Source of the DNA: Chitinophagaceae bacterium
Lineage (GTDB): Bacteria > Bacteroidota > Bacteroidia > Chitinophagales > Chitinophagaceae
Length of the DNA: 64,000 bases
NCBI GenBank assembly: GCA_024643655.1
Contig: JAHEMM010000006.1
Coordinates: 1 to 64,000 of the forward strand
Direction: 5' to 3'
Shown piece by piece: positions 1 through 64,000 of the stretch. The notes under the pieces are model-generated. The model saw only the letters and a list, made by a program, of their open reading frames with translations, did no database searches and was not told where the DNA came from. How positions within the stretch are numbered: position 1 is the stretch's first letter; every line of letters starts with the position of its first letter. A program made the position numbers and the translations under genes.

Positions 1-1682
1 CGGGCAAGTCCTTCCTGTACACTATTGATAACCGCTAGTTCCGCTGTTCGTTGTTCTGTTTCTTTCAGTAAACGGGTGGTTTCATCAAAGAGTCTTGCAT
101 TCTCTAATGCCACACTCATACTATTAGCTAATGTTTCTAATAAACGAACATCAGATTCACTAAATGCATGTTCAATTTCATTATTTTGCAGACTGATATA
201 ACTATTGACTTTTTCGCCAATGATCAAGGGAACAAAAACGGCTGATTTGGTCATATTAGTTCCAGGAAGAGTTTTCAAGCCGAACTTCGCATATGCCTCT
301 TCATAATTTGAATTGATGACAATTTTTTGTTGTGTTATAACCAAGTGCTGTCTTAATTTGTCATAAGGTCGTGCAGCCAGATAAAACCTTTCGCCATCTT
401 CAATTAAATATTTGAAATGTTCTGTTGCTGTTTCATGGTCAAAGTTTGCTATTATAACAGCTTGTGCTTTAAATAAATCCCGGATTCGGTTTCCAATAAG
501 GTCATAAATAGCCTGCATGTCCAATTCTTTCGCTAATCCTTCTTGAACACTATTAATTACACCCAACTCTGCTTTTTGCTGTTCTGTTTCTTTTAGTAGT
601 CGTGTTGTTTCATCAAAAAGACGGGCATTTTCCAAGGCTACCCCCATACTATTGGCTAAAGTTTCCATCAACCTGACATCAGATTCGCTAAAGGCATTTT
701 CCCGGTCGATATTTTGCAAGCTTACATATCCTGTTACTTTTTCGCCAATTACAAGGGGAACATATAAAGCCGATTTAGGAGATTCAGTGCCTGGAACTTT
801 TTTCATGCCAAAGGCTACTGCTACATCATCGAAATTTTTATTAATGAATACTTTTTCTTTTGTTTGAATCAGATGTTTTCTCAATGTATTCAATGGTCTG
901 GGTACCGGATTATATCGTTCGCCTTTTTCAATCAGATAATGGATAGCTTCCATTTCATTTGCATGGTCGAATGTAGCAATACCAACTACCTGTGCGTCAA
1001 AAAGCTCCCGGATACGATCTCCTACCATATCATAAATAGCCTGAATGTTTAATTCAGTAGCCAACGCTTCCTGCACACTGTTGATAACAGCGAGTTCAGC
1101 TGTTCGCTGTTCTGTTTCCTTAAGTAACCTCGCATTTTGCAAAGCTGAACTCATACTATTAGCTAATGTTACCAGCAGCCTTATATCAGAATCGTTAAAA
1201 GCATTTTCTTTATCAACATTTTGAAGGCTTATATAGCTGGTGGCTATTTCATTAGTTATAAGGGGGACAAATACTCCTGATTTCATGTATTTTGTTCCGG
1301 GTAATACATCTTTTCCAAACCAACTAAATGCTTCTTCCGTAGTATTTATAACAACTTTTTCTTTTGAATCTATAAGATGTAATCTTAATTTATCAAATGG
1401 TCTTGGATTAAGAGTAAACTTTTCACCATTCTCTAATGCATAATGAAAATTTTCATTTCCATCTTCATGATCAAAAGAGGCAATGATTACAGCCTGAGCA
1501 TCAAAAAGTTCCTGAATTTTATCTCCAACCAGATCATAAATGGCCTGCATGTCCATTTCTTTCACTAGTGCCTCCTGAACACTATTAATCACGGATAATT
1601 CCTCGCCTTGTTGCAACAGCGCAGCAGTTTTTTCAGCTAATAATTTTTCAAGTTCTGCAATACGTAATTCGTCTTTAACCAT
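1..1682 (-). CDS. Tandem GAF-domain protein, C-terminus beyond window edge
   Basis: Open frame on minus strand from ATG at 1682-1680 (MVKDELRIAELEKLLAEKTAALLQQGEELSVINSVQEALVKEMDMQAIYDLVGDKIQELFDAQ...); three similar units of about 530 bp beginning 'ELAVINSVQEALA..LDMQAIYDLVGDRIRELFDAQ'. Not in ORF track because it is open at the edge. Confidence 0.85.
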   Translation of the reverse strand, partial: MVKDELRIAELEKLLAEKTAALLQQGEELSVINSVQEALVKEMDMQAIYDLVGDKIQELFDAQAVIIASFDHEDGNENFHYALENGEKFTLNPRPFDKLRLHLIDSKEKVVINTTEEAFSWFGKDVLPGTKYMKSGVFVPLITNEIATSYISLQNVDKENAFNDSDIRLLVTLANSMSSALQNARLLKETEQRTAELAVINSVQEALATELNIQAIYDMVGDRIRELFDAQVVGIATFDHANEMEAIHYLIEKGERYNPVPRPLNTLRKHLIQTKEKVFINKNFDDVAVAFGMKKVPGTESPKSALYVPLVIGEKVTGYVSLQNIDRENAFSESDVRLMETLANSMGVALENARLFDETTRLLKETEQQKAELGVINSVQEGLAKELDMQAIYDLIGNRIRDLFKAQAVIIANFDHETATEHFKYLIEDGERFYLAARPYDKLRQHLVITQQKIVINSNYEEAYAKFGLKTLPGTNMTKSAVFVPLIIGEKVNSYISLQNNEIEHAFSESDVRLLETLANSMSVALENARLFDETTRLLKETEQRTAELAVINSVQEGLA

Positions 1683-1993
1683 ACGATTAAGAGTTTTAAA
1701 ATATTTATGGTTAATCAATCAGGACTAATATTGGTAGTCTTCAAATGTGCGGAGAAAATGATAATTCTTAGAAATGATATCCTTAAATATAGATAAAATC
1801 TTCAGAACATCAATCGGATTTTGCCATCAAATTTTATAAATTTAATTACGGATCTATCTATATAATAGGTGAGGATTTTAGGATGATGATGATAAAAAAG
1901 AATGCCGGGAATGGATTTTAGGTATAACTTTTTAGCTTAGCCGGAAAATTGATTCAGGATTACTCAAATTTCAATAAGTACAAAAGGTTAAAA

Positions 1994-2302
1994 TTAAGAG
2001 AGTGAACAACTCCAGATCAGTTGATATGGATCGGTTTTGCCTTTTACACAAGTAAAAAGAAAGGCTGTAATAAATGGCATGTTTATTCTTTCTTCAGTTG
2101 TTTCAGTATCTGTGGGGAAATCGATGGCCATTGTACCGCTTACATAGGTTTCGGTAGATGATGTTTCCAGTGCTTTAAAACCGGGAGGCATTTTTTCATT
2201 ACCAAAACCTATTTCATAACGGCGATATGCTAACTGCTCTACCAGGTTTTGTAAAAATTCAGGTTGATCAAATGCGGCTGAAATGTGTAGATTCTGTTTC
2301 AT
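1994..2302 (-). CDS. hypothetical protein (102 aa)
   Basis: ORF with intergenic context on both sides; no family recognised. Confidence 0.55.
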   Translation of the reverse strand: MKQNLHISAAFDQPEFLQNLVEQLAYRRYEIGFGNEKMPPGFKALETSSTETYVSGTMAIDFPTDTETTEERINMPFITAFLFTCVKGKTDPYQLIWSCSLS

Positions 2303-2453
2303 AACAAGGCGATTTTAACATTCGACCCTGTTCTTTCTGCACTTTACCATTTCATCCACTCAGGGACTTTTATTCATCTACGTATTAGATGCAGAAACTG
2401 CCTTAATTACTTATTAAGAGAATGTGAAAGTTTAGGTTTGTAAAGGATCTGAT

Positions 2454-4091
2454 TTACAAAATAAGTTCAAATGTATCTCCATCAAACAATCCTTTATCAC
2501 TCAACTTCAAATGCGGAATCACCAGCAAGGCCATAAATGATAAGGTCATAAAGGGGGAGCCAAGGGTTGAACCTAATTCTTCTTTGGTCATTTTATCAAT
2601 AATGGTATAGTCGGTAGCAATTTTGTATCCATCTTCATTACTCATCAGGCCTGCAACAGGTAAGCCAAGCACCATTTCTTTAGTATTACTTACAGCACTT
2701 ATTCCGCCCTTTTTTTCTATTACTAAGTTTACTGCTTTACTTATACTTTCATCGTCAACGCCAACAGCTACGATATTATGACTATCATGTGCGACTGAAG
2801 AGGCTAATGCACCTTGTTTTAATCCAAAATTCTTAATCAAAGCTTTAGCAACCGGAGCATTTGCATATCTGTTTACAACTACGATCTTTAAAATATCGTT
2901 TTCCGTATCGCTTATAATTTTCCCTTCCGAAACTTTTGGAGTTAATAAAATTCTGTTAGTAATCAGTTGTCCATCGAGTGCTTCAATTACAGAAATTTCT
3001 TTTTCATTATTCCATATTAGTTCAAAGTCATTCAATTCTTTTTTAGTACAAGAGAAATTGTTGATGACTCCCGACATTTGACAATTGATTAATGTCTTTC
3101 CATTTTCAGCTACCAACTCACCATTGATGAAAGTTTTTATTACATCAAAATTTATGAGATCTTTTACAATTATAAAATCAGCAGCATCTCCCTCTCTTAA
3201 TAAGCCAACGTCTAACTTATAATGATTGACTGGATTAACACAGGCTGCTTTTAGAATTTTAAAAATGTCAATTCCTTTTGCAAGGGCCCTTGCACAAAGT
3301 TGATTGATATGTCCTAACACTAAACTATCAGGATGTTTGTCATCGCTGCAAAACATCATCATATCTGAATGATTATGTAATAGATCTACTAAAGCATCAA
3401 AGTTTTTAGCTGCACTACCTTCGCGGATGAGGATCTTCATTCCGTATTGTAATTTGTTTAGAGCTTCTTCGGCTGTAAAGCATTCATGATCGGTATAAAT
3501 ACCTGCATCTATATACTGTTTCGCTTTTTCTCCAATCAATCCAGGCGCATGGCCATCAACTGGTTTACCCAATTTTTGTGCAGCCGCTATTTTTTTCATT
3601 ACCTCTTCATCTTTGAAAAGTACACCGGGGAAATTCATCATTTCACTCAGATATTTTATTTCATCCCTTTGTAACAGATTCGCTACATCTTCTGAATTTA
3701 AAGCTGCACCTGCTGTTTCGAATAGGGTAGCTGGAACACAACTTGGTGCGCCGAAATTGAATTTGAAAGGAACAGTTTTGCCATTTTCAATCATAAATTC
3801 AACACCTTCCATCCCACATACATTGGCAATTTCATGCGGGTCGCTAACGGTTGCCACAGTGCCGTGTACAACGGCAAGTCTTGCAAACTCTGAAGGGACC
3901 AGCATTGAGCTTTCTATGTGTACATGACTATCAATAAAGCCAGGAAGAATATAGCCGGTAGATTGATCGGGTAATTCGGGGAGCCTGGTAATTGTCTGAA
4001 TTTTGCCATTGTTTATAATAATCTCAGCCGGGAAAATCGTTTGATGATGCACATCAACCATAGAGCCGGTAATAATATTTTGAACATTCAT
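2454..4091 (-). CDS. ade: adenine deaminase
   Basis: 545 aa; amidohydrolase motif [28 protein letters not shown] and C-terminal adenine deaminase region. Confidence 0.92.
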
Positions 4092-4183
4092 CTTGTTTTT
4101 TTGTTAGTTCACACTAAAATAATCAAATGATGATTAAAAGAATTTAGATTTGTCTGATAATCATCAAAACTAAAATTATCAAC

Positions 4184-4876
4184 ATGAAAAAAATATTACT
4201 GGTTTGTCTTTTAGGCTTTACTACACTTTTCGCTCAGGCACAAACTGTAGATGAAATAATTGCAAGCCATATTAATGCTATAGGGGGAGCTGAAAAAATT
4301 GCTTCTATTCAAACGGTGTTCATGAATGGTTCGATTAATGTTCAAGGATTTGACATTAATGTAACAGTTAATGTTTCAAATGGAAAAGGATATCGTACAG
4401 ATATTGCTGTTCCCGGTATGGGCGAAGGTTTTCAGATTTATACGCCAACAAAGGGGTGGAGTTTTATGCCATTTCAAGGCCAAACAAGCGTAGAAGAATT
4501 ATCAGATGAAACACTTAAAAATGGTCTGGCACAATTAGATGCTCAAGGGTTGCTTTTCAACTATAAAGAAAAAGGCGCAAAAGTTGAATTGCTGGGAAAA
4601 GAAATGGTTGAAGGCGATGATTGTTATAAATTGAAAGTGGAATCTTCTATCGGCAAAGTCAGTACTTATTTTATTAGTAGTAAAACCTATTATAAAATTA
4701 AATCTATATCTATTGCTTCCAATGGTTCTGATGTTGAAACTGTTTTTTCTAATTTTAAAAAAACGGAGCAAGGCATTGTATTTCCATTTTCACAAAGTAA
4801 TCCAAACGGGGTGCTTGATTTCTCTGCTATTGAAATAAATAAACCTGTGGATGAAAAAATATTTTCACCTTCATAA
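4184..4876 (+). CDS. exported protein, outer-membrane lipoprotein-sorting-like
   Basis: Signal peptide MKKILLVCLLGFTTLFAQAQ; 'IASHINAIGGAEKIASIQTVFMNGSI' typical of Bacteroidota LolA-like proteins. Confidence 0.65.
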   Translation: MKKILLVCLLGFTTLFAQAQTVDEIIASHINAIGGAEKIASIQTVFMNGSINVQGFDINVTVNVSNGKGYRTDIAVPGMGEGFQIYTPTKGWSFMPFQGQTSVEELSDETLKNGLAQLDAQGLLFNYKEKGAKVELLGKEMVEGDDCYKLKVESSIGKVSTYFISSKTYYKIKSISIASNGSDVETVFSNFKKTEQGIVFPFSQSNPNGVLDFSAIEINKPVDEKIFSPS

Positions 4877-4895
4877 GTAATTCGGAAATTTATAG

Positions 4896-4924
4896 AGCCG
4901 GTCATTTTTTGACCGGCTTTTTTT
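4896..4924 (+). terminator. rho-independent terminator
   Basis: AGCCGGTCA-TTTTT-TGACCGGCT followed by T-run. Confidence 0.85.
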
Positions 4925-5002
4925 GGTCTATTTTCAATAACTATAGTAAATAATAATCTTTATTCAATACATTCCGTAAATTTCAATTTCAATACTGTTA
5001 TT

Positions 5003-8000
5003 ATGAGAAAAATATTATTACTGTCGATTAGTTTTTTGCTTTTAATTGCTGTTGATGCTCAAAAATCAAAAACTACACCGAATGAAAATTTTGAAAATAG
5101 TGAAGAGCTTATTTTGTCAAAAATAAATTACCGTCTTGTAGGTCCATTCCGTGGAGGTAGAAGTGGAGCTGTAGCTGGAAGTTATTTGAAGAAAAACACT
5201 TTTTATTTTGGAGCTACAGGCGGGGGTGTTTGGAAAACTACTGATGGAGGTAGCAACTGGATGAATATTTCTGACAAGTATTTTGGGAGTTCAATTGGGT
5301 CTGTGGCAGTAGCCCCAGGAGATGAAACTGTTATATACGTTGGAGAAGGTGAAAATACAATGCGGGGTAATGTAAGTGAAGGTTTGGGTGGTATGTGGCG
5401 TAGTGAAGACGGTGGGAAGTCCTGGAAAAATATTGGTTTGAAAGATGCCCGTCATATTATTCGTATAGTCATTCATCCAAAAAATCCAGACATTGTTTGG
5501 GTAGCAGCTATGGGGCATTTATTTGGACCCAATAATGAACGAGGTGTTTTCAAAACTACGGACGGAGGAAAGACATGGAAGAAAACGTTGTTTGTTAATA
5601 ATCAAACTGGTTGTAGTGATCTTGTAATGGAGCCTGGAAACCCAAATGTTTTTTATGCTGGTACATGGCGACTAATCCGTACACCTTATAGTATGGAAAG
5701 TGGCGGAGAGGGTAGTGGTTTGTGGAAAAGTGTTGATGGAGGTGAAACCTGGAAAAATATTTCAGCAAATAAAGGATTACCAAAAAATACATGGGGTATT
5801 GTTGGTGTAGCAGTAGCCCCCTCTAATACTGATAAAATTTATACAATACTCGAAAATAAAAATGGAGGATTGTATATGAGTGAGGATAACGGAGAAACAT
5901 GGAAGCTGCAAAGCAGTGATAACAACATAAGGCAAAGAGCCTGGTATTATAGCAAGGTTTATGTTGATCCGCAAAATGAAAATAAAGTTTACTGTCCAAA
6001 TGTGAGCTTCATGGTAAGTAATGATGGCGGAAGATCATTTTCAGGAATAAATACACCACATGGTGACCACCATGATCTATGGATCGATCCTGAAGATGGA
6101 AGTAGAATGATAGTGGCAGATGATGGTGGCGCACAGGTATCTTTTGATGCAGGGAATAATTGGAGTACTTATATGAATCAGCCTACTGCCCAGGTGTATA
6201 GATTAAGTACTGATAATGCATTTCCTTATCGAATATTAGCTGGTCAACAGGATAATAGTGCATTCCGTATTCGAAGCAGAACGTATGGCTCTGCAATAAC
6301 TGCTGCAGATATGGAGAACGCAGCAGGCGCTGAAAGTGGTTATGTAGTTGCTGATCCATTAAACCCTGAAGTAACTTATGGCGGAAATTATATGGGAATG
6401 CTGCAACGATTAGATCATATAACGGGTGAATCCAGATTGATTAATGTTTGGCCGGTTGATAATATGGGTGCTGGTGCAGAAGCTGCTAAATATCGTTTTC
6501 AATGGAACTATCCAATCTTTTTTTCACCTCATAATCCTAAAAAATTATATGCCGCAGGAAATCATTTATTCGTTACAGAAAATGAGGGAAAAAGTTGGGA
6601 AAAAATTAGTCCAGATCTTACTACAAACGATAAAACCAAACAAGCCTCCAGCGGAGGACCCATTACACAGGACAATACTAGTGTAGAATATTATTGTACC
6701 ATTTTTACGGCAATAGAATCTACTATGGAAAAAGACCTTCTTTGGAGTGGTAGTGATGATGGTTTAATTCATGTTAGCAAAGACGGAGGAAAGAATTGGG
6801 AGAATGTAACACCGAAAGATTGCCCAAAATGGATGATGTGGAATTGTGTAGAAGTAGATCCTTTCAAAAAAGGAACTGCCTATTTTGCCGGAACGAGGTA
6901 TAAGTTGGATGATTTTTCACCTTATATCTATATGACTGAAGATTATGGGAAAACATGGAAAAAAGTAGTTGCTGGAATTGATGCAATGCATTTTACAAGA
7001 GCCATCAGGGCTGATAAAAAAAGGCAAGGCTTGTTATATGCTGGAACAGAATATGGCATGTATATATCCTACGATGGTGGTGTTAATTGGAAATCATTTC
7101 AATTAAATTTACCTGTCGTGCCAATTACTGATATTGCTATAAAAAATAATGATCTTATTATTGGTACACAAGGACGAAGTATTTACATTCTTGATGACCT
7201 CAATATTGTTCAGCAACAAAATGCTTCGATTGCCAAAAAAAGTTTGCATGTATTTGATATTGAACCGGCATATCGGACGCAAGGTGGAAGAGGTCGTTTC
7301 GGCAGAGGTGGTGGAATTAGTAATGCCGGTGTAAACCCGCCTACTGGAACAATTATTAATTACTTTATGAAAGAGGTAGATGATTCTACTAAATTATCTA
7401 TTGAGATATTAGATAAGAATAGAAAAACAATAAAAACATTTGCAACTTCATCAAAAGAAAATAAAATCGACCCTATAAAAGGGATGAATCAATTTGTGTG
7501 GGATATGAATTATCCAGTTGCAGAAAAAGTTGATGGGTTAATACTTTGGAATGGCTCAGTTGGAGGACCAAAAGCTGCACCAGGTCAATATTATGCAATT
7601 TTAAAATCCGGTAAGGACTCTATAGAAAAATCATTTATAATTTTGGCTGATCCTAATTACAAAATATCCGATGCAGAACATGGAGAGCAGTTTGATTTTC
7701 TCATAAATATTAGGGATAAATTTTCGGAGGTGATGAGAGCTATAAAGAATATCAGGGAGATTCGTCAGCAGATGAGTGATTTTAGTAGTAGAACTGGTAA
7801 GGGTATTCCTAAGGAAATTAAAGCACAGATCGATACTATTAATAAGCAAATGAATGCTGTAGAAGAAGCATTGCATCAAACCAAAGCAAAAAGCGGACAG
7901 GATGTTCTTAATTATCCAATACAGTTGGATGACAAGCTGGCTTCTATATACAGAGCTGCCGGTGCCGGACAAGCTGCTCCTTCACAACAATCAAAAGAAG

Positions 8001-8143
8001 CATATGCTGAAATATCTGCATTGATAGATTATCAACTTAATATGCTAAAGAGAATAATGACGGATGATGTAGCAAAGCTTAATCAAATAATACATGAAAG
8101 AACACTACCGGTAATTGGTGTAAAAAAAGAGGATAAGAAATAG
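5003..8143 (+). CDS. BNR/sortilin-like (VPS10-type) beta-propeller protein
   Basis: 1046 aa; repeated 'TTDGG.(N/T)W' Asp-box motifs. Confidence 0.88.
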   Translation: MRKILLLSISFLLLIAVDAQKSKTTPNENFENSEELILSKINYRLVGPFRGGRSGAVAGSYLKKNTFYFGATGGGVWKTTDGGSNWMNISDKYFGSSIGSVAVAPGDETVIYVGEGENTMRGNVSEGLGGMWRSEDGGKSWKNIGLKDARHIIRIVIHPKNPDIVWVAAMGHLFGPNNERGVFKTTDGGKTWKKTLFVNNQTGCSDLVMEPGNPNVFYAGTWRLIRTPYSMESGGEGSGLWKSVDGGETWKNISANKGLPKNTWGIVGVAVAPSNTDKIYTILENKNGGLYMSEDNGETWKLQSSDNNIRQRAWYYSKVYVDPQNENKVYCPNVSFMVSNDGGRSFSGINTPHGDHHDLWIDPEDGSRMIVADDGGAQVSFDAGNNWSTYMNQPTAQVYRLSTDNAFPYRILAGQQDNSAFRIRSRTYGSAITAADMENAAGAESGYVVADPLNPEVTYGGNYMGMLQRLDHITGESRLINVWPVDNMGAGAEAAKYRFQWNYPIFFSPHNPKKLYAAGNHLFVTENEGKSWEKISPDLTTNDKTKQASSGGPITQDNTSVEYYCTIFTAIESTMEKDLLWSGSDDGLIHVSKDGGKNWENVTPKDCPKWMMWNCVEVDPFKKGTAYFAGTRYKLDDFSPYIYMTEDYGKTWKKVVAGIDAMHFTRAIRADKKRQGLLYAGTEYGMYISYDGGVNWKSFQLNLPVVPITDIAIKNNDLIIGTQGRSIYILDDLNIVQQQNASIAKKSLHVFDIEPAYRTQGGRGRFGRGGGISNAGVNPPTGTIINYFMKEVDDSTKLSIEILDKNRKTIKTFATSSKENKIDPIKGMNQFVWDMNYPVAEKVDGLILWNGSVGGPKAAPGQYYAILKSGKDSIEKSFIILADPNYKISDAEHGEQFDFLINIRDKFSEVMRAIKNIREIRQQMSDFSSRTGKGIPKEIKAQIDTINKQMNAVEEALHQTKAKSGQDVLNYPIQLDDKLASIYRAAGAGQAAPSQQSKEAYAEISALIDYQLNMLKRIMTDDVAKLNQIIHERTLPVIGVKKEDKK

Positions 8144-8182
8144 CATAAAAAAAGGGCTTCATTCGAAGCCCTTTTTTTATGC
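8143..8182. terminator. bidirectional terminator
   Basis: Perfect 18-bp arms GCATAAAAAAAGGGCTTC/GAAGCCCTTTTTTTATGC between convergent genes. Confidence 0.9.
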
Positions 8183-9229
8183 AGTCAGTTTAATTTTTTT
8201 TGTTCTTTCTTTCATCAAAGCAATCGCTTCTTCTTTGCTGGAAAATATTTTATTATCAATGTTTACCAGATTGTCAGCAAGTTTATTATAATTCTTTGTC
8301 ATCAACCAAATAAAAACGTGCAAGTAATGAATGCCATCAAAAATAATTGCTTTTTTCGCAATAAACTCATCTTTCATTTTTAAAAATTCGCCTGGAATTT
8401 CTGTGTAGTGCATGCCTGGGCGTAGATGGTGTACTGTATGGTATCCATCATTCCAGCACATTTGATTATATTTTGTATTAATGCAATTGATAGCACTTGT
8501 AAAATTGTCTTCAGTATTATCCTTGTCAACAAAAGAATGTTGTGCCCAATTGCCCAGCATCATAACAATTCTTGCAAATACAAATGGAATAATAAAAATG
8601 AAGAGTGTAGCATGAAAATTTACAAAACTCATTGCAACACAAAAAAGATAAAAAGAGATCTCACCATAAGTAAGGCGCATATACAATTTCTTTCTTTTTC
8701 TATTAAACAAATACATAAATGTATCTACAAAACCCATTACCAAAAAACGTCCAACATATTTTAGAAAATCTGTAAGGCTATCTCGTTTATATTTCAAAGT
8801 ACTGCTTGCATCATCTTCCTGATTGTTTTCAACATGATGCATGGCCATATGATGTACAAAATACGTTTCCGGAGTATGACCAAAAAATGGGCATACAAAC
8901 CAGATAGTATAATGATATAACCATGTATACCCTTTTGCAAATAATTTTCGATGGCTGATACAATGAAGCATTAACCCAAACCTGCCTTTAAAATACATTT
9001 GGGAAACATAGAAATAGGGAATATACAAAAGCCACCAATATCCTCCTTTTAATAAAGGGGTATATAATATTATTGCAGCTGGAATTACAAATAGGTGTAT
9101 AGCAGTAAGTAAATGAATAAAAGGTAAATCTCGTTTATCATTGATGTATTTCAACCAGAACTTTTCATATCGGCTGAATTCCTTTGGTTCATTATAAATA
9201 GGATCTGTAAGAGTTGTGAGTGCCTTCAT
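8177..9229 (-). CDS. fatty acid desaturase family protein
   Basis: Membrane protein with His boxes HCISH, HHMAMHH, HTVHHLRPGMHY. Confidence 0.85.
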   Translation of the reverse strand: MKALTTLTDPIYNEPKEFSRYEKFWLKYINDKRDLPFIHLLTAIHLFVIPAAIILYTPLLKGGYWWLLYIPYFYVSQMYFKGRFGLMLHCISHRKLFAKGYTWLYHYTIWFVCPFFGHTPETYFVHHMAMHHVENNQEDDASSTLKYKRDSLTDFLKYVGRFLVMGFVDTFMYLFNRKRKKLYMRLTYGEISFYLFCVAMSFVNFHATLFIFIIPFVFARIVMMLGNWAQHSFVDKDNTEDNFTSAINCINTKYNQMCWNDGYHTVHHLRPGMHYTEIPGEFLKMKDEFIAKKAIIFDGIHYLHVFIWLMTKNYNKLADNLVNIDNKIFSSKEEAIALMKERTKKIKLTA

Positions 9230-9400
9230 GTAATAATCTTAAGTTTCGCTTCGACTTTTTTTTGTCAGTTATTTAATTAAAAAAATTAATCAAAACTGTT
9301 TGTCGGAACGGCGTGAAATTACGTCATTCCTACTATATAAATGGCTGAACTTAATCAGTGTCTAAGTGTAAACGCCTGTAAATCAATATTTGTTACACAA

Positions 9401-10081
9401 TTAGTCATTTTCAGTTAAATCAGGCCTTCTTTTATTAGTTCTTTTTAAAGCCTCTTCATGCCTCCATTCTTCAATTTTTTTATGATTGCCACTCAATAAT
9501 ATATCTGGTACTTTCCAACCTCTGAAATCTTCAGGGCGGGTATAAACAGGTGGTGCCAAAAGGTTATCTTGAAACGAATCTGTTAAAGCAGAAGTTTCAT
9601 CATTTAATACACCCGGTAATAAGCGGCCTATAGCATCTACTATAATGGCTGCGGGTAATTCGCCACCGCTTAAAACATAATCGCCAATAGAAATTTCTTT
9701 AGTAACAAAGTGTTCTCGTATTCTCTCATCAATTCCTTTATAATGGCCGCAGATCAATAATAGATTTTCTTTTAGTGATAAAAAGTTTGCAATTTTCTGA
9801 TTAAATGTTTCTCCATCTGGGGTCAGAAATATTATTTCATCGTAAAGTCTGCTTTTTGATAGTTCTTCAATGGCTTTTGTCAGTGGTTCACACATCATTA
9901 CCATACCTGCTCCGCCACCATATTGATAGTCGTCTACCATACCGTATTCATTAACCGCCCACTTTCGAAGTTGATGTACCTGTAAAGTAAGTAAACCCTT
10001 TTCCTGAGCTCTTTTCAAAATACTATGCTGAAAAGGGCTTTCTAATAATTCTGGTATTACTGTAAGAATATCAATATGCAT
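9401..10081 (-). CDS. trmD: tRNA (guanine37-N1)-methyltransferase
   Basis: [31 protein letters not shown]..., [26 protein letters not shown]. Confidence 0.97.
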
Positions 10082-10099
10082 TTTACAAAGATATAGAAG

Positions 10100-10208
10100 T
10101 GATCATTTGTAATTATTTACCTACACAAGGAACCTCCGGGGAGCCGGAGGTTCGTATTGAAACAAAAACCAACAATTGCTCATTTGATGAGCATTTATTT
10201 ATTTAGAA
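10100..10208 (-). ncRNA. candidate small RNA or structured trmD leader
   Basis: CRP/FNR-type box plus -7-like box upstream, no ORF, two stem-loops (10177-10193 and 10130-10153). Confidence 0.35.
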
Positions 10209-10212
10209 GGGT

Positions 10213-10255
10213 TAAAAGTATATATGAAATTTGATGCTTTTTGTGACTTTGGTCA
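10213..10255 (-). promoter_or_regulatory. TGA-N6-TCA operator with TAnnTTTA -7 box
   Basis: TGACTTTGGTCA at 10244-10255; TACTTTTA (minus) at 10220-10213, 29.5 bp from centre. Confidence 0.55.
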
Positions 10256-10285
10256 GGCAAACCCCTGAGTAAAATTTGGCAACAA

Positions 10286-10999
10286 TTAAGGATAACAATT
10301 TACGTATTGACCGGGGGAATGTGGTAATTCCGGACTAATAAATGGTATGCCCAGATTCATTCCTCTTAGTATTAATAGTATACCCATTAAGGAGATAAAA
10401 ACAGGCACTAATTTTTGTAAACTTCTTCTCCAATCCGGGTGTATCATTTGTCCGGCATAACCAATTAACATCATAGCTGGTAAAGTGCCGGCGCCAAAAA
10501 GGGCCATAAAACTTACACTTTGTAAAACTTCCGAAAATGACAATGTTGCTGCTAAAGCAAAATAAATCATTCCACATGGAAGTAATCCGTTGGCCATTCC
10601 CATAAAAAGAAAGCCAACAACTCCTGTTGCTGATTTTAACAAACGACTTATCAATCGCTGAATCGAAAAATAAAATTTATTTAGAAATTTTAAATGGATG
10701 GTTCGTTGATTAATAAAATAAAGCACTGCCATGAGTAGTATAAGAATTCCTATGATTATAGAAAACCATTGTTGGTAACCAGAAATATAAATTCTTCTGC
10801 CAACTAACCCGAATAGTAAACCAAGTGTTGAATAGGTAATTATTCTACCCAGTTGATATGATAATAATGAAAAGAACTTTTTTGTATTAGAAAAATGATG
10901 AACAGGTAAAGCAAGGCTTAGTGGCCCACACATTCCAACACAGTGTAAGCTGCCGGCAAGACCAAGCATAAATCCTGATATCATAACAGACCAAATCAT
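10286..10999 (-). CDS. sulfite exporter TauE/SafE family protein (cbb3-cluster, CcoH/S-associated)
   Basis: Polytopic protein with GMCGPL motif, directly downstream of the ccoG/ccoH genes. Confidence 0.85.
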   Translation of the reverse strand: MIWSVMISGFMLGLAGSLHCVGMCGPLSLALPVHHFSNTKKFFSLLSYQLGRIITYSTLGLLFGLVGRRIYISGYQQWFSIIIGILILLMAVLYFINQRTIHLKFLNKFYFSIQRLISRLLKSATGVVGFLFMGMANGLLPCGMIYFALAATLSFSEVLQSVSFMALFGAGTLPAMMLIGYAGQMIHPDWRRSLQKLVPVFISLMGILLILRGMNLGIPFISPELPHSPGQYVNCYP

Positions 11000-11436
11000 T
11001 ATAGTACAGTTAATAATTTTTCTGTGAAATAATCTTTTCCTTCTGCAGACCAGTTGATTTTAACTGAATAATTACCTGGAGAAAAATCTTTTGGATCAAA
11101 GACCTGTAATCCATCTGAATCAGTTTGTAAGGGCAGTAGTTTATCTTTTTTTTGATCATAAGAGCAGTAAAACAAAATGCTTCCCGTAATTTCTTTATTC
11201 TTCATTTCAGCTGGTAGTTCTAAACTAATACCTGAGGTAGTTTGTCCAATTGTAACAGCTGTACTTAATTGATTAGCAAGGTTGGTTCCGTCAATCACTT
11301 GTTGATAACGGAGTTCTTGTTTGTAATAATCTTTATCTACTAACTCGTAGTTGGTATTTACGGCACGGTACACTAAATAAAACATACCAACTCCGAAAAC
11401 GATAAAAGTTATTAATAATTTGTTTCCCCAGTTCAT
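10999..11436 (-). CDS. ccoH: FixH/CcoH family protein
   Basis: N-terminal TM, 'NWGNKLLITFIVFGVGMFYLVYRAV'; position after ccoG. Confidence 0.85.
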   Translation of the reverse strand: MNWGNKLLITFIVFGVGMFYLVYRAVNTNYELVDKDYYKQELRYQQVIDGTNLANQLSTAVTIGQTTSGISLELPAEMKNKEITGSILFYCSYDQKKDKLLPLQTDSDGLQVFDPKDFSPGNYSVKINWSAEGKDYFTEKLLTVL

Positions 11437-11453
11437 ACTATTTTTTTAAGTGT

Positions 11454-12890
11454 TTAATATTTTCCAAACGGTCCTGCAAAATTGGTTGTTAGTGTTGTTA
11501 TTTTTTTATCGCCATCATAGAGTCCAATATTTAATTTTAATTTACGGCTTTTTACAAATGATCTTGGAAGCACTACAAAAAAGGAACCACTAGCCTGGTC
11601 TTCCTGCATCAAGTGAATATCACTAGCCCCAACCAATTCGATTTTTCCAGCATTAAAAGCATTGCCTTCTAATTTGAGTGTTACAGGGATATTTTTAATT
11701 GTTTTATTAATTACGCTGATATTAAATAGATTACTCAGGCTATCTGTACCTCTTTCCTGATACACCATTCCTTTTGTTCTGACAATTGTGCCATCAATAT
11801 CTTTTCGGCTTAGTAATAATAATGTAAGAATACCTGACAATAAAATTAATAATACAGTATAGAATTTCATCCTGCCGGTGTAACGTAATTTTTTGCCTTC
11901 TTGAATACCGGTTTCTGAGGCATACCGGATCAGGCCTTCTGGTTTGTGAATTGCCACCATCATTTTGTTACAAGCATCAATACAAGCAGTACAGCCAACA
12001 CATTCCATTTGAGTGCCATTGCGGATATCTATTCCTGTTGGACACACTTTTACACACTGAAAACAATCTATACAGTCGCCGGTATTGATTGCTACAGGTT
12101 GATTTTTTTTAAACTTTTCCCGGGGCTCACCTCTTTTATAATCATAAGCAACGATCATTGAATTTTTATCAAGTAATACGCCTTGCAAACGTCCATATGG
12201 GCAAACAACTGTACATACTTGTTCCCGAAAATTAGCGTACACACCATAAAAAATAAATGAGAATAGAATGATTGAAAGAAAACCTACTATATGATTACTG
12301 ACGGGTTCACTGATAATTGTCTTCAATTCATCTACACCTATAATATAAGCTAAAAAGAAATTAGCAATAATAAATGCCAGTAAAAAAAAGACAATATGTT
12401 TAATAGTTTTAATTCGAATCTTTTTTCCTGTCCATGGCGCCTTATTAAGAAGTTTTTGGTTTGCTGCATCGCCTTCAATAAGATATTCTACTTTTCTGAA
12501 AAGCATTTCCATGAAGATAGTTTGCGGGCAAACCCATCCACAAAATAACCGACCAAATGCTGCAGTAAACAAAACTATAAAGATGATGAATGTCACCATC
12601 GTTAATCCAAAAATGAAGAAATCTTGTGGCCAGAATATTTTTCCAAAGATGATAAACTTTGCTTCGGGTATATTAAATAAAAATAAAGGTCTTCCGTTTA
12701 TTTTTAAAAATGGTAAAGCGAAAAATAATCCAAAGAATCCCCAACTAACCAATGATCGTATATTGTAAAACCGTCCTTTTGGCTTCTGGGCAAAAATCCA
12801 ATTTCGCTTTCCCTTTTCATCAACAGTAGCAAGGTGATCCCGGAAAGATTCATCTTGTTCGTTTTTTTTTGTTTCAATTGATTCGTTCAT
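11454..12890 (-). CDS. ccoG: cytochrome c oxidase accessory protein CcoG (polyferredoxin)
   Basis: CGWVCPQTIFMEMLFRKVEYLIEG; CIDCFQCVKVCPTGIDIRNGTQMECVGCTACIDACN. Confidence 0.95.
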   Translation of the reverse strand: MNESIETKKNEQDESFRDHLATVDEKGKRNWIFAQKPKGRFYNIRSLVSWGFFGLFFALPFLKINGRPLFLFNIPEAKFIIFGKIFWPQDFFIFGLTMVTFIIFIVLFTAAFGRLFCGWVCPQTIFMEMLFRKVEYLIEGDAANQKLLNKAPWTGKKIRIKTIKHIVFFLLAFIIANFFLAYIIGVDELKTIISEPVSNHIVGFLSIILFSFIFYGVYANFREQVCTVVCPYGRLQGVLLDKNSMIVAYDYKRGEPREKFKKNQPVAINTGDCIDCFQCVKVCPTGIDIRNGTQMECVGCTACIDACNKMMVAIHKPEGLIRYASETGIQEGKKLRYTGRMKFYTVLLILLSGILTLLLLSRKDIDGTIVRTKGMVYQERGTDSLSNLFNISVINKTIKNIPVTLKLEGNAFNAGKIELVGASDIHLMQEDQASGSFFVVLPRSFVKSRKLKLNIGLYDGDKKITTLTTNFAGPFGKY

Positions 12891-12917
12891 TATTTTTTAT
12901 TCATACACCTGATGCAT

Positions 12918-14063
12918 TTATTTCTTCTCCACTGAAGTTGAATCACTTACTTTTTTTGGTGAAGATTCTTCTATATACAATTCTCCTTGTGCTTCTTTTG
13001 CATTCGCAGGATTGGAGCCTCTAAGTGTTTTTATATAACTGGTTAGTTGTGCTATTTGCTTTGCAGAAAGATCATCTTTCCAGCTACGCATTCCTTTACT
13101 GGTTCCATATTTAATGGTTTTAAAAATATCTTTTACACTGCCACCATTTATCCAATAGTCATCAGTAAGATTAGGACCAACTGCATTACCACCACCATCC
13201 GTATTATGACAGGCAGGACATTTACTTGGATCAATAAATAGAGCTTTGCCGGCTGCAATATCTTCCTCATTTGAGAGTAATGTAACAGTGTTTTCATCTA
13301 CTAATTCACCTTTCTTTTTTAGATACTGTTGTATTTTTATTTCAGCTTTAGCAACCGAATTTTCATATTCTTCTTTTTGTGAAGGACCATTATGTGATAC
13401 TTCAAATCGCCATAAATAAACAGCGGCGAAAATAATCGTAGCATAAAACCCATATAACCACCATGGAGGAAGGCGATTGTTTAATTCCCGGATGCCATCA
13501 TAGTCATGGCCAAGATCAAGTTCTGCTTCTTCACTTATCGGGCGAAGTTTATTTGCTTTATCCCACCAGCTTATTTTTTTCTCTTTAGGTACTTCTGCTA
13601 TTTTGATATCGGCAGCAGACACTACTTTTTCTTTGTTTAGTAAAAACTTAATATTTATTAATAAGGCAAGTATGGTAGCTAATTCTATAAATAATACCGA
13701 AACCATTATGTAGAATGTGGAAGCATCCATTCCGCCTATTACTTTTGGAGCTTTTACTTCAGCAACAACATCCTGTGCAAATACAGAAGCGGGAATAAGT
13801 AATGCCATTAACAAAAGCATTTTAATGGCATTTGTGTTTTTTTCTTGCTTTTGTTTATTCAACTTTACCTCAGCGGCGCCAATTACAATATTAGCAAGGA
13901 TGCCAATTACAATTAACAATAGTGCCATTAATACAATAAATGTTAGTGCTAATGGATTGCTCCAAATAGATGGAGATGGTGGTCCTTCGGCAAAGGCAGG
14001 TTGAACACTAAACACTAAGATTGTAGCGAGTAGGCCTGATATATATTTTAATTTTTTTCGCAT
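12918..14063 (-). CDS. ccoP: cbb3-type cytochrome c oxidase subunit III
   Basis: WWLYGFYATIIFAAVYLWRFEV; single heme motif CPACH. Confidence 0.92.
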   Translation of the reverse strand: MRKKLKYISGLLATILVFSVQPAFAEGPPSPSIWSNPLALTFIVLMALLLIVIGILANIVIGAAEVKLNKQKQEKNTNAIKMLLLMALLIPASVFAQDVVAEVKAPKVIGGMDASTFYIMVSVLFIELATILALLINIKFLLNKEKVVSAADIKIAEVPKEKKISWWDKANKLRPISEEAELDLGHDYDGIRELNNRLPPWWLYGFYATIIFAAVYLWRFEVSHNGPSQKEEYENSVAKAEIKIQQYLKKKGELVDENTVTLLSNEEDIAAGKALFIDPSKCPACHNTDGGGNAVGPNLTDDYWINGGSVKDIFKTIKYGTSKGMRSWKDDLSAKQIAQLTSYIKTLRGSNPANAKEAQGELYIEESSPKKVSDSTSVEKK

Positions 14064-14086
14064 ATAAAAATCGTTACAGTTGATGA

Positions 14087-14254
14087 TTAATTTTTATTGT
14101 CAAGAGGTATTCTGCTTACTTCTTCAAAGTCTTTCTTTTTAGTTTTAAAAACCCAGGTAAGCATTACAACAAAAAATAAGAAGAAGATGGATAATGATAC
14201 TAATCCCATTATATCAATTCCACTTACTTTTTCTATATAATTTATAAATTTCAT
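14087..14254 (-). CDS. ccoQ: CcoQ-like small subunit (55 aa, not in ORF track)
   Basis: Manually translated MKFINYIEKVSGIDIMGLVSLSIFFLFFVVMLTWVFKTKKKDFEEVSRIPLDNKN; single TM between ccoNO and ccoP. Confidence 0.85.
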   Translation of the reverse strand: MKFINYIEKVSGIDIMGLVSLSIFFLFFVVMLTWVFKTKKKDFEEVSRIPLDNKN

Positions 14255-14260
14255 ATGTTG

Positions 14261-16423
14261 TTATTTATTTGCTTCAGTAATTGGTTTTGGTTCAGCTTGA
14301 ATATCTTTACCTAGTCGCTGCAGATAAGCAATCATTGCAATGATCTCTTTGTCGGAATCGGTTTCGATTTTATCCTTCTTTAAGCTGGCGGCAATTTGGT
14401 CAGCTTGCTTTTTTAATTCTGCATTTGCCAATTTATCATACCCTTCAGGATAAGGAACTCCCAATGTTTGCATGGCTCTGATTTTTGCTGGGGTTGTAGA
14501 AATGTCCAGTTTGTTATCAAGTAGCCATATGTAACGAGGCATGATGGAACCAGGCGAAGTTAATCGTGGGTCATACATATGCGTATAATGCCAGGAGTCA
14601 GGTCTGCGGTTTTTATCTGCTCCTTCTCTGGCAAGGTCTGGTCCCGTTCTTTTACTTCCCCATTGAAACGGATGGTCATAAACAAACTCTCCTGCTTTTG
14701 AGTATTCGCCATACCGTGCTACTTCATCACGGAATGGTCGGATCATTTGAGAGTGACATGTATAACACCCTTCTCTTACATAAATATCCCTTCCTTGTAA
14801 TTCAAGTGGGGTATATGGTTTTACACTTGCTATCGTGGGTACATTTGATTTTACAAGAAATGTTGGGATCATTTGTACCAAACCTCCTATAGCTACTAGT
14901 ATTAAGCTCCATACCAGCATTGTCATCGGTTTTCTTTCAATAACCCGATGCCAGTATTCTTTTTTCTGCGGTGCTCCTTTTATCATTGCTGGCGCTTCAG
15001 CTGCTTCATTGGCAATGAATTTTCCTAGTTTAATAGTTTTATAAAGATTATAAACCATTATGAATGCCCCAATCAAATAAAGAGTGCCGCCAATACTTCT
15101 GGCAATATACATGGGTTGAATATTGGTAACTGTTTGCATAAAGTCAAACTTTAATTGACCTTCAGGAGTAAACTGTTTCCACATAAGGCTTTGTTCAAAG
15201 CCTGCCCAATATAATGGTACAGCATATATGATGATGCCAATAGTGCCAAGCCAAAAGTGATTCGTAGCTAACTTTTTTGAATAGAGTTTGGTTCCCCACA
15301 TTTTCGGAATCATATAATATAAAATAGCGAATGCCATGAAACCGTTCCAACCCAGTCCTCCAATATGCACATGCCCAATTGTCCAATCGCTAAAGTGGGA
15401 AATAGCATTTACACTTTTTAAACTTAATAACGGACCCTCAAATGTGGCCATACCATAACAAGTAATGGCAACCACCATAAACTTTAATACCGGGTCTTCT
15501 CTTACTCTGTCCCAGGCACCACGAAGTGTAAATAATCCGTTCAACATGCCTCCCCAACTTGGTGCAATGAGCATTATAGAAAAGACTACGCCAAGTGATT
15601 GAGCCCAATCGGGTAATGCAGTATAAAGCAAGTGATGAGGACCAGCCCAGATATAAATAAATATTAATGCCCAGAAGTGAATAATTGAAAGACGATAAGA
15701 ATATACTGGTCGATTAGCCGCTTTAGGAAGAAAATAATACATTAATCCCAATACTGGTGTTGTAAGGAAAAAGGCAACAGCATTATGACCATACCACCAT
15801 TGTACTAATGCATCTTGCACTCCGGCATACCAACTGTAGCTGCCAGTTAATGAATAAGGAAGTTCAATGGAGCGAACAATATGCAATAATGCAACGGTAA
15901 CCCATGTTGCAATATAAAACCAGATGGCAACATATAAATGTTTTTCTCTTCTTTTCAGAATGGTTCCAAACATATTAATACCGAATATTACCCAAACCAA
16001 AGCAATGGCTATATCGATCGGCCAGATTAATTCAGCATACTCTGCACCGTTATTTAATCCCAATGGCAATGTAATTGCAGCTGCAACGATTATTAATTGC
16101 CAACCCCAGAAATGAATCCAGCTTAACCGGTCACTTACCATTCTTGCCTTACATAGCCGCTGTAATGAATAATAGATACCCGCAAATGAAGCATTGCCTA
16201 CAAATGCAAATATGATTGCATTTGTATGTAATGGACGAAGACGGCCAAAAGTAGTTGGGGCCCAGTTTAAACTGATTGCCGGATAGTACATTTGAATAGC
16301 GGCCCAAAGACCTACTATCATGCCGACAATACCGAAAACAACGGTAGCATATCCAAAGGCTTTTACAATTTTATTGTCGTAATAAAATTTTTCAACTTGC
16401 ATGCCTTGATTTGTTTCTTGCAT
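14261..16423 (-). CDS. ccoNO: cbb3-type cytochrome c oxidase fused subunits I/II (CcoN-CcoO)
   Basis: 720 aa; heme-copper oxidase core plus C-terminal c-heme domain GCYTCHSQMIRPF. Confidence 0.95.
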   Translation of the reverse strand: MQETNQGMQVEKFYYDNKIVKAFGYATVVFGIVGMIVGLWAAIQMYYPAISLNWAPTTFGRLRPLHTNAIIFAFVGNASFAGIYYSLQRLCKARMVSDRLSWIHFWGWQLIIVAAAITLPLGLNNGAEYAELIWPIDIAIALVWVIFGINMFGTILKRREKHLYVAIWFYIATWVTVALLHIVRSIELPYSLTGSYSWYAGVQDALVQWWYGHNAVAFFLTTPVLGLMYYFLPKAANRPVYSYRLSIIHFWALIFIYIWAGPHHLLYTALPDWAQSLGVVFSIMLIAPSWGGMLNGLFTLRGAWDRVREDPVLKFMVVAITCYGMATFEGPLLSLKSVNAISHFSDWTIGHVHIGGLGWNGFMAFAILYYMIPKMWGTKLYSKKLATNHFWLGTIGIIIYAVPLYWAGFEQSLMWKQFTPEGQLKFDFMQTVTNIQPMYIARSIGGTLYLIGAFIMVYNLYKTIKLGKFIANEAAEAPAMIKGAPQKKEYWHRVIERKPMTMLVWSLILVAIGGLVQMIPTFLVKSNVPTIASVKPYTPLELQGRDIYVREGCYTCHSQMIRPFRDEVARYGEYSKAGEFVYDHPFQWGSKRTGPDLAREGADKNRRPDSWHYTHMYDPRLTSPGSIMPRYIWLLDNKLDISTTPAKIRAMQTLGVPYPEGYDKLANAELKKQADQIAASLKKDKIETDSDKEIIAMIAYLQRLGKDIQAEPKPITEANK

Positions 16424-16435
16424 AACTGAGATTAT

Positions 16436-16597
16436 TTATTTTGATTTGGTTGTAGAAGGTTTGTCATCGAATAGAATTCGGGAAGGAGGAGAGTAGTCAT
16501 CTTCAAACTGACCAGATTTAACACTCCATAGAAAGCCGACTAAAAAAATAGCTGCTACAGAAATACTGGCAATTAGTAAAATGATAATAACACTCAT
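16436..16597 (-). CDS. ccoS: CcoS cbb3 oxidase assembly protein (53 aa, not in ORF track)
   Basis: Manually translated MSVIIILLIASISVAAIFLVGFLWSVKSGQFEDDYSPPSRILFDDKPSTTKSK. Confidence 0.9.
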   Translation of the reverse strand: MSVIIILLIASISVAAIFLVGFLWSVKSGQFEDDYSPPSRILFDDKPSTTKSK

Positions 16598-16616
16598 TGG
16601 TTTGTTTTCAATATTG

Positions 16617-16681
16617 CAAACTTATTTTAGCTGCATTTTTGATAATCTAATATGTATCATCAAAAAAGCTGATTATAATCA
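16617..16681 (-). promoter_or_regulatory. cco operon operator/promoter
   Basis: TGATTATAATCA at 16670-16681; TAAGTTTG (minus) at 16624-16617, 51.5 bp from centre. Confidence 0.6.
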
Positions 16682-16708
16682 TATGATTAAGCTTTGATAA
16701 ACCAATAT

Positions 16709-19102
16709 TTACAATTTCATACGCCTTGCCAGTAAACTGCTACTGCCAAATGTGATTAGCAATATGCTTAGCGAACTACTTGGCATGAGTATGGCAGCAA
16801 CAAGTGGCGAAAGGAGACCTTGAACGGCAAATGCAACGCCAACAATATTGTAAGCGATTGATAACACAAAACTCGCTTTTACTATATTATTATTTGCCTT
16901 GCACAAGTAAATAAACCTTGTCAGCTTTGACAATTGTTTTTCTTCAATAATAGCATCACAAGCGGGTGTAAAATTGTTGCTTTGTTCTGCGACAACCACT
17001 CCAACATCACTTTGTTGTAAAGCACCTGCATCGTTCAACCCGTCGCCAATCATCATCACTTTCTCTCCCTTTTTTTGTAGGCGCTTTATATATAATAGTT
17101 TGTCTTCGGGTTTTTGATGGAAAAGAAGGGTCGCTTTTTTTCCAAGAAGTTTTGTTAGGTTGTTTTTTTCAGATTCATTATCACCTGAAATCACAGATAA
17201 TGAATACTCTCTCTTTAGCTTATTTATTAAAGCAGGAATTGCATCCCTGTAATGATTATTAAATAAAAATTTTCCATAGTATTTATTTTCTATGCTAACG
17301 AAAATCGAAGTGCCAATTATTGGCGCTGACTTACTAGCTACAAATTCGCCGGAGCCAATTTTAATCAGATCATTATTCACAAATCCTTCAATGCCATGAC
17401 CAGTTGTTTCTTTAAAACCTGAAACATCAATATTATTTTCTGTAAGCAGATGTTTAGCAAGTGCCTTACTTAAAGGATGTGATGAATAAGAAGCCAAAGC
17501 AGCAATTTGTTTATGTTGATATAGCGTTAATGTTTTTCCTTCATATTTAATATCATGTTGCTGTGTGGTGGTAAGTGTTCCCGTTTTATCAAATACTATA
17601 TGTGTTGTTTTTGCAATGTCTTCAATTGTTTGTGCATTCCGCAGAAAGAAATGATTGCGACTTAGAATTCTAAGTATATTACCATTTGTAAAAGAGTTGG
17701 ATAAGAGTAATGCGCAAGGACAAGCTATAATGAATACAGCTGTTACACTAACCCATACTTTTGAATTGTCATTAATCTGCCAGTATACCGCAGTAGCGAT
17801 TGCGATAGAAAGTACGATATAAGTAAAATATCTGCTGAGTAAATGAACGAATGAAATACTTTTTTCTTGATTGCCATTTTTGAATTCATCTCTGTTCCAT
17901 AGTTTAGTAAGATAGCTTTGTGTAACCTCTTTTACAACTAATATTTCAATATTACCTTCCGTTTGTTTACCACCGGCATATACCAATTCCCCAACATCTT
18001 TTAGGACAGGCAATGATTCGCCAGTTACAAAACTATAGTCTATAAATGCTTTTCCTTTTGTTAGAATACCATCAGCCGGTATTAATTCCGAATTATGAAT
18101 TAACAAGGTGTCTCCTGGTTTTATTTCTGGTAATGTAGTATGAAATTCCTTTTCGTTTTTTAATATTGAAACAGCGATAGGAAAATAAGAATTATAATCT
18201 CTTTCAAAAGATAACTGACGGTATGTCTTATCCTGAATAATACGTCCTGCAAGCATAAAGAATACGATGCCGGTCATAGAGTCCAGATAACCGCCACCTG
18301 TCCCACTAATAATTTCATAAGCACTTCGGATAAAAGTGATTAGAATAGCTAACGCTATAGGTGTATCAATATTTAGAAATTTATGTTTCAGGCTTTTCCA
18401 GGAAGATGTATAGAATGGTAGCGCTGAATAAAGTAATACCGGCATTGCCAATCCAAGATTTGCCCAACGGAAAATATTCCGTAACCCGATTTCACTGGTA
18501 TCAATTCCTAAGTATTCAGGAAAACTCATGAGCATGATATTGCCAAAGCAAAAACCAGCAATACCAATTTGGTATATCATACTTTTGTCAATAGCAGGCC
18601 TCTTTTCTTTCAAATCATTGAGACTTATATAGGGTTCATATCCGATACTTGTCAGTCGCTCCGCAACTTTTCGAAGACTGGTCTTTGAACGTTGAAATAC
18701 CAGATCCACTTCTTTTCGTGTAAAATGAACCCTGCTTGAAACGATTCCTTCTTCAAGTTGGTGTATATTCTCCAGCAAATACAGGCAAGAGCTACAATGA
18801 ATTTGTGGCAAATAAAAAGTTACATGAATTTGATTATCATCTTTAAAGCTAATTAGCTGTATCTGAATTTTTTCTTCATCTAAAAAGGCAAATTTATCTT
18901 CTCTGATTTTTACCCGCTGATTGATGCCTGGATTTTCGTTAAGATTGTAATATTCACATAGTTCACTTTGATTTAGAATAGAAAAAACCATTTTGCAGCC
19001 TTGACAGCAAAATTTTTTCTCATTTTCATGAATTTTGTCATCGGGGCAGGTTTCGCCACAATGGTAACAATGAAGATTTTGATCGGTAACTGATAATGAC
19101 AT
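16709..19102 (-). CDS. ccoI: heavy-metal (copper) translocating P-type ATPase of the cbb3 assembly type
   Basis: N-terminal CYHCGETCPD/CCQGC, CPCALLLS, DKTGTLT, GDGLNDAGAL. Confidence 0.92.
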   Translation of the reverse strand: MSLSVTDQNLHCYHCGETCPDDKIHENEKKFCCQGCKMVFSILNQSELCEYYNLNENPGINQRVKIREDKFAFLDEEKIQIQLISFKDDNQIHVTFYLPQIHCSSCLYLLENIHQLEEGIVSSRVHFTRKEVDLVFQRSKTSLRKVAERLTSIGYEPYISLNDLKEKRPAIDKSMIYQIGIAGFCFGNIMLMSFPEYLGIDTSEIGLRNIFRWANLGLAMPVLLYSALPFYTSSWKSLKHKFLNIDTPIALAILITFIRSAYEIISGTGGGYLDSMTGIVFFMLAGRIIQDKTYRQLSFERDYNSYFPIAVSILKNEKEFHTTLPEIKPGDTLLIHNSELIPADGILTKGKAFIDYSFVTGESLPVLKDVGELVYAGGKQTEGNIEILVVKEVTQSYLTKLWNRDEFKNGNQEKSISFVHLLSRYFTYIVLSIAIATAVYWQINDNSKVWVSVTAVFIIACPCALLLSNSFTNGNILRILSRNHFFLRNAQTIEDIAKTTHIVFDKTGTLTTTQQHDIKYEGKTLTLYQHKQIAALASYSSHPLSKALAKHLLTENNIDVSGFKETTGHGIEGFVNNDLIKIGSGEFVASKSAPIIGTSIFVSIENKYYGKFLFNNHYRDAIPALINKLKREYSLSVISGDNESEKNNLTKLLGKKATLLFHQKPEDKLLYIKRLQKKGEKVMMIGDGLNDAGALQQSDVGVVVAEQSNNFTPACDAIIEEKQLSKLTRFIYLCKANNNIVKASFVLSIAYNIVGVAFAVQGLLSPLVAAILMPSSSLSILLITFGSSSLLARRMKL

Positions 19103-19124
19103 AGTTCTCAGAATCTAAACCCAG

Positions 19125-19195
19125 CTAAAGTATCGGGGAAGGAATCCGTTCGGTATGAGAAGTTTCACCAGGCATACTGATTTTCGTCAGTATGC
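19125..19195 (-). promoter_or_regulatory. ccoI operator/promoter
   Basis: GCATACTGA-TTTTCG-TCAGTATGC at 19172-19195; TACTTTAG (minus) at 19132-19125, 51.5 bp from centre. Confidence 0.55.
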
Positions 19196-19216
19196 TTGTA
19201 CAACGCTATTTTGCCA

Positions 19217-19954
19217 TTAATTAAGAGAGTGTTGATTTAAAGATCCGAACATTTTTAATGCTTTAGGAAAAAGAATATTGTTTTCTAAATGAACATGTTG
19301 GTGCAAATCTTTTTCAAATTCCTGAAGAGAGGTAAAGCTTAATTTATAAGTAGTACAAGCATCTGCCGGTGGTTGATAGTTATTAGTAAGTTCTCTTATT
19401 TCTGAAAGCATACTTCCAGCATGATCATGTTCTTGTTCCATCATACTGATTGGAGAAAACAAATAAGAACTATTGAGCACAATTTCTTTGCCTTCAGCTA
19501 TCTGGTTTTCAATATCTTTTATTCTTGGGAAAAGAACTAATTCTTCTTTTTGCATATGATGTTCTAGTTCTTCTTTTACTGCTGCGAAAAGCTGGAAAAT
19601 TTTAATTAGCTCTGGGTGACGTTCACTATGCTTTCCCTTTACTTTTTGTAAATGTCCAAAAATTGATGGCATTTCATTTTTGACATAAGAATGATGAGTC
19701 AAAACAATGTGTTCTGCCAATAAGGAGAGGGTTAAATTATTGACATTGATGCCATTCGATTTTAAACCAGATTGGTCAATTTTTTCAAGTTCTGTAATTA
19801 AATTATCAATATCGATTTCACTTTCAGTACAGGCCTGTTGCAAGGTTCTTTTCCCTTTGCAACAAAAATCAAGATTATATTTTTCGAAAATTGCGGCAGT
19901 CTTCGGATTACTATTTACGATCTGGGCAAGAGTGTTTGATGCTAAAGAATTCAT
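19217..19954 (-). CDS. ric: iron-sulfur cluster repair di-iron protein (RIC/ScdA/YtfE)
   Basis: DUF542 motif 'AIFEKYNLDFCCKGKRTL' plus hemerythrin-like His/Glu motifs. Confidence 0.93.
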   Translation of the reverse strand: MNSLASNTLAQIVNSNPKTAAIFEKYNLDFCCKGKRTLQQACTESEIDIDNLITELEKIDQSGLKSNGINVNNLTLSLLAEHIVLTHHSYVKNEMPSIFGHLQKVKGKHSERHPELIKIFQLFAAVKEELEHHMQKEELVLFPRIKDIENQIAEGKEIVLNSSYLFSPISMMEQEHDHAGSMLSEIRELTNNYQPPADACTTYKLSFTSLQEFEKDLHQHVHLENNILFPKALKMFGSLNQHSLN

Positions 19955-19988
19955 AATAGATATGTTTTTAAATAATGTAAAAATTGTT

Positions 19989-20756
19989 TTATAAATCTTT
20001 TTTCTTGAATTTTCTTAAGGCAACCCACAATGGAAGCAAAGCCCACACTGTCATTATCCCTATTGTAAATAATAATCCACTACTACTACCAAAAAAATCT
20101 TTGTATAGTGCACCGGTATATCCCATCAATGCACTTACGTCCATTTTTAGCATGATGAATATTCTGCCAAGATCAATTGGATTTAGTGCAGACAGTACAA
20201 GCGTTAATTTTTCTAACGGATAGTCACTGAAAGTAAAGAGGATAAGTAATACCAATCCGTCATAAATTAGTGCAAAGTAGAACCAAAGTAATAGTGCAAA
20301 CCCGATGCCTTTGGCTTTATCTCTTGCACTTACGGAGGCAAGAAACGCAATAGAAGTAAACACCATAGTCAATGCAGAACCGGTAAAAATAATTGCCATA
20401 CCAGTTTCAGTTGCAGCATACAATACAACAGGAATGCCTACGCCAATTAAGAACGATGATAATAATGATAAGCTAATGCCGGCATATTCACTTAATAAAA
20501 TCCGTTTTCTACTTAATGGTTGTGAAAGCATCAGTTCAATAAACTCATATGAATTATAATAATGGATGGTTGTAAAAACGAGGCTGACCAGTGGTAAGAC
20601 AATCAAAATAATATTCATTAAACTTAACATGGCCTTGCTATTCTCTTCTTCCATCTGAAACATACTGACAGAAACAATAAAAAGGAATAATGTATAAGCT
20701 ATAATAATCTTACTTCTTAGTATGTCATATAATACATATCGGGATAGCTTCATCAT
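19989..20756 (-). CDS. nosY: ABC transporter permease NosY
   Basis: ABC-2 type membrane protein, last of the nosDFY set. Confidence 0.88.
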   Translation of the reverse strand: MMKLSRYVLYDILRSKIIIAYTLFLFIVSVSMFQMEEENSKAMLSLMNIILIVLPLVSLVFTTIHYYNSYEFIELMLSQPLSRKRILLSEYAGISLSLLSSFLIGVGIPVVLYAATETGMAIIFTGSALTMVFTSIAFLASVSARDKAKGIGFALLLWFYFALIYDGLVLLILFTFSDYPLEKLTLVLSALNPIDLGRIFIMLKMDVSALMGYTGALYKDFFGSSSGLLFTIGIMTVWALLPLWVALRKFKKKDL

Positions 20757-20759
20757 GGG

Positions 20760-21512
20760 TTAAATCTTTTTGTTTAATACTTCTGAAATAAAATTACCCG
20801 TTGGATCTTCTCCTTTCATGATCCTTGCAATGGCTTTGCCTAGTTTTATTTCCCCTGTATCTTCTCTAAGGGTTTCAATATTTTTAAAGAACTGCATTTT
20901 CCCATCCTGCAAATACATTACATGAGTAGTTAATTCATCCAGATCACTAAGGATGTGAGAAGTAATTAAAATGAGTTTCCCTTTTTGTTTTTCTTTAATG
21001 ATCTTTTCTTTTAGTATTTCAGACGAAAGTGGATCCAGTCCTGCTGTTGGTTCATCCAGTATAAGTACAGGTGGATTAAATAAAAATGCAATAGCGGCAC
21101 TAACTTTTTGTCGGGTGCCACCTGATAAAGTACGCATTGGTTTTTCAAACATTGGACAGAGATCAAATTCCCTGATCAGTTCATTGTCAATATTTTCCTC
21201 CATCGTGTTTCGGATATTTTTAAGCATACTAAATAACTGCCCGATTTTCATATTGTCAGGATATCGGCCAATTTGAGGCATATAACCTATCTCATTTCGG
21301 TAATTAAATCCTCCATTGATACACTCATTATTAAAGTATATTTTGCCACTATCTGGCTTTGCCATTCCCAGGATGGATTTTATTAATGTAGTTTTTCCGG
21401 AACCATTCGGACCTATTAAGGAAATAACCTGACCTTTTTCAAATGATACAGATATATCATTCAAGGCTTTTAATTTTTTAAATCGTTTATTGATATGTTC
21501 TATTCGTATCAT
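20760..21512 (-). CDS. nosF: ABC transporter ATPase NosF
   Basis: Walker A GPNGSGKTT, LSGGTRQKVSAA, ILDEPTAGLDP; overlaps nosD. Confidence 0.92.
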   Translation of the reverse strand: MIRIEHINKRFKKLKALNDISVSFEKGQVISLIGPNGSGKTTLIKSILGMAKPDSGKIYFNNECINGGFNYRNEIGYMPQIGRYPDNMKIGQLFSMLKNIRNTMEENIDNELIREFDLCPMFEKPMRTLSGGTRQKVSAAIAFLFNPPVLILDEPTAGLDPLSSEILKEKIIKEKQKGKLILITSHILSDLDELTTHVMYLQDGKMQFFKNIETLREDTGEIKLGKAIARIMKGEDPTGNFISEVLNKKI

Positions 21513-22741
21513 AGTTTGAATGGTTTCATTTTTGGTTTTTTGTCAACAAGATTTTCGGGAGTAAGACTTGGAATTGCTTTTTCTGCTTTATCCAGAAGCG
21601 TTACCATAAAGCTTCTTAATAAAATCAATGCAGTAGGGTTTTGTTCGATGATCATTGAATACATACTTACAGGATGATAAGTAATGTCTCCAATGCCGTC
21701 TTTATTCATATCATATCCATCATACTTATCCCAGTAGTTATTATCAAAACTGCTGGAAACCATGGTTCCGTTAGTAGCAATATCAAATGTGTTTCCTTTA
21801 AAGTTGTTATTTGTAATTACATTATCGACACAATTAGCCTGAACTTTCATTGCCCAACCATTCTTATTAAATAGGTTTTTATTTACAGCGATTCTGTTGC
21901 ATCCTTCCATAAAAATGCCAACAGTATTAGAAATAAATTTATTATTAGCTATTTTGCTATCTGTAATGTCTTTTAAAAGGATGGCATAAGATGCAGTTCC
22001 CCAATTTTCTTCGAATACATTATTTTCCATTCGAACGTGGTGCGTATACATAACAGCTACTCCAGCACCGTTCTTTCGGAAAATATTGTACGCATAAAAA
22101 TTATTGTGTGAGAACATAAAATGCAAACCGTAGCGAATATTATTTTCACTCTTATTATTTCTTATTTCAGACTCGGTTACAAACTCAAAATAGATACCAT
22201 CCCGGTGTCCTTGAATGTGATTATTCGTAACAAATGCATAGGATGATTTCCATATATGAATACCATTGCCGGCACTTTGCTCAGAAACAGCTTGGCCAAG
22301 AATAGTATTTCCATTTATTGTGCAATACGTAGTATTGGCAAGATGAATACCGAAATGAGCATTAGTGATTTTATTGTTTTCAACAATTACTCTTGTTGCG
22401 TCAATAATATTGATAGCAGAATAATCATTGGAACTGGAGTGTTTGGAATCTATAAAATGAAAGCCCTGAACTTTGATATCACTGCCGCTAAGGATCATAT
22501 TTTCAACTTTCTTTTCCCCATCTATTACTGGATAGTTGATGCCGATAAGTGTAATTGATTTTGTAATAGTGATTCTGCCTTCTTTATATAAACCAGGAAA
22601 AACTTTTACGGTGTCGCCATTTTTTGCTAATTCAATACCTTTTATAATTGAGTTGATTGGTTTGTCTTTACCAACAATAATAATATTGCCAAAGATGAAA
22701 GGAGAAATGCAGAGTGATATAAATAGTATTATGAATCTCAT
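21509..22741 (-). CDS. nosD: nitrous oxide reductase maturation protein NosD
   Basis: Parallel beta-helix repeats; between nosL and nosF. Confidence 0.93.
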   Translation of the reverse strand: MRFIILFISLCISPFIFGNIIIVGKDKPINSIIKGIELAKNGDTVKVFPGLYKEGRITITKSITLIGINYPVIDGEKKVENMILSGSDIKVQGFHFIDSKHSSSNDYSAINIIDATRVIVENNKITNAHFGIHLANTTYCTINGNTILGQAVSEQSAGNGIHIWKSSYAFVTNNHIQGHRDGIYFEFVTESEIRNNKSENNIRYGLHFMFSHNNFYAYNIFRKNGAGVAVMYTHHVRMENNVFEENWGTASYAILLKDITDSKIANNKFISNTVGIFMEGCNRIAVNKNLFNKNGWAMKVQANCVDNVITNNNFKGNTFDIATNGTMVSSSFDNNYWDKYDGYDMNKDGIGDITYHPVSMYSMIIEQNPTALILLRSFMVTLLDKAEKAIPSLTPENLVDKKPKMKPFKL

Positions 22742-22742
22742 T

Positions 22743-23183
22743 TTATTTACTTCTTTCTAAGAGTTCAGCCCAGCTTAATAATTGCCCAGTTTGGCCTTTC
22801 ATCTTCTCTGCTTCATTATTAGTGGCAAAACCTCCAGCATTACTTCCCATTGGACTTCTTAGCTCTGGGGTTACAAGAAATATACTTTTGTTTACATCCA
22901 GAAATTCATTTGGTTTATTGAAATTAATAGTCAATTTTTTTGCTATTTCTTTTTCTTCCAACGTATTGGATTTAACAAAGTTGATCATACAACGCAGATC
23001 ATCAAATTTGTAAACTTTTCCTTTTTTGGTTAGTATTTCACCACCGTATTTAAAATCAACTATTCCCATTTTGCATACATGACAATCGTCTTGTCCTGCT
23101 ACAAATGGCTGTGGCTGGGATGAACAGGAAGTAAAAACAAATAAACTAATTATAAGTACAAGTATTGATTCAAAACTTTTCAT
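22743..23183 (-). CDS. nosL: NosL copper-binding lipoprotein
   Basis: Lipobox FTSCSS; 'DDCHVCKMGIVDFKYGGEI'. Confidence 0.9.
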   Translation of the reverse strand: MKSFESILVLIISLFVFTSCSSQPQPFVAGQDDCHVCKMGIVDFKYGGEILTKKGKVYKFDDLRCMINFVKSNTLEEKEIAKKLTINFNKPNEFLDVNKSIFLVTPELRSPMGSNAGGFATNNEAEKMKGQTGQLLSWAELLERSK

Positions 23184-23189
23184 TATTTT

Positions 23190-23771
23190 TTATTTTTTTC
23201 TGTGAAGAAACCATTCGACACCATAAATAAGAATTACTAATACTCCGGCACCAACTACTATCCAGCCTGCTACATCTGGAAATGAATAGGCATCAAAATT
23301 CAACAACCGTTTATGACCTAGTACAGGTGGTTGGTATGATAATCCTGGAACTTGAATAGCCGCTTTTGTATCTAAATTATGTCCATAATCATAGCCCCAT
23401 CTGTATAAATCATATAGCACTAGTAGACCCCCTATTATAGTAGCAATGATATAGGCAAGAAGAATTTTTCTTTTGCCGGATATGGCAGCTGTCATACCCA
23501 ACAGCATAAAAAATATAACGACATAAGACAGGTATTTAAATTCAGGAAACATATCTGCTGAAATATGTTTCATGCCTATATAATGATTTAATCCATTAAT
23601 GATTTCAACATCTCCACTTAATTTATTGATCCAGATATACATTGAAAGGCCTTCAGGATATTGAGGCGCAAATAAATCAATACGCCAAGCAGGAAGAAAA
23701 AAGACGGCAATTAATGCGCCACTAGCGAAAGCAACCAATATCCTTGAGGGTACACTAAGATTTTTATTCAT
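23190..23771 (-). CDS. nos-cluster membrane protein of unknown function
   Basis: 193 aa, about 4 TM segments, between fasciclin gene and nosL. Confidence 0.75.
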   Translation of the reverse strand: MNKNLSVPSRILVAFASGALIAVFFLPAWRIDLFAPQYPEGLSMYIWINKLSGDVEIINGLNHYIGMKHISADMFPEFKYLSYVVIFFMLLGMTAAISGKRKILLAYIIATIIGGLLVLYDLYRWGYDYGHNLDTKAAIQVPGLSYQPPVLGHKRLLNFDAYSFPDVAGWIVVGAGVLVILIYGVEWFLHRKK

Positions 23772-23786
23772 CTGTTGGTATTTATA

Positions 23787-23814
23787 ACCTCCGAAGCCTT
23801 TCGATTCCGGAGGT
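23787..23814. other. intercistronic hairpin
   Basis: ACCTCCGAA...TTCCGGAGGT (one bulge), no T-run. Confidence 0.6.
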
Positions 23815-23845
23815 ATTTTAAAAAAAAGAAGAAGTCAGAAAAAAA

Positions 23846-24415
23846 TTAGTTCCCAGTTGGTGGAAGTAAAACTTCATCAATTATATACACCAAACCATTA
23901 CTTGCAGGTACGGCTGCTACTATATTTGCAGTGCCGTTTACTTTTATTTTTCCATCAGCACCTTTAGTGATAGTTATTTTTTTATTATTAGCCTGGTCGA
24001 TTTTTTGCCCATCTTGCATCATCTCTTCTTTAAATACTCCAATAGAGACATGATATTCAAGAATATTTTGTAAATCAAGTTTTTTGTCTGCTTTCATTAA
24101 TCCGTCTACTGTTCCGGCCGGAAGTTTTTCAAATGCTGCATTAGTTGGTGCAAAAACTGTAAATGGCCCTGCATTTGATAGAGCTGTTACATAATCTGCT
24201 TGTTGTAAAGCTGCAACTAGTGTTGTATGATCTTTTGAACCAAGTGCAATCTTCACAATATCTTTTTGTGATTCGTCATCTACAACGGATTCCTGGCCTC
24301 CACCTGTATTGGTTGTTGTATTGTCAGATGTTGTTGTATCTTTTTTTTCATTGTTGCAGGCTACAATGAAACTGACTATAATAATCGCCGCAAATGTTTT
24401 AATTAAATGTTTCAT
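23846..24415 (-). CDS. fasciclin (FAS1) domain lipoprotein
   Basis: SFIVACNN lipobox; 'SNAGPFTVFAPTNAAFEKLPAGTVDGLM', 'NGLVYIIDEVLLPP'. Confidence 0.92.
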   Translation of the reverse strand: MKHLIKTFAAIIIVSFIVACNNEKKDTTTSDNTTTNTGGGQESVVDDESQKDIVKIALGSKDHTTLVAALQQADYVTALSNAGPFTVFAPTNAAFEKLPAGTVDGLMKADKKLDLQNILEYHVSIGVFKEEMMQDGQKIDQANNKKITITKGADGKIKVNGTANIVAAVPASNGLVYIIDEVLLPPTGN

Positions 24416-24450
24416 ATTAAATGTTTTTTAGACTTTTATATGGTTTAAAT

Positions 24451-24480
24451 GAAGAACTCCTCCTTGTAGAGGAGTTCTTC
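24451..24480. other. intercistronic hairpin after nosZ
   Basis: Perfect 12-bp arms GAAGAACTCCTC/GAGGAGTTCTTC, no long T-run on minus strand. Confidence 0.75.
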
Positions 24481-24486
24481 TAAATT

Positions 24487-26475
24487 TTATTTTGCTGCTG
24501 ATGGTGCAGGAGTTTTACCCATGCTAAATGAAATTGGTACATTACTACCAGCAGGAGAAACTCTTATATATCCTTGCATTTCCTGATGTAATGCTGAACA
24601 GAAGTCAGTACAATACATTGGAAACATTCCAACCTTTTCAGGTATCCATTTCAATGTTTGGGTCTCTCCCGGCATAATCAATAGTTCAGCATTATTAGCT
24701 CCCTTGATAGCAAAGCCATGTGGTACATCCCAATCTTGTTCGAGGTTTGTAAGGTGGAAATAAACCTCATCACCAACTTTTACACCTTCTATATTATCTG
24801 GATTAAAATGTGAACGAATAGATGTTATGTAAACATGCACTTTTTTGCCATCCCTTACTACTTTTGCCTGACCTTCACCTTTAGTAACATATGGATGTTC
24901 ATTCTCTTCAATTTTGAAAAACTTCACTGAATTTTTATTGATCAACGCAGCTGGTGCTGCTTGAGCATAGTGCGGTTCGCCAATAGTAGGGAAGTCAAGA
25001 ATCAATTTCATTTTATCTCCACTGATATCATATAACTGAGCACTCTGTGTTAATTCGGGCCCGGTAGGTAGATATCTATCTTTGGTGATCTTGTTATAAG
25101 CAACAAGATATTTGCCAAATGGTTTTCTGCTGTCACCACCAGGTACCATTAAATGTCCAATAGAATAATATGTAGGGACTCTATCGAGTACTTGAAGACT
25201 CTTTACATTCCATTTTACTACTTCAGAAGATACAAACATGGAAGTATATGCATTTCCATTGTTGTCAAATTCTGTATGTAATGGACCAAGACCCGGTTTC
25301 TGCACTTCTCCATGTAATGCTGCTTCATACTTTATTACTGGGATGCCTTCGTAATCGCCATCAAATGCTTTATCAGCAATAGCTTTTTGCAATTTTGTAA
25401 ATGAATAAACAGGCATTAATGCTGCCAACTTACCGCTGCCAACAATATATTCACCGGTAGGATCTACATCACAACCGTGGGGAGATTTAGGACAAGGGAT
25501 TAAATAAACGAGATCTGCCAGTTCTTTTGAATCAAGCACCGTTATTTCTGTCTCAATAGTAGAAGTAGCACTATGTGTTTTATCGCTATAAGTGTTGTGT
25601 GCATAGCGAACAGCTTGCTTTCTTCCTTTGCCTTGTTTTACATATTCTTCTGCTTTTTTCCAATTTACAGCCATTATAAAGTCCTTATCTCTTTGTGAAG
25701 CATTTACTTCTAATAAAGTATTGGCTTGCTCCGAATTATAGCAAGAGAAGAAGAACCATCCATGACTCGGCCCTTTACCAGCATGACTTAAATCGAAATT
25801 TACACCTGGTGTTCTTATCTGAAAAGCAATTTTCATATTACCTTCTTTAGGATCAACACTTAAAAAACTAACATTGCCTTTAAAATTTTGTTTGTAAGAA
25901 TCAATTGGAACATCTCCATTAGCATCGTCTGGTGGAATACTAAAACGGGTGCCAGCTACTACATATTCTGTATTTTCTGTTACAAAAGCAGATGAGTGGT
26001 TACCTGCACTATTAGGAATCTCAATAATTTCTGCTGTACGGAATGTTTTCAAATCGATTCTGGCAATACGTGGTGTATTATTCCCATTAATAAATACCCA
26101 ACGGCCATCTACTTCACCATTAGTTTGTGATAGTTCGGGATGGTGGGCATCATCCCACGGAACAAAACCGTGAGAAGTATTTAACATAGGTTTTGTTTCT
26201 TCACTAAATCCCCATCCTTTTTCTGGATCAGTTGAAAAAACAGGAATTACTCTCAATAATCTTCCGGATGGCAATCCATATACAGACATTTGTCCGCTAA
26301 AGCCACCAGAAACAAAATTGTAAAATTCATCATACTTGCCGGGAGCTACATATGCTTTTGAAGCATCTCCACTCGCAGCTGACTGTGTGCCTTTCGATTT
26401 ACAACTTTCCAATAGAAAAAAAGCGAAGGCTGCAATAAGGAGGTATTGCAATTTTTTAAGTTCAAAGGTTCTCAT
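24487..26475 (-). CDS. nosZ: nitrous-oxide reductase, Sec-dependent (clade II type)
   Basis: 662 aa; DDAHHPELSQTNGEVDGRWVFING, CuA motif CTDFCSALHQEMQG; no RR twin-arginine signal; FFLLESCKSKG lipoprotein-like N-terminus. Confidence 0.95.
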   Translation of the reverse strand: MRTFELKKLQYLLIAAFAFFLLESCKSKGTQSAASGDASKAYVAPGKYDEFYNFVSGGFSGQMSVYGLPSGRLLRVIPVFSTDPEKGWGFSEETKPMLNTSHGFVPWDDAHHPELSQTNGEVDGRWVFINGNNTPRIARIDLKTFRTAEIIEIPNSAGNHSSAFVTENTEYVVAGTRFSIPPDDANGDVPIDSYKQNFKGNVSFLSVDPKEGNMKIAFQIRTPGVNFDLSHAGKGPSHGWFFFSCYNSEQANTLLEVNASQRDKDFIMAVNWKKAEEYVKQGKGRKQAVRYAHNTYSDKTHSATSTIETEITVLDSKELADLVYLIPCPKSPHGCDVDPTGEYIVGSGKLAALMPVYSFTKLQKAIADKAFDGDYEGIPVIKYEAALHGEVQKPGLGPLHTEFDNNGNAYTSMFVSSEVVKWNVKSLQVLDRVPTYYSIGHLMVPGGDSRKPFGKYLVAYNKITKDRYLPTGPELTQSAQLYDISGDKMKLILDFPTIGEPHYAQAAPAALINKNSVKFFKIEENEHPYVTKGEGQAKVVRDGKKVHVYITSIRSHFNPDNIEGVKVGDEVYFHLTNLEQDWDVPHGFAIKGANNAELLIMPGETQTLKWIPEKVGMFPMYCTDFCSALHQEMQGYIRVSPAGSNVPISFSMGKTPAPSAAK

Positions 26476-26502
26476 AAATTTTAATTTATATAGTTGTTGA
26501 TT

Positions 26503-26973
26503 TTATTTTTCACCATCATTGCTACGCATAAACTCTATTAAGCTCCTTGCATCATCTTTTGTGATATTTTGGTTGGGCATTCTTACGAGACATTGTTCTA
26601 ATAATTTTTGTGCCTCAGGATCTGTTTCCAGCATCATATCCACATTGGTAATCATATTCATGATCCAGAGTGGCTGTCTGGTTTTTGTAACATTTTTCCA
26701 TCCTGGCCCTACCAGTTTTTCTTCCGTTAGCCTATGACATGATTGACATTTTAACTCATAAGCCGCTTTACCTGTACTGACCATTGTTTGATCTAAAGGA
26801 TTACTTAAAGCAATATCACCCTCTTTTAATTCTGTGCCATGCGTTTCAGGCTGGTCTTTGGTTAGTTCTTGAACATCAATAGGTTTGGTATCATTTTTTA
26901 CTCCTTCTTTGCATGATATTAGAAAAAAGAGGAAAATTAATGTGAAAAATGCGAGCAATTTTAAAGGTTTCAT
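26503..26973 (-). CDS. c-type cytochrome lipoprotein of nos operon
   Basis: FFLISCKEG lipobox, heme motif CQSCH, 'MPNQNITKDDARSLIEFM'. Confidence 0.88.
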   Translation of the reverse strand: MKPLKLLAFFTLIFLFFLISCKEGVKNDTKPIDVQELTKDQPETHGTELKEGDIALSNPLDQTMVSTGKAAYELKCQSCHRLTEEKLVGPGWKNVTKTRQPLWIMNMITNVDMMLETDPEAQKLLEQCLVRMPNQNITKDDARSLIEFMRSNDGEK

Positions 26974-27022
26974 ATGTTGATTTTTTATGGTTTATTAAAA
27001 GACATTGACATCTTTTATTTAT

Positions 27023-27087
27023 CAAATGTATCTTTGATAGGATTTGCTTATTATGACTATCATCAAAAAAAAAACTGATAATAATCA
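27023..27087 (-). promoter_or_regulatory. nos operon promoter with tandem operators
   Basis: TGACTATCATCA (27054-27065) and TGATAATAATCA (27076-27087), 22 bp apart; TACATTTG (minus) at 27030-27023, 29.5 and 51.5 bp from their centres. Confidence 0.65.
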
Positions 27088-27121
27088 TCTAATTATAGTA
27101 TGTAGAAATTAATGTTTGCAT

Positions 27122-27562
27122 ATGATTTTTTCGAAGAGCTTTGGCTATGCCCTCAGAAGTGTATTGTATATTTCAATGATTCGGGATACAAAAACAAAAG
27201 TGCAATTGGATGAAATTGCTGAACAGTTGATTGTGCCGAGACATTTTCTTGGAAAAGTGATGAAAAAATTGGTGAAAGACGGAGTGTTGAATTCTATGCG
27301 AGGCCCTTTTGGCGGATTTAGTATTAATGCCAGAACATTAGAAAAGACTTTATTTGAATTAATAGAAATAACTGGTGAAGTAGAAGAATTCGGGAAATGT
27401 GTATTAAGCTTAAAAAAGTGCAATTCAAAAAATCCTTGTCCAATACATCATCAAATTGATGGACTTAGAAAAAAGTGGCATCATTTACTTTCTACAACAA
27501 CTATAGGAGATTTAATAAATAAAGATCAGCCAGATTTTATTAAAAGTATTACAGCCATTTAG
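27122..27562 (+). CDS. Rrf2 family regulator (NsrR/IscR-like) with three-Cys motif
   Basis: 'FSKSFGYALRSVLYISMI', HTH, CVLSLKKCNSKNPC; ATG at 27122 preferred over TTG at 27116. Confidence 0.88.
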   Translation: MIFSKSFGYALRSVLYISMIRDTKTKVQLDEIAEQLIVPRHFLGKVMKKLVKDGVLNSMRGPFGGFSINARTLEKTLFELIEITGEVEEFGKCVLSLKKCNSKNPCPIHHQIDGLRKKWHHLLSTTTIGDLINKDQPDFIKSITAI

Positions 27563-27580
27563 CACTAATGATCTGTTAAC

Positions 27581-27623
27581 TGACCTAAATCATTTTTTAA
27601 GAATCTTGACCCTTCTATTTTTA
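27581..27623 (+). promoter_or_regulatory. operator/promoter of ric-like gene
   Basis: TGACCTAAATCA 27581-27592; TATTTTTA 27616-27623, 29.5 bp from centre. Confidence 0.55.
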
Positions 27624-27641
27624 CCTTCAGAAATTCATTTT

Positions 27642-28391
27642 ATGTTTTTAAAACCATTTGAAATAAATCGGAAATCCTTAGTCGCAGATATAGTGGCCAA
27701 TGATTACAGAACAGCAGATGTTTTTCGTAAACATGGAATTGGCTATTGTTGTGGTGGAAAGTGGCCAATGGATATGGCATGCGAAATGAATGGTGTAGAT
27801 ATCGATGCTTTACATTCAGAACTAGAGTCTGTAGTTCGATTAAAAACAGTTTCTAATCAACTTGACTTTAATGATTTTGAAACGAACTTTATCATTAATT
27901 ATATTATAAATGTACATCACCAATATATAAAAAAGACACTGGGAGGGACAAAGCAACTACTTTCTGAATTTGTAAATGAACATATTGAAAAATTTCCATA
28001 CCTGTCTGAAGTACAAGAGCAATTTGAAAATTTTGAAAAAAAAATATTCCCTTCCATGAAACAAGAGGAGGAAGTTGTTTTTCCTTATATACGCCATATA
28101 GATCATGCCTACAAACATAAAGAGCAGTATGCTGCCTTATTGATTCGTACAATGAAAAAACCTGTTGAAGATTCATTGTATAAGGGGAATGATGCTATTA
28201 CAACAATAATATTAAAAATTCGGAAATTAACGAACAGCTACACACCTCCTGAAAAAGTTTGTGTCAGTCATAAAGTTGTACTTGCTAAATTGAAAGAATT
28301 GGACAATGATCTGATGCATCATTTCTATCTTGAGCAATCAATACTATATCCAAGAGCTATTGCTATTGAAAAAGAAGTACTAAGTTTTTAA
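27642..28391 (+). CDS. second RIC/YtfE-like DUF542-hemerythrin protein
   Basis: 'ADVFRKHGIGYCCGGKWPMDMAC', hemerythrin-like His/Glu motifs; ATG at 27642 preferred over TTG at 27606. Confidence 0.88.
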   Translation: MFLKPFEINRKSLVADIVANDYRTADVFRKHGIGYCCGGKWPMDMACEMNGVDIDALHSELESVVRLKTVSNQLDFNDFETNFIINYIINVHHQYIKKTLGGTKQLLSEFVNEHIEKFPYLSEVQEQFENFEKKIFPSMKQEEEVVFPYIRHIDHAYKHKEQYAALLIRTMKKPVEDSLYKGNDAITTIILKIRKLTNSYTPPEKVCVSHKVVLAKLKELDNDLMHHFYLEQSILYPRAIAIEKEVLSF

Positions 28392-28413
28392 TAAATTTAA
28401 AAATTATCAAAGC

Positions 28414-29247
28414 TTATTCGTGAATACACATAATAGGAATATGTGATTGGAATATCAATTGCTTGGTACTACTTGGTTTAAAAATTCCATCCAGTAATTT
28501 GTGTTTTTTTGGTATTGCAATAATCAGGTCCATGTTATTTTTTTCTGCAAATTCATTGATGCCGTCTTCTATATCCGGATTGGTTATAAACTGATAAGTT
28601 GGTTTTAAATCGTCAAGTAAAAAGTGCAGCTTAAATGTTTGTTCAGGTGTTTCCGGATGAAAGTTTTTATTATTATAGTCGACATTTAGGATATGAAGAT
28701 CTGCCTTAAAAGTACTGACCATTTCTTTGATGACAGCTACTGGAGTTTTTTCTTGTACTTCTTTGAAATCGCAGGCAAAACCAATTTTATTGATACCTTT
28801 TCCATATTCTTTTCCTGGAGGTATAGCTATTACAGGCCAGGAAAGGTGACGAATTGCAGTTAAGGTAGTGCTTCCAAATAATAAGTTTTCAATTCCGGTT
28901 TTCCCTTTTGCCCCCATTATTACTGCAAATGGTTTTTCTTTATTGCAGAGTTCTTCAATTTCATCAATAGGAGTTCCAACTCTGCTTTCGATTTCAACTT
29001 TAATTTTTCCTGAAGTAATATGTAGTATATTATTTTTTAATTCTGTTAACTGCATTTCGCTATTTTTTTTCATTTCCTCTACTGAAACTACAACAACTGG
29101 AATTTCAGTGTAAGAAACAGGAATATTATATACATTCACTAGCAGTAATTCTGCATTTATGTCTACCGCCATGTCTGCCGCATAATTCAATGCATTTAAT
29201 GCAACAGGAGAAAAATCTGTAGGAACGATTATCTTTTTCATTTTCAT
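28414..29247 (-). CDS. universal stress protein, two UspA domains
   Basis: KKIIVPTDFSPVALNALNYAADMA; GAKGKTGIENLLFGSTT. Confidence 0.9.
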   Translation of the reverse strand: MKMKKIIVPTDFSPVALNALNYAADMAVDINAELLLVNVYNIPVSYTEIPVVVVSVEEMKKNSEMQLTELKNNILHITSGKIKVEIESRVGTPIDEIEELCNKEKPFAVIMGAKGKTGIENLLFGSTTLTAIRHLSWPVIAIPPGKEYGKGINKIGFACDFKEVQEKTPVAVIKEMVSTFKADLHILNVDYNNKNFHPETPEQTFKLHFLLDDLKPTYQFITNPDIEDGINEFAEKNNMDLIIAIPKKHKLLDGIFKPSSTKQLIFQSHIPIMCIHE

Positions 29248-29259
29248 TTTTTTGCAATA

Positions 29260-29302
29260 CTAATTTACGCATATTGGTATTAATAGTAAATGACTTCAAT
29301 CA
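29260..29302 (-). promoter_or_regulatory. usp operator/promoter
   Basis: TGACTTCAATCA 29291-29302; TAAATTAG (minus) at 29267-29260, 29.5 bp from centre. Confidence 0.5.
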
Positions 29303-29343
29303 TTGAATTGGATAAATTTTGTCCCGCAAATCATAGTCACAGA

Positions 29344-29386
29344 TGATTTTTGTCAAAAAGGATCGTTTAATTAGTGCCTAACTTTA
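29344..29386 (+). promoter_or_regulatory. operator/promoter of YgaP-like TM protein, possibly of the downstream kinase/regulator too
   Basis: TGATTTTTGTCA 29344-29355; TAACTTTA 29379-29386, 29.5 bp from centre. Confidence 0.55.
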
Positions 29387-29404
29387 ATTATTAAAAATTT
29401 CAAC

Positions 29405-29623
29405 ATGAAAAAGAATATGTCATCGTTTGATAGAGGTATTAGGTTATTGATTGTAGCAGTAATTGCTGTCTTGTATTTTACAAATTCTATATCTGGTATC
29501 TTGGCAATAGTATTGTTAATTGCGGCAGGAATATTTCTACTAACAAGTTTAGCCGGCTCTTGTCCTATGTATTCATTATTTGGGATTAGTACTTGTAAAG
29601 TAAACAAGGACACAACTAGTTAA
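29405..29623 (+). CDS. DUF2892/YgaP-like transmembrane protein
   Basis: 'SSFDRGIRLLIVAVIAVLYF', 'GSCPMYSLFGISTC'. Confidence 0.85.
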   Translation: MKKNMSSFDRGIRLLIVAVIAVLYFTNSISGILAIVLLIAAGIFLLTSLAGSCPMYSLFGISTCKVNKDTTS

Positions 29624-29714
29624 AAGATTTAAAATTTGTGCCTTGTACTCAGTATTTTTGTTATATTAAAAAGGAGGAAAATACTTCTCCAATATAATAA
29701 ATGACATAATCAAC

Positions 29715-30947
29715 ATGCTTGATCAGGTACACATGGTTTCTCTGTTTGAAAATGCAACAGAGGGAATAGTTTTAACAAATAGTCAAGGAGTTATTGTAAT
29801 GGCAAACCCAGCTGCAGAGAATATGTTTGGGTATGCAAAAAATGAATTGATCGGACATCCAATTGAAATTCTTATTCCTGAACAATTCAAGCCAAATCAT
29901 CATAAGCTAAGAGAAAGTTTTTATGAGCATCCTTCAAACAGGTCGATGGGTCATGGACGGGATTTGCATGGCAGAAAAAAAGATGGAACAAACCTTCCGG
30001 CAGAAGTTAGTTTAAGCCATTATGAAAGAGATGGCGAAATGTATGTGATTGCATTTATTGTAGATATATCTGAAAGGAAAGATATTGAAAACAATATGTT
30101 GTTACAAAAAGCAGAACTTGAAAATATTACAGGAAAAATAAGACAATTAAATGCTGAATTGGAAATAAAGGTTGAAGAGCGGACTTTGATATTAAAAGAA
30201 GCATTACAAAAATTGGAACAATCACAAAAGGAACTTAGTGAAGCATTGAATAAGGAACGAGAATTGAATGAAATAAAAAGCAGGTTTGTTTCAATGGCGT
30301 CACATGAATTCAGAACGCCGCTTACAACTGTATTTTCATCGGCATCACTTTTAGCTAAATATACGAATACAGAAGATCAGGATAAAAGGGATAAGCATAT
30401 TCAAAGGATAAAAAATTCCGTTTCTAACCTGAATGATATATTGGAAGATTTTCTGTCTTTGGGAAAACTAAATGAAGGAAAAGTTGAAAGCTTATCTGAG
30501 AAAATTAATATAAAAGAAGTTATTCAAGAAACATTGGAAGAAATGCATCCAATACTTAAAAAGAATCAACATTTTATAGTAGAGTGTGAAGGAGATTGTG
30601 TTGCATTTTCGGATGGGAAATTGCTTAAGAATATTTTGATTAATCTGATTAGTAACGCAATTAAATTTTCGGATGAAGGAAAACCTATTACTATAAAAGG
30701 AGTTCATGAAGCTGAAGTAGCAGCAATTTCAGTTGTCGATCAGGGTATAGGAATAGCTGATAAAGATATGGAGCACTTGTTTTCTAGTTTCTTTAGAGCC
30801 ACAAATGCTACCAATATTCAGGGTACAGGACTAGGATTACACATTGTTAAAAGATATGTTGATGTTTTGGGAGGGAAAGTAGGGATACAAAGTGTATTAA
30901 ATAGGGGCACAACTGTTAACTTTACTATACCTATAAATAAGACTTGA
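29715..30947 (+). CDS. PAS sensor histidine kinase (FixL-like PAS)
   Basis: PAS with EQFKPNHHKLRESF...GHGRDLHGRKKDGT; HisKA SHEFRTPL; HATPase GTGLGLHIVKRY. Confidence 0.92.
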   Translation: MLDQVHMVSLFENATEGIVLTNSQGVIVMANPAAENMFGYAKNELIGHPIEILIPEQFKPNHHKLRESFYEHPSNRSMGHGRDLHGRKKDGTNLPAEVSLSHYERDGEMYVIAFIVDISERKDIENNMLLQKAELENITGKIRQLNAELEIKVEERTLILKEALQKLEQSQKELSEALNKERELNEIKSRFVSMASHEFRTPLTTVFSSASLLAKYTNTEDQDKRDKHIQRIKNSVSNLNDILEDFLSLGKLNEGKVESLSEKINIKEVIQETLEEMHPILKKNQHFIVECEGDCVAFSDGKLLKNILINLISNAIKFSDEGKPITIKGVHEAEVAAISVVDQGIGIADKDMEHLFSSFFRATNATNIQGTGLGLHIVKRYVDVLGGKVGIQSVLNRGTTVNFTIPINKT

Positions 30948-32005
30948 ATATGAAATCAATTTTAGTAATCGACGATAATCCTGATATTAGAGATAATACT
31001 GCAGAAATACTTGAGTTGGCTGGATATAAAACATTTACAGCAGAAAATGGAAAGAGGGGAGTGGAAGTTGCTATAAAAGAAATACCTGATGTAATTGTTT
31101 GTGATATTATGATGCCAGAATTGGATGGATATGGTGTCCTTCATCTTTTGCGCAAAAATGATAGTACTGTGAATATTCCATTTGTATTTCTTACTGCAAA
31201 GACAGAAAGAAGTGATTTTAGAAAGGGAATGGAAATGGGTGCTGATGACTATATAACAAAGCCATTTGAAGATATTGAGTTATTAAATGCGATTGAGATG
31301 AGGCTTAAAAAAGCTAAAATCCTTGATAGTAAATATGCTCCTTCACAAGAAGGGATCAATGAATTTATTAAAGATGTAAAAAGTTCTGGACTAATTAGTC
31401 AATTGGCTGATCAGTATAATGTTGAAAGTTATACTAAAAAGCAGTCTTTGTACCAGGAATCTAAAAGGCCACGGTTTCTTTATTATCTAGTAAAAGGAAA
31501 AGCAAAAGGTATTAAAACTCATGAAGATGGGAAGGAATACATCACAAATCTTTTTAGCGACGGGGATTTTATTGGCTATCCTGCTTTAATAGAGGACAAA
31601 AATTATGATGATACTGTAGTGGTTATGGAAGAATCAGATATTATGCAGATCCCAAAAGAGGATTTTTTGCAGATGATATATGGTAATATGGATATTGCTG
31701 CAAAGTTTATTCGAATCATTACACAGAATGTGAAAGAGAAAGAAGAGAGGTTATTAAGCCTGGCCTATAGTTCTCTAAGAAAAAGAGTGGCCAAAGCTTT
31801 GGTAGATATACAGACTAAATTTAATGCAGAAAATGAAAATAAACCTTTGGAGATTTCAAGAGAAGATTTTGCACATTATGTTGGAACAGCAACAGAGTCT
31901 TTGATAAGAACTCTAAGTGATTTTAAATCAGAGAAGCTAATAGCAATAAAAGAAGGGAAAATTGCAATCCTCAACATCGAAAAATTATCAAATTTACTAT
32001 ACTAA
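30944..32005 (+). CDS. response regulator: receiver + cNMP-binding + CRP/FNR HTH fusion
   Basis: Receiver ILVIDDNPDIR/PDVIVCDIMMPELDG/TAK; cNMP-like fold; HTH 'ISREDFAHYVGTATESLIRTLSDFKSEKLI'; 4-nt overlap with kinase. Confidence 0.93.
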   Translation: MNMKSILVIDDNPDIRDNTAEILELAGYKTFTAENGKRGVEVAIKEIPDVIVCDIMMPELDGYGVLHLLRKNDSTVNIPFVFLTAKTERSDFRKGMEMGADDYITKPFEDIELLNAIEMRLKKAKILDSKYAPSQEGINEFIKDVKSSGLISQLADQYNVESYTKKQSLYQESKRPRFLYYLVKGKAKGIKTHEDGKEYITNLFSDGDFIGYPALIEDKNYDDTVVVMEESDIMQIPKEDFLQMIYGNMDIAAKFIRIITQNVKEKEERLLSLAYSSLRKRVAKALVDIQTKFNAENENKPLEISREDFAHYVGTATESLIRTLSDFKSEKLIAIKEGKIAILNIEKLSNLLY

Positions 32006-32006
32006 A

Positions 32007-32038
32007 AACCCCCATCATTTCAATTTATGACGGGGGTT
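32007..32038. terminator. terminator
   Basis: AACCCCCATCA...TGACGGGGGTT (one internal mismatch). Confidence 0.7.
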
Positions 32039-32059
32039 CAATTTCTAAAAACATCCGTT

Positions 32060-32512
32060 TTAATTAACCGAAATGCTTTTAACTTTTTTAGGTTGCTTTA
32101 ATTCCATTTTTGGAATAGTAAGCTTTAACTCACCATTTTTGTACACCGCATCAATTTTACTAAAGTTGCAATTTTCAGGAAGTGTAAAGTTTCTGCTCCA
32201 ACTTGAATAATTGTATTCTCTACGATTAAATCGACCATTTTCTTCCTCTTTTTCTTCTTTTTCAGTCTCTGCGCTAATGGTTATCATATCGTCATATGCA
32301 TCTACTTTAAAATCCTTTTTTTCTAAACCAGGAGCAGCTATACATAAATTGAATTCTTTTTCAGTTTCACTTATGTTAACTGCAGGAACATTAATTGCTT
32401 TTCCAAGATTAAAGTATTCATCCATTGGTGTGTTAAAAAATTTGTCCATCCAGCCACTTTCAAAAACAGATGGCCAGGAGTTTCTGGGCTTCTCTACTGT
32501 TTTGTTTTCCAT
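32060..32512 (-). CDS. Hsp20/alpha-crystallin family protein
   Basis: 'PAVNISETEKEFNLCIAAPGLEKKDFKVD', 'YKNGELKLTIPK'. Confidence 0.93.
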   Translation of the reverse strand: MENKTVEKPRNSWPSVFESGWMDKFFNTPMDEYFNLGKAINVPAVNISETEKEFNLCIAAPGLEKKDFKVDAYDDMITISAETEKEEKEEENGRFNRREYNYSSWSRNFTLPENCNFSKIDAVYKNGELKLTIPKMELKQPKKVKSISVN

Positions 32513-32546
32513 ACATTTTATTTTTAAGGTGAAAGAATCTTTTGGG

Positions 32547-32611
32547 GTAATTTACTAATCCTCACCTCAAAGAACAATGATTAATGTTTGACAGAATAAT
32601 GATATTCGTCA
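32547..32611 (-). promoter_or_regulatory. hsp20 operator/promoter
   Basis: TGATATTCGTCA 32600-32611; TAAATTAC (minus) at 32554-32547, 51.5 bp from centre. Confidence 0.45.
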
Positions 32612-32632
32612 GTTTATAAAATGTAGTATAAT

Positions 32633-33073
32633 TCAATGATCTGAATCCCGACTTAAATCATAGTCTTGAGGTTTTTCAATTGATTTTTTTACAGTAGAAA
32701 TTTCCCTGCCATGATTATTTTGTTGTTGTAAGGTCCAGTTATCTGTCATAGTTGTTTCCAACCATAGATTACCTGATTTTCGGAATACCTGAACGGCAAG
32801 TCGAAACTTATCTCTAAAAATATTCTCGAATTCATTTACTTTCATTTCCTCATTAATTTCTAAAGTTGTATCAACTATACCCAACTGCCCATCCCCTAGT
32901 TTTTTATTGTGCGGGATAATCTGGCTGGAGCTGAAATTACTTCGGGTAAAAGATTTATTATTGAAAAATTCAAGTTTCAAAAAAGGAAATTGACTGTTAA
33001 ACTCTTTTTGTATATCACTAATAAGCGTATTTGAAGAAATTATTAAAGACATAATTAAGTGATTAGTAAACAT
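32633..33073 (-). CDS. hypothetical protein
   Basis: 146-aa ORF, 11-nt overlap with hsp20-like gene; alternative start at MSLIISS (33052). Confidence 0.7.
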   Translation of the reverse strand: MFTNHLIMSLIISSNTLISDIQKEFNSQFPFLKLEFFNNKSFTRSNFSSSQIIPHNKKLGDGQLGIVDTTLEINEEMKVNEFENIFRDKFRLAVQVFRKSGNLWLETTMTDNWTLQQQNNHGREISTVKKSIEKPQDYDLSRDSDH

Positions 33074-33485
33074 AAATAGTAGCTTTCTCTTTGTTTTCGA
33101 CTGAGTCGCTTCTCGGAATATGGATAATTAATTCTCCATTTAAATAGTCTGCATGAGCTAATATAGCTTCCGCATCATTTGGTAATTTAAAAGTTCTGGT
33201 CCACTCTGTAAGATCATATTCGCAACGATCGATTGTGTCTTGAGTCGTTGTAGAATCTTTCTTCCCTGAAATTGTAAGAATCGAGTTTTTGAATTCAATG
33301 CAGAAATCATCTCTCTGTAGCCCAGGCGTTGCAATTATTATTACATAATTATCTTTATTTTCTACAATATTTACGGGTGGAATAAGTAATGAAGCAACAA
33401 GGGCAAAATCTTCTGATTGATTGAAATAATCAACTTTTGATTTATGAATGGGGATTTTTTTATTACATGCTATTCCCGGATACAT
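33063..33485 (-). CDS. Hsp20/alpha-crystallin family protein
   Basis: 'PPVNIVENKDNYVIIIATPGLQRDDFCIEF', 'YLNGELIIHIPR'. Confidence 0.9.
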   Translation of the reverse strand: MYPGIACNKKIPIHKSKVDYFNQSEDFALVASLLIPPVNIVENKDNYVIIIATPGLQRDDFCIEFKNSILTISGKKDSTTTQDTIDRCEYDLTEWTRTFKLPNDAEAILAHADYLNGELIIHIPRSDSVENKEKATIYVY

Positions 33486-33504
33486 AATTGTTGTTTTAAA
33501 AAAG

Positions 33505-33569
33505 TGAAAATAAATTTAGTCACTCCAAAAAAAAATGACATACTACAGTGCCTGCAATGATTTAAATCA
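33505..33569 (-). promoter_or_regulatory. operator/promoter of second hsp20 unit
   Basis: ATGATTTAAATCAT perfect palindrome at 33557-33570; TATTTTCA (minus) at 33512-33505, 51.5 bp from centre. Confidence 0.45.
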
Positions 33570-33654
33570 TCAAATTCAATTATATGTAATCGAATATTGC
33601 GAAAGTATTTTATGGGAATATTTTATGTGATTTAATTTTATTACTTTTTTCAAT

Positions 33655-34164
33655 ATGGATGATAGTTTTTTTTCATATTTAGAACGCCTTCAGATAATGG
33701 GGTTCTTTGTTGCTTATCCTATAGTCTATTTATTTGTTAAAAGCTTTTTTAGCGGAGCGAAAAATGAAAGAATTAGTCAACTCCCTTTTTTCTTATCCTA
33801 TGCATATGCATTAGTTGGCACTTTATATGTGGGTCTTTTGATCAGGGATTTATATCCATTTTCTTCAGTCTTGCAAAATGATTCTAGTAATTTATTTTCA
33901 TTTTTGAAAATATGGGGATTGCTCTCTTTAATTTTCTGGATTCCAAAAATTGCAAAACAGCCAGTGTTTAGCTTGCTTCACAGTCTTATTTTTTTCTATT
34001 TTTTAGTTAAGGATTTACTCTTTTTTACTATAAAGTTGAGAGATGAAACTGTTATTAAAAATGATATGCGTGTATTTACAGATAGTTTGCTATTAAATAT
34101 TATTTCCCTTTTTTTTATTTTTCTAATTGCTCTATTGTATCGTTGGGTAAAAAAGACAACATAG
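33655..34164 (+). CDS. hypothetical membrane protein
   Basis: 169 aa, about 4-5 hydrophobic segments. Confidence 0.7.
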   Translation: MDDSFFSYLERLQIMGFFVAYPIVYLFVKSFFSGAKNERISQLPFFLSYAYALVGTLYVGLLIRDLYPFSSVLQNDSSNLFSFLKIWGLLSLIFWIPKIAKQPVFSLLHSLIFFYFLVKDLLFFTIKLRDETVIKNDMRVFTDSLLLNIISLFFIFLIALLYRWVKKTT

Positions 34165-34189
34165 TCTTTTTAATTACAAATTCCTGATG

Positions 34190-34254
34190 TGACAAATATC
34201 ACTTTAGTTTTTGATGCAAGTCATGATAAGATAAATTATTCAAAAATAGCTTTA
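34190..34254 (+). promoter_or_regulatory. yceI-like gene promoter with tandem operators
   Basis: TGACAAATATCA 34190-34201 and TGATGCAAGTCA 34212-34223, 22 bp apart; TAGCTTTA 34247-34254, 51.5 and 29.5 bp from their centres. Confidence 0.65.
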
Positions 34255-34297
34255 CACCGATAACAAAAAACAATTATTCACATTTAATTAAAATTTT

Positions 34298-35092
34298 ATG
34301 AAACTGTTTAATAATAAAACTCTATTGGTATTGCTGCTTTTAATTAGCGGATACGGGTATATGATAAGTTGCACAAGGGATAACGATTTGATTGTGCCGG
34401 TGCAATTAACTCAACCATTCGTTCCCAATAGGGGAAACAATGTACACACACCTGGCACGCAAACTGCAGGTGATCCAGCTCAATGGAAAATGGATAAATC
34501 TCACTCTAGTGTTCTTTGGTCAACCAGTTATGTAGGGGCTTCAGGCTTGCTAACAGGACGGTTCAATCAATTCGGTACACATGAAGTAACTGCTGCTGAA
34601 ATGCAAAATTATACTACTTCTGGACAGCCTTTGCTTGATAATTCATGGGCATTTAATGAAAGTGATCCAAGCCAGACTTTTATTAATGGTTATGTTCAAA
34701 TAAACACATCCAATACTGGTGAGCCGGGTAGAGATGCTGGCTGTAACATAAGTGGAATGGGAACTACTGCAATAGTTTCAGGTACTCAGAATCTTAATGT
34801 TACAAATATTGCCAAAATAAAATCAACTAAAGTTGAATTGGATCCTACTAGTAACGGTTACATCGTCACACTGGATTTTACCTGGCAAGGAAAGTTGACT
34901 TCACCACTAACAAAATCTATAGTTGGTAAATTAAATTATGTGCCAAAATCTAGAATAGCTAGCGCAACACCCTATGATGTATTTGGACTTCAATTATTAT
35001 TCTCTTTCAATTGTCGTGACTTTGGAATTACCAGTACAAGTATTGCCGATAAAATTGACATAGAATGTAACATGAATTTCCACAATAAATAA
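34298..35092 (+). CDS. YceI family lipoprotein
   Basis: MISCTRDN lipobox; 'WKMDKSHSSVLWSTSYVGASGLLTGRFNQF'. Confidence 0.85.
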   Translation: MKLFNNKTLLVLLLLISGYGYMISCTRDNDLIVPVQLTQPFVPNRGNNVHTPGTQTAGDPAQWKMDKSHSSVLWSTSYVGASGLLTGRFNQFGTHEVTAAEMQNYTTSGQPLLDNSWAFNESDPSQTFINGYVQINTSNTGEPGRDAGCNISGMGTTAIVSGTQNLNVTNIAKIKSTKVELDPTSNGYIVTLDFTWQGKLTSPLTKSIVGKLNYVPKSRIASATPYDVFGLQLLFSFNCRDFGITSTSIADKIDIECNMNFHNK

Positions 35093-35111
35093 AAAAATAA
35101 AACTATTTATT

Positions 35112-35495
35112 ATGAAACGTATACTATTATATATTGCTTTGATTGTTTCAATTGGTATAGCTATGTCGGGTTGCTATAAAGATATCATAAAGCCCGATTT
35201 GCCAAAAGATCCAAATGCACCCCCGCAACAAGTAAGTTATGCTAATGAATTAAAGCCTTTATTAGCGGCAAGTTGTGCAGAAGTTGGATGTCATGTGTCT
35301 GGTGCTCATAAACCTTATTTAACTCCAGATGTATCTTATCAACAAATAGTTAATGGTGGTTTTGTGAATTTGGCCTTACCAAATCAAAGCATTTTGATTA
35401 CAATGCTAAATGGCGATATGTCTCAGTACATGCCATCGGCGGATAATAGACAAAAAGTGCTTGATTGGATAAGAAATGGAGCACCAAATAATTAA
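35112..35495 (+). CDS. lipoprotein with CX4CH putative heme motif (cytochrome c-like)
   Basis: MSGCYKD lipobox; 'LKPLLAASCAEVGCHVSGAHKPYL'. Confidence 0.75.
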   Translation: MKRILLYIALIVSIGIAMSGCYKDIIKPDLPKDPNAPPQQVSYANELKPLLAASCAEVGCHVSGAHKPYLTPDVSYQQIVNGGFVNLALPNQSILITMLNGDMSQYMPSADNRQKVLDWIRNGAPNN

Positions 35496-35515
35496 CTGAC
35501 TTAAACTTAATTACA

Positions 35516-36562
35516 ATGAAACTTAAAAATATAAAAAAACGAACCTCACTTTTGGTGCCTTTCATTCTTTTTGGTTTCCTTTTTATTCTTGGGGGTAGTT
35601 TGTTCGCACAAGAGGAGTCAACAACAGATGTTCAGGAAAAAATAGTAAAAGAAAAACCTGTAAAAAATACATTTGAAAGTGTATGGATAGGGGATAATCA
35701 AACTATTCTGGTTCCTATTAAAGGAACAATGGAAATGGATATTCAACACCGATTTGGCACCTGGAATAAAGGATATGATGATTTCTGGGGGTTTTTTGCT
35801 CCATCCAATATACGAATTGGTATGAGTTATGTTCCAATTAAGAATTTAAATATCGGAGTTGGATTTACTAAAACATCTGCAGCAGTAATCCCAAAAGGAG
35901 GAATTTCATCAGTGGCGGGACCATTATGGGATGGTAGCTTGAAATATTCAATCATAACGCAAACAAAAGGAAAATATCCTGTAAGTTTAAGTTATTATGT
36001 TAATGCTGCATTTAATACAAAGAAGGATCCGAATAACGAAATTTATCGTTATAGTAGTGATCGATTATCATATTTCCATCAATTATTGATTGCAAGAAAA
36101 TTAACTGATAAGCTTTCCGTTCAGGTAGCACCAAGTGTTTCGCATCATAATGTAGTAAATGGGTATTTTACAAAACTTAATGATTCGACTTTGCAAATTA
36201 ACAAATCAATGAAGTTTGATCACATTGCGGTTGCTTTATCTGCCAGGTATAAACTAACTGGCGTAACTTCTTTGATGATTAATTATGATCAACCAATTAC
36301 TAAACATGCAACTAAAAATCCAAATCCTAGTTTATCCTTTGGAGTAGAATTTAATACAAGTAGCCACTCGTTTCAGTTGTTTTTTACTAACTATTATTAT
36401 TTGAATCCTTCGATAAATAATATGTTTAATTCTAATAATCCGTTTACTTATACGGATAAATCAACTGACAATCCTGCAACTACTGATATTATTGAAAGCA
36501 CAGAAGTTAAGGGGGGAAGGTTTCTCATTGGATTTAATATTACCAGACTTTGGAATTATTAA
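35516..36562 (+). CDS. DUF5777-like beta-barrel outer membrane protein
   Basis: 'MEMDIQHRFGTWNKGYDDFWGFFAPSNIRIGMSYVPIKNLNIGVGFTK'. Confidence 0.8.
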   Translation: MKLKNIKKRTSLLVPFILFGFLFILGGSLFAQEESTTDVQEKIVKEKPVKNTFESVWIGDNQTILVPIKGTMEMDIQHRFGTWNKGYDDFWGFFAPSNIRIGMSYVPIKNLNIGVGFTKTSAAVIPKGGISSVAGPLWDGSLKYSIITQTKGKYPVSLSYYVNAAFNTKKDPNNEIYRYSSDRLSYFHQLLIARKLTDKLSVQVAPSVSHHNVVNGYFTKLNDSTLQINKSMKFDHIAVALSARYKLTGVTSLMINYDQPITKHATKNPNPSLSFGVEFNTSSHSFQLFFTNYYYLNPSINNMFNSNNPFTYTDKSTDNPATTDIIESTEVKGGRFLIGFNITRLWNY

Positions 36563-36600
36563 TTAAAACGTAAAATAGATATTGCATCATATTGTTATTT

Positions 36601-36632
36601 AATCCCCGAACTTCCTTGGTTCGGGGATTTTA
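36601..36632. terminator. terminator
   Basis: AATCCCCGAAC-N7-GTTCGGGGATT. Confidence 0.8.
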
Positions 36633-36650
36633 TGCGATCAATAAATTAAT

Positions 36651-37166
36651 ATGAATTGGCCAAGAATTAGATTTCAGACGCATTTTAAATTGCTTTTTTT
36701 TATTTTCTTTTTTAGTCAAATACTTTCTTGTAGAAGTCATAAGGAGAAAAGTAATAATCAACTGCAACAAAGCGCAAAGTCTGAATATCTCAAGCCACCA
36801 TCTAGTTATCAAGATAGTCTGATTATTAATAGAGCTTCAGCTGTTTTTTATTACCCAGACTCATTACAGTTGCTACAAATAAAAGCTCTTATGGATAGTA
36901 GTGAGTATGATGGTACAATGCATGAATTTTTTTATCAAATCAGGAATTCAAAAATTGTAATAAAAAAAAATTATCCTAATTTAAACATCATTGATGTTAA
37001 ACATTATCGCTTTCTTTTATTTCAAAATAATAATAAGCTAACTGAAATCATTGATCTTAATAAGCAGAATGATGCATACGGACTTTTTCTTTTTAATCAA
37101 GCAAAATCTCCCCAACTTGTAGATATGACAAATATTGAAACGGCTTTAGATACTTATTTTAAATGA
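36651..37166 (+). CDS. hypothetical lipoprotein
   Basis: FSQILSCRSH lipobox; 171 aa. Confidence 0.65.
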   Translation: MNWPRIRFQTHFKLLFFIFFFSQILSCRSHKEKSNNQLQQSAKSEYLKPPSSYQDSLIINRASAVFYYPDSLQLLQIKALMDSSEYDGTMHEFFYQIRNSKIVIKKNYPNLNIIDVKHYRFLLFQNNNKLTEIIDLNKQNDAYGLFLFNQAKSPQLVDMTNIETALDTYFK

Positions 37167-37215
37167 TAAAATGTTTAAAAGAATTGTCTAAAAAGGATAT
37201 TGGCATCTTTAAATA

Positions 37216-37280
37216 TGATTAAAATCAGTTAGACAACCTATCGATATCAATTCTCATCATTAAGCTTTAAACTACTTTGC
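37216..37280 (+). promoter_or_regulatory. cytochrome c gene operator/promoter
   Basis: TGATTAAAATCA 37216-37227; TACTTTGC 37273-37280, 51.5 bp from centre. Confidence 0.5.
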
Positions 37281-37329
37281 ATTAGGAAAAATCAAATAAT
37301 ATATTTTCAACTTAATAAATAGAAATAAA

Positions 37330-37743
37330 ATGAAAAAAAGCATTCTTACACCTATTCTTATCTTAATCAGCGGTTTATTCATTTTCAGTGTTTTAACTGC
37401 TTTTAAAACATTTGAAGGACAAAAACCATGGCCAGTGCCGGATAAGTATAAAAACATGAAAAATCCTATTAAGTCAGATGCCTCTTCTATAGCATCTGGT
37501 AAAGCACTATGGAATACACATTGCAAATCTTGTCATGGTAGTAAAGGATTGGGTGATGGATCAAAGGCAGCACAATTGAAAACTGAACCTGGAAATTTTT
37601 CACTTGCAGCTTTTAAATCTCAATCCGATGGATCAATATTTTATAAAACTACAGAGGGCAGAGATGATATGCCAGGTTTTAAGAAGAAAATTTCGGATGA
37701 TGATGATAGATGGGCTATTGTGAATTTCATAAGAAGTTTATAG
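37330..37743 (+). CDS. c-type cytochrome
   Basis: Signal anchor; CKSCHGSKGLGDGSKAAQL; 'RDDMPGFKKKISDDDDRWAIVNFIRSL'. Confidence 0.92.
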   Translation: MKKSILTPILILISGLFIFSVLTAFKTFEGQKPWPVPDKYKNMKNPIKSDASSIASGKALWNTHCKSCHGSKGLGDGSKAAQLKTEPGNFSLAAFKSQSDGSIFYKTTEGRDDMPGFKKKISDDDDRWAIVNFIRSL

Positions 37744-37765
37744 TTAGTATGTAGGATATTATTAT

Positions 37766-37803
37766 AAAAGCCAGTCAACTAAAATTGACTGGCTTTTATT
37801 TTT
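37766..37803 (+). terminator. terminator
   Basis: AAAAGCCAGTCAA/TTGACTGGCTTTT plus T-run. Confidence 0.85.
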
Positions 37804-37830
37804 CAGCAAATATTTTCAGTATAGGTTGTG

Positions 37831-37895
37831 TGACAAAAGTCATATATGGCTATGATGCAAATACTTATTTAAAATTAGAGGGCAACTTACTTTAC
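37831..37895 (+). promoter_or_regulatory. ferredoxin/NrfD operon operator/promoter
   Basis: TGACAAAAGTCA 37831-37842; TACTTTAC 37888-37895, 51.5 bp from centre. Confidence 0.5.
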
Positions 37896-37920
37896 ACGGT
37901 ATAAATAATTACTCTCAATT

Positions 37921-38154
37921 ATGGAACAACCAACTAAATCGCCAACAAGAAAAAAATTTTTGTTTTTCGGGGCTGCAATTCTTTCTTCACTTGCTTTTTT
38001 TAAAATCTTTCCTAAACATAAAAAACAAAAAAAAGAAACTGTAAAAATGTTGACCCAGGATGGGCGACTTGTCGAAATAGACAAAACATTTTTAGCTTCT
38101 TCAAAGAAAAAGATTGATAATAAAGAGTTGCAAGAATGGGTGAAAAATAAATAA
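37921..38154 (+). CDS. small protein with hydrophobic N-terminus, similar to N-terminal segment of the next gene
   Basis: VKMLTQDGRLVEIDKTFL compares with VKLLSVDGEVIEIDKAYL in 38178..39173. Confidence 0.75.
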   Translation: MEQPTKSPTRKKFLFFGAAILSSLAFFKIFPKHKKQKKETVKMLTQDGRLVEIDKTFLASSKKKIDNKELQEWVKNK

Positions 38155-38177
38155 TCTAACCAGAAAATTAACTTAAA

Positions 38178-39173
38178 ATGAGTTGTAAATGCAATAAGGA
38201 AGAAGGTTGTCAGAATAATAATTCTCGCAGGGAATTTTTACTTTCGGGTTTAGCTGCAACGATGGTTGCCGTTGGATGTAGCGATAAAACCTCACCTTTT
38301 ATACCAGAAGAAACAATAGCCTTAACTGGCGAAAAAGTAAAGTTGCTTTCTGTTGATGGAGAAGTGATAGAAATAGATAAAGCTTACTTGAAGCCAGTGC
38401 CAGATATTACTCACTTAACGAACAAGCAAGAAAGAGAAGGAATGGCTGGAAAGAAATTTGTGATGGTAATAGATTTGTCCAGATGTAAAAACTTAAAAAA
38501 GTGCCAGAGTGCATGCAATCATGCACATCAAGTACATCCTGGTCAGAATTGGGTAAAAGTGTTAAGTATGGATGATGCAGATCATTCAGCTCCTTATTGG
38601 CAACCTACTACTTGTATGCATTGCGATGAGCCACCTTGTGTAAAAGTTTGTCCTGTTGATGCAACATTTAAAAGACAAGATGGAATCGTATTAATTGATA
38701 GTAATCGGTGTATAGGATGTAGATTTTGCATGGCAGCTTGCCCCTATACTACAAGGGTATTTAACTGGGAGGACCCAATCCAAGCCGTTGTAACTGATAA
38801 TTCAATGCCTCAAGAAAATATGGATTCAAAGCAACATTACTCATGCGAAACAAGTTTGCCACAAAAAAAAGGTACTGTTGGTAAATGTGATTTCTGTCCA
38901 GATATGATAAGAAAAGGAGAACTCCCACATTGTGTGTCAGCATGTCCCAATGGTGTATTTATGTTTGGAGATATGAATGAAGACGCAGTAACAAATGGTG
39001 CTGAAACATATCGGTTTAGCGATTTAATAAAAGACAAAGCAGGCTACCGGTTGATGGAAGATCTTGGTACTAAACCAAGTGTTTATTATTTACCTCCGGT
39101 TAACAGAAGTTTTCCTTTCGAATCTGGACTGGAAAACCAACTTCCTGCTGATCAAATGAACCATTCAAAATAA
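38178..39173 (+). CDS. 4Fe-4S dicluster protein, DmsB/NrfC/HybA-like, Tat signal
   Basis: RREFLLSGLAATMVAVGC; CMHCDEPPCVKVCPVDA; CIGCRFCMAACPY; CDFCPDMIRKGELPHCVSACP. Confidence 0.93.
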   Translation: MSCKCNKEEGCQNNNSRREFLLSGLAATMVAVGCSDKTSPFIPEETIALTGEKVKLLSVDGEVIEIDKAYLKPVPDITHLTNKQEREGMAGKKFVMVIDLSRCKNLKKCQSACNHAHQVHPGQNWVKVLSMDDADHSAPYWQPTTCMHCDEPPCVKVCPVDATFKRQDGIVLIDSNRCIGCRFCMAACPYTTRVFNWEDPIQAVVTDNSMPQENMDSKQHYSCETSLPQKKGTVGKCDFCPDMIRKGELPHCVSACPNGVFMFGDMNEDAVTNGAETYRFSDLIKDKAGYRLMEDLGTKPSVYYLPPVNRSFPFESGLENQLPADQMNHSK

Positions 39174-39178
39174 TTATC

Positions 39179-40492
39179 GTGGAAAAATCAAATCAACTAT
39201 CAGAAGAACAGATAATTCAGGACTTATTGCCACAAAAGTTTGGTAGAAGGGGAATGATATGGACAGCTATTTTAATATTATTCTGTCTGGTTGGAGCATA
39301 TGCATATTACAGGCAATTGAGATATGGATTAGTTGTAACTCATATGAGGGATTATGTTTCCTGGGGAATATATATTTCTAACTTTGTTTTCTTTGTAGCC
39401 ATTAGTTTGGTTGGCTCATTAATTACGGCCATTTTCCGGCTTGCAAAAGTTCCCTGGCGTACCCCACTTACACGTATATCTGAGATGATTGCAATATCAG
39501 CAATCACTTTTGCTGCATTGATCATTATTGTGGATATGGGACGTCCTGAAAGATTATTAAATTTATTCACTCACGGGAGAATTCAATCACCAATTCTTTG
39601 GGATGTAATTGTGATCTCAACGTATTTCTGTATCAGTTTGTTCTTGTTATACGTTACGCTAATTCCAGATATTAAAATAATGATGAATGTAAAAGATAAA
39701 ATAACAAAGCCTTTTCATAAAATTTATCGTTGGTTAGCTTCATTTTGGAAGGACCAATCTGATCAGGAAAAAATTCGGGACAGAATCATTACGATTCTTT
39801 GTATTACTATTATTCCAGTTGCTTTTTGTATTCATACTGTTACTTCATGGTTATTTGCTACAACATATAGACCAGGTTGGGACAGTACGAATTTCGGTGC
39901 CTACTTTGTATCGGGTGCATTTCTTGTAGGTGCAGGTGGTGTTGTTGTTGCAATGTATGCTTTTAGAAGAGCTTATAAATTAGAAAGGTATATTACTGAT
40001 ATGCATTTTGATAAAATGGGAAGAATGCTGGTTTTATTATCATTACTATACCTCTATTTCAATGTAAATGAGTATCTGATTCCTGCATTTAAAATGAAAA
40101 AATCTGAAGCATCACATTTAACCCAATTGTTTTCTGGCGAATATGCGCCAATGTTTTGGTTTGCTATTTTGGTAGGTATGATTATTCCAATTTTTGTTCT
40201 TCTGTTTAAAAAAGGAAGAAAACCACTGCCTATGTTTATTGTTGGAATAATGGTAGTAGTAGGTGCCTGGTTTAAACGTTATCTTATTGTTACACCAACA
40301 TTACTTCACCCTCTTCTACCAATGCAGGAAGTCCCTGAAAGTTATCACATTTACTTTCCAAGTTGGGAAGAGTGGTCAATTTCGTTGGGATCCTTGGCAG
40401 GAGCATTATTAATTATTACAATTTTAGCAAGATATTTTCCCGTTATTTCAATATTTAAAACGTTAGAAGATGAAAAAGAAAAATCAGCATAA
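39179..40492 (+). CDS. NrfD/PsrC-like polytopic membrane protein
   Basis: GTG start; 'YVSWGIYISNFVFFVAISLVGSLITAIFRL', 'DMGRPERLLNLFTHGRIQSPILWDVIVIS'. Confidence 0.92.
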   Translation: MEKSNQLSEEQIIQDLLPQKFGRRGMIWTAILILFCLVGAYAYYRQLRYGLVVTHMRDYVSWGIYISNFVFFVAISLVGSLITAIFRLAKVPWRTPLTRISEMIAISAITFAALIIIVDMGRPERLLNLFTHGRIQSPILWDVIVISTYFCISLFLLYVTLIPDIKIMMNVKDKITKPFHKIYRWLASFWKDQSDQEKIRDRIITILCITIIPVAFCIHTVTSWLFATTYRPGWDSTNFGAYFVSGAFLVGAGGVVVAMYAFRRAYKLERYITDMHFDKMGRMLVLLSLLYLYFNVNEYLIPAFKMKKSEASHLTQLFSGEYAPMFWFAILVGMIIPIFVLLFKKGRKPLPMFIVGIMVVVGAWFKRYLIVTPTLLHPLLPMQEVPESYHIYFPSWEEWSISLGSLAGALLIITILARYFPVISIFKTLEDEKEKSA

Positions 40493-41387
40493 TCTAGTAC
40501 AGCTACTCTTATTCGGAATGCTAATATTTTTCTTTGCTGGTAGCAATATTGTTGAAGCCCAGGAAAAAAGCGAACCCCAGCCTGTAAAAAAATATTTGAC
40601 ATTAAAGTATTTTAATGTTGCCAATCGTCAACAATACCTGTTATTAAATGCAATTACTAAAGACGATAAAGGTGTTTCACCTCAGCAAAATAAAAAATTC
40701 TCCATTTACATAGATAGTAATGATCCTGCTAATTTGATCGCCACAGTTACTACCAATAAGATGGGAGCAGCAAAAGCATTCATTCCGCCAGTACAAAAAG
40801 CGATTTGGGATTCAAGTGCCAAGCATATTTTTTTAGCAGAAACAGATATGGGAACAGATGATGAACAAACGCAGGAAATTGAAATAATAAAAAGTAAAAT
40901 TACAATAGATACGTTGAATGAAGATGGTGTAAGAAGTATAACTGCACAGGTTATGAAATTGGAAAATAGTGAATGGGTGCCGGCACCTGAAGTGGAATTA
41001 AAAATTGGAATTGTAAGAATGGGTAAAATTCTTTCAGCAGGTGATGAACCAACCTACACTACCGACTCTAGCGGAATAGCTACTGTTGAATTAACAAAGG
41101 ATAGTTTGCCAGGTGATGAAAATGGGAATTATATACTGGCAGCTAAAGTTGAAGACAATGACGAGTTGGGAAATCTGTTCATTGAAAAGACTGTAAACTG
41201 GGGTGTTCCAAATCAAATTGATAAAACATTTTTTAACCAAAGAACTTTATGGAGTACCGCAAACAGAACACCTGGCTGGTTACTTTTTGCGGCTTATGCT
41301 ATTGTAATAGGTGTTTGGGGAACGCTAATCTATCTTATTTTCCAACTGCTCAAAATCAAGCGACTTGGTAGGGTTAAGGTGAAATAA
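40470..41387 (+). CDS. exported protein with C-terminal TM, NrfD-operon associated, unknown function
   Basis: Overlaps the NrfD-like gene by 23 nt; signal peptide; C-terminal 'PGWLLFAAYAIVIGVWGTLIYLIFQLL'. Confidence 0.8.
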   Translation: MKKKNQHNLVQLLLFGMLIFFFAGSNIVEAQEKSEPQPVKKYLTLKYFNVANRQQYLLLNAITKDDKGVSPQQNKKFSIYIDSNDPANLIATVTTNKMGAAKAFIPPVQKAIWDSSAKHIFLAETDMGTDDEQTQEIEIIKSKITIDTLNEDGVRSITAQVMKLENSEWVPAPEVELKIGIVRMGKILSAGDEPTYTTDSSGIATVELTKDSLPGDENGNYILAAKVEDNDELGNLFIEKTVNWGVPNQIDKTFFNQRTLWSTANRTPGWLLFAAYAIVIGVWGTLIYLIFQLLKIKRLGRVKVK

Positions 41388-41403
41388 TTAAAAGAAATAC
41401 TTT

Positions 41404-41796
41404 TTAATCTTCCAAAAAATCTTCTAAATCTCGTCTTTCCTTTTTTGTTGGCCGTCCTATTTTACTAGGTCGTTTACCGGTATGAAAACTAGCAGCTTGG
41501 TATTGTAGTCGTTGTATTTCTTCTTCTGGGGTTATGTCAATATAGTTTTTGATAGCTTCGGAAGCAGCCACCCTTTTTTGTATCAGTCCGGTTACTTTTA
41601 TTCGCCATCTTTTGGCTTCTGTTTTTACCTCGTATTCATCACCTATAGAAACATTTTTTGCGGCTTTTGCTTGCGAACCATCAAATTTTACTTTTCCAGT
41701 ATCACAGGCAGCAGCTGCCATTGTTCTTGTTTTAAACAAACGTATAGACCAGAGATATTTATCGAGACGGAGTTTTTCTTTATTTTCGGACATCAA
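41404..41796 (-). CDS. S4-domain RNA-binding protein (HslR-like)
   Basis: 'LRLDKYLWSIRLFKTRTMAAAACDTGKVKFDG'. Confidence 0.88.
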   Translation of the reverse strand: MMSENKEKLRLDKYLWSIRLFKTRTMAAAACDTGKVKFDGSQAKAAKNVSIGDEYEVKTEAKRWRIKVTGLIQKRVAASEAIKNYIDITPEEEIQRLQYQAASFHTGKRPSKIGRPTKKERRDLEDFLED

Positions 41797-41804
41797 GCAA
41801 AATT

Positions 41805-43124
41805 ATGAAAAGACGCTGCATTGTTCTGTTTTCTGTTTTCCTTTCTTTTTCAGGTAATAGCCAAATAACTAATTTTAGAAATATTAGTATAGAGGAAGTT
41901 GTTCTGAAATTTTCACAGTCATATATAACCAATTATGAGGAAGATGGTTATATAAAATTTGAAAAAAGAAAAGAAGGCTATGTCATTGCTTCCAGCCGTT
42001 TCGAAAATGGGTATCTGCGTCCCTTTAAAAGACAAGTTTTCTATAGTAGCCTTGATACAGGATATGCGGAATTAGATTTTACAGAAAATAAGGGGATAAA
42101 ACAGCCTGAGGTTTCAGAGTATCTTGATGATTATCTGATCAGGAATTTCAACATACATATACTTTATAATTATCCAGGATGGTATAAAGATGTAATTGAC
42201 AGCCTAGAAAGCCAACCTGAATTATCCGATGACCAATTGTATGGACTTGGCAGAGCATATAATCAGGCTTTTTTTGATTTAATCTTAGATCAAGACGATG
42301 ATCCGGAAAATCAATGGAGTTTAGGAAAAAATGTTAACTGCCTTTCAAATTGGCAAATAGCAATTATTGATTCTCTTTCAAATAAAACGTTGGCTTGTTA
42401 TAGAAAGCTTATGGAAAGAAATCCTGCATATGAAACGGCTGTTGGACCTATAGCGTTGAAATTTGCGAATGAAGTAATGACACATTTTCATTTTATGCTC
42501 ACTTTTGCGAATGAAAGATCTCTTTCATTAAAATTACCTGAGCATTTGTATACTGAAGAAGTATTGCTTCCATTAAGAAATTCACTAAAGTCTTGTCCGC
42601 CAGGTGCAATACTTTTATCTTTTGGAGATAATGACTTTTATCCAATACTTTATTTGCAAAAGCATGATAAATTGCGAAGCGATGTATATCTTATTAATTA
42701 TAACTTAATATCTATTGATCAATATATATTCAGAGCTACAAAAAAACAATTTGAATCCTCTCCAATAAAAATCTCTGTTGATACTGCATTATACACTGGA
42801 AAGCTAAATGAATATATAAGAATTAAAAGGGATTCCGGAATTGTTACCTTTTCTAATTTGCTGCCTATTTTGAAAGAATCTAAGTGGCCGGAAAGCAATG
42901 CTCCGGTTTTAAAAGGGAATAAATTTGCTTTTTCAACCATTTCTGGTAAGAAGGTTTTTCTTCTTGGGGATAGTTATATGTTAAAGAATCATTGGATATT
43001 AATAAATATAATTGAGAACCTGGGTGCAAGAAAACTTTGCCTGCTTGCAAACTTTGCAGATCCATTATTTAAAGATTTAAATCGATTTTTTATTAACAAA
43101 AACAATATTTCGGTATTAAAATAA
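41805..43124 (+). CDS. exported protein of unknown function with DUF2723-like GDND motif
   Basis: Signal peptide; 'GAILLSFGDNDFYPILYLQKHDKLRSDVYLINYNLISIDQYI'. Confidence 0.7.
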   Translation: MKRRCIVLFSVFLSFSGNSQITNFRNISIEEVVLKFSQSYITNYEEDGYIKFEKRKEGYVIASSRFENGYLRPFKRQVFYSSLDTGYAELDFTENKGIKQPEVSEYLDDYLIRNFNIHILYNYPGWYKDVIDSLESQPELSDDQLYGLGRAYNQAFFDLILDQDDDPENQWSLGKNVNCLSNWQIAIIDSLSNKTLACYRKLMERNPAYETAVGPIALKFANEVMTHFHFMLTFANERSLSLKLPEHLYTEEVLLPLRNSLKSCPPGAILLSFGDNDFYPILYLQKHDKLRSDVYLINYNLISIDQYIFRATKKQFESSPIKISVDTALYTGKLNEYIRIKRDSGIVTFSNLLPILKESKWPESNAPVLKGNKFAFSTISGKKVFLLGDSYMLKNHWILINIIENLGARKLCLLANFADPLFKDLNRFFINKNNISVLK

Positions 43125-43156
43125 AAAAACCTTTTCTCTGAAAAGAAAAAAGGTTT
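43124..43156. terminator. bidirectional terminator
   Basis: AAAAAACCTTTT...AAAAAAGGTTTT between convergent genes. Confidence 0.75.
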
Positions 43157-43174
43157 TGTCATTTATTTTAACAA

Positions 43175-44542
43175 TTATCCTTCAGCAAAATATTTATGGA
43201 AGAAAGGTATTGTTTCAATTCCTTTATAATAGTTAGCAATATTATACTTTTCATTTGGACTATGAAGGTTGTCATTATCAAGTCCCATGCCCATGAAAAC
43301 AATTTTTACGCCTAATTCTTTTTCCAAAATAGTGCAAATTGGTATACTTCCGCCACCCCTGACAGGAATTGGTTCTTTCCCAAAAGTTTCTTTTACAGCT
43401 TTTGATGCAGCTATATAACCTTTGCTATCAATCGGAGTTAAGTAAGGTTCGCCACCGTGATGAAGCTCTGCAGCAACTTCTACACTTGCAGGAGCAATTG
43501 ATTTAAAATAGTTCAATAAAACTGCTGTTATTTTTTCAGATGATTGATTGGGAACTAACCTGGCAGAAATTTTTGCATATGCTTTAGAAGGTAAAACTGT
43601 TTTAGCTCCTTCACCGGTATAGCCACCCCAAATGCCATTAATTTCTAATGTAGGACGTATACCAGTTCGTTCATATGTAGAATATCCTTTTTCGCCCCAT
43701 AATTCTTTTATACCCAATTCATCTTTATATTCTTTTTCATCAAAGGGAGCTTTATTTAATAATGCTCTCTCATCAGCTGTAGATTCTAAAACATCATCAT
43801 AAAACCCAGGAATGGTGATGTGATTATTTTCATCATGACAGCTTGCTATCATTTTTGCAAGTATGGTAATTGGATTGGCCACTGCTCCACCATATGTACC
43901 ACTGTGTAAATCTCTATTTGCACCAGTAACTTCTACTTGTATATAACTTAAGCCTCTCATGCCAATATCCAATGAAGGAGTGTTCATACTTAATAAAGAA
44001 GTATCACTTATTAAAATCACATCACATTTCAAAAGATCTTTATTTGCAGCAACAAATTTTCCAAGATTTGGGGAGCCAACCTCTTCTTCTCCTTCAATCA
44101 GGAATTTTATATTCGTTGTCATCGTATTAGTTTTCACTAATGTTTCTAATGCTTTTACATGCATGTAGAATTGTCCTTTATCATCTGCGCTTCCTCTTGC
44201 AAATACTTTTCCATCAACAATAGTGGGTTCAAATGGAGGATTGGTCCAAAGTTCTAATGGTTCGGCAGGTTGCACATCGTAATGCCCATATACTAATACA
44301 GTTTTTTTCGATGGATCAATTATCTTTTCACCATATACAACCGGATGTCCGGCAGTTGGTATAACTTCAGCCTTATCACATCCTGCTGCCAATAAACTTT
44401 TTTGTACTGCTTCAGCACATTTTAGCATATCTGGTTTGTGTTCACTTTTTGCACTTACCGATGGTATCCGAAGTAAGTCAAGCATTTCATTTAAATAGCG
44501 ATCTTTATTTTTTTCCTGGTAATCTTTCCAAACTTGAGACAT
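43175..44542 (-). CDS. M20 family dipeptidase
   Basis: VLVYGHYDVQPAEPLELW; ARGSADDKGQFYMHVKA; EGEEEVGSPNL. Confidence 0.93.
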   Translation of the reverse strand: MSQVWKDYQEKNKDRYLNEMLDLLRIPSVSAKSEHKPDMLKCAEAVQKSLLAAGCDKAEVIPTAGHPVVYGEKIIDPSKKTVLVYGHYDVQPAEPLELWTNPPFEPTIVDGKVFARGSADDKGQFYMHVKALETLVKTNTMTTNIKFLIEGEEEVGSPNLGKFVAANKDLLKCDVILISDTSLLSMNTPSLDIGMRGLSYIQVEVTGANRDLHSGTYGGAVANPITILAKMIASCHDENNHITIPGFYDDVLESTADERALLNKAPFDEKEYKDELGIKELWGEKGYSTYERTGIRPTLEINGIWGGYTGEGAKTVLPSKAYAKISARLVPNQSSEKITAVLLNYFKSIAPASVEVAAELHHGGEPYLTPIDSKGYIAASKAVKETFGKEPIPVRGGGSIPICTILEKELGVKIVFMGMGLDNDNLHSPNEKYNIANYYKGIETIPFFHKYFAEG

Positions 44543-44601
44543 ATTTGATTTATTTACATTAAAGCCAATTCGGGATAGGGACGAAGATAAGGACTACAAG
44601 T

Positions 44602-45771
44602 TTATTCTTCTTGCTGGGGGTTGGTTTTCGTATTTACAGCTTTTGTAACCAATTTATTGCCATATCTTTCTTTGATTGTGTCAACTGCTTTGTACAAATT
44701 GAGTTTTTCCATATTATTCTCAAATAAACTCATTTGCATAGTGAAAGGAATAAATTGACTAAACCTTACACCTAATAAACGAATTGGTCTTCCTTTCTGC
44801 CATGATTTATTGAAAAGGTCTTTTACTTTAGCGATTAGTACATCATCCAGTGCCGTATAATCTACAGTCTCTTGCCGGGATGTAGTTTCAAAATCAGAAT
44901 AACGAATCTTAACAGTTACACAACCAGTTAATTTATCATCTTCCCGTAATCCCTGTGCTGTTTTTTCTGTTAGTCTGACCAATTCCTTGTATAGAAAATC
45001 AATGTCAGTATGATCTTTGTCGAACGTATTTTCATGGCTCATACTTTTCTGTTCCCAGTCAGTTGCAATTTCAGTACTGCCGATACCATGAGCTTTGTGC
45101 CAAAGCGATTCGCCCCATTTTCCGGCAATTTTTTCCAGGTGTTCTTTTGGTGTATTGGCAATATCTTCAATTGTATATATGCCAAAGCTCTTTAAATGTT
45201 GCTCTGTTTGTTTACCAACACCATTTATTTTTTCGATACCCAATGGCCATAGAAATGCAGTTTCTTTTCCATGCGGAATTTCTAAAAAACCATTGGGTTT
45301 CGCTTCATTGGTAGCCATTTTGGCAATGAATCTTGCAGAAGCCAGGCCACATGAAATAGGAAGACCTGTTTCTTTACGAATCGTTTCCCGCAGATCTTTT
45401 GCATATTGACTTACACCAAAAAATTTATCCATACCGCTCAAGTCAATATAAAATTCATCTATAGATGCTTTTTCAAATAAAGGAACTTTGGATGCAATAA
45501 TTTCAGTTACCCATCTTGAATATTTACTATACTGATCTCTGCTTGAGTTGGTGACAATAGCTTGAGGACAAAGCTGCATTGCTTTTTTCATCGGCATTGC
45601 TGAATGAATGCCAAATTTTCGAGCCTCGTAGCTACAGGCAGCAACGACACCCCTTTCATAGCCACCCACTAAAACTGGTTTTCCTTTTAAGGAAGGATTA
45701 TTGATAATCTCCACTGAAACAAAAAAGGAGTCGAGGTCGAAATGCGCAATATGCTTTTTGGAATTGTCCAC
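44602..45771 (-). CDS. dinB: DNA polymerase IV
   Basis: HFDLDSFFVSVE; YSRWVTEII; SIDEFYIDLSGMD. Confidence 0.95.
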   Translation of the reverse strand: MDNSKKHIAHFDLDSFFVSVEIINNPSLKGKPVLVGGYERGVVAACSYEARKFGIHSAMPMKKAMQLCPQAIVTNSSRDQYSKYSRWVTEIIASKVPLFEKASIDEFYIDLSGMDKFFGVSQYAKDLRETIRKETGLPISCGLASARFIAKMATNEAKPNGFLEIPHGKETAFLWPLGIEKINGVGKQTEQHLKSFGIYTIEDIANTPKEHLEKIAGKWGESLWHKAHGIGSTEIATDWEQKSMSHENTFDKDHTDIDFLYKELVRLTEKTAQGLREDDKLTGCVTVKIRYSDFETTSRQETVDYTALDDVLIAKVKDLFNKSWQKGRPIRLLGVRFSQFIPFTMQMSLFENNMEKLNLYKAVDTIKERYGNKLVTKAVNTKTNPQQEE

Positions 45772-45822
45772 CTATTAAAGGTAGAGAATGTATAAGGTTT
45801 CATTCAACATTACGCTACTAAA

Positions 45823-46341
45823 TTAAGTCAAATATATATCCAATAATCCAGCAGGTAATTCTACAACTATTTCCTTTTTTTTATGATCCACTTTTTTCAA
45901 GGTTTCTTCATGTAAAGGAATCAGTACTTCTTTGCCATTTATATCAAGGCGGCAAAGCATCTGGTGTGGTTGTTCAATCAATTCCAGAATTTCACCGAGT
46001 GACTCATTTTCGTTTATTATCATATAACCAAGGAAACTTGCAGGTGCATTTTTTGCCGCAAATTTTTTAAAATCGGTTTCGGTTAGCCACACTTGTTTGG
46101 CCACTAGTTTTAGTGCGGCTTCTCTGATTTCAATACTTTCTAGTTTTATATAAATTTCATCTTCGGCTTTTATTTTAGTACTTTCTATGAAATAAGGAAG
46201 AAATGATCCTTTTTTTTCTTCTACAAATATTGCCGACAATCCTTTTAAAGAAGTTTTTTTACCCAGCTCATGTTTTAAAAGCATTTCTCCTTTTAAACCA
46301 TGCACTGCTACAAGTTTTCCGATATTGAAATATTCTGCCAT
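45823..46341 (-). CDS. rimM: ribosome maturation factor RimM
   Basis: YFNIGKLVAVHGLKGEMLLKHEL; downstream of rpsP. Confidence 0.92.
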   Translation of the reverse strand: MAEYFNIGKLVAVHGLKGEMLLKHELGKKTSLKGLSAIFVEEKKGSFLPYFIESTKIKAEDEIYIKLESIEIREAALKLVAKQVWLTETDFKKFAAKNAPASFLGYMIINENESLGEILELIEQPHQMLCRLDINGKEVLIPLHEETLKKVDHKKKEIVVELPAGLLDIYLT

Positions 46342-46392
46342 TGATAAGAATCAAATATTAATTTATACAAATCTGTGTAATCTGAATCTACT

Positions 46393-46430
46393 GAAAAAAA
46401 AATCCCGTTCGGCATATGCAGAACGGGATT
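46393..46430 (-). terminator. terminator after rpsP
   Basis: AATCCCGTTC/GAACGGGATT with T-run on minus strand. Confidence 0.8.
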
Positions 46431-46479
46431 ACGAACTTTCAGGATGTGGACTTGTCCCAACTAAATCGTCGGGATTGAT

Positions 46480-46974
46480 TTATCCTTCAGTGCCTGCAAC
46501 TGCATCATCAGTAGCTTCAGCCTTTGGCTCTGCTTTTGATTCTACAGGAGCTTCTGCCCTTGGTTCAGGTCTGCGACCTGGCATTGGACGTCTTGCTCTT
46601 TTGTTGCGATAAGCATCTTCCTGGCGTCTTTTGATCTGTTGTTCATGCTCAAGACTCCAAGCAGTGAACTTCTCCATTGCAGTTGCATCATCAAAAAGGC
46701 CTAAGCTCACACCACGGAGCAAATGCTTTAGATACAATACTCCTTTAAAGCTAAGAATACGGCGAACAGTGTCAGTTGGTGTAGCACCTTTGTTCAGCCA
46801 CTCCAATGCTTTTTGACGATCTAGCTGAATGGTAGCTGGAACAGTCAATGGATTGTAAGTACCTAATTTTTGAATGAATTTGCCATCACGGGGAGCCCGG
46901 GAATCGGCGATTACAATGAAGTAAAATGGTCTTTTTTTAGACCCGTGTCTTTGCAGACGAATTTTTGCTGACAT
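46480..46974 (-). CDS. rpsP: 30S ribosomal protein S16 with long C-terminal extension
   Basis: [39 protein letters not shown]. Confidence 0.96.
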
Positions 46975-47204
46975 AAATAGAAATTTAACAGCGTTAACAA
47001 TAATTGTTTAGTCCGGTTGAAACCGGACGGCAAATATAGTATCGAAAGGGGAGAATGCAAAGCGAATGTCAACAGATTATAGTCTGTAGACAACGGAAAA
47101 TCAACTATTGACGAATAATTTACTTATTAGCAATACTTTGTAATCGGGAAATAAAAAAGGAGACAATGGTATGTTGCTCTTGGTTATTGATAATAACAGT
47201 GGTC

Positions 47205-48530
47205 TTATCTCTTCATCCCCGGCATCATTCTGCCTAAAGCACTCATTTTATTCATATTCTTCATCATGCCTTTCATTTGCTCAAATTGTTTGATGAAAGC
47301 ATTTAGCTCATTCAAATCTTTACCAGCTCCCTGGGCAATACGTTTTTTTCGACTTCCGTCAATCAGGTCAGGGTCTGCTCTTTCCGCCGGAGTCATTGAG
47401 TTTATCATTGCTTCAATTCCTTTAAAAGAATCATCATTGATATCAACGTCTTTTAATTTATTTCCCATGCCTGGAATCATTCCCAGCATATCTTTCATAT
47501 TGCCCATTTTTTTGATGGCTTCCAACTGAGTTTTAAAATCCGCGAAGTCAAATTTATTTTTTCGGATTTTTGATTCCAGCTTTTTGGCAGCTACTTCATC
47601 AAATTGTTCCTGTGCTTTTTCCACCAAACTGGTGATGTCACCCATACCAAGAATTCGTTGCGCCATTCTTTCCGGATAGAATACATCCAGTGTATCCATC
47701 TTTTCACCGGCGCTGGTAAATTTAATGGGCTTTTGTACGGTGTATTTAATTGAAATAGCAGCACCCCCTCTGGTATCACCATCTAATTTGGTGAGCACAA
47801 CACCAGTAAAATCAAGTCTTTCATTAAAAGCTTTGGCAGTGTTTACCGCATCCTGGCCAGTCATACTATCCACTACAAATAGAATTTCTTGGGGATTAAC
47901 AGCCTCCTTAATATTGGCCACTTCTGTCATCATGACTTCATCTACAGCCAATCGGCCTGCAGTGTCTATGATCAAAACATTCTTGTTTTTGCTTCTTGCT
48001 TCTTTTACAGCATTTTTTGCAATGTCAACGGCATTCTTATTTTCAAGTTCTATATGTACATCAACGCCAATCTGTTCACCTAAGACTCTTAATTGCTCCA
48101 TGGCGGCCGGGCGATAAATATCTGCAGCCACCAGCATTGGAGAGAGGCCTTTTTTTGTCTTTAAAAAGTTGGCCAGTTTTCCACTGAATGTTGTTTTACC
48201 AGATCCTTGTAAACCGGCGATTAAAATAATTGCTGGATTTCCCTTTGAGTTAAATGTCGATTCCTGTCCACCCATCAGTTCTGTAAGCTGATCTTGTACA
48301 ATTTTTGTCATCAGCTGGCCGGGAGAGATGGCGTTGATTACTTTTTCTCCCATTGCCTGCTCCTTTACCTTATCTGTAAACTCTTTGGCAATCTTATAAT
48401 TAACATCCGCATCTACTAATGCCCGTCGGATCTCTTTTACAGTGGTAGCAATATTTAATTCTGTAATTCTTGCCTGACCTTTCAGATTCTTAAAGGCACT
48501 TTCTAATTTTTCCTGCAAACTATTAAACAT
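47205..48530 (-). CDS. ffh: signal recognition particle protein
   Basis: GLQGSGKTTFSGKLA; DTAGRLAVDE; M-domain MIPGMGNKLKD. Confidence 0.97.
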   Translation of the reverse strand: MFNSLQEKLESAFKNLKGQARITELNIATTVKEIRRALVDADVNYKIAKEFTDKVKEQAMGEKVINAISPGQLMTKIVQDQLTELMGGQESTFNSKGNPAIILIAGLQGSGKTTFSGKLANFLKTKKGLSPMLVAADIYRPAAMEQLRVLGEQIGVDVHIELENKNAVDIAKNAVKEARSKNKNVLIIDTAGRLAVDEVMMTEVANIKEAVNPQEILFVVDSMTGQDAVNTAKAFNERLDFTGVVLTKLDGDTRGGAAISIKYTVQKPIKFTSAGEKMDTLDVFYPERMAQRILGMGDITSLVEKAQEQFDEVAAKKLESKIRKNKFDFADFKTQLEAIKKMGNMKDMLGMIPGMGNKLKDVDINDDSFKGIEAMINSMTPAERADPDLIDGSRKKRIAQGAGKDLNELNAFIKQFEQMKGMMKNMNKMSALGRMMPGMKR

Positions 48531-48565
48531 AATTCTCTTACTTTTTTCGGGTTCTCACAAAATGA

Positions 48566-48594
48566 AAAAAGTGAACATCAAATGTTCACTTTTT
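48566..48594 (-). terminator. terminator
   Basis: AAAAAGTGAACAT-CAA-ATGTTCACTTTTT. Confidence 0.85.
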
Positions 48595-48684
48595 AAAGAA
48601 TTACAAAGATACTACTTCACATTTTAAGGTTTGGGTAGTAGTATTAAAAATGTAAAATTTTATATCAAATAGTTATTTTTTAAA

Positions 48685-49560
48685 TTAAGAACCTAAGTAT
48701 GTTCTAAGCATAGTACAACGATTCGAAGCCTTTAACTTGGTGATGGCCTTGTCTTTGATCTGTCTTACTCTTTCTCTTGTAAGGCTGAATCGTTCTCCAA
48801 TATCTTCCAGACTCATGGGATGGTCAACACCGATACCAAAAAAGAAACAGATTACTTCTTTTTGCCGTTCTGTCAACGTTTTCAAACTTCGGTCAATTTC
48901 CATTTTCAACGACTCATTGTGAACTAACAGTCCGTCTGTTTTATCGGCATTGTCATTTTCCAAGACATCAATTAACGTACTTTCTTCTCCATCAGACAAA
49001 GGCGAATCCATACTAACATGACGGGAATTGATCGCTAATGTAGCTTTTACTTCATCAATGTCCATTTCTAGTAAATCTGCAAGTTCTTCAGGTGTGGGTT
49101 CTCTTTCAAATTGTTGCTCGAGTAAAGAAAAAGCTTTTTGTATGCGGTTTGTTAATCCAACTTTATTTAATGGAAGTCGAACAATTCTTGATTGTTCTGC
49201 TAATGATTGTAAAATACTTTGGCGGATCCACCAAACGGCATAGGAAATGAATTTAAAGCCTCTGGTTTCATCAAATCGTTGTGCGGCTTTAATAAGACCG
49301 AGATTTCCCTCATTAATCAAATCGGGTAAGGATAAACCTTGATTTTGATACTGTTTAGCTACGGAAACAACAAAGCGTAGATTAGCTTTTGTTAATCTGT
49401 CTAACGATTTTTGACATCCCTGTTTAATTAAAGTAGCTAGCTTGACCTCTTCTTCTGGGGTAATGAGTTCGACCTTGCCGATTTCCTGAAGATATTTCTC
49501 CAAACTTTGGGATTCACGATTCGTAATCGACTTCGTGATTTTGAGTTGTCTCATACTCAT
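48685..49560 (-). CDS. rpoD: primary RNA polymerase sigma factor (RpoD/SigA)
   Basis: [40 protein letters not shown]; regions 2-4. Confidence 0.95.
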
Positions 49561-49887
49561 AGAAATGGTTTTTGTGGTTTATTTTGAGGGGTAAGGCTCC
49601 GGTTTTGTGGAACTTATGACCCAAAAAATACCCGTTATGATATTGATGGTTTTTCAGAACTTATTGAAATTCAAAGCAATTTACCTAAATTGGTCAATGA
49701 GGCCAAATAAACTTTGACTTTGTTTTAACGGTTTTATGAGCAATTTATTTTGATTAAAAAGGGCAAAGTTTTATAGAATTGCCCAGTTTGAATAAATAAG
49801 ATGAAAAATAAACGAAAAAAAAAATTGCGGCAATGATTTATTTTCTATTATTGCAGCCAACCTAATGATTTTTAGAGAGAAAGTAGA

Positions 49888-50265
49888 ATGAGTAAACAAT
49901 TATATACATTAGAATTTCCGGTACGCTGTTCGCCAACTATCTTATATGAATTCCTGTCTACCCCAGCCGGGCTTGGAGAATGGTTTGCAGATAAGGTGGA
50001 CGAAAAAGAGAATATTTTTTATTTTGGATGGAGTGGTTCTTATGAAGAAGCTGATATGGTAGAAAAAGAGCAGGATAAATTTATACGCTTTCATTGGCGT
50101 ACTGCACCAAAGAATGAATATTTTGAATTTCGCATCGATAAGTCTGAAATTACTAATCAGACTATCTTGATTATTTCAGATTTTGCTGAGAAAAAGGAGA
50201 TCAAGGATCAAAGTAATCTTTGGGATTTTCAGGTGAAAGAATTAATTCATAGACTTGGTGCTTAA
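49888..50265 (+). CDS. START-like/AHSA1 domain protein
   Basis: 'FPVRCSPTILYEFLSTPAGLGEWFADKVD'. Confidence 0.85.
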   Translation: MSKQLYTLEFPVRCSPTILYEFLSTPAGLGEWFADKVDEKENIFYFGWSGSYEEADMVEKEQDKFIRFHWRTAPKNEYFEFRIDKSEITNQTILIISDFAEKKEIKDQSNLWDFQVKELIHRLGA

Positions 50266-50891
50266 TCAGCCAACAATTCAATTATTTTTTTATAATAGTT
50301 GATTAATTCCCTTTCAGTTTTTTTTAATTCCTGAATCGACATTTTATATGCCAATTTGCAAAATGATTTTTTAGTAATTACTGACTCAAAATCGCTTTTG
50401 TTCATTGTATTAATTGGAATATAGTTCGAAGGTTCAAAATGATGTTCCCATTCGTCAATATTGATGCAACAATAACACCCACTTTTGTTGAGGTTTGAAT
50501 AAGCATTGAGTAGCTTTGTTTCATTCAACTTTTTGTAGTTGCCAGCAAGATGTATAGTAATACTGAAAAAATTACCCCACCAAAACATTGTACGAATCGC
50601 AAAAACTTCAGAATGGTTAAAGACTTTTGGAAAGTCAAGCATTCGGTAGGGTAGACCTTTATAGTTTTCACCCTTTGAAATCTTAGGCGATGATTGAATC
50701 AATTCAAAAGGAAGAGAATTATTAAATTGATTCAGGATCTCATTCTGCGTAACCTGAAGCATTGCAAGAAAGTGATCTATTTTTTTAAGAATAGCATTCT
50801 TTGTTAAAATCCAGTTTCCATCTGTAATCAATTCCAACTCCTTTTCCGAAAGCCTTATTTTTGCGTCGTCCATAACCAAAAATTTTTTCAA
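50262..50891 (-). CDS. conserved-looking hypothetical protein
   Basis: 209-aa ORF; convergent 4-nt overlap with upstream gene. Confidence 0.7.
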   Translation of the reverse strand: MKKFLVMDDAKIRLSEKELELITDGNWILTKNAILKKIDHFLAMLQVTQNEILNQFNNSLPFELIQSSPKISKGENYKGLPYRMLDFPKVFNHSEVFAIRTMFWWGNFFSITIHLAGNYKKLNETKLLNAYSNLNKSGCYCCINIDEWEHHFEPSNYIPINTMNKSDFESVITKKSFCKLAYKMSIQELKKTERELINYYKKIIELLAD

Positions 50892-50913
50892 TCACTTTAT
50901 TTATTAAAGATAA

Positions 50914-52371
50914 GTGTTCAAAAAGCTAGATAAATTAATTGTAAAGGCCTTTATCGGACCCTTTGTAGCTACATTTTTTATCGTGTTGCTTGTACTTATC
51001 ATGCAATTCTTCTGGTTGTATATTGATGATTTTGTTGGCAAGGGTATTGCAACAAATGTAATCTTTGAATTTATTCTTTATCAAAGTGCTGTTCTTGTGC
51101 CCTTGGCATTACCATTATCTGTTCTCTTATCATCTTTAATGACTTTTGGGAACCTCGGCGAAAGTTTTGAATTAGTCGCTATAAAATCTGCTGGTATTTC
51201 ATTGTTGAGGTTTATGCGGCCATTGTTTATAGTAAGTTCAATTATTTCTGTACTGGCATTTTTATTTGCAAACTATGTAATTCCGGTTGCTAATTTAAAA
51301 GCAAGAACATTGCTTGGAGATATAGTATATGCTAAACCAGCTTTTGATTTAAAGGAGGGAGTATTTTATGATAAGATTCCAAATTTTTCAATAAAGATTG
51401 GGAAAAAGGAAAGTAATGATAGCGTAGTCAGAGATGTTATCATTTATGAGCAAGGCAATGTATTGCAAGACAATTTTGTGATTGCCAAAAGCGGTATCAT
51501 GAAGGTTTCTGAAAATAAACGGTTTTTAGAATTTAATTTAAAAGATGGTTGGAGGTATCAGGAACGAGGCAATGTTTATGAGAAAAAGAATACAGAGTTT
51601 ATAAGAATAAAATTTAAAGAGTTTAAAAAGCAATTTGATCTTAGTACATTAGGATTTAATAACCGAACTGCTGACAGTCTGAATAAAAACAATGAAAAAA
51701 TGTTCAGCTTGCGGCAATTGAGATTTGCAATCGATTCTTTAAATAAAGAGTATAAAGAAATAAGAGCAAGTTCAGGTAGCAATATTTTTACTCAATTTAA
51801 TTTTGCCAGGTTTCCCGATTCTTCCATTGCAAAACTTTCAGGCAAAGCGGAATTTGATTCGGTAGTTACCGATTTTAGTGGTCTATTGCCCGATTCTGCA
51901 AAGCGTAATATTCAGCTTAATATTAGGGAATTTGGTAGCTCAGGAATGATCTCGGCTAAAACAATGGAAGATAATTTGTGGGAAAAAGGAAGGAATATCA
52001 GAAAACATAAAATTGAATGGCACCGTAAAATAGTTTTGTCACTGGCTTGTCTTATATTATTTCTAATTGGCGCACCATTAGGTGCTATTATACGAAAAGG
52101 AGGTTTAGGAACACCCTTAATTTTTGCAATTCTATTTTTCATGCTCTTTTATTTTACCAGTACCACCGGTGAAAAATTTGCAAAAGAGAATACACTTACT
52201 TCATTTGGTGGTATGTGGTTGGCAACATTTGTACTTTTACCAATTGGTATATTTCTGACCTGGAAAGCAATGCGGGATTCTCAACTATTCAATAAAGAGT
52301 ACTATAAAAAAGTTTCAACCTTTTTGAAAAGAGTATTAGGTAAGAAGACTAAGCAATCTGGGTTAACCTAA
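50914..52371 (+). CDS. LptF/LptG family permease
   Basis: GTG start; 'LDKLIVKAFIGPFVATFFIVLLVLIMQFFWLYIDDFVGKG'. Confidence 0.92.
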   Translation: MFKKLDKLIVKAFIGPFVATFFIVLLVLIMQFFWLYIDDFVGKGIATNVIFEFILYQSAVLVPLALPLSVLLSSLMTFGNLGESFELVAIKSAGISLLRFMRPLFIVSSIISVLAFLFANYVIPVANLKARTLLGDIVYAKPAFDLKEGVFYDKIPNFSIKIGKKESNDSVVRDVIIYEQGNVLQDNFVIAKSGIMKVSENKRFLEFNLKDGWRYQERGNVYEKKNTEFIRIKFKEFKKQFDLSTLGFNNRTADSLNKNNEKMFSLRQLRFAIDSLNKEYKEIRASSGSNIFTQFNFARFPDSSIAKLSGKAEFDSVVTDFSGLLPDSAKRNIQLNIREFGSSGMISAKTMEDNLWEKGRNIRKHKIEWHRKIVLSLACLILFLIGAPLGAIIRKGGLGTPLIFAILFFMLFYFTSTTGEKFAKENTLTSFGGMWLATFVLLPIGIFLTWKAMRDSQLFNKEYYKKVSTFLKRVLGKKTKQSGLT

Positions 52372-52389
52372 AAATAGGAGAATATAGTC

Positions 52390-53388
52390 TTGAAAAGAGA
52401 AAGACAAAATCTGACTGTACAAAAATGGGTAGCAGTAGTATCTATACTGCTGTTGGCAATTAAATTTATTGCTTATTATACCACACATTCTGTTTCGATA
52501 CTTACAGATGCATTAGAAAGCATTGTTAATGTGGCTGCAGGTTTCATTGGCTTGTATAGTTTATTTATTGCTGCAAAGCCAAGAGATGCAGATCATCCTT
52601 ACGGGCATGGCAAAGCGGAATTCTTATCTTCTGCAATAGAAGGGACCTTGATTGGTAGCGCTGGTGCAATTATTTTATATAAAGCAATTCATAATCTGGT
52701 TTTTCCAGTTCAACTACACAAGATTGATTTTGGTATATGGCTTATAGCAGGTACTGCTATAGTAAATTTTGTTTTGGGATTATACTGTCTTAAAATTGGT
52801 AAAAGAAATAACTCCCCTGCACTTACGGCAAGTGGTAAGCATTTACAAACAGACACATGGTCTACTGTCGGTATTATAATTGGGCTATTGCTATTGTTTT
52901 ATACAAGATTAATTTGGATTGATAGTGTAGTAGCTATTTTATTTGCCTTATTTATTATGTATACCGGCTATACAATTCTCCGTGGTTCAATTGCTGGAAT
53001 AATGGATGAAGTTGATCTCAAGTTATTGGCAAGGATGGTTGAAATACTTAATGCCAACAGAATAGAAAATTGGGTTGATCTTCATAATTTAAGAGTCATA
53101 AAATATGGTACTAAATTGCATTTAGATTGTCATTTGACCGTTCCATGGTATCTGAATGTACATGAGGCACATAACGAAATTGATAAATTAGCAGCAATCA
53201 TACGAAAGGAGTTTGGCGAATCCCTTGAGTTGTTTGTCCATTCTGATGGATGCCTTCCTTTTCAATGTACAATTTGTGAAAAAGTAAATTGTCAGGAAAG
53301 AAAAAATAATTTTGAGCAAAAAGTTGAATGGACTTTAAATAATATATCACAAAATAAAAAGCATACAAAAGATGAAGACGAAAACTAA
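52390..53388 (+). CDS. cation diffusion facilitator family transporter
   Basis: TTG start; 'SILTDALESIVNVAAGFIGLYSL', 'DADHPYGHGKAEFLSS'. Confidence 0.93.
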   Translation: MKRERQNLTVQKWVAVVSILLLAIKFIAYYTTHSVSILTDALESIVNVAAGFIGLYSLFIAAKPRDADHPYGHGKAEFLSSAIEGTLIGSAGAIILYKAIHNLVFPVQLHKIDFGIWLIAGTAIVNFVLGLYCLKIGKRNNSPALTASGKHLQTDTWSTVGIIIGLLLLFYTRLIWIDSVVAILFALFIMYTGYTILRGSIAGIMDEVDLKLLARMVEILNANRIENWVDLHNLRVIKYGTKLHLDCHLTVPWYLNVHEAHNEIDKLAAIIRKEFGESLELFVHSDGCLPFQCTICEKVNCQERKNNFEQKVEWTLNNISQNKKHTKDEDEN

Positions 53389-53764
53389 ATGGAAAAGAAA
53401 ACATGAGTTTGAAAGTTTTCACGGCGAAAACAAAATAAAAATAGATGGGAATAAAGAAAATGGTTATGGCCCAAAGGCATTATTACTAGCTGGTCTTGCC
53501 GGCTGCTCTGGTGTAGATGTAGTTGATATTCTGGAAAAAATGAGGGTTGAGTTTTCTGATTTTGAAATTGAAACAGAAGCGGTGCTTACGGAGGATCATC
53601 CAAAAGTGTTCAAAGAAATTTCGATTACTTATTTATTAAAAACTGATGCGGTGAATGAAGACAAAGTGAAAAAAGCAATTGATCTTTCGTTAGAAAAATA
53701 TTGTGGGGTTTCAGCTATGTTACGAAAGAATTCACCAATTGGTTATAACTTGATAATAAAATAG
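53372..53764 (+). CDS. OsmC family protein
   Basis: 'YGPKALLLAGLAGCSGVDVVDILEKMRV', 'EKYCGVSAMLRKNSPI'. Confidence 0.9.
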   Translation: MKTKTKWKRKHEFESFHGENKIKIDGNKENGYGPKALLLAGLAGCSGVDVVDILEKMRVEFSDFEIETEAVLTEDHPKVFKEISITYLLKTDAVNEDKVKKAIDLSLEKYCGVSAMLRKNSPIGYNLIIK

Positions 53765-53822
53765 GTATTCAATATCTGCCCTTTATTTTTGATTTAATAC
53801 ACATAAAGCCTAAGAAATTTAT

Positions 53823-54995
53823 ATGGCAACACATCCTGAGTCAAAAGCAATAAGAATTCAAACCAATAAAACGGAACAAAAGGAGCATTCTACACCTCTC
53901 TTTCTTACCAGCAGTTTCACCTATAATTCTGCCGAAGATATGGCAGCAGCTTTTTCTGATGATTCGTTGGATGTAAATATTTACTCCCGTTTTTCAAATC
54001 CGACTGTTGATGAGTTTATTGAGAAGATTGCAGCATTGGAAGGGGCAGAAGATGGAATTGCTACTGCAACTGGTATGGCTGCTATCTATGCTACATTCAT
54101 GACTTTCTTAAATCAGGGCGATCATATAATTTCTGCATCTGCGGTATTTGGTTCCACCCATACTATTCTTACCAGGTATTTACCTAAATGGGGAATTGAG
54201 TCTTCGTATTTCGATATGAACAAGCCGGAAAGTATTACTCCTTTAATAAAGCCTAATACCAAAATGCTTTATGTGGAAACTCCGAGTAATCCGGGCTTGG
54301 ATATAATCGATATTGAGTTTGTTGCAAAGATTTGTAAACAACATAATATTTTATTAGTTGTTGATAATTGTTTCGCTACCCCTGCAGTGCAGCAACCCAT
54401 TAAATTCGGCGCTGACTTAGTTGTACACTCTGCTACCAAATTTATTGATGGACAAGGAAGAGTATTAGGTGGAGTAGTAGTGGGTAGAAAAGAATTGATA
54501 CAACCGCTTTATCTTTTTATCCGTAATACCGGGCCATCTATGAGTCCTTTCAATGCATGGGTATTGTCTAAAAGCCTGGAAACATTATTTATAAGAATGG
54601 ACAGACATGCTGCCAGTGCATTTGAAATTGCAAAGCAACTAGAGGGTCATTCAAAGTTGCAATCTGTTAAATATCCGTTTCTGAAAACGCATCCGCAATA
54701 TGACATTGCAAAAAAACAAATGAGCAATGGGGGCGGTATTGTTACTTTTAAATTAAAGGGTGGCATTGAAGCTGGAAGAAATTTTCTGAATAGTTTACAG
54801 ATGATTTCAATGACAAACAACTTAGGCGATAGCAGAACAATTGCATCGCATCCGGCATCCACCACACATTCTAAATTGTCGTTAGAAGAAAGGGCAGCCG
54901 TTGGTATTACAGACGGTCTGATCCGTATTTCCGTAGGCTTGGAAAATGCAGAAGATATATTGAATGATATTTTGCAGGCGTTGGGAAAAAGCTAA
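53823..54995 (+). CDS. trans-sulfuration PLP enzyme (O-succinylhomoserine sulfhydrylase-like)
   Basis: 'VVHSATKFIDGQGRVLGGVVVG', 'SNPTVDEFIEKIAALEGAEDG'. Confidence 0.9.
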   Translation: MATHPESKAIRIQTNKTEQKEHSTPLFLTSSFTYNSAEDMAAAFSDDSLDVNIYSRFSNPTVDEFIEKIAALEGAEDGIATATGMAAIYATFMTFLNQGDHIISASAVFGSTHTILTRYLPKWGIESSYFDMNKPESITPLIKPNTKMLYVETPSNPGLDIIDIEFVAKICKQHNILLVVDNCFATPAVQQPIKFGADLVVHSATKFIDGQGRVLGGVVVGRKELIQPLYLFIRNTGPSMSPFNAWVLSKSLETLFIRMDRHAASAFEIAKQLEGHSKLQSVKYPFLKTHPQYDIAKKQMSNGGGIVTFKLKGGIEAGRNFLNSLQMISMTNNLGDSRTIASHPASTTHSKLSLEERAAVGITDGLIRISVGLENAEDILNDILQALGKS

Positions 54996-54996
54996 C

Positions 54997-55722
54997 TTAC
55001 TTTTTGCCTTTCCTCTTCCTCAATTGCTGCAATGTTGCCCGCATATCTTTTGGTAGTTCAGCTTCCAATTCAATTGCTTTTCCATCAATGTCTTTAAAGC
55101 CCAGTTGAAAAGAATGTAATGCAAGTCTGCCTAGTATAGGCCGTTCTTCTAACTCATCTTTTGATAAGTTATATTTTTTCTTGAAACTGGAAATCAAAAC
55201 TGGTTTTCCATCGCCATACAATTCGTCACAAACAATTGGATGGCCATATTCTTTCATATGAATTCTTATCTGATGTGTTCTTCCAGTATGTATTTGAAAC
55301 TGCACCAAAGAATAAATGCCAAAATCTTCGAGCACTTCAAAATCAGTCAATGATTCTTTTCCATTGCGATGAATGATCATTGTTCCGTTTTTGGCTGGAT
55401 GTTCTGCAATGGATGATTGAATTGAACTTTTTTCATCGGGTAATGAACCGATTACAAGTCCTTGATAAATTTTATTTGTTTGCCTTTCTTCAAATTGTAA
55501 AGAAAGGTGCTTATGTGTTGTTAAGTTTTTTGCAAAAACGATTAAGCCGCTGGTGTCTTTATCTAAACGATGTACTGTGTAGATATCGCCATATTTTTCA
55601 ATCAATAACGATTTTAAAGAAACTTCTTTTCCCTCTCTGTCAGGAATGGATAATAAACCGGATGGTTTATTGAGTGCAACCCAGTTTTCATTTTCAGCAA
55701 TTATAAAATTCTTTAGTGTCAT
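54997..55722 (-). CDS. RluA family pseudouridine synthase
   Basis: 'VHRLDKDTSGLIVFAKN', 'IHTGRTHQIRIHM'. Confidence 0.93.
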   Translation of the reverse strand: MTLKNFIIAENENWVALNKPSGLLSIPDREGKEVSLKSLLIEKYGDIYTVHRLDKDTSGLIVFAKNLTTHKHLSLQFEERQTNKIYQGLVIGSLPDEKSSIQSSIAEHPAKNGTMIIHRNGKESLTDFEVLEDFGIYSLVQFQIHTGRTHQIRIHMKEYGHPIVCDELYGDGKPVLISSFKKKYNLSKDELEERPILGRLALHSFQLGFKDIDGKAIELEAELPKDMRATLQQLRKRKGKK

Positions 55723-55740
55723 ATTAAATAGTAGAGTATA

Positions 55741-55772
55741 AAGTCCCCCAGCGGGGGATTTAGGGGGCTTTC
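55741..55772. repeat. REP-like palindromic intergenic element, probably also terminator-like
   Basis: AAAGTCCCCCAGCGGGGGATTTAGGGGGCTTT. Confidence 0.5.
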
Positions 55773-55790
55773 TTTTCCGGGGTTTGGTGT

Positions 55791-56741
55791 TTACTTTCCT
55801 CTTTTAAAATGTTTCAGATCTCTCACTTCTTTTTCTTTAAGAAATCGCCATTTGCCTTTTTCTACATTTTTTTTGGTAAGGCCTGCAAAGATTACCCGAT
55901 CCAGATTTTTAACATCATAACCAAGCGATTCAAAAATGCGGCGAACGATTCTGTTACGGCCGCTATGTATTTCTATACCAATTTGCGTTTTATCCTTAAT
56001 ATCCGCAAAGGCTAATGCATCAACTTTTACTGGGCCATCTTCTAACACAAGCCCACTGAGTATTTTATCAAAATCATTTTTTGTTAATGCTTTATCCAGT
56101 GTTACATGGTAAACTTTCTTTATTTCATTACTGGGATGTGTTAATTTTTGAGCTAATTCACCATCGTTGGTAAACAATAATACACCTGTTGTATTTCTAT
56201 CTAATCTTCCTACAGGATAAACTCTTTCTGTTGTTGCACGACTTACAAGATCGATTACTGTTTTTCTTCCTTTTGGATCTTCAGTCGTCGTTATATAATC
56301 TTTTGGTTTATTGAGTAAGATGTAAACAAGGTTTTTGGCGAGAAATATTTTTTTGCCATTAACATTTACTTCATCCGTGCTGGCAACTTTAAACCCAGGT
56401 TCATTTATTGTTTTTCCATTGACTTTTACAACTCCTTGTTTTACCAACTCAGCCGCTTCTCTTCTGCCGCAGATGCCTGCATGAGAAATAAATTTATTCA
56501 ATGGCATTTTATCCGTTGTTTCAGGTCGTAAATGTTGAGGAGCTACTTCAGGTGCTTTTTCATGTTGTTTTCTCCCTTTATAATCTGGACGGGATGCTCT
56601 TTCCTCTGCTTTCTTTTGATCAAAGAATGCCTGCTTTTCCTTTTTATACTTTCTCTTTTCTTGTTTGAATTGCTCTTTTACAGCTGCATTACTTTTCTTA
56701 GGTACAAATTTGCCGAAGTTGTCTGTTCTTTTTTTTTGCAT
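55791..56741 (-). CDS. RluB/RsuA family pseudouridine synthase
   Basis: S4 domain 'PLNKFISHAGICGRREAAELVKQG', 'VGRLDRNTTGVLLFTNDG'. Confidence 0.93.
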   Translation of the reverse strand: MQKKRTDNFGKFVPKKSNAAVKEQFKQEKRKYKKEKQAFFDQKKAEERASRPDYKGRKQHEKAPEVAPQHLRPETTDKMPLNKFISHAGICGRREAAELVKQGVVKVNGKTINEPGFKVASTDEVNVNGKKIFLAKNLVYILLNKPKDYITTTEDPKGRKTVIDLVSRATTERVYPVGRLDRNTTGVLLFTNDGELAQKLTHPSNEIKKVYHVTLDKALTKNDFDKILSGLVLEDGPVKVDALAFADIKDKTQIGIEIHSGRNRIVRRIFESLGYDVKNLDRVIFAGLTKKNVEKGKWRFLKEKEVRDLKHFKRGK

Positions 56742-56861
56742 GTGTAGTGATTTGCTGTTTTACAACAGTAGTGAAGGGCAAAGATAGGTATTCAGATTTC
56801 AATGTAAAATGAAAAACCTCCCGGTAAAAGGAGGCTTTCAGTATATGATAGAGGGATTGAA

Positions 56862-57536
56862 TTAAATCGCAGCATTATTCTTTACAGGCTTCTTTCTATC
56901 ACCATCTCTGTTGCCGGGTTTTCTATGACGGGATTCTTTCATTTTTTTCAACTGATCTTCTGTAAGAACAGACTTCAAACTTCCCTTTTGGCTTTTTTTT
57001 AATTCCATAAACTTTTCTTTCTTCTGCTGTTCTGTAAGATTTTTATCTTCCTTGATAGCTTTTATTTTTTGTTGCATATCAGCTCTTTTTTTATCTAATT
57101 GTGCTTTTTGAGCCTCAGTTAAATTTAAAGTTGACTGCATTTTTTCACTTCTTTTTTTAGCCATTTCTTTATGTTGCTGCATCTTTTCTTTTTTCATAGC
57201 TTCCAGCTGTGCTTTTTGATCTGTTGTAAAAATGTTAGCCATTTTTGTTTTATTATCCTTGCGAATTGCTTCCATTTTAGCTCTTTGCTCACCAACAGTT
57301 ATGTTTTCATTCTTTTTCAACTCTTCCATTTGTGACCGCATATTTTGTTTTTGAGTTTTGAGCTTTGTTTTCTGATCTTCAGTAAGATTTAATTTTTGAA
57401 GATCCATCTGATTACCTTTTTTTCTGTCCATTTTATGGTGCATGCCGGGCTTACCGGTTTTTCTTTCTGGAATGTCTTGTGCATTTATGCCAATTGCCAT
57501 TGATACGATAAGGGCGGATAAGATTATTTTTTTCAT
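56862..57536 (-). CDS. exported Spy/CpxP-like or DUF4890-type protein
   Basis: Signal peptide; repeated 'LNLTE(D/A)QK..L' motifs. Confidence 0.8.
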   Translation of the reverse strand: MKKIILSALIVSMAIGINAQDIPERKTGKPGMHHKMDRKKGNQMDLQKLNLTEDQKTKLKTQKQNMRSQMEELKKNENITVGEQRAKMEAIRKDNKTKMANIFTTDQKAQLEAMKKEKMQQHKEMAKKRSEKMQSTLNLTEAQKAQLDKKRADMQQKIKAIKEDKNLTEQQKKEKFMELKKSQKGSLKSVLTEDQLKKMKESRHRKPGNRDGDRKKPVKNNAAI

Positions 57537-57681
57537 GTTTTTAATTTTTGTTTGGACGCCGACCGGTAAAAAAACCTTTCGGTATAGGTTGTTAAAAAAT
57601 TTTTACAATTCTTCAGACCATAGGTTGTTCCTAAAGTTTAAAAGAAGTAAGAAGAATTTCGTAGAAGACTAATTTTAGGTA

Positions 57682-58731
57682 CTAGCGGCTTTCTTTATTA
57701 GCTAATTGGCCACAGGCTGCATCAATATCTTTACCCCGGCTTCTTCTCAATCTGGCATTTACCCTGTGTTTGCCAAGATATTCCATAAATGCCTGCACTT
57801 TTGCTTCTTCAGGCTTTTCAAATCTGGCAAAATCAATTGGATTGTATTCAATAATATTAACCAGATCAGTTGGCACTTGCCGGTATAATTTGATGAGCTC
57901 ATCAGCATCTTCTAATGAATCATTGAAGTTTTTAAAAAGGATATATTCAAATGTTACATGTGTTCCTGTTTGTTTATAAAAATAATTCAATGCATCAACT
58001 AAAGACTTAATATTGTTGGTGTCATTAATTGGCATAATCTCATTCCGCTTTACATCAGTTGCCGCATGTAATGATAATGCTAATTTGAATTTCACTTTGT
58101 CATCACCCAATTGTCTGATTGCTTTTGCAACACCGGCAGTAGAAACTGTAATTCGTTTTGGACTCATACCCATTCCGTCTGGCGATGAAATACGTTCTAC
58201 TGCTTTTAAAACATTTTTATAATTTAGTAATGGTTCTCCCATACCCATAAAAACGATGTTGCTTAATTTTTTCCCTTTCGTTTTTTCCGATTGCTGATTA
58301 ATCATAGCAACCTGGTCATAGATCTCATCAAAATCAAGGTTTCTTTTTCTATCGATATAGCCTGTTGCACAAAACTTACAACTTAGTGAGCAACCAATCT
58401 GAGAGGATACACAAGCCGTAAATCTTGAAGTAGTTGGAATTAAGACTCCTTCAATTAAGTGACCATCATGTGTTTTGAATCTTGATTTTATTGTTCCATC
58501 GGAGGAAAACTGTGTAGCATCAGTGTTTAAAGCTGGTAGTGTAAAGTTGTCTCCCAGTTTTTGCCGTAATTCTTTTGATAAATTGGTCATATCAGCAAAA
58601 CTTGAAGCATGTTTTAGCCAAAGCCATTCATACACTTGTTTTGCCCTGAATTTTTTTTCATCTAAATCTTCAAAATACTTCTCCAGTTCTATAAGTGATA
58701 AGTGCCTGATATTAGGGGTCGTTTTTTTCAT
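57682..58731 (-). CDS. rlmN: 23S rRNA/tRNA adenine-C2 methyltransferase
   Basis: CSLSCKFCATG radical SAM motif; start trimmed to MKKTTPNIRHLSL. Confidence 0.95.
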   Translation of the reverse strand: MKKTTPNIRHLSLIELEKYFEDLDEKKFRAKQVYEWLWLKHASSFADMTNLSKELRQKLGDNFTLPALNTDATQFSSDGTIKSRFKTHDGHLIEGVLIPTTSRFTACVSSQIGCSLSCKFCATGYIDRKRNLDFDEIYDQVAMINQQSEKTKGKKLSNIVFMGMGEPLLNYKNVLKAVERISSPDGMGMSPKRITVSTAGVAKAIRQLGDDKVKFKLALSLHAATDVKRNEIMPINDTNNIKSLVDALNYFYKQTGTHVTFEYILFKNFNDSLEDADELIKLYRQVPTDLVNIIEYNPIDFARFEKPEEAKVQAFMEYLGKHRVNARLRRSRGKDIDAACGQLANKESR

Positions 58732-58796
58732 CTGAAAGCAAAGATACTTACTGCACCAGCAATAAGCAGAATTCACTGATATTTGTGATCTAAATA

Positions 58797-59996
58797 ATGA
58801 ACATGAAACCAGTATATATAATTGATGCGGTAAGAACACCAATTGGCAGATATGGTGGAGCACTTAGTTCTGTTCGACCAGATGATTTACTCGCTTATAT
58901 AATAAAGGCATTATTATTAAGGAATGAAAAAGTTGATATTAATGCAATTGAGGATGTGATTGCTGGTGCAGCAAATCAGGCTGGAGAAGATAACCGGAAT
59001 GTAGCAAGAATGGCCGCATTATTGGCAGGGCTTCCAGTTTCTATTCCCGGAAATACGGTGAATCGTTTATGTGCATCTGGATTACAGGCAATAATGGATG
59101 GCGCAAGACAAATTATGTGTAGTGATGCTGAGCTGATTGTAGCCTGTGGTGTAGAAAGCATGACAAGAGCACCTTTTGTAATTGGAAAAAGTGAAAATCC
59201 ATTTGGTCGTTCATCTGAAATGTTTGATACAACAATGGGATGGCGTTTCGTTAATAAAAATTTATCGGCATTACATTATCCTTATGGGATGGGAGAAACA
59301 GCAGAAAATGTGGCAAAGCAATGGAAAATAACACGGCAGGAGCAGGATGAATTTGCTTTTTCTTCTCAGCAAAAATATGCAGTTGCAAAGTCGGCAAATA
59401 AATGGGATGATGAAATTGCAGCAGTAGAATTAAATAATAAAGGATTAATTAGTTGGGTAACAAATGATGAACATCCAAGAGAAACATCTTTAGAAAAATT
59501 GGCAACTTTAAAACCTGCGTTTATAAAAGACGGTACCGTTACGGCTGGTAATTCTTCTGGTATAAATGATGGTGCTGCTGCTATATTATTGGCAAGTGAA
59601 GATGCTGTAAAGAAATATGCACTTACACCGCTGGCAAAAGTAGTTTCTATGGCAGTAGCAGGTGTAGATCCAGCCATTATGGGTATTGGGCCTGTTCCGG
59701 CTACCCAGAAAGCATTGGCAAGAGCTAAGTTGTCAATTGATGATATTGGTCTGGTTGAATTAAATGAAGCATTTGCATCACAATCTATTGCTTGTATTAG
59801 AGATCTGAAATTAGATGCTGAAAAAGTAAATAAAAATGGTGGTGCAATTGCATTAGGGCATCCTTTAGGCTGTAGTGGTATACGTATTGCTACAACATTA
59901 TTACATGAAATGAGGAGAGAGGATGTTAAGTATGGTTTAGCAACAATGTGTGTTGGAGTAGGCCAGGGTGCAGCAATTATTGTTGAAAAAAATTAA
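58797..59996 (+). CDS. acetyl-CoA acyltransferase (thiolase)
   Basis: 'NRLCASGLQAIMDGARQI', 'NGGAIALGHPLGCSGIRI'. Confidence 0.94.
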   Translation: MNMKPVYIIDAVRTPIGRYGGALSSVRPDDLLAYIIKALLLRNEKVDINAIEDVIAGAANQAGEDNRNVARMAALLAGLPVSIPGNTVNRLCASGLQAIMDGARQIMCSDAELIVACGVESMTRAPFVIGKSENPFGRSSEMFDTTMGWRFVNKNLSALHYPYGMGETAENVAKQWKITRQEQDEFAFSSQQKYAVAKSANKWDDEIAAVELNNKGLISWVTNDEHPRETSLEKLATLKPAFIKDGTVTAGNSSGINDGAAAILLASEDAVKKYALTPLAKVVSMAVAGVDPAIMGIGPVPATQKALARAKLSIDDIGLVELNEAFASQSIACIRDLKLDAEKVNKNGGAIALGHPLGCSGIRIATTLLHEMRREDVKYGLATMCVGVGQGAAIIVEKN

Positions 59997-60060
59997 TAAA
60001 AAAATACAAAACAGCATCTTTGTTGTAATTTCCTTTTTAATCCAACATAAAATAGAACAC

Positions 60061-60465
60061 ATGAAAAAAATTATGCTATTTGTCTTTATCAGTTTATTTG
60101 TTAGCGCATTAAATGCACAAACTGATTCTACTTTAAAACAATATACTGGTCGTTTTTTATTTCCAGAAGGTAGTATAGTGGCCGATGTAACTGTTGTAAT
60201 GGAAGCAGAAGGATTGTCAATGATATCTTCCGCAGGAACCTCTCTTTTAACAAAATTGGGAAAAGATTCTTTTACTATTGTTGAATTTAGCGGCTTGGCA
60301 GTTTTTAAAAGATCTGAAGCCAAAGTTATTAATGGAATTTTTATTGATGCAGCAGGTTATGTAATGGATGGTGTAAAAGAAGTGCCGGCAAATGGAATTT
60401 CTTTTTTGCCTTTTATTAAACCAGAGTTTGCTTTTATTGAAAATGAAAGAATAATAAAATTCTAA
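60061..60465 (+). CDS. hypothetical exported protein
   Basis: ATG 60061, signal peptide MKKIMLFVFISLFVSALNAQ. Confidence 0.65.
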   Translation: MKKIMLFVFISLFVSALNAQTDSTLKQYTGRFLFPEGSIVADVTVVMEAEGLSMISSAGTSLLTKLGKDSFTIVEFSGLAVFKRSEAKVINGIFIDAAGYVMDGVKEVPANGISFLPFIKPEFAFIENERIIKF

Positions 60466-61649
60466 AAAAGTTTGAAAAGTAGTTTTTTAATCATCTTATA
60501 ATTAGTAATAATAGATAGGATGATTAAAATTATAGCCGTGCTAACAACACCCCAATGTAAGACCGTATTTAACTCTGGTCTATCATACATGATAAAATGA
60601 TGAAATCCCCATTGCATTAATTGTGTTAATAGTAAGGCAATAATTACAACTATGAAATACACAGGAATAAATTGTTTCGCTATTTTTTTACTTAGCCATG
60701 AAGGAGAATAGCCAATGGTAAGAAGCAGTTCTAAACTTTGTTTACTTTTTGCAATGACCAGTTGTAAGTAAAAAGAAAACAGCATAAGTGCTAAAATGAT
60801 AACCAGCATACCAAACACTGCTAAGCCTGTAATGATGCCCTGGAGTATTTGACGTGAACGGCCAAAAGCAGTTTTGTCTTTATTAATACGATAAGCCTTA
60901 TTTTCCAGGAATTGCAATAAGTCAGCATTATTGGCGTCTTTTGTTTTAAGAAATACCCTCGAAGCTTTTACATTTTTCTCCCCAGCCAGTGTTTCATTAG
61001 CCCAATCAACAAAACTTTTTGGGGCCAACAAAGAATTGACCCTATCTGAGAAAGCCACAATTTGTGCAGTAAAAACTCTTTCTCCTAGGCTGCCTTCGCA
61101 TCGTAAACTGATATTTACATTTGATGCCGTAGCTGCAGATAATTGTGGTAAACCATAGCTCGGTGCAAATACATTATACATTTCTAAAAACTCTGAAGAA
61201 AATATAATTGGTACTGTAGCCTGGCCTTCATTCCAGGTAAATCCTGGAGGAACGGTGTCAATAAATTTATTATCTAATGCTTCAATAAAAATATCTGATG
61301 CAAAAGGGATCATTTCGCCAGCACTGGCTACCACCTGAAAACGATTTGGAATAAGTGGGGCTGCATCATCAATAAAAGGTTGATTTTGTAGCGCTGTTAT
61401 ATCTTCTGGGGTAAAGCGATTGTCCTTACCCATATTATCATTGGTTATTAATTTGGTAACAGAGATATAGTCAAAGCCATTTTTCCGGATATTCGATTTC
61501 TTTAAAAGATCTTGAATATTGATGAACATCTGTAAAGAACTCAATAGTAATAAAACTCCGATACATAGACCTATATACGAAAACCAGCGGGATGCAGCGT
61601 TCGTGCCAGTTTGAAGTAAGGGTTTTATATTTTTATAAGAAGGATTCAA
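60462..61649 (-). CDS. FtsX-like ABC transporter permease
   Basis: Large periplasmic loop between TM1 and three C-terminal TMs. Confidence 0.8.
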   Translation of the reverse strand: MNPSYKNIKPLLQTGTNAASRWFSYIGLCIGVLLLLSSLQMFINIQDLLKKSNIRKNGFDYISVTKLITNDNMGKDNRFTPEDITALQNQPFIDDAAPLIPNRFQVVASAGEMIPFASDIFIEALDNKFIDTVPPGFTWNEGQATVPIIFSSEFLEMYNVFAPSYGLPQLSAATASNVNISLRCEGSLGERVFTAQIVAFSDRVNSLLAPKSFVDWANETLAGEKNVKASRVFLKTKDANNADLLQFLENKAYRINKDKTAFGRSRQILQGIITGLAVFGMLVIILALMLFSFYLQLVIAKSKQSLELLLTIGYSPSWLSKKIAKQFIPVYFIVVIIALLLTQLMQWGFHHFIMYDRPELNTVLHWGVVSTAIILIILSIITNYKMIKKLLFKLF

Positions 61650-61650
61650 T

Positions 61651-62310
61651 TTATAAATTCAAAAGTTTTGTATAAGGGAAAAAATCAACTCGTTCCAGAT
61701 CGGCCAATAATATACAGGCATTTCTACTTTTGCATTCTTCAAGTATTAATTCCATCGCCTTTTTTGCGTTTACATTATCTAAATGACTAAACGGTTCATC
61801 CAGCATTATCATTTCAAATGGTTGCAGCAATGATCGGATAATGGCAATACGTTGCTGTTCACCGTAGGAGCAAGTGCCGGCCCTGGATTGAAGTTTACTT
61901 TCAATTCCCAAACGATGGGCAAATTCAATAATTTTTTCTTTTGGATGAAATGGATTGAGTTGTCTTTTAATTTCAAGATTGTCAAAGACAGTTAGGGCTG
62001 GAAAAAGACGAAGATCTTGAAAAACAATACTCAGAATTTTACTACGAATTGTAGCAAAATCCTCTGGTTTAAAAAGTTGAAGGTCTTGTTCTTTTAAAAT
62101 TATTTTTCCGTTATAATCATTTCTAAGCCCATAAATAAAATGTATAAGTGAAGTTTTACCACTTCCAGAAGGAGCTACTATTTTTATTAATTCACCGGGT
62201 AATACATCTATTCGTTTACCCCAGATTTCTGAACCTATAATTTGAGCTGGTTCAAAATAAGCAGGAATAAGTTTTTCGATTTGAAGTAACATGAATTTAT
62301 TTATAAGCAA
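61651..62310 (-). CDS. ABC transporter ATP-binding protein
   Basis: APSGSGKTSLIHFIYG; CSYGEQQRIAIIRSL; MLDEPFSHLD. Confidence 0.93.
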   Translation of the reverse strand: MLINKFMLLQIEKLIPAYFEPAQIIGSEIWGKRIDVLPGELIKIVAPSGSGKTSLIHFIYGLRNDYNGKIILKEQDLQLFKPEDFATIRSKILSIVFQDLRLFPALTVFDNLEIKRQLNPFHPKEKIIEFAHRLGIESKLQSRAGTCSYGEQQRIAIIRSLLQPFEMIMLDEPFSHLDNVNAKKAMELILEECKSRNACILLADLERVDFFPYTKLLNL

Positions 62311-62346
62311 AAACCACAGGTTGTTTTTAAATTAAACCTGTGGTTT
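62311..62346. terminator. hairpin/terminator
   Basis: AAACCACAGGTT...AACCTGTGGTTT. Confidence 0.7.
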
Positions 62347-62364
62347 GTTGGATAACGTTTTGTA

Positions 62365-64000
62365 TTAATTGGTAGATGGAAATTCTAATGGCTCTGCATC
62401 GTCCCAGTTACTATACTCTTCTTTTCTTCTTTTCTCCTGCTCTCTCATTAATTTGGCAAAAAAACCTAAATAACCATTCAATTGTTTTAAGCTATTTGTC
62501 TTCGCATCAACCATATTAATTTCTGCATAGCTTTCTACACCACCATTTTTGAACTCGCCACCATAGAAAATAATATCGCTCCATATTTGTAAAGATCTAT
62601 CTGAAATAGCCGTTCCAACAGAATCTTTTGCTAAAGAATTTTTAGCTCCATTTATGAAGTTTTTAATATTCATATAGCCTGCAATCGGATGTCCTTTTAT
62701 CTTGTTAATAAAATCATGATTAGTTGTCGTTTTGCCAAACGAGTTGATGGTTAAAGAATCATTTCCAGCCACAAACCAATTGTCTGTTAAAGTATAAGGT
62801 ATCTTGGAAAGCATTTCATTTGCATCGGCTCCCTCTTTTGCTACAGTTTCAGTTAAAACACCAATCATTTTTTCAAATGCGGTTTTTTCATTTATAGATG
62901 TTGCAAATAAGATTTTAGCCGATGGTATTTCAGTGTTAAAACTGAATTCTTCACCTTTCCCAATTGATTGCTTTATTTCTTTTTTTTCAATTTTAAAATC
63001 TGAAACTGATAAAAGTAATTCACCTTTATTTGCTTTTACAAAATCGTCAACACTAAAGCCGGCTTGCGACAAAGCCAAATTCAGTAAACCATCTACGCCA
63101 AGTAAAGAAAAAAAGTCTTTCAATCCTTCTGGTGGGTAATTAAAAGCAAGTAGTGCATCTACATTACCGGCAGGTATTTTTTGTAAAATAACTTCATCAA
63201 AGTTTTTAAGGCTATGTTTTTTATAAAGATCAGAAAGCTCTTTGCTAAAATAATTTTTTGCTTTATACGTTATTTTCCCAGCATCAAAATTGACTGTGGC
63301 AGTGGAAATGTTCCCTTTAAAAAGTAAGTTTATTTTAGTAATGGCTAATATGGCTGGAACGGATTTACTGAATAAGGAACCGGCATTTATCCACACATGC
63401 AAATCTCCTTTCTCTTTTATCAGAGAAGAGAATTTTGAATCATTCCCGATGCTTTTACTTTTTTTCAGTTCATATATTTCTTTTGCAAAATGTATAAGGC
63501 TGTCTGCTGAAAATGAGCTGCGGGAATCATAGTTGCCACCTTTTCCCATGTTACCGTTTAAGTCGGAGGCGTTACCTATTAGAATCAGGCGTTCTTTATT
63601 CCAGGTTATAACGTTATCATTATTAGCAATAAAAGATATCCCATTTTTAGTCTCAATTTTTTTATCGGTATTAATTTGGCCTACAAAAGATTCCAGCTTT
63701 GTTACATCTTTCAAATTTGTAACTAAAGCAATATAGCCACCTCGTCCCTGAGTTTTTGCGAATAGATAACTATCACCATTGATATTTATCCCTGATTCTT
63801 CGGGGTTGTTCATTATTTTAATAGCTAATGAATCTTCCGTTTCTTCTAGGGCTGTTTTAAACAATTCAGATTGCTTAATTTCTTCCCAAGGTAGTTTTTC
63901 ACTCATCGAAGCCCCGTTAATATGTAAAACAAAGGCTGCATCTTCAGGTACCGGGATATTTGATTTTGAAGAACAGGAAACAAAAAAAGTAGCGATTAAG
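62365..64000 (-). CDS. DUF4836-like lipoprotein, N-terminus beyond window
   Basis: Frame stays open upstream of the track start (63906): ...IATFFVSCSSKSNIPVPEDAAFVLHINGASMSEKLPWEEI, with a lipobox. Confidence 0.75.
   Translation of the reverse strand, partial: LIATFFVSCSSKSNIPVPEDAAFVLHINGASMSEKLPWEEIKQSELFKTALEETEDSLAIKIMNNPEESGININGDSYLFAKTQGRGGYIALVTNLKDVTKLESFVGQINTDKKIETKNGISFIANNDNVITWNKERLILIGNASDLNGNMGKGGNYDSRSSFSADSLIHFAKEIYELKKSKSIGNDSKFSSLIKEKGDLHVWINAGSLFSKSVPAILAITKINLLFKGNISTATVNFDAGKITYKAKNYFSKELSDLYKKHSLKNFDEVILQKIPAGNVDALLAFNYPPEGLKDFFSLLGVDGLLNLALSQAGFSVDDFVKANKGELLLSVSDFKIEKKEIKQSIGKGEEFSFNTEIPSAKILFATSINEKTAFEKMIGVLTETVAKEGADANEMLSKIPYTLTDNWFVAGNDSLTINSFGKTTTNHDFINKIKGHPIAGYMNIKNFINGAKNSLAKDSVGTAISDRSLQIWSDIIFYGGEFKNGGVESYAEINMVDAKTNSLKQLNGYLGFFAKLMREQEKRRKEEYSNWDDAEPLEFPSTN

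Follow-up and report, generated by a model that had tools for sequence, protein, structure and literature searches.

The window analysed here, a stretch of 64,000 nucleotides, carries cco genes, ccoI, a cytochrome c/nosZ operon, rrf2, a second ric/scdA-like gene, usp, two hsp20 genes, a yceI operon and a DsrO/DsrP-like operon, together with a cytosolic PAS histidine kinase (29715..30947, plus strand) and a regulator that joins a receiver (REC), a cNMP-type and a Crp HTH domain (REC-CRP; 30944..32005, plus strand; likely start ATG 30950; recognition helix GTATESLIRTLSDF). All 14 of the TGA-N6-TCA palindromes listed in the original prediction were found where it had placed them, each with the 8-mer it gave, in which TA-N2-TT starts exactly 29.5 or 51.5 bp from the palindrome centre, and all 14 fit the tighter form TGAY-N4-RTCA. 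That listing was nevertheless incomplete: it lacks 19156 (TGAGAAGTTTCA), which pairs with 19178 and has its box at 29.5, and for five other 51.5 sites it lacks the proximal partner, which is degenerate. The window holds 42 TGA-N6-TCA sites against 26 ± 4.8 in shuffles. Around these, boxes occur eight times at 29.5 and eight times at 51.5, with a mean of 0.81 and a maximum of 3 at other distances; in total, 16 of 42 sites have such a box, whereas 2,000 shifted controls give a mean of 1.5 and at most 7. One extra match, at 24915, sits within nosZ and is probably due to chance.

The basic unit is a distal operator, 22 bp, a proximal operator, 29.5 bp and then TAnnTTTG, which is the sigma-A box of Bacteroidota. 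The window has eight distal (51.5) sites, whose proximal partner is perfect in three, has one mismatch in two and two mismatches in three, and is thus degraded in 5 of the 8. The perfect pairs belong to ccoI (distal operator 19178..19189, minus strand; proximal TGAAACTTCTCA, minus strand, 19156-19167; box TACTTTAG 19125-19132), to the cytochrome c/nosZ operon (distal 27076..27087, minus strand; proximal 27054-27065; box TACATTTG 27023-27030) and, as the predicted target, to the yceI operon from 34298 (distal 34190..34201, plus strand; proximal 34212-34223; box TAGCTTTA 34247-34254). The pair 27054/27076 may also serve rrf2 on the plus strand, through a unit with one mismatch. The cco distal operator (16670..16681, minus strand) has a proximal partner with one mismatch (TGATACATATTA, 16648-16659) and the box TAAGTTTG at 16617-16624, and this promoter is predicted to drive a ccoS-like ORF and ccoNO. 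The distal operator at 33558..33569 (minus strand; proximal TGTAGTATGTCA 33536-33547, one mismatch; box TATTTTCA 33505-33512) has hsp20 at 33063-33485 as its predicted target. The proximal operator is degenerate for the sites at 32600..32611 (minus strand; AAACATTAATCA 32578-32589; box TAAATTAC 32547-32554; predicted target hsp20 32060-32512) and 37216..37227 (plus strand; CTATCGATATCA 37238-37249; box TACTTTGC 37273-37280; predicted target cytochrome c 37330-37743), and is a half-site for that at 37831..37842 (plus strand; TGATGCAAATAC 37853-37864; box TACTTTAC 37888-37895), a promoter predicted to drive a 77-aa ORF (37921-38154) and the DsrO/DsrP-like operon.

Four operators are single. That at 27581..27592 (plus strand; box TATTTTTA 27616-27623) is predicted to serve the second ric/scdA-like gene, whose start is likely ATG 27642. 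Those at 29291..29302 (minus strand; box TAAATTAG 29260-29267; predicted target usp 28414-29247) and 29344..29355 (plus strand; box TAACTTTA 29379-29386; predicted target a 72-aa YgaP-like ORF, 29405-29623) each have an upstream partner with two mismatches; the promoter at 29344 possibly reads on into the kinase and the regulator, which would amount to autoregulation. The least certain member of the regulon is the single proximal-type operator TGACCAAAGTCA at 10244..10255 (minus strand; box TACTTTTA 10213-10220). Its box points away from the cco genes, to a structured non-coding stretch before trmD; placing the site in the cco operon, as was done before, is therefore either an error or unproven. 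Rfam matches near 10.1 kb all fell below the gathering score.

The same geometry was examined in 80 loci from relatives, picked for their REC-CRP gene and related by descent, where the intergenic boxes number 147 for the 29.5 spacing and 159 for that of 51.5, compared with about 8. In the TSS data for F. psychrophilum the TAnnTTTG box lies at -12 to -5 (PMC9723704), and because of this published position the operators are taken to centre on -41.5 and -63.5. With the box placed from the F. psychrophilum mapping, the spacing of 29.5 has class II geometry (-41.5), as originally proposed; the companion claim, that 51.5 is an alternative class I position, was not supported. A class I promoter has its operator alone, either at -61.5 or farther out on that face of the DNA, whereas here the centre is at -63.5 and a second palindrome (at most one mismatch) lies exactly 22 bp promoter-ward, at 29.5, for 138 of the 159 sites at 51.5 (87%), so that 51.5 is the position of the upstream member of a tandem. 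Single-operator promoters at 29.5 do exist (10244, 27581, 29291 and 29344), and 34 of 241 related units combine a good distal with a poor proximal operator; a scheme of two alternative single-operator classes under one regulator, with class II for the 29.5 spacing and class I for 51.5, is nonetheless rather unlikely, given the proximal partners, the departure from the classical -61.5 and the lack of peaks at further class I positions (40, 62, 73 and 84 bp) in the 80 loci.

In the related loci, operator pairs at 22 bp number 232, against 0-10 at each other spacing from 10 to 59, and no third operator was found 22 bp further upstream. Pairing at 22 bp also stands out when the box is not used, with 53 cases genome-wide in 14 genomes against at most 7. 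In Rhizobium leguminosarum the fnrN promoter has two anaeroboxes, FNR-type sites with opposite effects (PMC7888657), and the distal operator of the unit might likewise activate while the proximal one represses. We consider this quite improbable here, since the proximal site occupies -41.5, a classical activating position, and is the sole operator of the single-site promoters, and since the cco genes need induction yet almost always carry both operators.

The DNA between the elements has near-zero conservation in the 80 related loci while the spacings stay exact; the outer T of TTGAT is likewise not conserved (T 20-31%). The genes that carry the unit most often are ccoI (31 loci, 30 tandem) and ccoNO (18 loci, all 18 tandem), followed by ric (14), hsp20 (13), usp (13), the ccoS-like gene (12, all 12 tandem) and the nos cytochrome c (11, all 11 tandem). 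From family to family within the phylum, it is the same set of genes that follows the unit (ccoS/ccoNO, ccoI, cytochrome c/nos, ric, usp, hsp20); its spacing is also seen genome-wide and in families that belong to other orders and classes. The window and the relatives together support the idea of a coherent respiratory/low-oxygen regulon with a fixed operator-to-promoter distance.

The genome-wide spacing test that had been suggested gave a divided result. Raw enrichment was not seen in the genome's own DNA outside the window's contig, coding DNA included, where TGAYN4RTCA with TAnnTT gave 4 for each of the two distances, with a mean near 4 per distance, among the matches listed; the relatives and the stricter unit did bear the spacing out, and the tandem-plus-box unit (at most one mismatch) occurs 12 times in the own genome against 0 for the reversed control. 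We do not take the raw result as a refutation, because, among the matches listed, some ten real sites are lost in the coding background. In a search of 393 genomes, reversed-pattern controls were near zero and 43 genomes had at least three units, 33 of them with REC-CRP, nine with only an FNR-type protein carrying the same recognition helix and one with neither. The association between REC-CRP and the units has an odds ratio of 39 (p 7e-23); three matches (G051, G280, G284) that are receiver only were left out of the REC-CRP count. A genome of the same genus (G115) is without full ccoN, regulator or any unit, and some REC-CRP genomes hold 0-1 units, mostly from family f5 with a diverged REC-CRP. 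The loci are related by descent and AT-rich DNA commonly holds palindromes, but chance or shared cluster ancestry, instead of selection, can hardly be the explanation when exact distances frame unconserved bases, reversed controls are near zero, the spacing recurs in other orders and classes, and just 1 of the 43 genomes has neither regulator.

The likely regulator of the unit is REC-CRP together with the adjacent PAS kinase. The original choice of the CRP/FNR-type protein at 30944-32005 gains support from genome co-occurrence and from the recognition helix, which is identical in 66 of 80 REC-CRP proteins. It belongs to the CRP/FNR superfamily (PF00027 1.1e-17, PF13545 4.1e-14, both above cut-offs) and matches CRP, FNR and FixK2 structures, the closest solved structure being CrpPg (2GAU). 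Its receiver is that of a response regulator, with CD[IV]MMP, containing the receiver Asp, in 80/80 and LTAK and TKPF nearly invariant. In CRP, Glu72 and Arg82 contact cAMP; in an alignment to 1i6x these positions read Tyr and Asp, and the CRP part of the protein has no cysteine. Sensing of cAMP, or through an Fe-S cluster as in FNR proper, by REC-CRP itself was therefore rejected, the required residues being absent. The operator, which had been described as a core common to CRP and FNR, is FNR-like (TGAY-N4-RTCA) and not CRP-like.

Of the HTH_Crp_2 proteins encoded in the own genome, three in all, REC-CRP alone has the ATESxIR helix; the other two were rejected as regulators because their helices differ (SARQTVTT and SSREVISR). 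One of these two is encoded within a sulfide-oxidation-like cluster that has GTGAY-N4-RTCAC sites. No FNR-type protein with the same helix was found in the own genome above the search threshold, although such a gene may have been missed because the assembly is 97.6% complete. These observations weigh against the view that another CRP/FNR protein, a [4Fe-4S] FNR-type or another Crp, is the main occupant of the operators and that REC-CRP has other targets. This view is unlikely, even with same-helix FNR-type proteins serving the unit in genomes without REC-CRP, and single 29.5 sites dominating (84 of 150, among the matches listed) in f5 genomes that have FNR-type proteins. The FNR-type proteins of G150, G365, G017 and G272 have Cx2Cx8C and a distal Cys, cysteines that probably hold a [4Fe-4S] cluster. 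An FNR-type protein was rejected as sufficient for the tandem unit, since almost no tandem units occur in family f25 and most of f5, where the protein is present.

The PAS domain of the kinase matches FixL/DosP heme-PAS domains (E about 4e-16), and FixL and DosP are its best PDB matches. The kinase has the parts of a FixL-type heme-PAS kinase, namely PAS, proximal His, HisKA and HATPase (PF00512, PF02518): His62 falls at the FixL heme-ligand column, where His is present in 55/55 alignable kinases, and an Arg occupies the FixL R220 column in 38 of 55. FixL-type kinases bind heme and are inhibited by O2, and the PAS domain here is a putative heme-binding O2 sensor. The same His is also possible in PAS domains that bind no heme. 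The kinase adjoins REC-CRP in only 56 of 80 loci.

We therefore favour, as probable on sequence evidence, a regulon controlled by an FNR-like activator that is built as a two-component system, with a putative heme-PAS kinase, REC-CRP and tandem operators. The kinase (29715-30947) would sense low O2 via a FixL-like heme and phosphorylate the receiver domain of REC-CRP, a phosphorylated dimer of which would then bind the proximal operator at -41.5 for class II activation. A second dimer at -63.5, abutting and on the same DNA face, would stabilise the first cooperatively, and the steps of rhizobial FixL, FixJ and FixK would collapse into two proteins. Where relatives lack REC-CRP, the FNR-type protein with cysteines and the same recognition helix would act on the unit. 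A broader proposal, which we hold to be evenly balanced, is that two CRP-family dimers form one cooperative unit whose rigid pitch of 22 bp is locked to the sigma-A box and which is able to fire in both directions, while the sensory half (either a heme-PAS kinase with a receiver or an Fe-S cysteine cluster) has been swapped and the recognition helix and DNA unit have stayed fixed.

Control of microaerobic and N2O respiration is little described in Bacteroidota, though many carry clade II nosZ and cbb3 oxidases. The DNA signature is sharp and exactly spaced; therefore the regulon can be read straight from genomes, and the signature names a regulator and a probable O2 sensor. It also provides a clean test case for CRP-family activators working with the unusual Bacteroidota promoter. 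No published description of the unit was found in the literature covered, which takes in little of the subscription literature.

Class II promoters of E. coli FNR have a TGAT-N4-ATCA core centred at -41.5, and both features are shared here; unlike in E. coli, the outer T of TTGAT is unconserved, the second operator is at -63.5, not -61.5, and REC-CRP is without the N-terminal cysteine cluster. In mycobacteria, DosR works with heme-sensing kinases, and hsp20 and usp are induced under low O2/NO. The regulon here resembles it in its predicted heme-sensing kinase and its hsp20 and usp targets, but DosR is of LuxR/NarL type, with unrelated DNA binding. HcpR/HcpR2 and CrpPg/PgRsp of Bacteroidota share superfamily and phylum with our regulator. 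CrpPg (2GAU) is cAMP-independent (PMC12040651, PMC1274295), and HcpR2 has the motif GTAACnnnnGTTAC and hcp-only regulons; in contrast to the system here, these proteins have no receiver domain, and the passages covered describe no tandem phased operators for them. In its proposed working the system is like rhizobial FixL-FixJ-FixK/FnrN, which controls the cbb3 genes (fixNOQP, fixGHIS) via the TTGAT-N4-ATCAA anaerobox (PMC7888657). Both systems place a PAS kinase, a receiver and a CRP/FNR activator over cbb3 oxidase genes, and in both the operator is common to an Fe-S FNR-type protein (PMC7888657). Here, however, receiver and CRP/FNR part form a single fusion, so that one protein stands in place of a separate FixJ inducing fixK; the operators often form a 22-bp tandem, with a promoter of the Bacteroidota TAnnTTTG type; and in some genomes the FNR-type protein replaces REC-CRP instead of backing it up. 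Such a swap of sensor over an unchanged operator would offer a tractable example of how regulation evolves, with FixK/FnrN of rhizobia as its parallel.

According to the original prediction, each of 14 TGA-N6-TCA palindromes has a TAnnTT box whose distance from the palindrome centre is exactly 29.5 or 51.5 bp. This holds for all 14, which also share the tighter form TGAY-N4-RTCA. Counting all 42 TGA-N6-TCA of the window, unselected, there are 8 boxes at 29.5 bp and 8 at 51.5 bp, other distances having a mean of 0.81 and a maximum of 3. In its raw form, the genome-wide spacing test proposed with the prediction failed for the window's own genome, among the matches listed, because coding DNA gives about 4 hits per distance. 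The intergenic DNA of 80 loci (1.42 Mb in total, picked by presence of the receiver-CRP gene and related by common ancestry) has 147 boxes at 29.5 bp and 159 at 51.5 bp, against about 8 at other distances; with TGAY-N4-RTCA the counts are 96, 125 and about 5. In the aligned sites the box is TAnnTTTG as expected, with G at 66-72%, and the DNA separating operator from box shows almost no conservation, which argues that the exact spacing is held by selection rather than by recent copying.

The two distances had been read as class II- and class I-like positions. Both are real, but 51.5 bp is not a separate class, since a second TGA-N6-TCA is centred 22 bp downstream in the aligned 51.5-bp sites (84-96% per base). 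This proximal palindrome, with at most one mismatch, is carried by 138 of the 159 sites; for the window's eight, the partners have no mismatch at 19156, 27054 and 34212, one at 16648 and 33536, and two at 32578, 37238 and 37853. Across the 80 loci there are 232 palindrome pairs at 22 bp (one pair may be counted twice, once per member), against 0-10 at each of the other spacings between 10 and 59. A search of 14 whole genomes from several families, using neither box nor nearness to the regulator, found at least 53 pairs at 22 bp against a maximum of 7 at other spacings from 12 to 42, among the matches listed. The second commonest spacing there, 23 bp, comes mostly from one genome, G049, where four tandem pairs at 23 bp stand beside those at 22 bp, possibly a lineage variant. 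Given this recurrent pairing, the element is a tandem, in which the distal operator is followed after 22 bp by the proximal one and after a further 29.5 bp by the box.

The window comes from contig C128 (assembly 3.17 Mb, 177 contigs). Its respiratory cluster, at 10-43 kb, encodes fused ccoNO, CcoG and a CcoI-like P-type ATPase, Sec-type NosZ with NosD, two RIC di-iron proteins, Rrf2, Usp, two Hsp20, YceI, small cytochromes c and a DsrO/DsrP-like pair. Among the 80 loci, the cco and nos cytochrome c promoters are nearly always tandem (ccoI 30/31, ccoNO 18/18, ccoS-like 12/12, nos cytochrome c 11/11); some promoters retain the proximal operator alone, and only about half are tandem at the stress genes (hsp20 6/13, usp 8/13, ric 8/14). 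Since each operator is a palindrome, a single pair can act on two promoters that point in opposite directions. Among the matches listed, at least six genomes (G371, G150, G365, G293, G389 and G064) have a pair with a perfect unit on either strand, and the window's nos/rrf2 pair is a two-strand unit with one mismatch. Further units of the window's genome (C33:26506, C161:11499 and C153:438) precede a GltD-like oxidoreductase, a Usp-like gene and a small membrane protein, respectively, named by eye.

Site 29344, ahead of the kinase and regulator genes, suggests autoregulation; five of the 80 loci, the window included, have a kinase gene of this type downstream of a unit. The weakest site is 10244, for which relatives have no conserved counterpart and whose box is aimed at trmD and a structured 89-nt stretch (10120-10208, minus strand; z -5.0) directly after the single-operator promoter 10244/10220. 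An Rfam search of this stretch gave no match above cut-off. It is a candidate for a small RNA under the regulator's control, similar in idea to FnrS, or may simply be the terminator of the cco operon.

The cytosolic PAS histidine kinase and the REC/cNMP-type/Crp-HTH protein (receiver-CRP) lie at 29715-32005. The closest relatives by regulator protein are metagenome assemblies of Chitinophagaceae and other Bacteroidota (87-81% identity). Of 393 genomes of the phylum, 60 encode full-length receiver-CRP (63 matching rows, three being receiver only and left out). Among the matches listed, at least 43 of the 393 have three or more units (at most one mismatch), 33 of them with receiver-CRP; 27 receiver-CRP genomes have fewer than three, and 10 of the 333 without it have three or more (Fisher p 7e-23 on counts tallied by hand, the genomes not being independent). 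Nine of these ten exceptions have an FNR-type protein matched by P0003. The seven inspected have N-terminal cysteines and a near-identical recognition helix, GTATE[ST]xxIRLLSEF or close; the helices of the other two HTH_Crp_2 proteins of the window's genome differ. In G150 and G017, with the FNR type only, a unit precedes the ccoS/ccoN operon, as in the window. Four genomes of the distant family f47 (G272, G307, G381, G385) have the FNR type, no receiver-CRP, and 14-16 unit matches each among the matches listed. In 33 genomes with an FNR-type regulator, mainly of family f5, single TGATN4RTCA sites, which have no tandem partner, most often lie 29.5 bp from TAnnTTTG (84 of 150 listed, with 20 at 30.5). 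G115, a 2.0-Mb relative in the window's genus, has no full ccoN, regulator or unit among the matches listed, a coordinated loss.

The kinase begins directly with its PAS domain, which aligns gap-free over the FixL heme pocket and has FixL and DosP as top solved-structure matches (E about 4e-16). All 55 alignable neighbouring kinases keep His62, which falls in the column of the FixL ligand, and 38 of them keep Arg82, in the FixL Arg220 column; the domain is likely to bind heme. The phosphorylation residues of the receiver are complete, and on sequence comparison the cNMP-type domain has neither the residues that contact cAMP nor the cysteines of FNR, so the input is expected to be phosphorylation.

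The TAnnTTTG box of Flavobacterium psychrophilum occupies positions -12 to -5 (PMC9723704). If this position is carried over, the proximal operator would have its centre at the class II position, -41.5, and the distal operator at -63.5. The -41.5 geometry may be general to CRP activators of the phylum. Locus L170 of the window's genome (C17, 1055-14265) has another CRP-type regulator (helix SSREVISRLL) in a sulfide-oxidation-like cluster of SQR-, dioxygenase-, rhodanese- and TauE-like proteins, named by eye, with GTGAY-N4-RTCAC palindromes, two of which have a box at 29.5 bp.

The geometry and conservation of the unit are established at the level of sequence, the source of all evidence for the switch and regulon. 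We propose that low O2 would relieve the heme kinase, which would phosphorylate the receiver; a receiver-CRP dimer would bind the proximal operator at -41.5, a second would bind cooperatively beside it on the same helical face at -63.5, and sigma-A RNA polymerase would be activated in class II fashion.

The CRP/FNR proteins reported for Bacteroidota in the sources cited here are HcpR/HcpR2, PgRsp and CrpPg (PMC1274295, PMC12040651), and no description of the unit was found in the openly licensed literature. The system would work like rhizobial FixL-FixJ-FixK with FnrN, where one operator is likewise used by kinase-driven and Fe-S-driven regulators (PMC7888657). It does not belong to that system, however: here a single protein stands for both FixJ and FixK, and the operators come in tandem.
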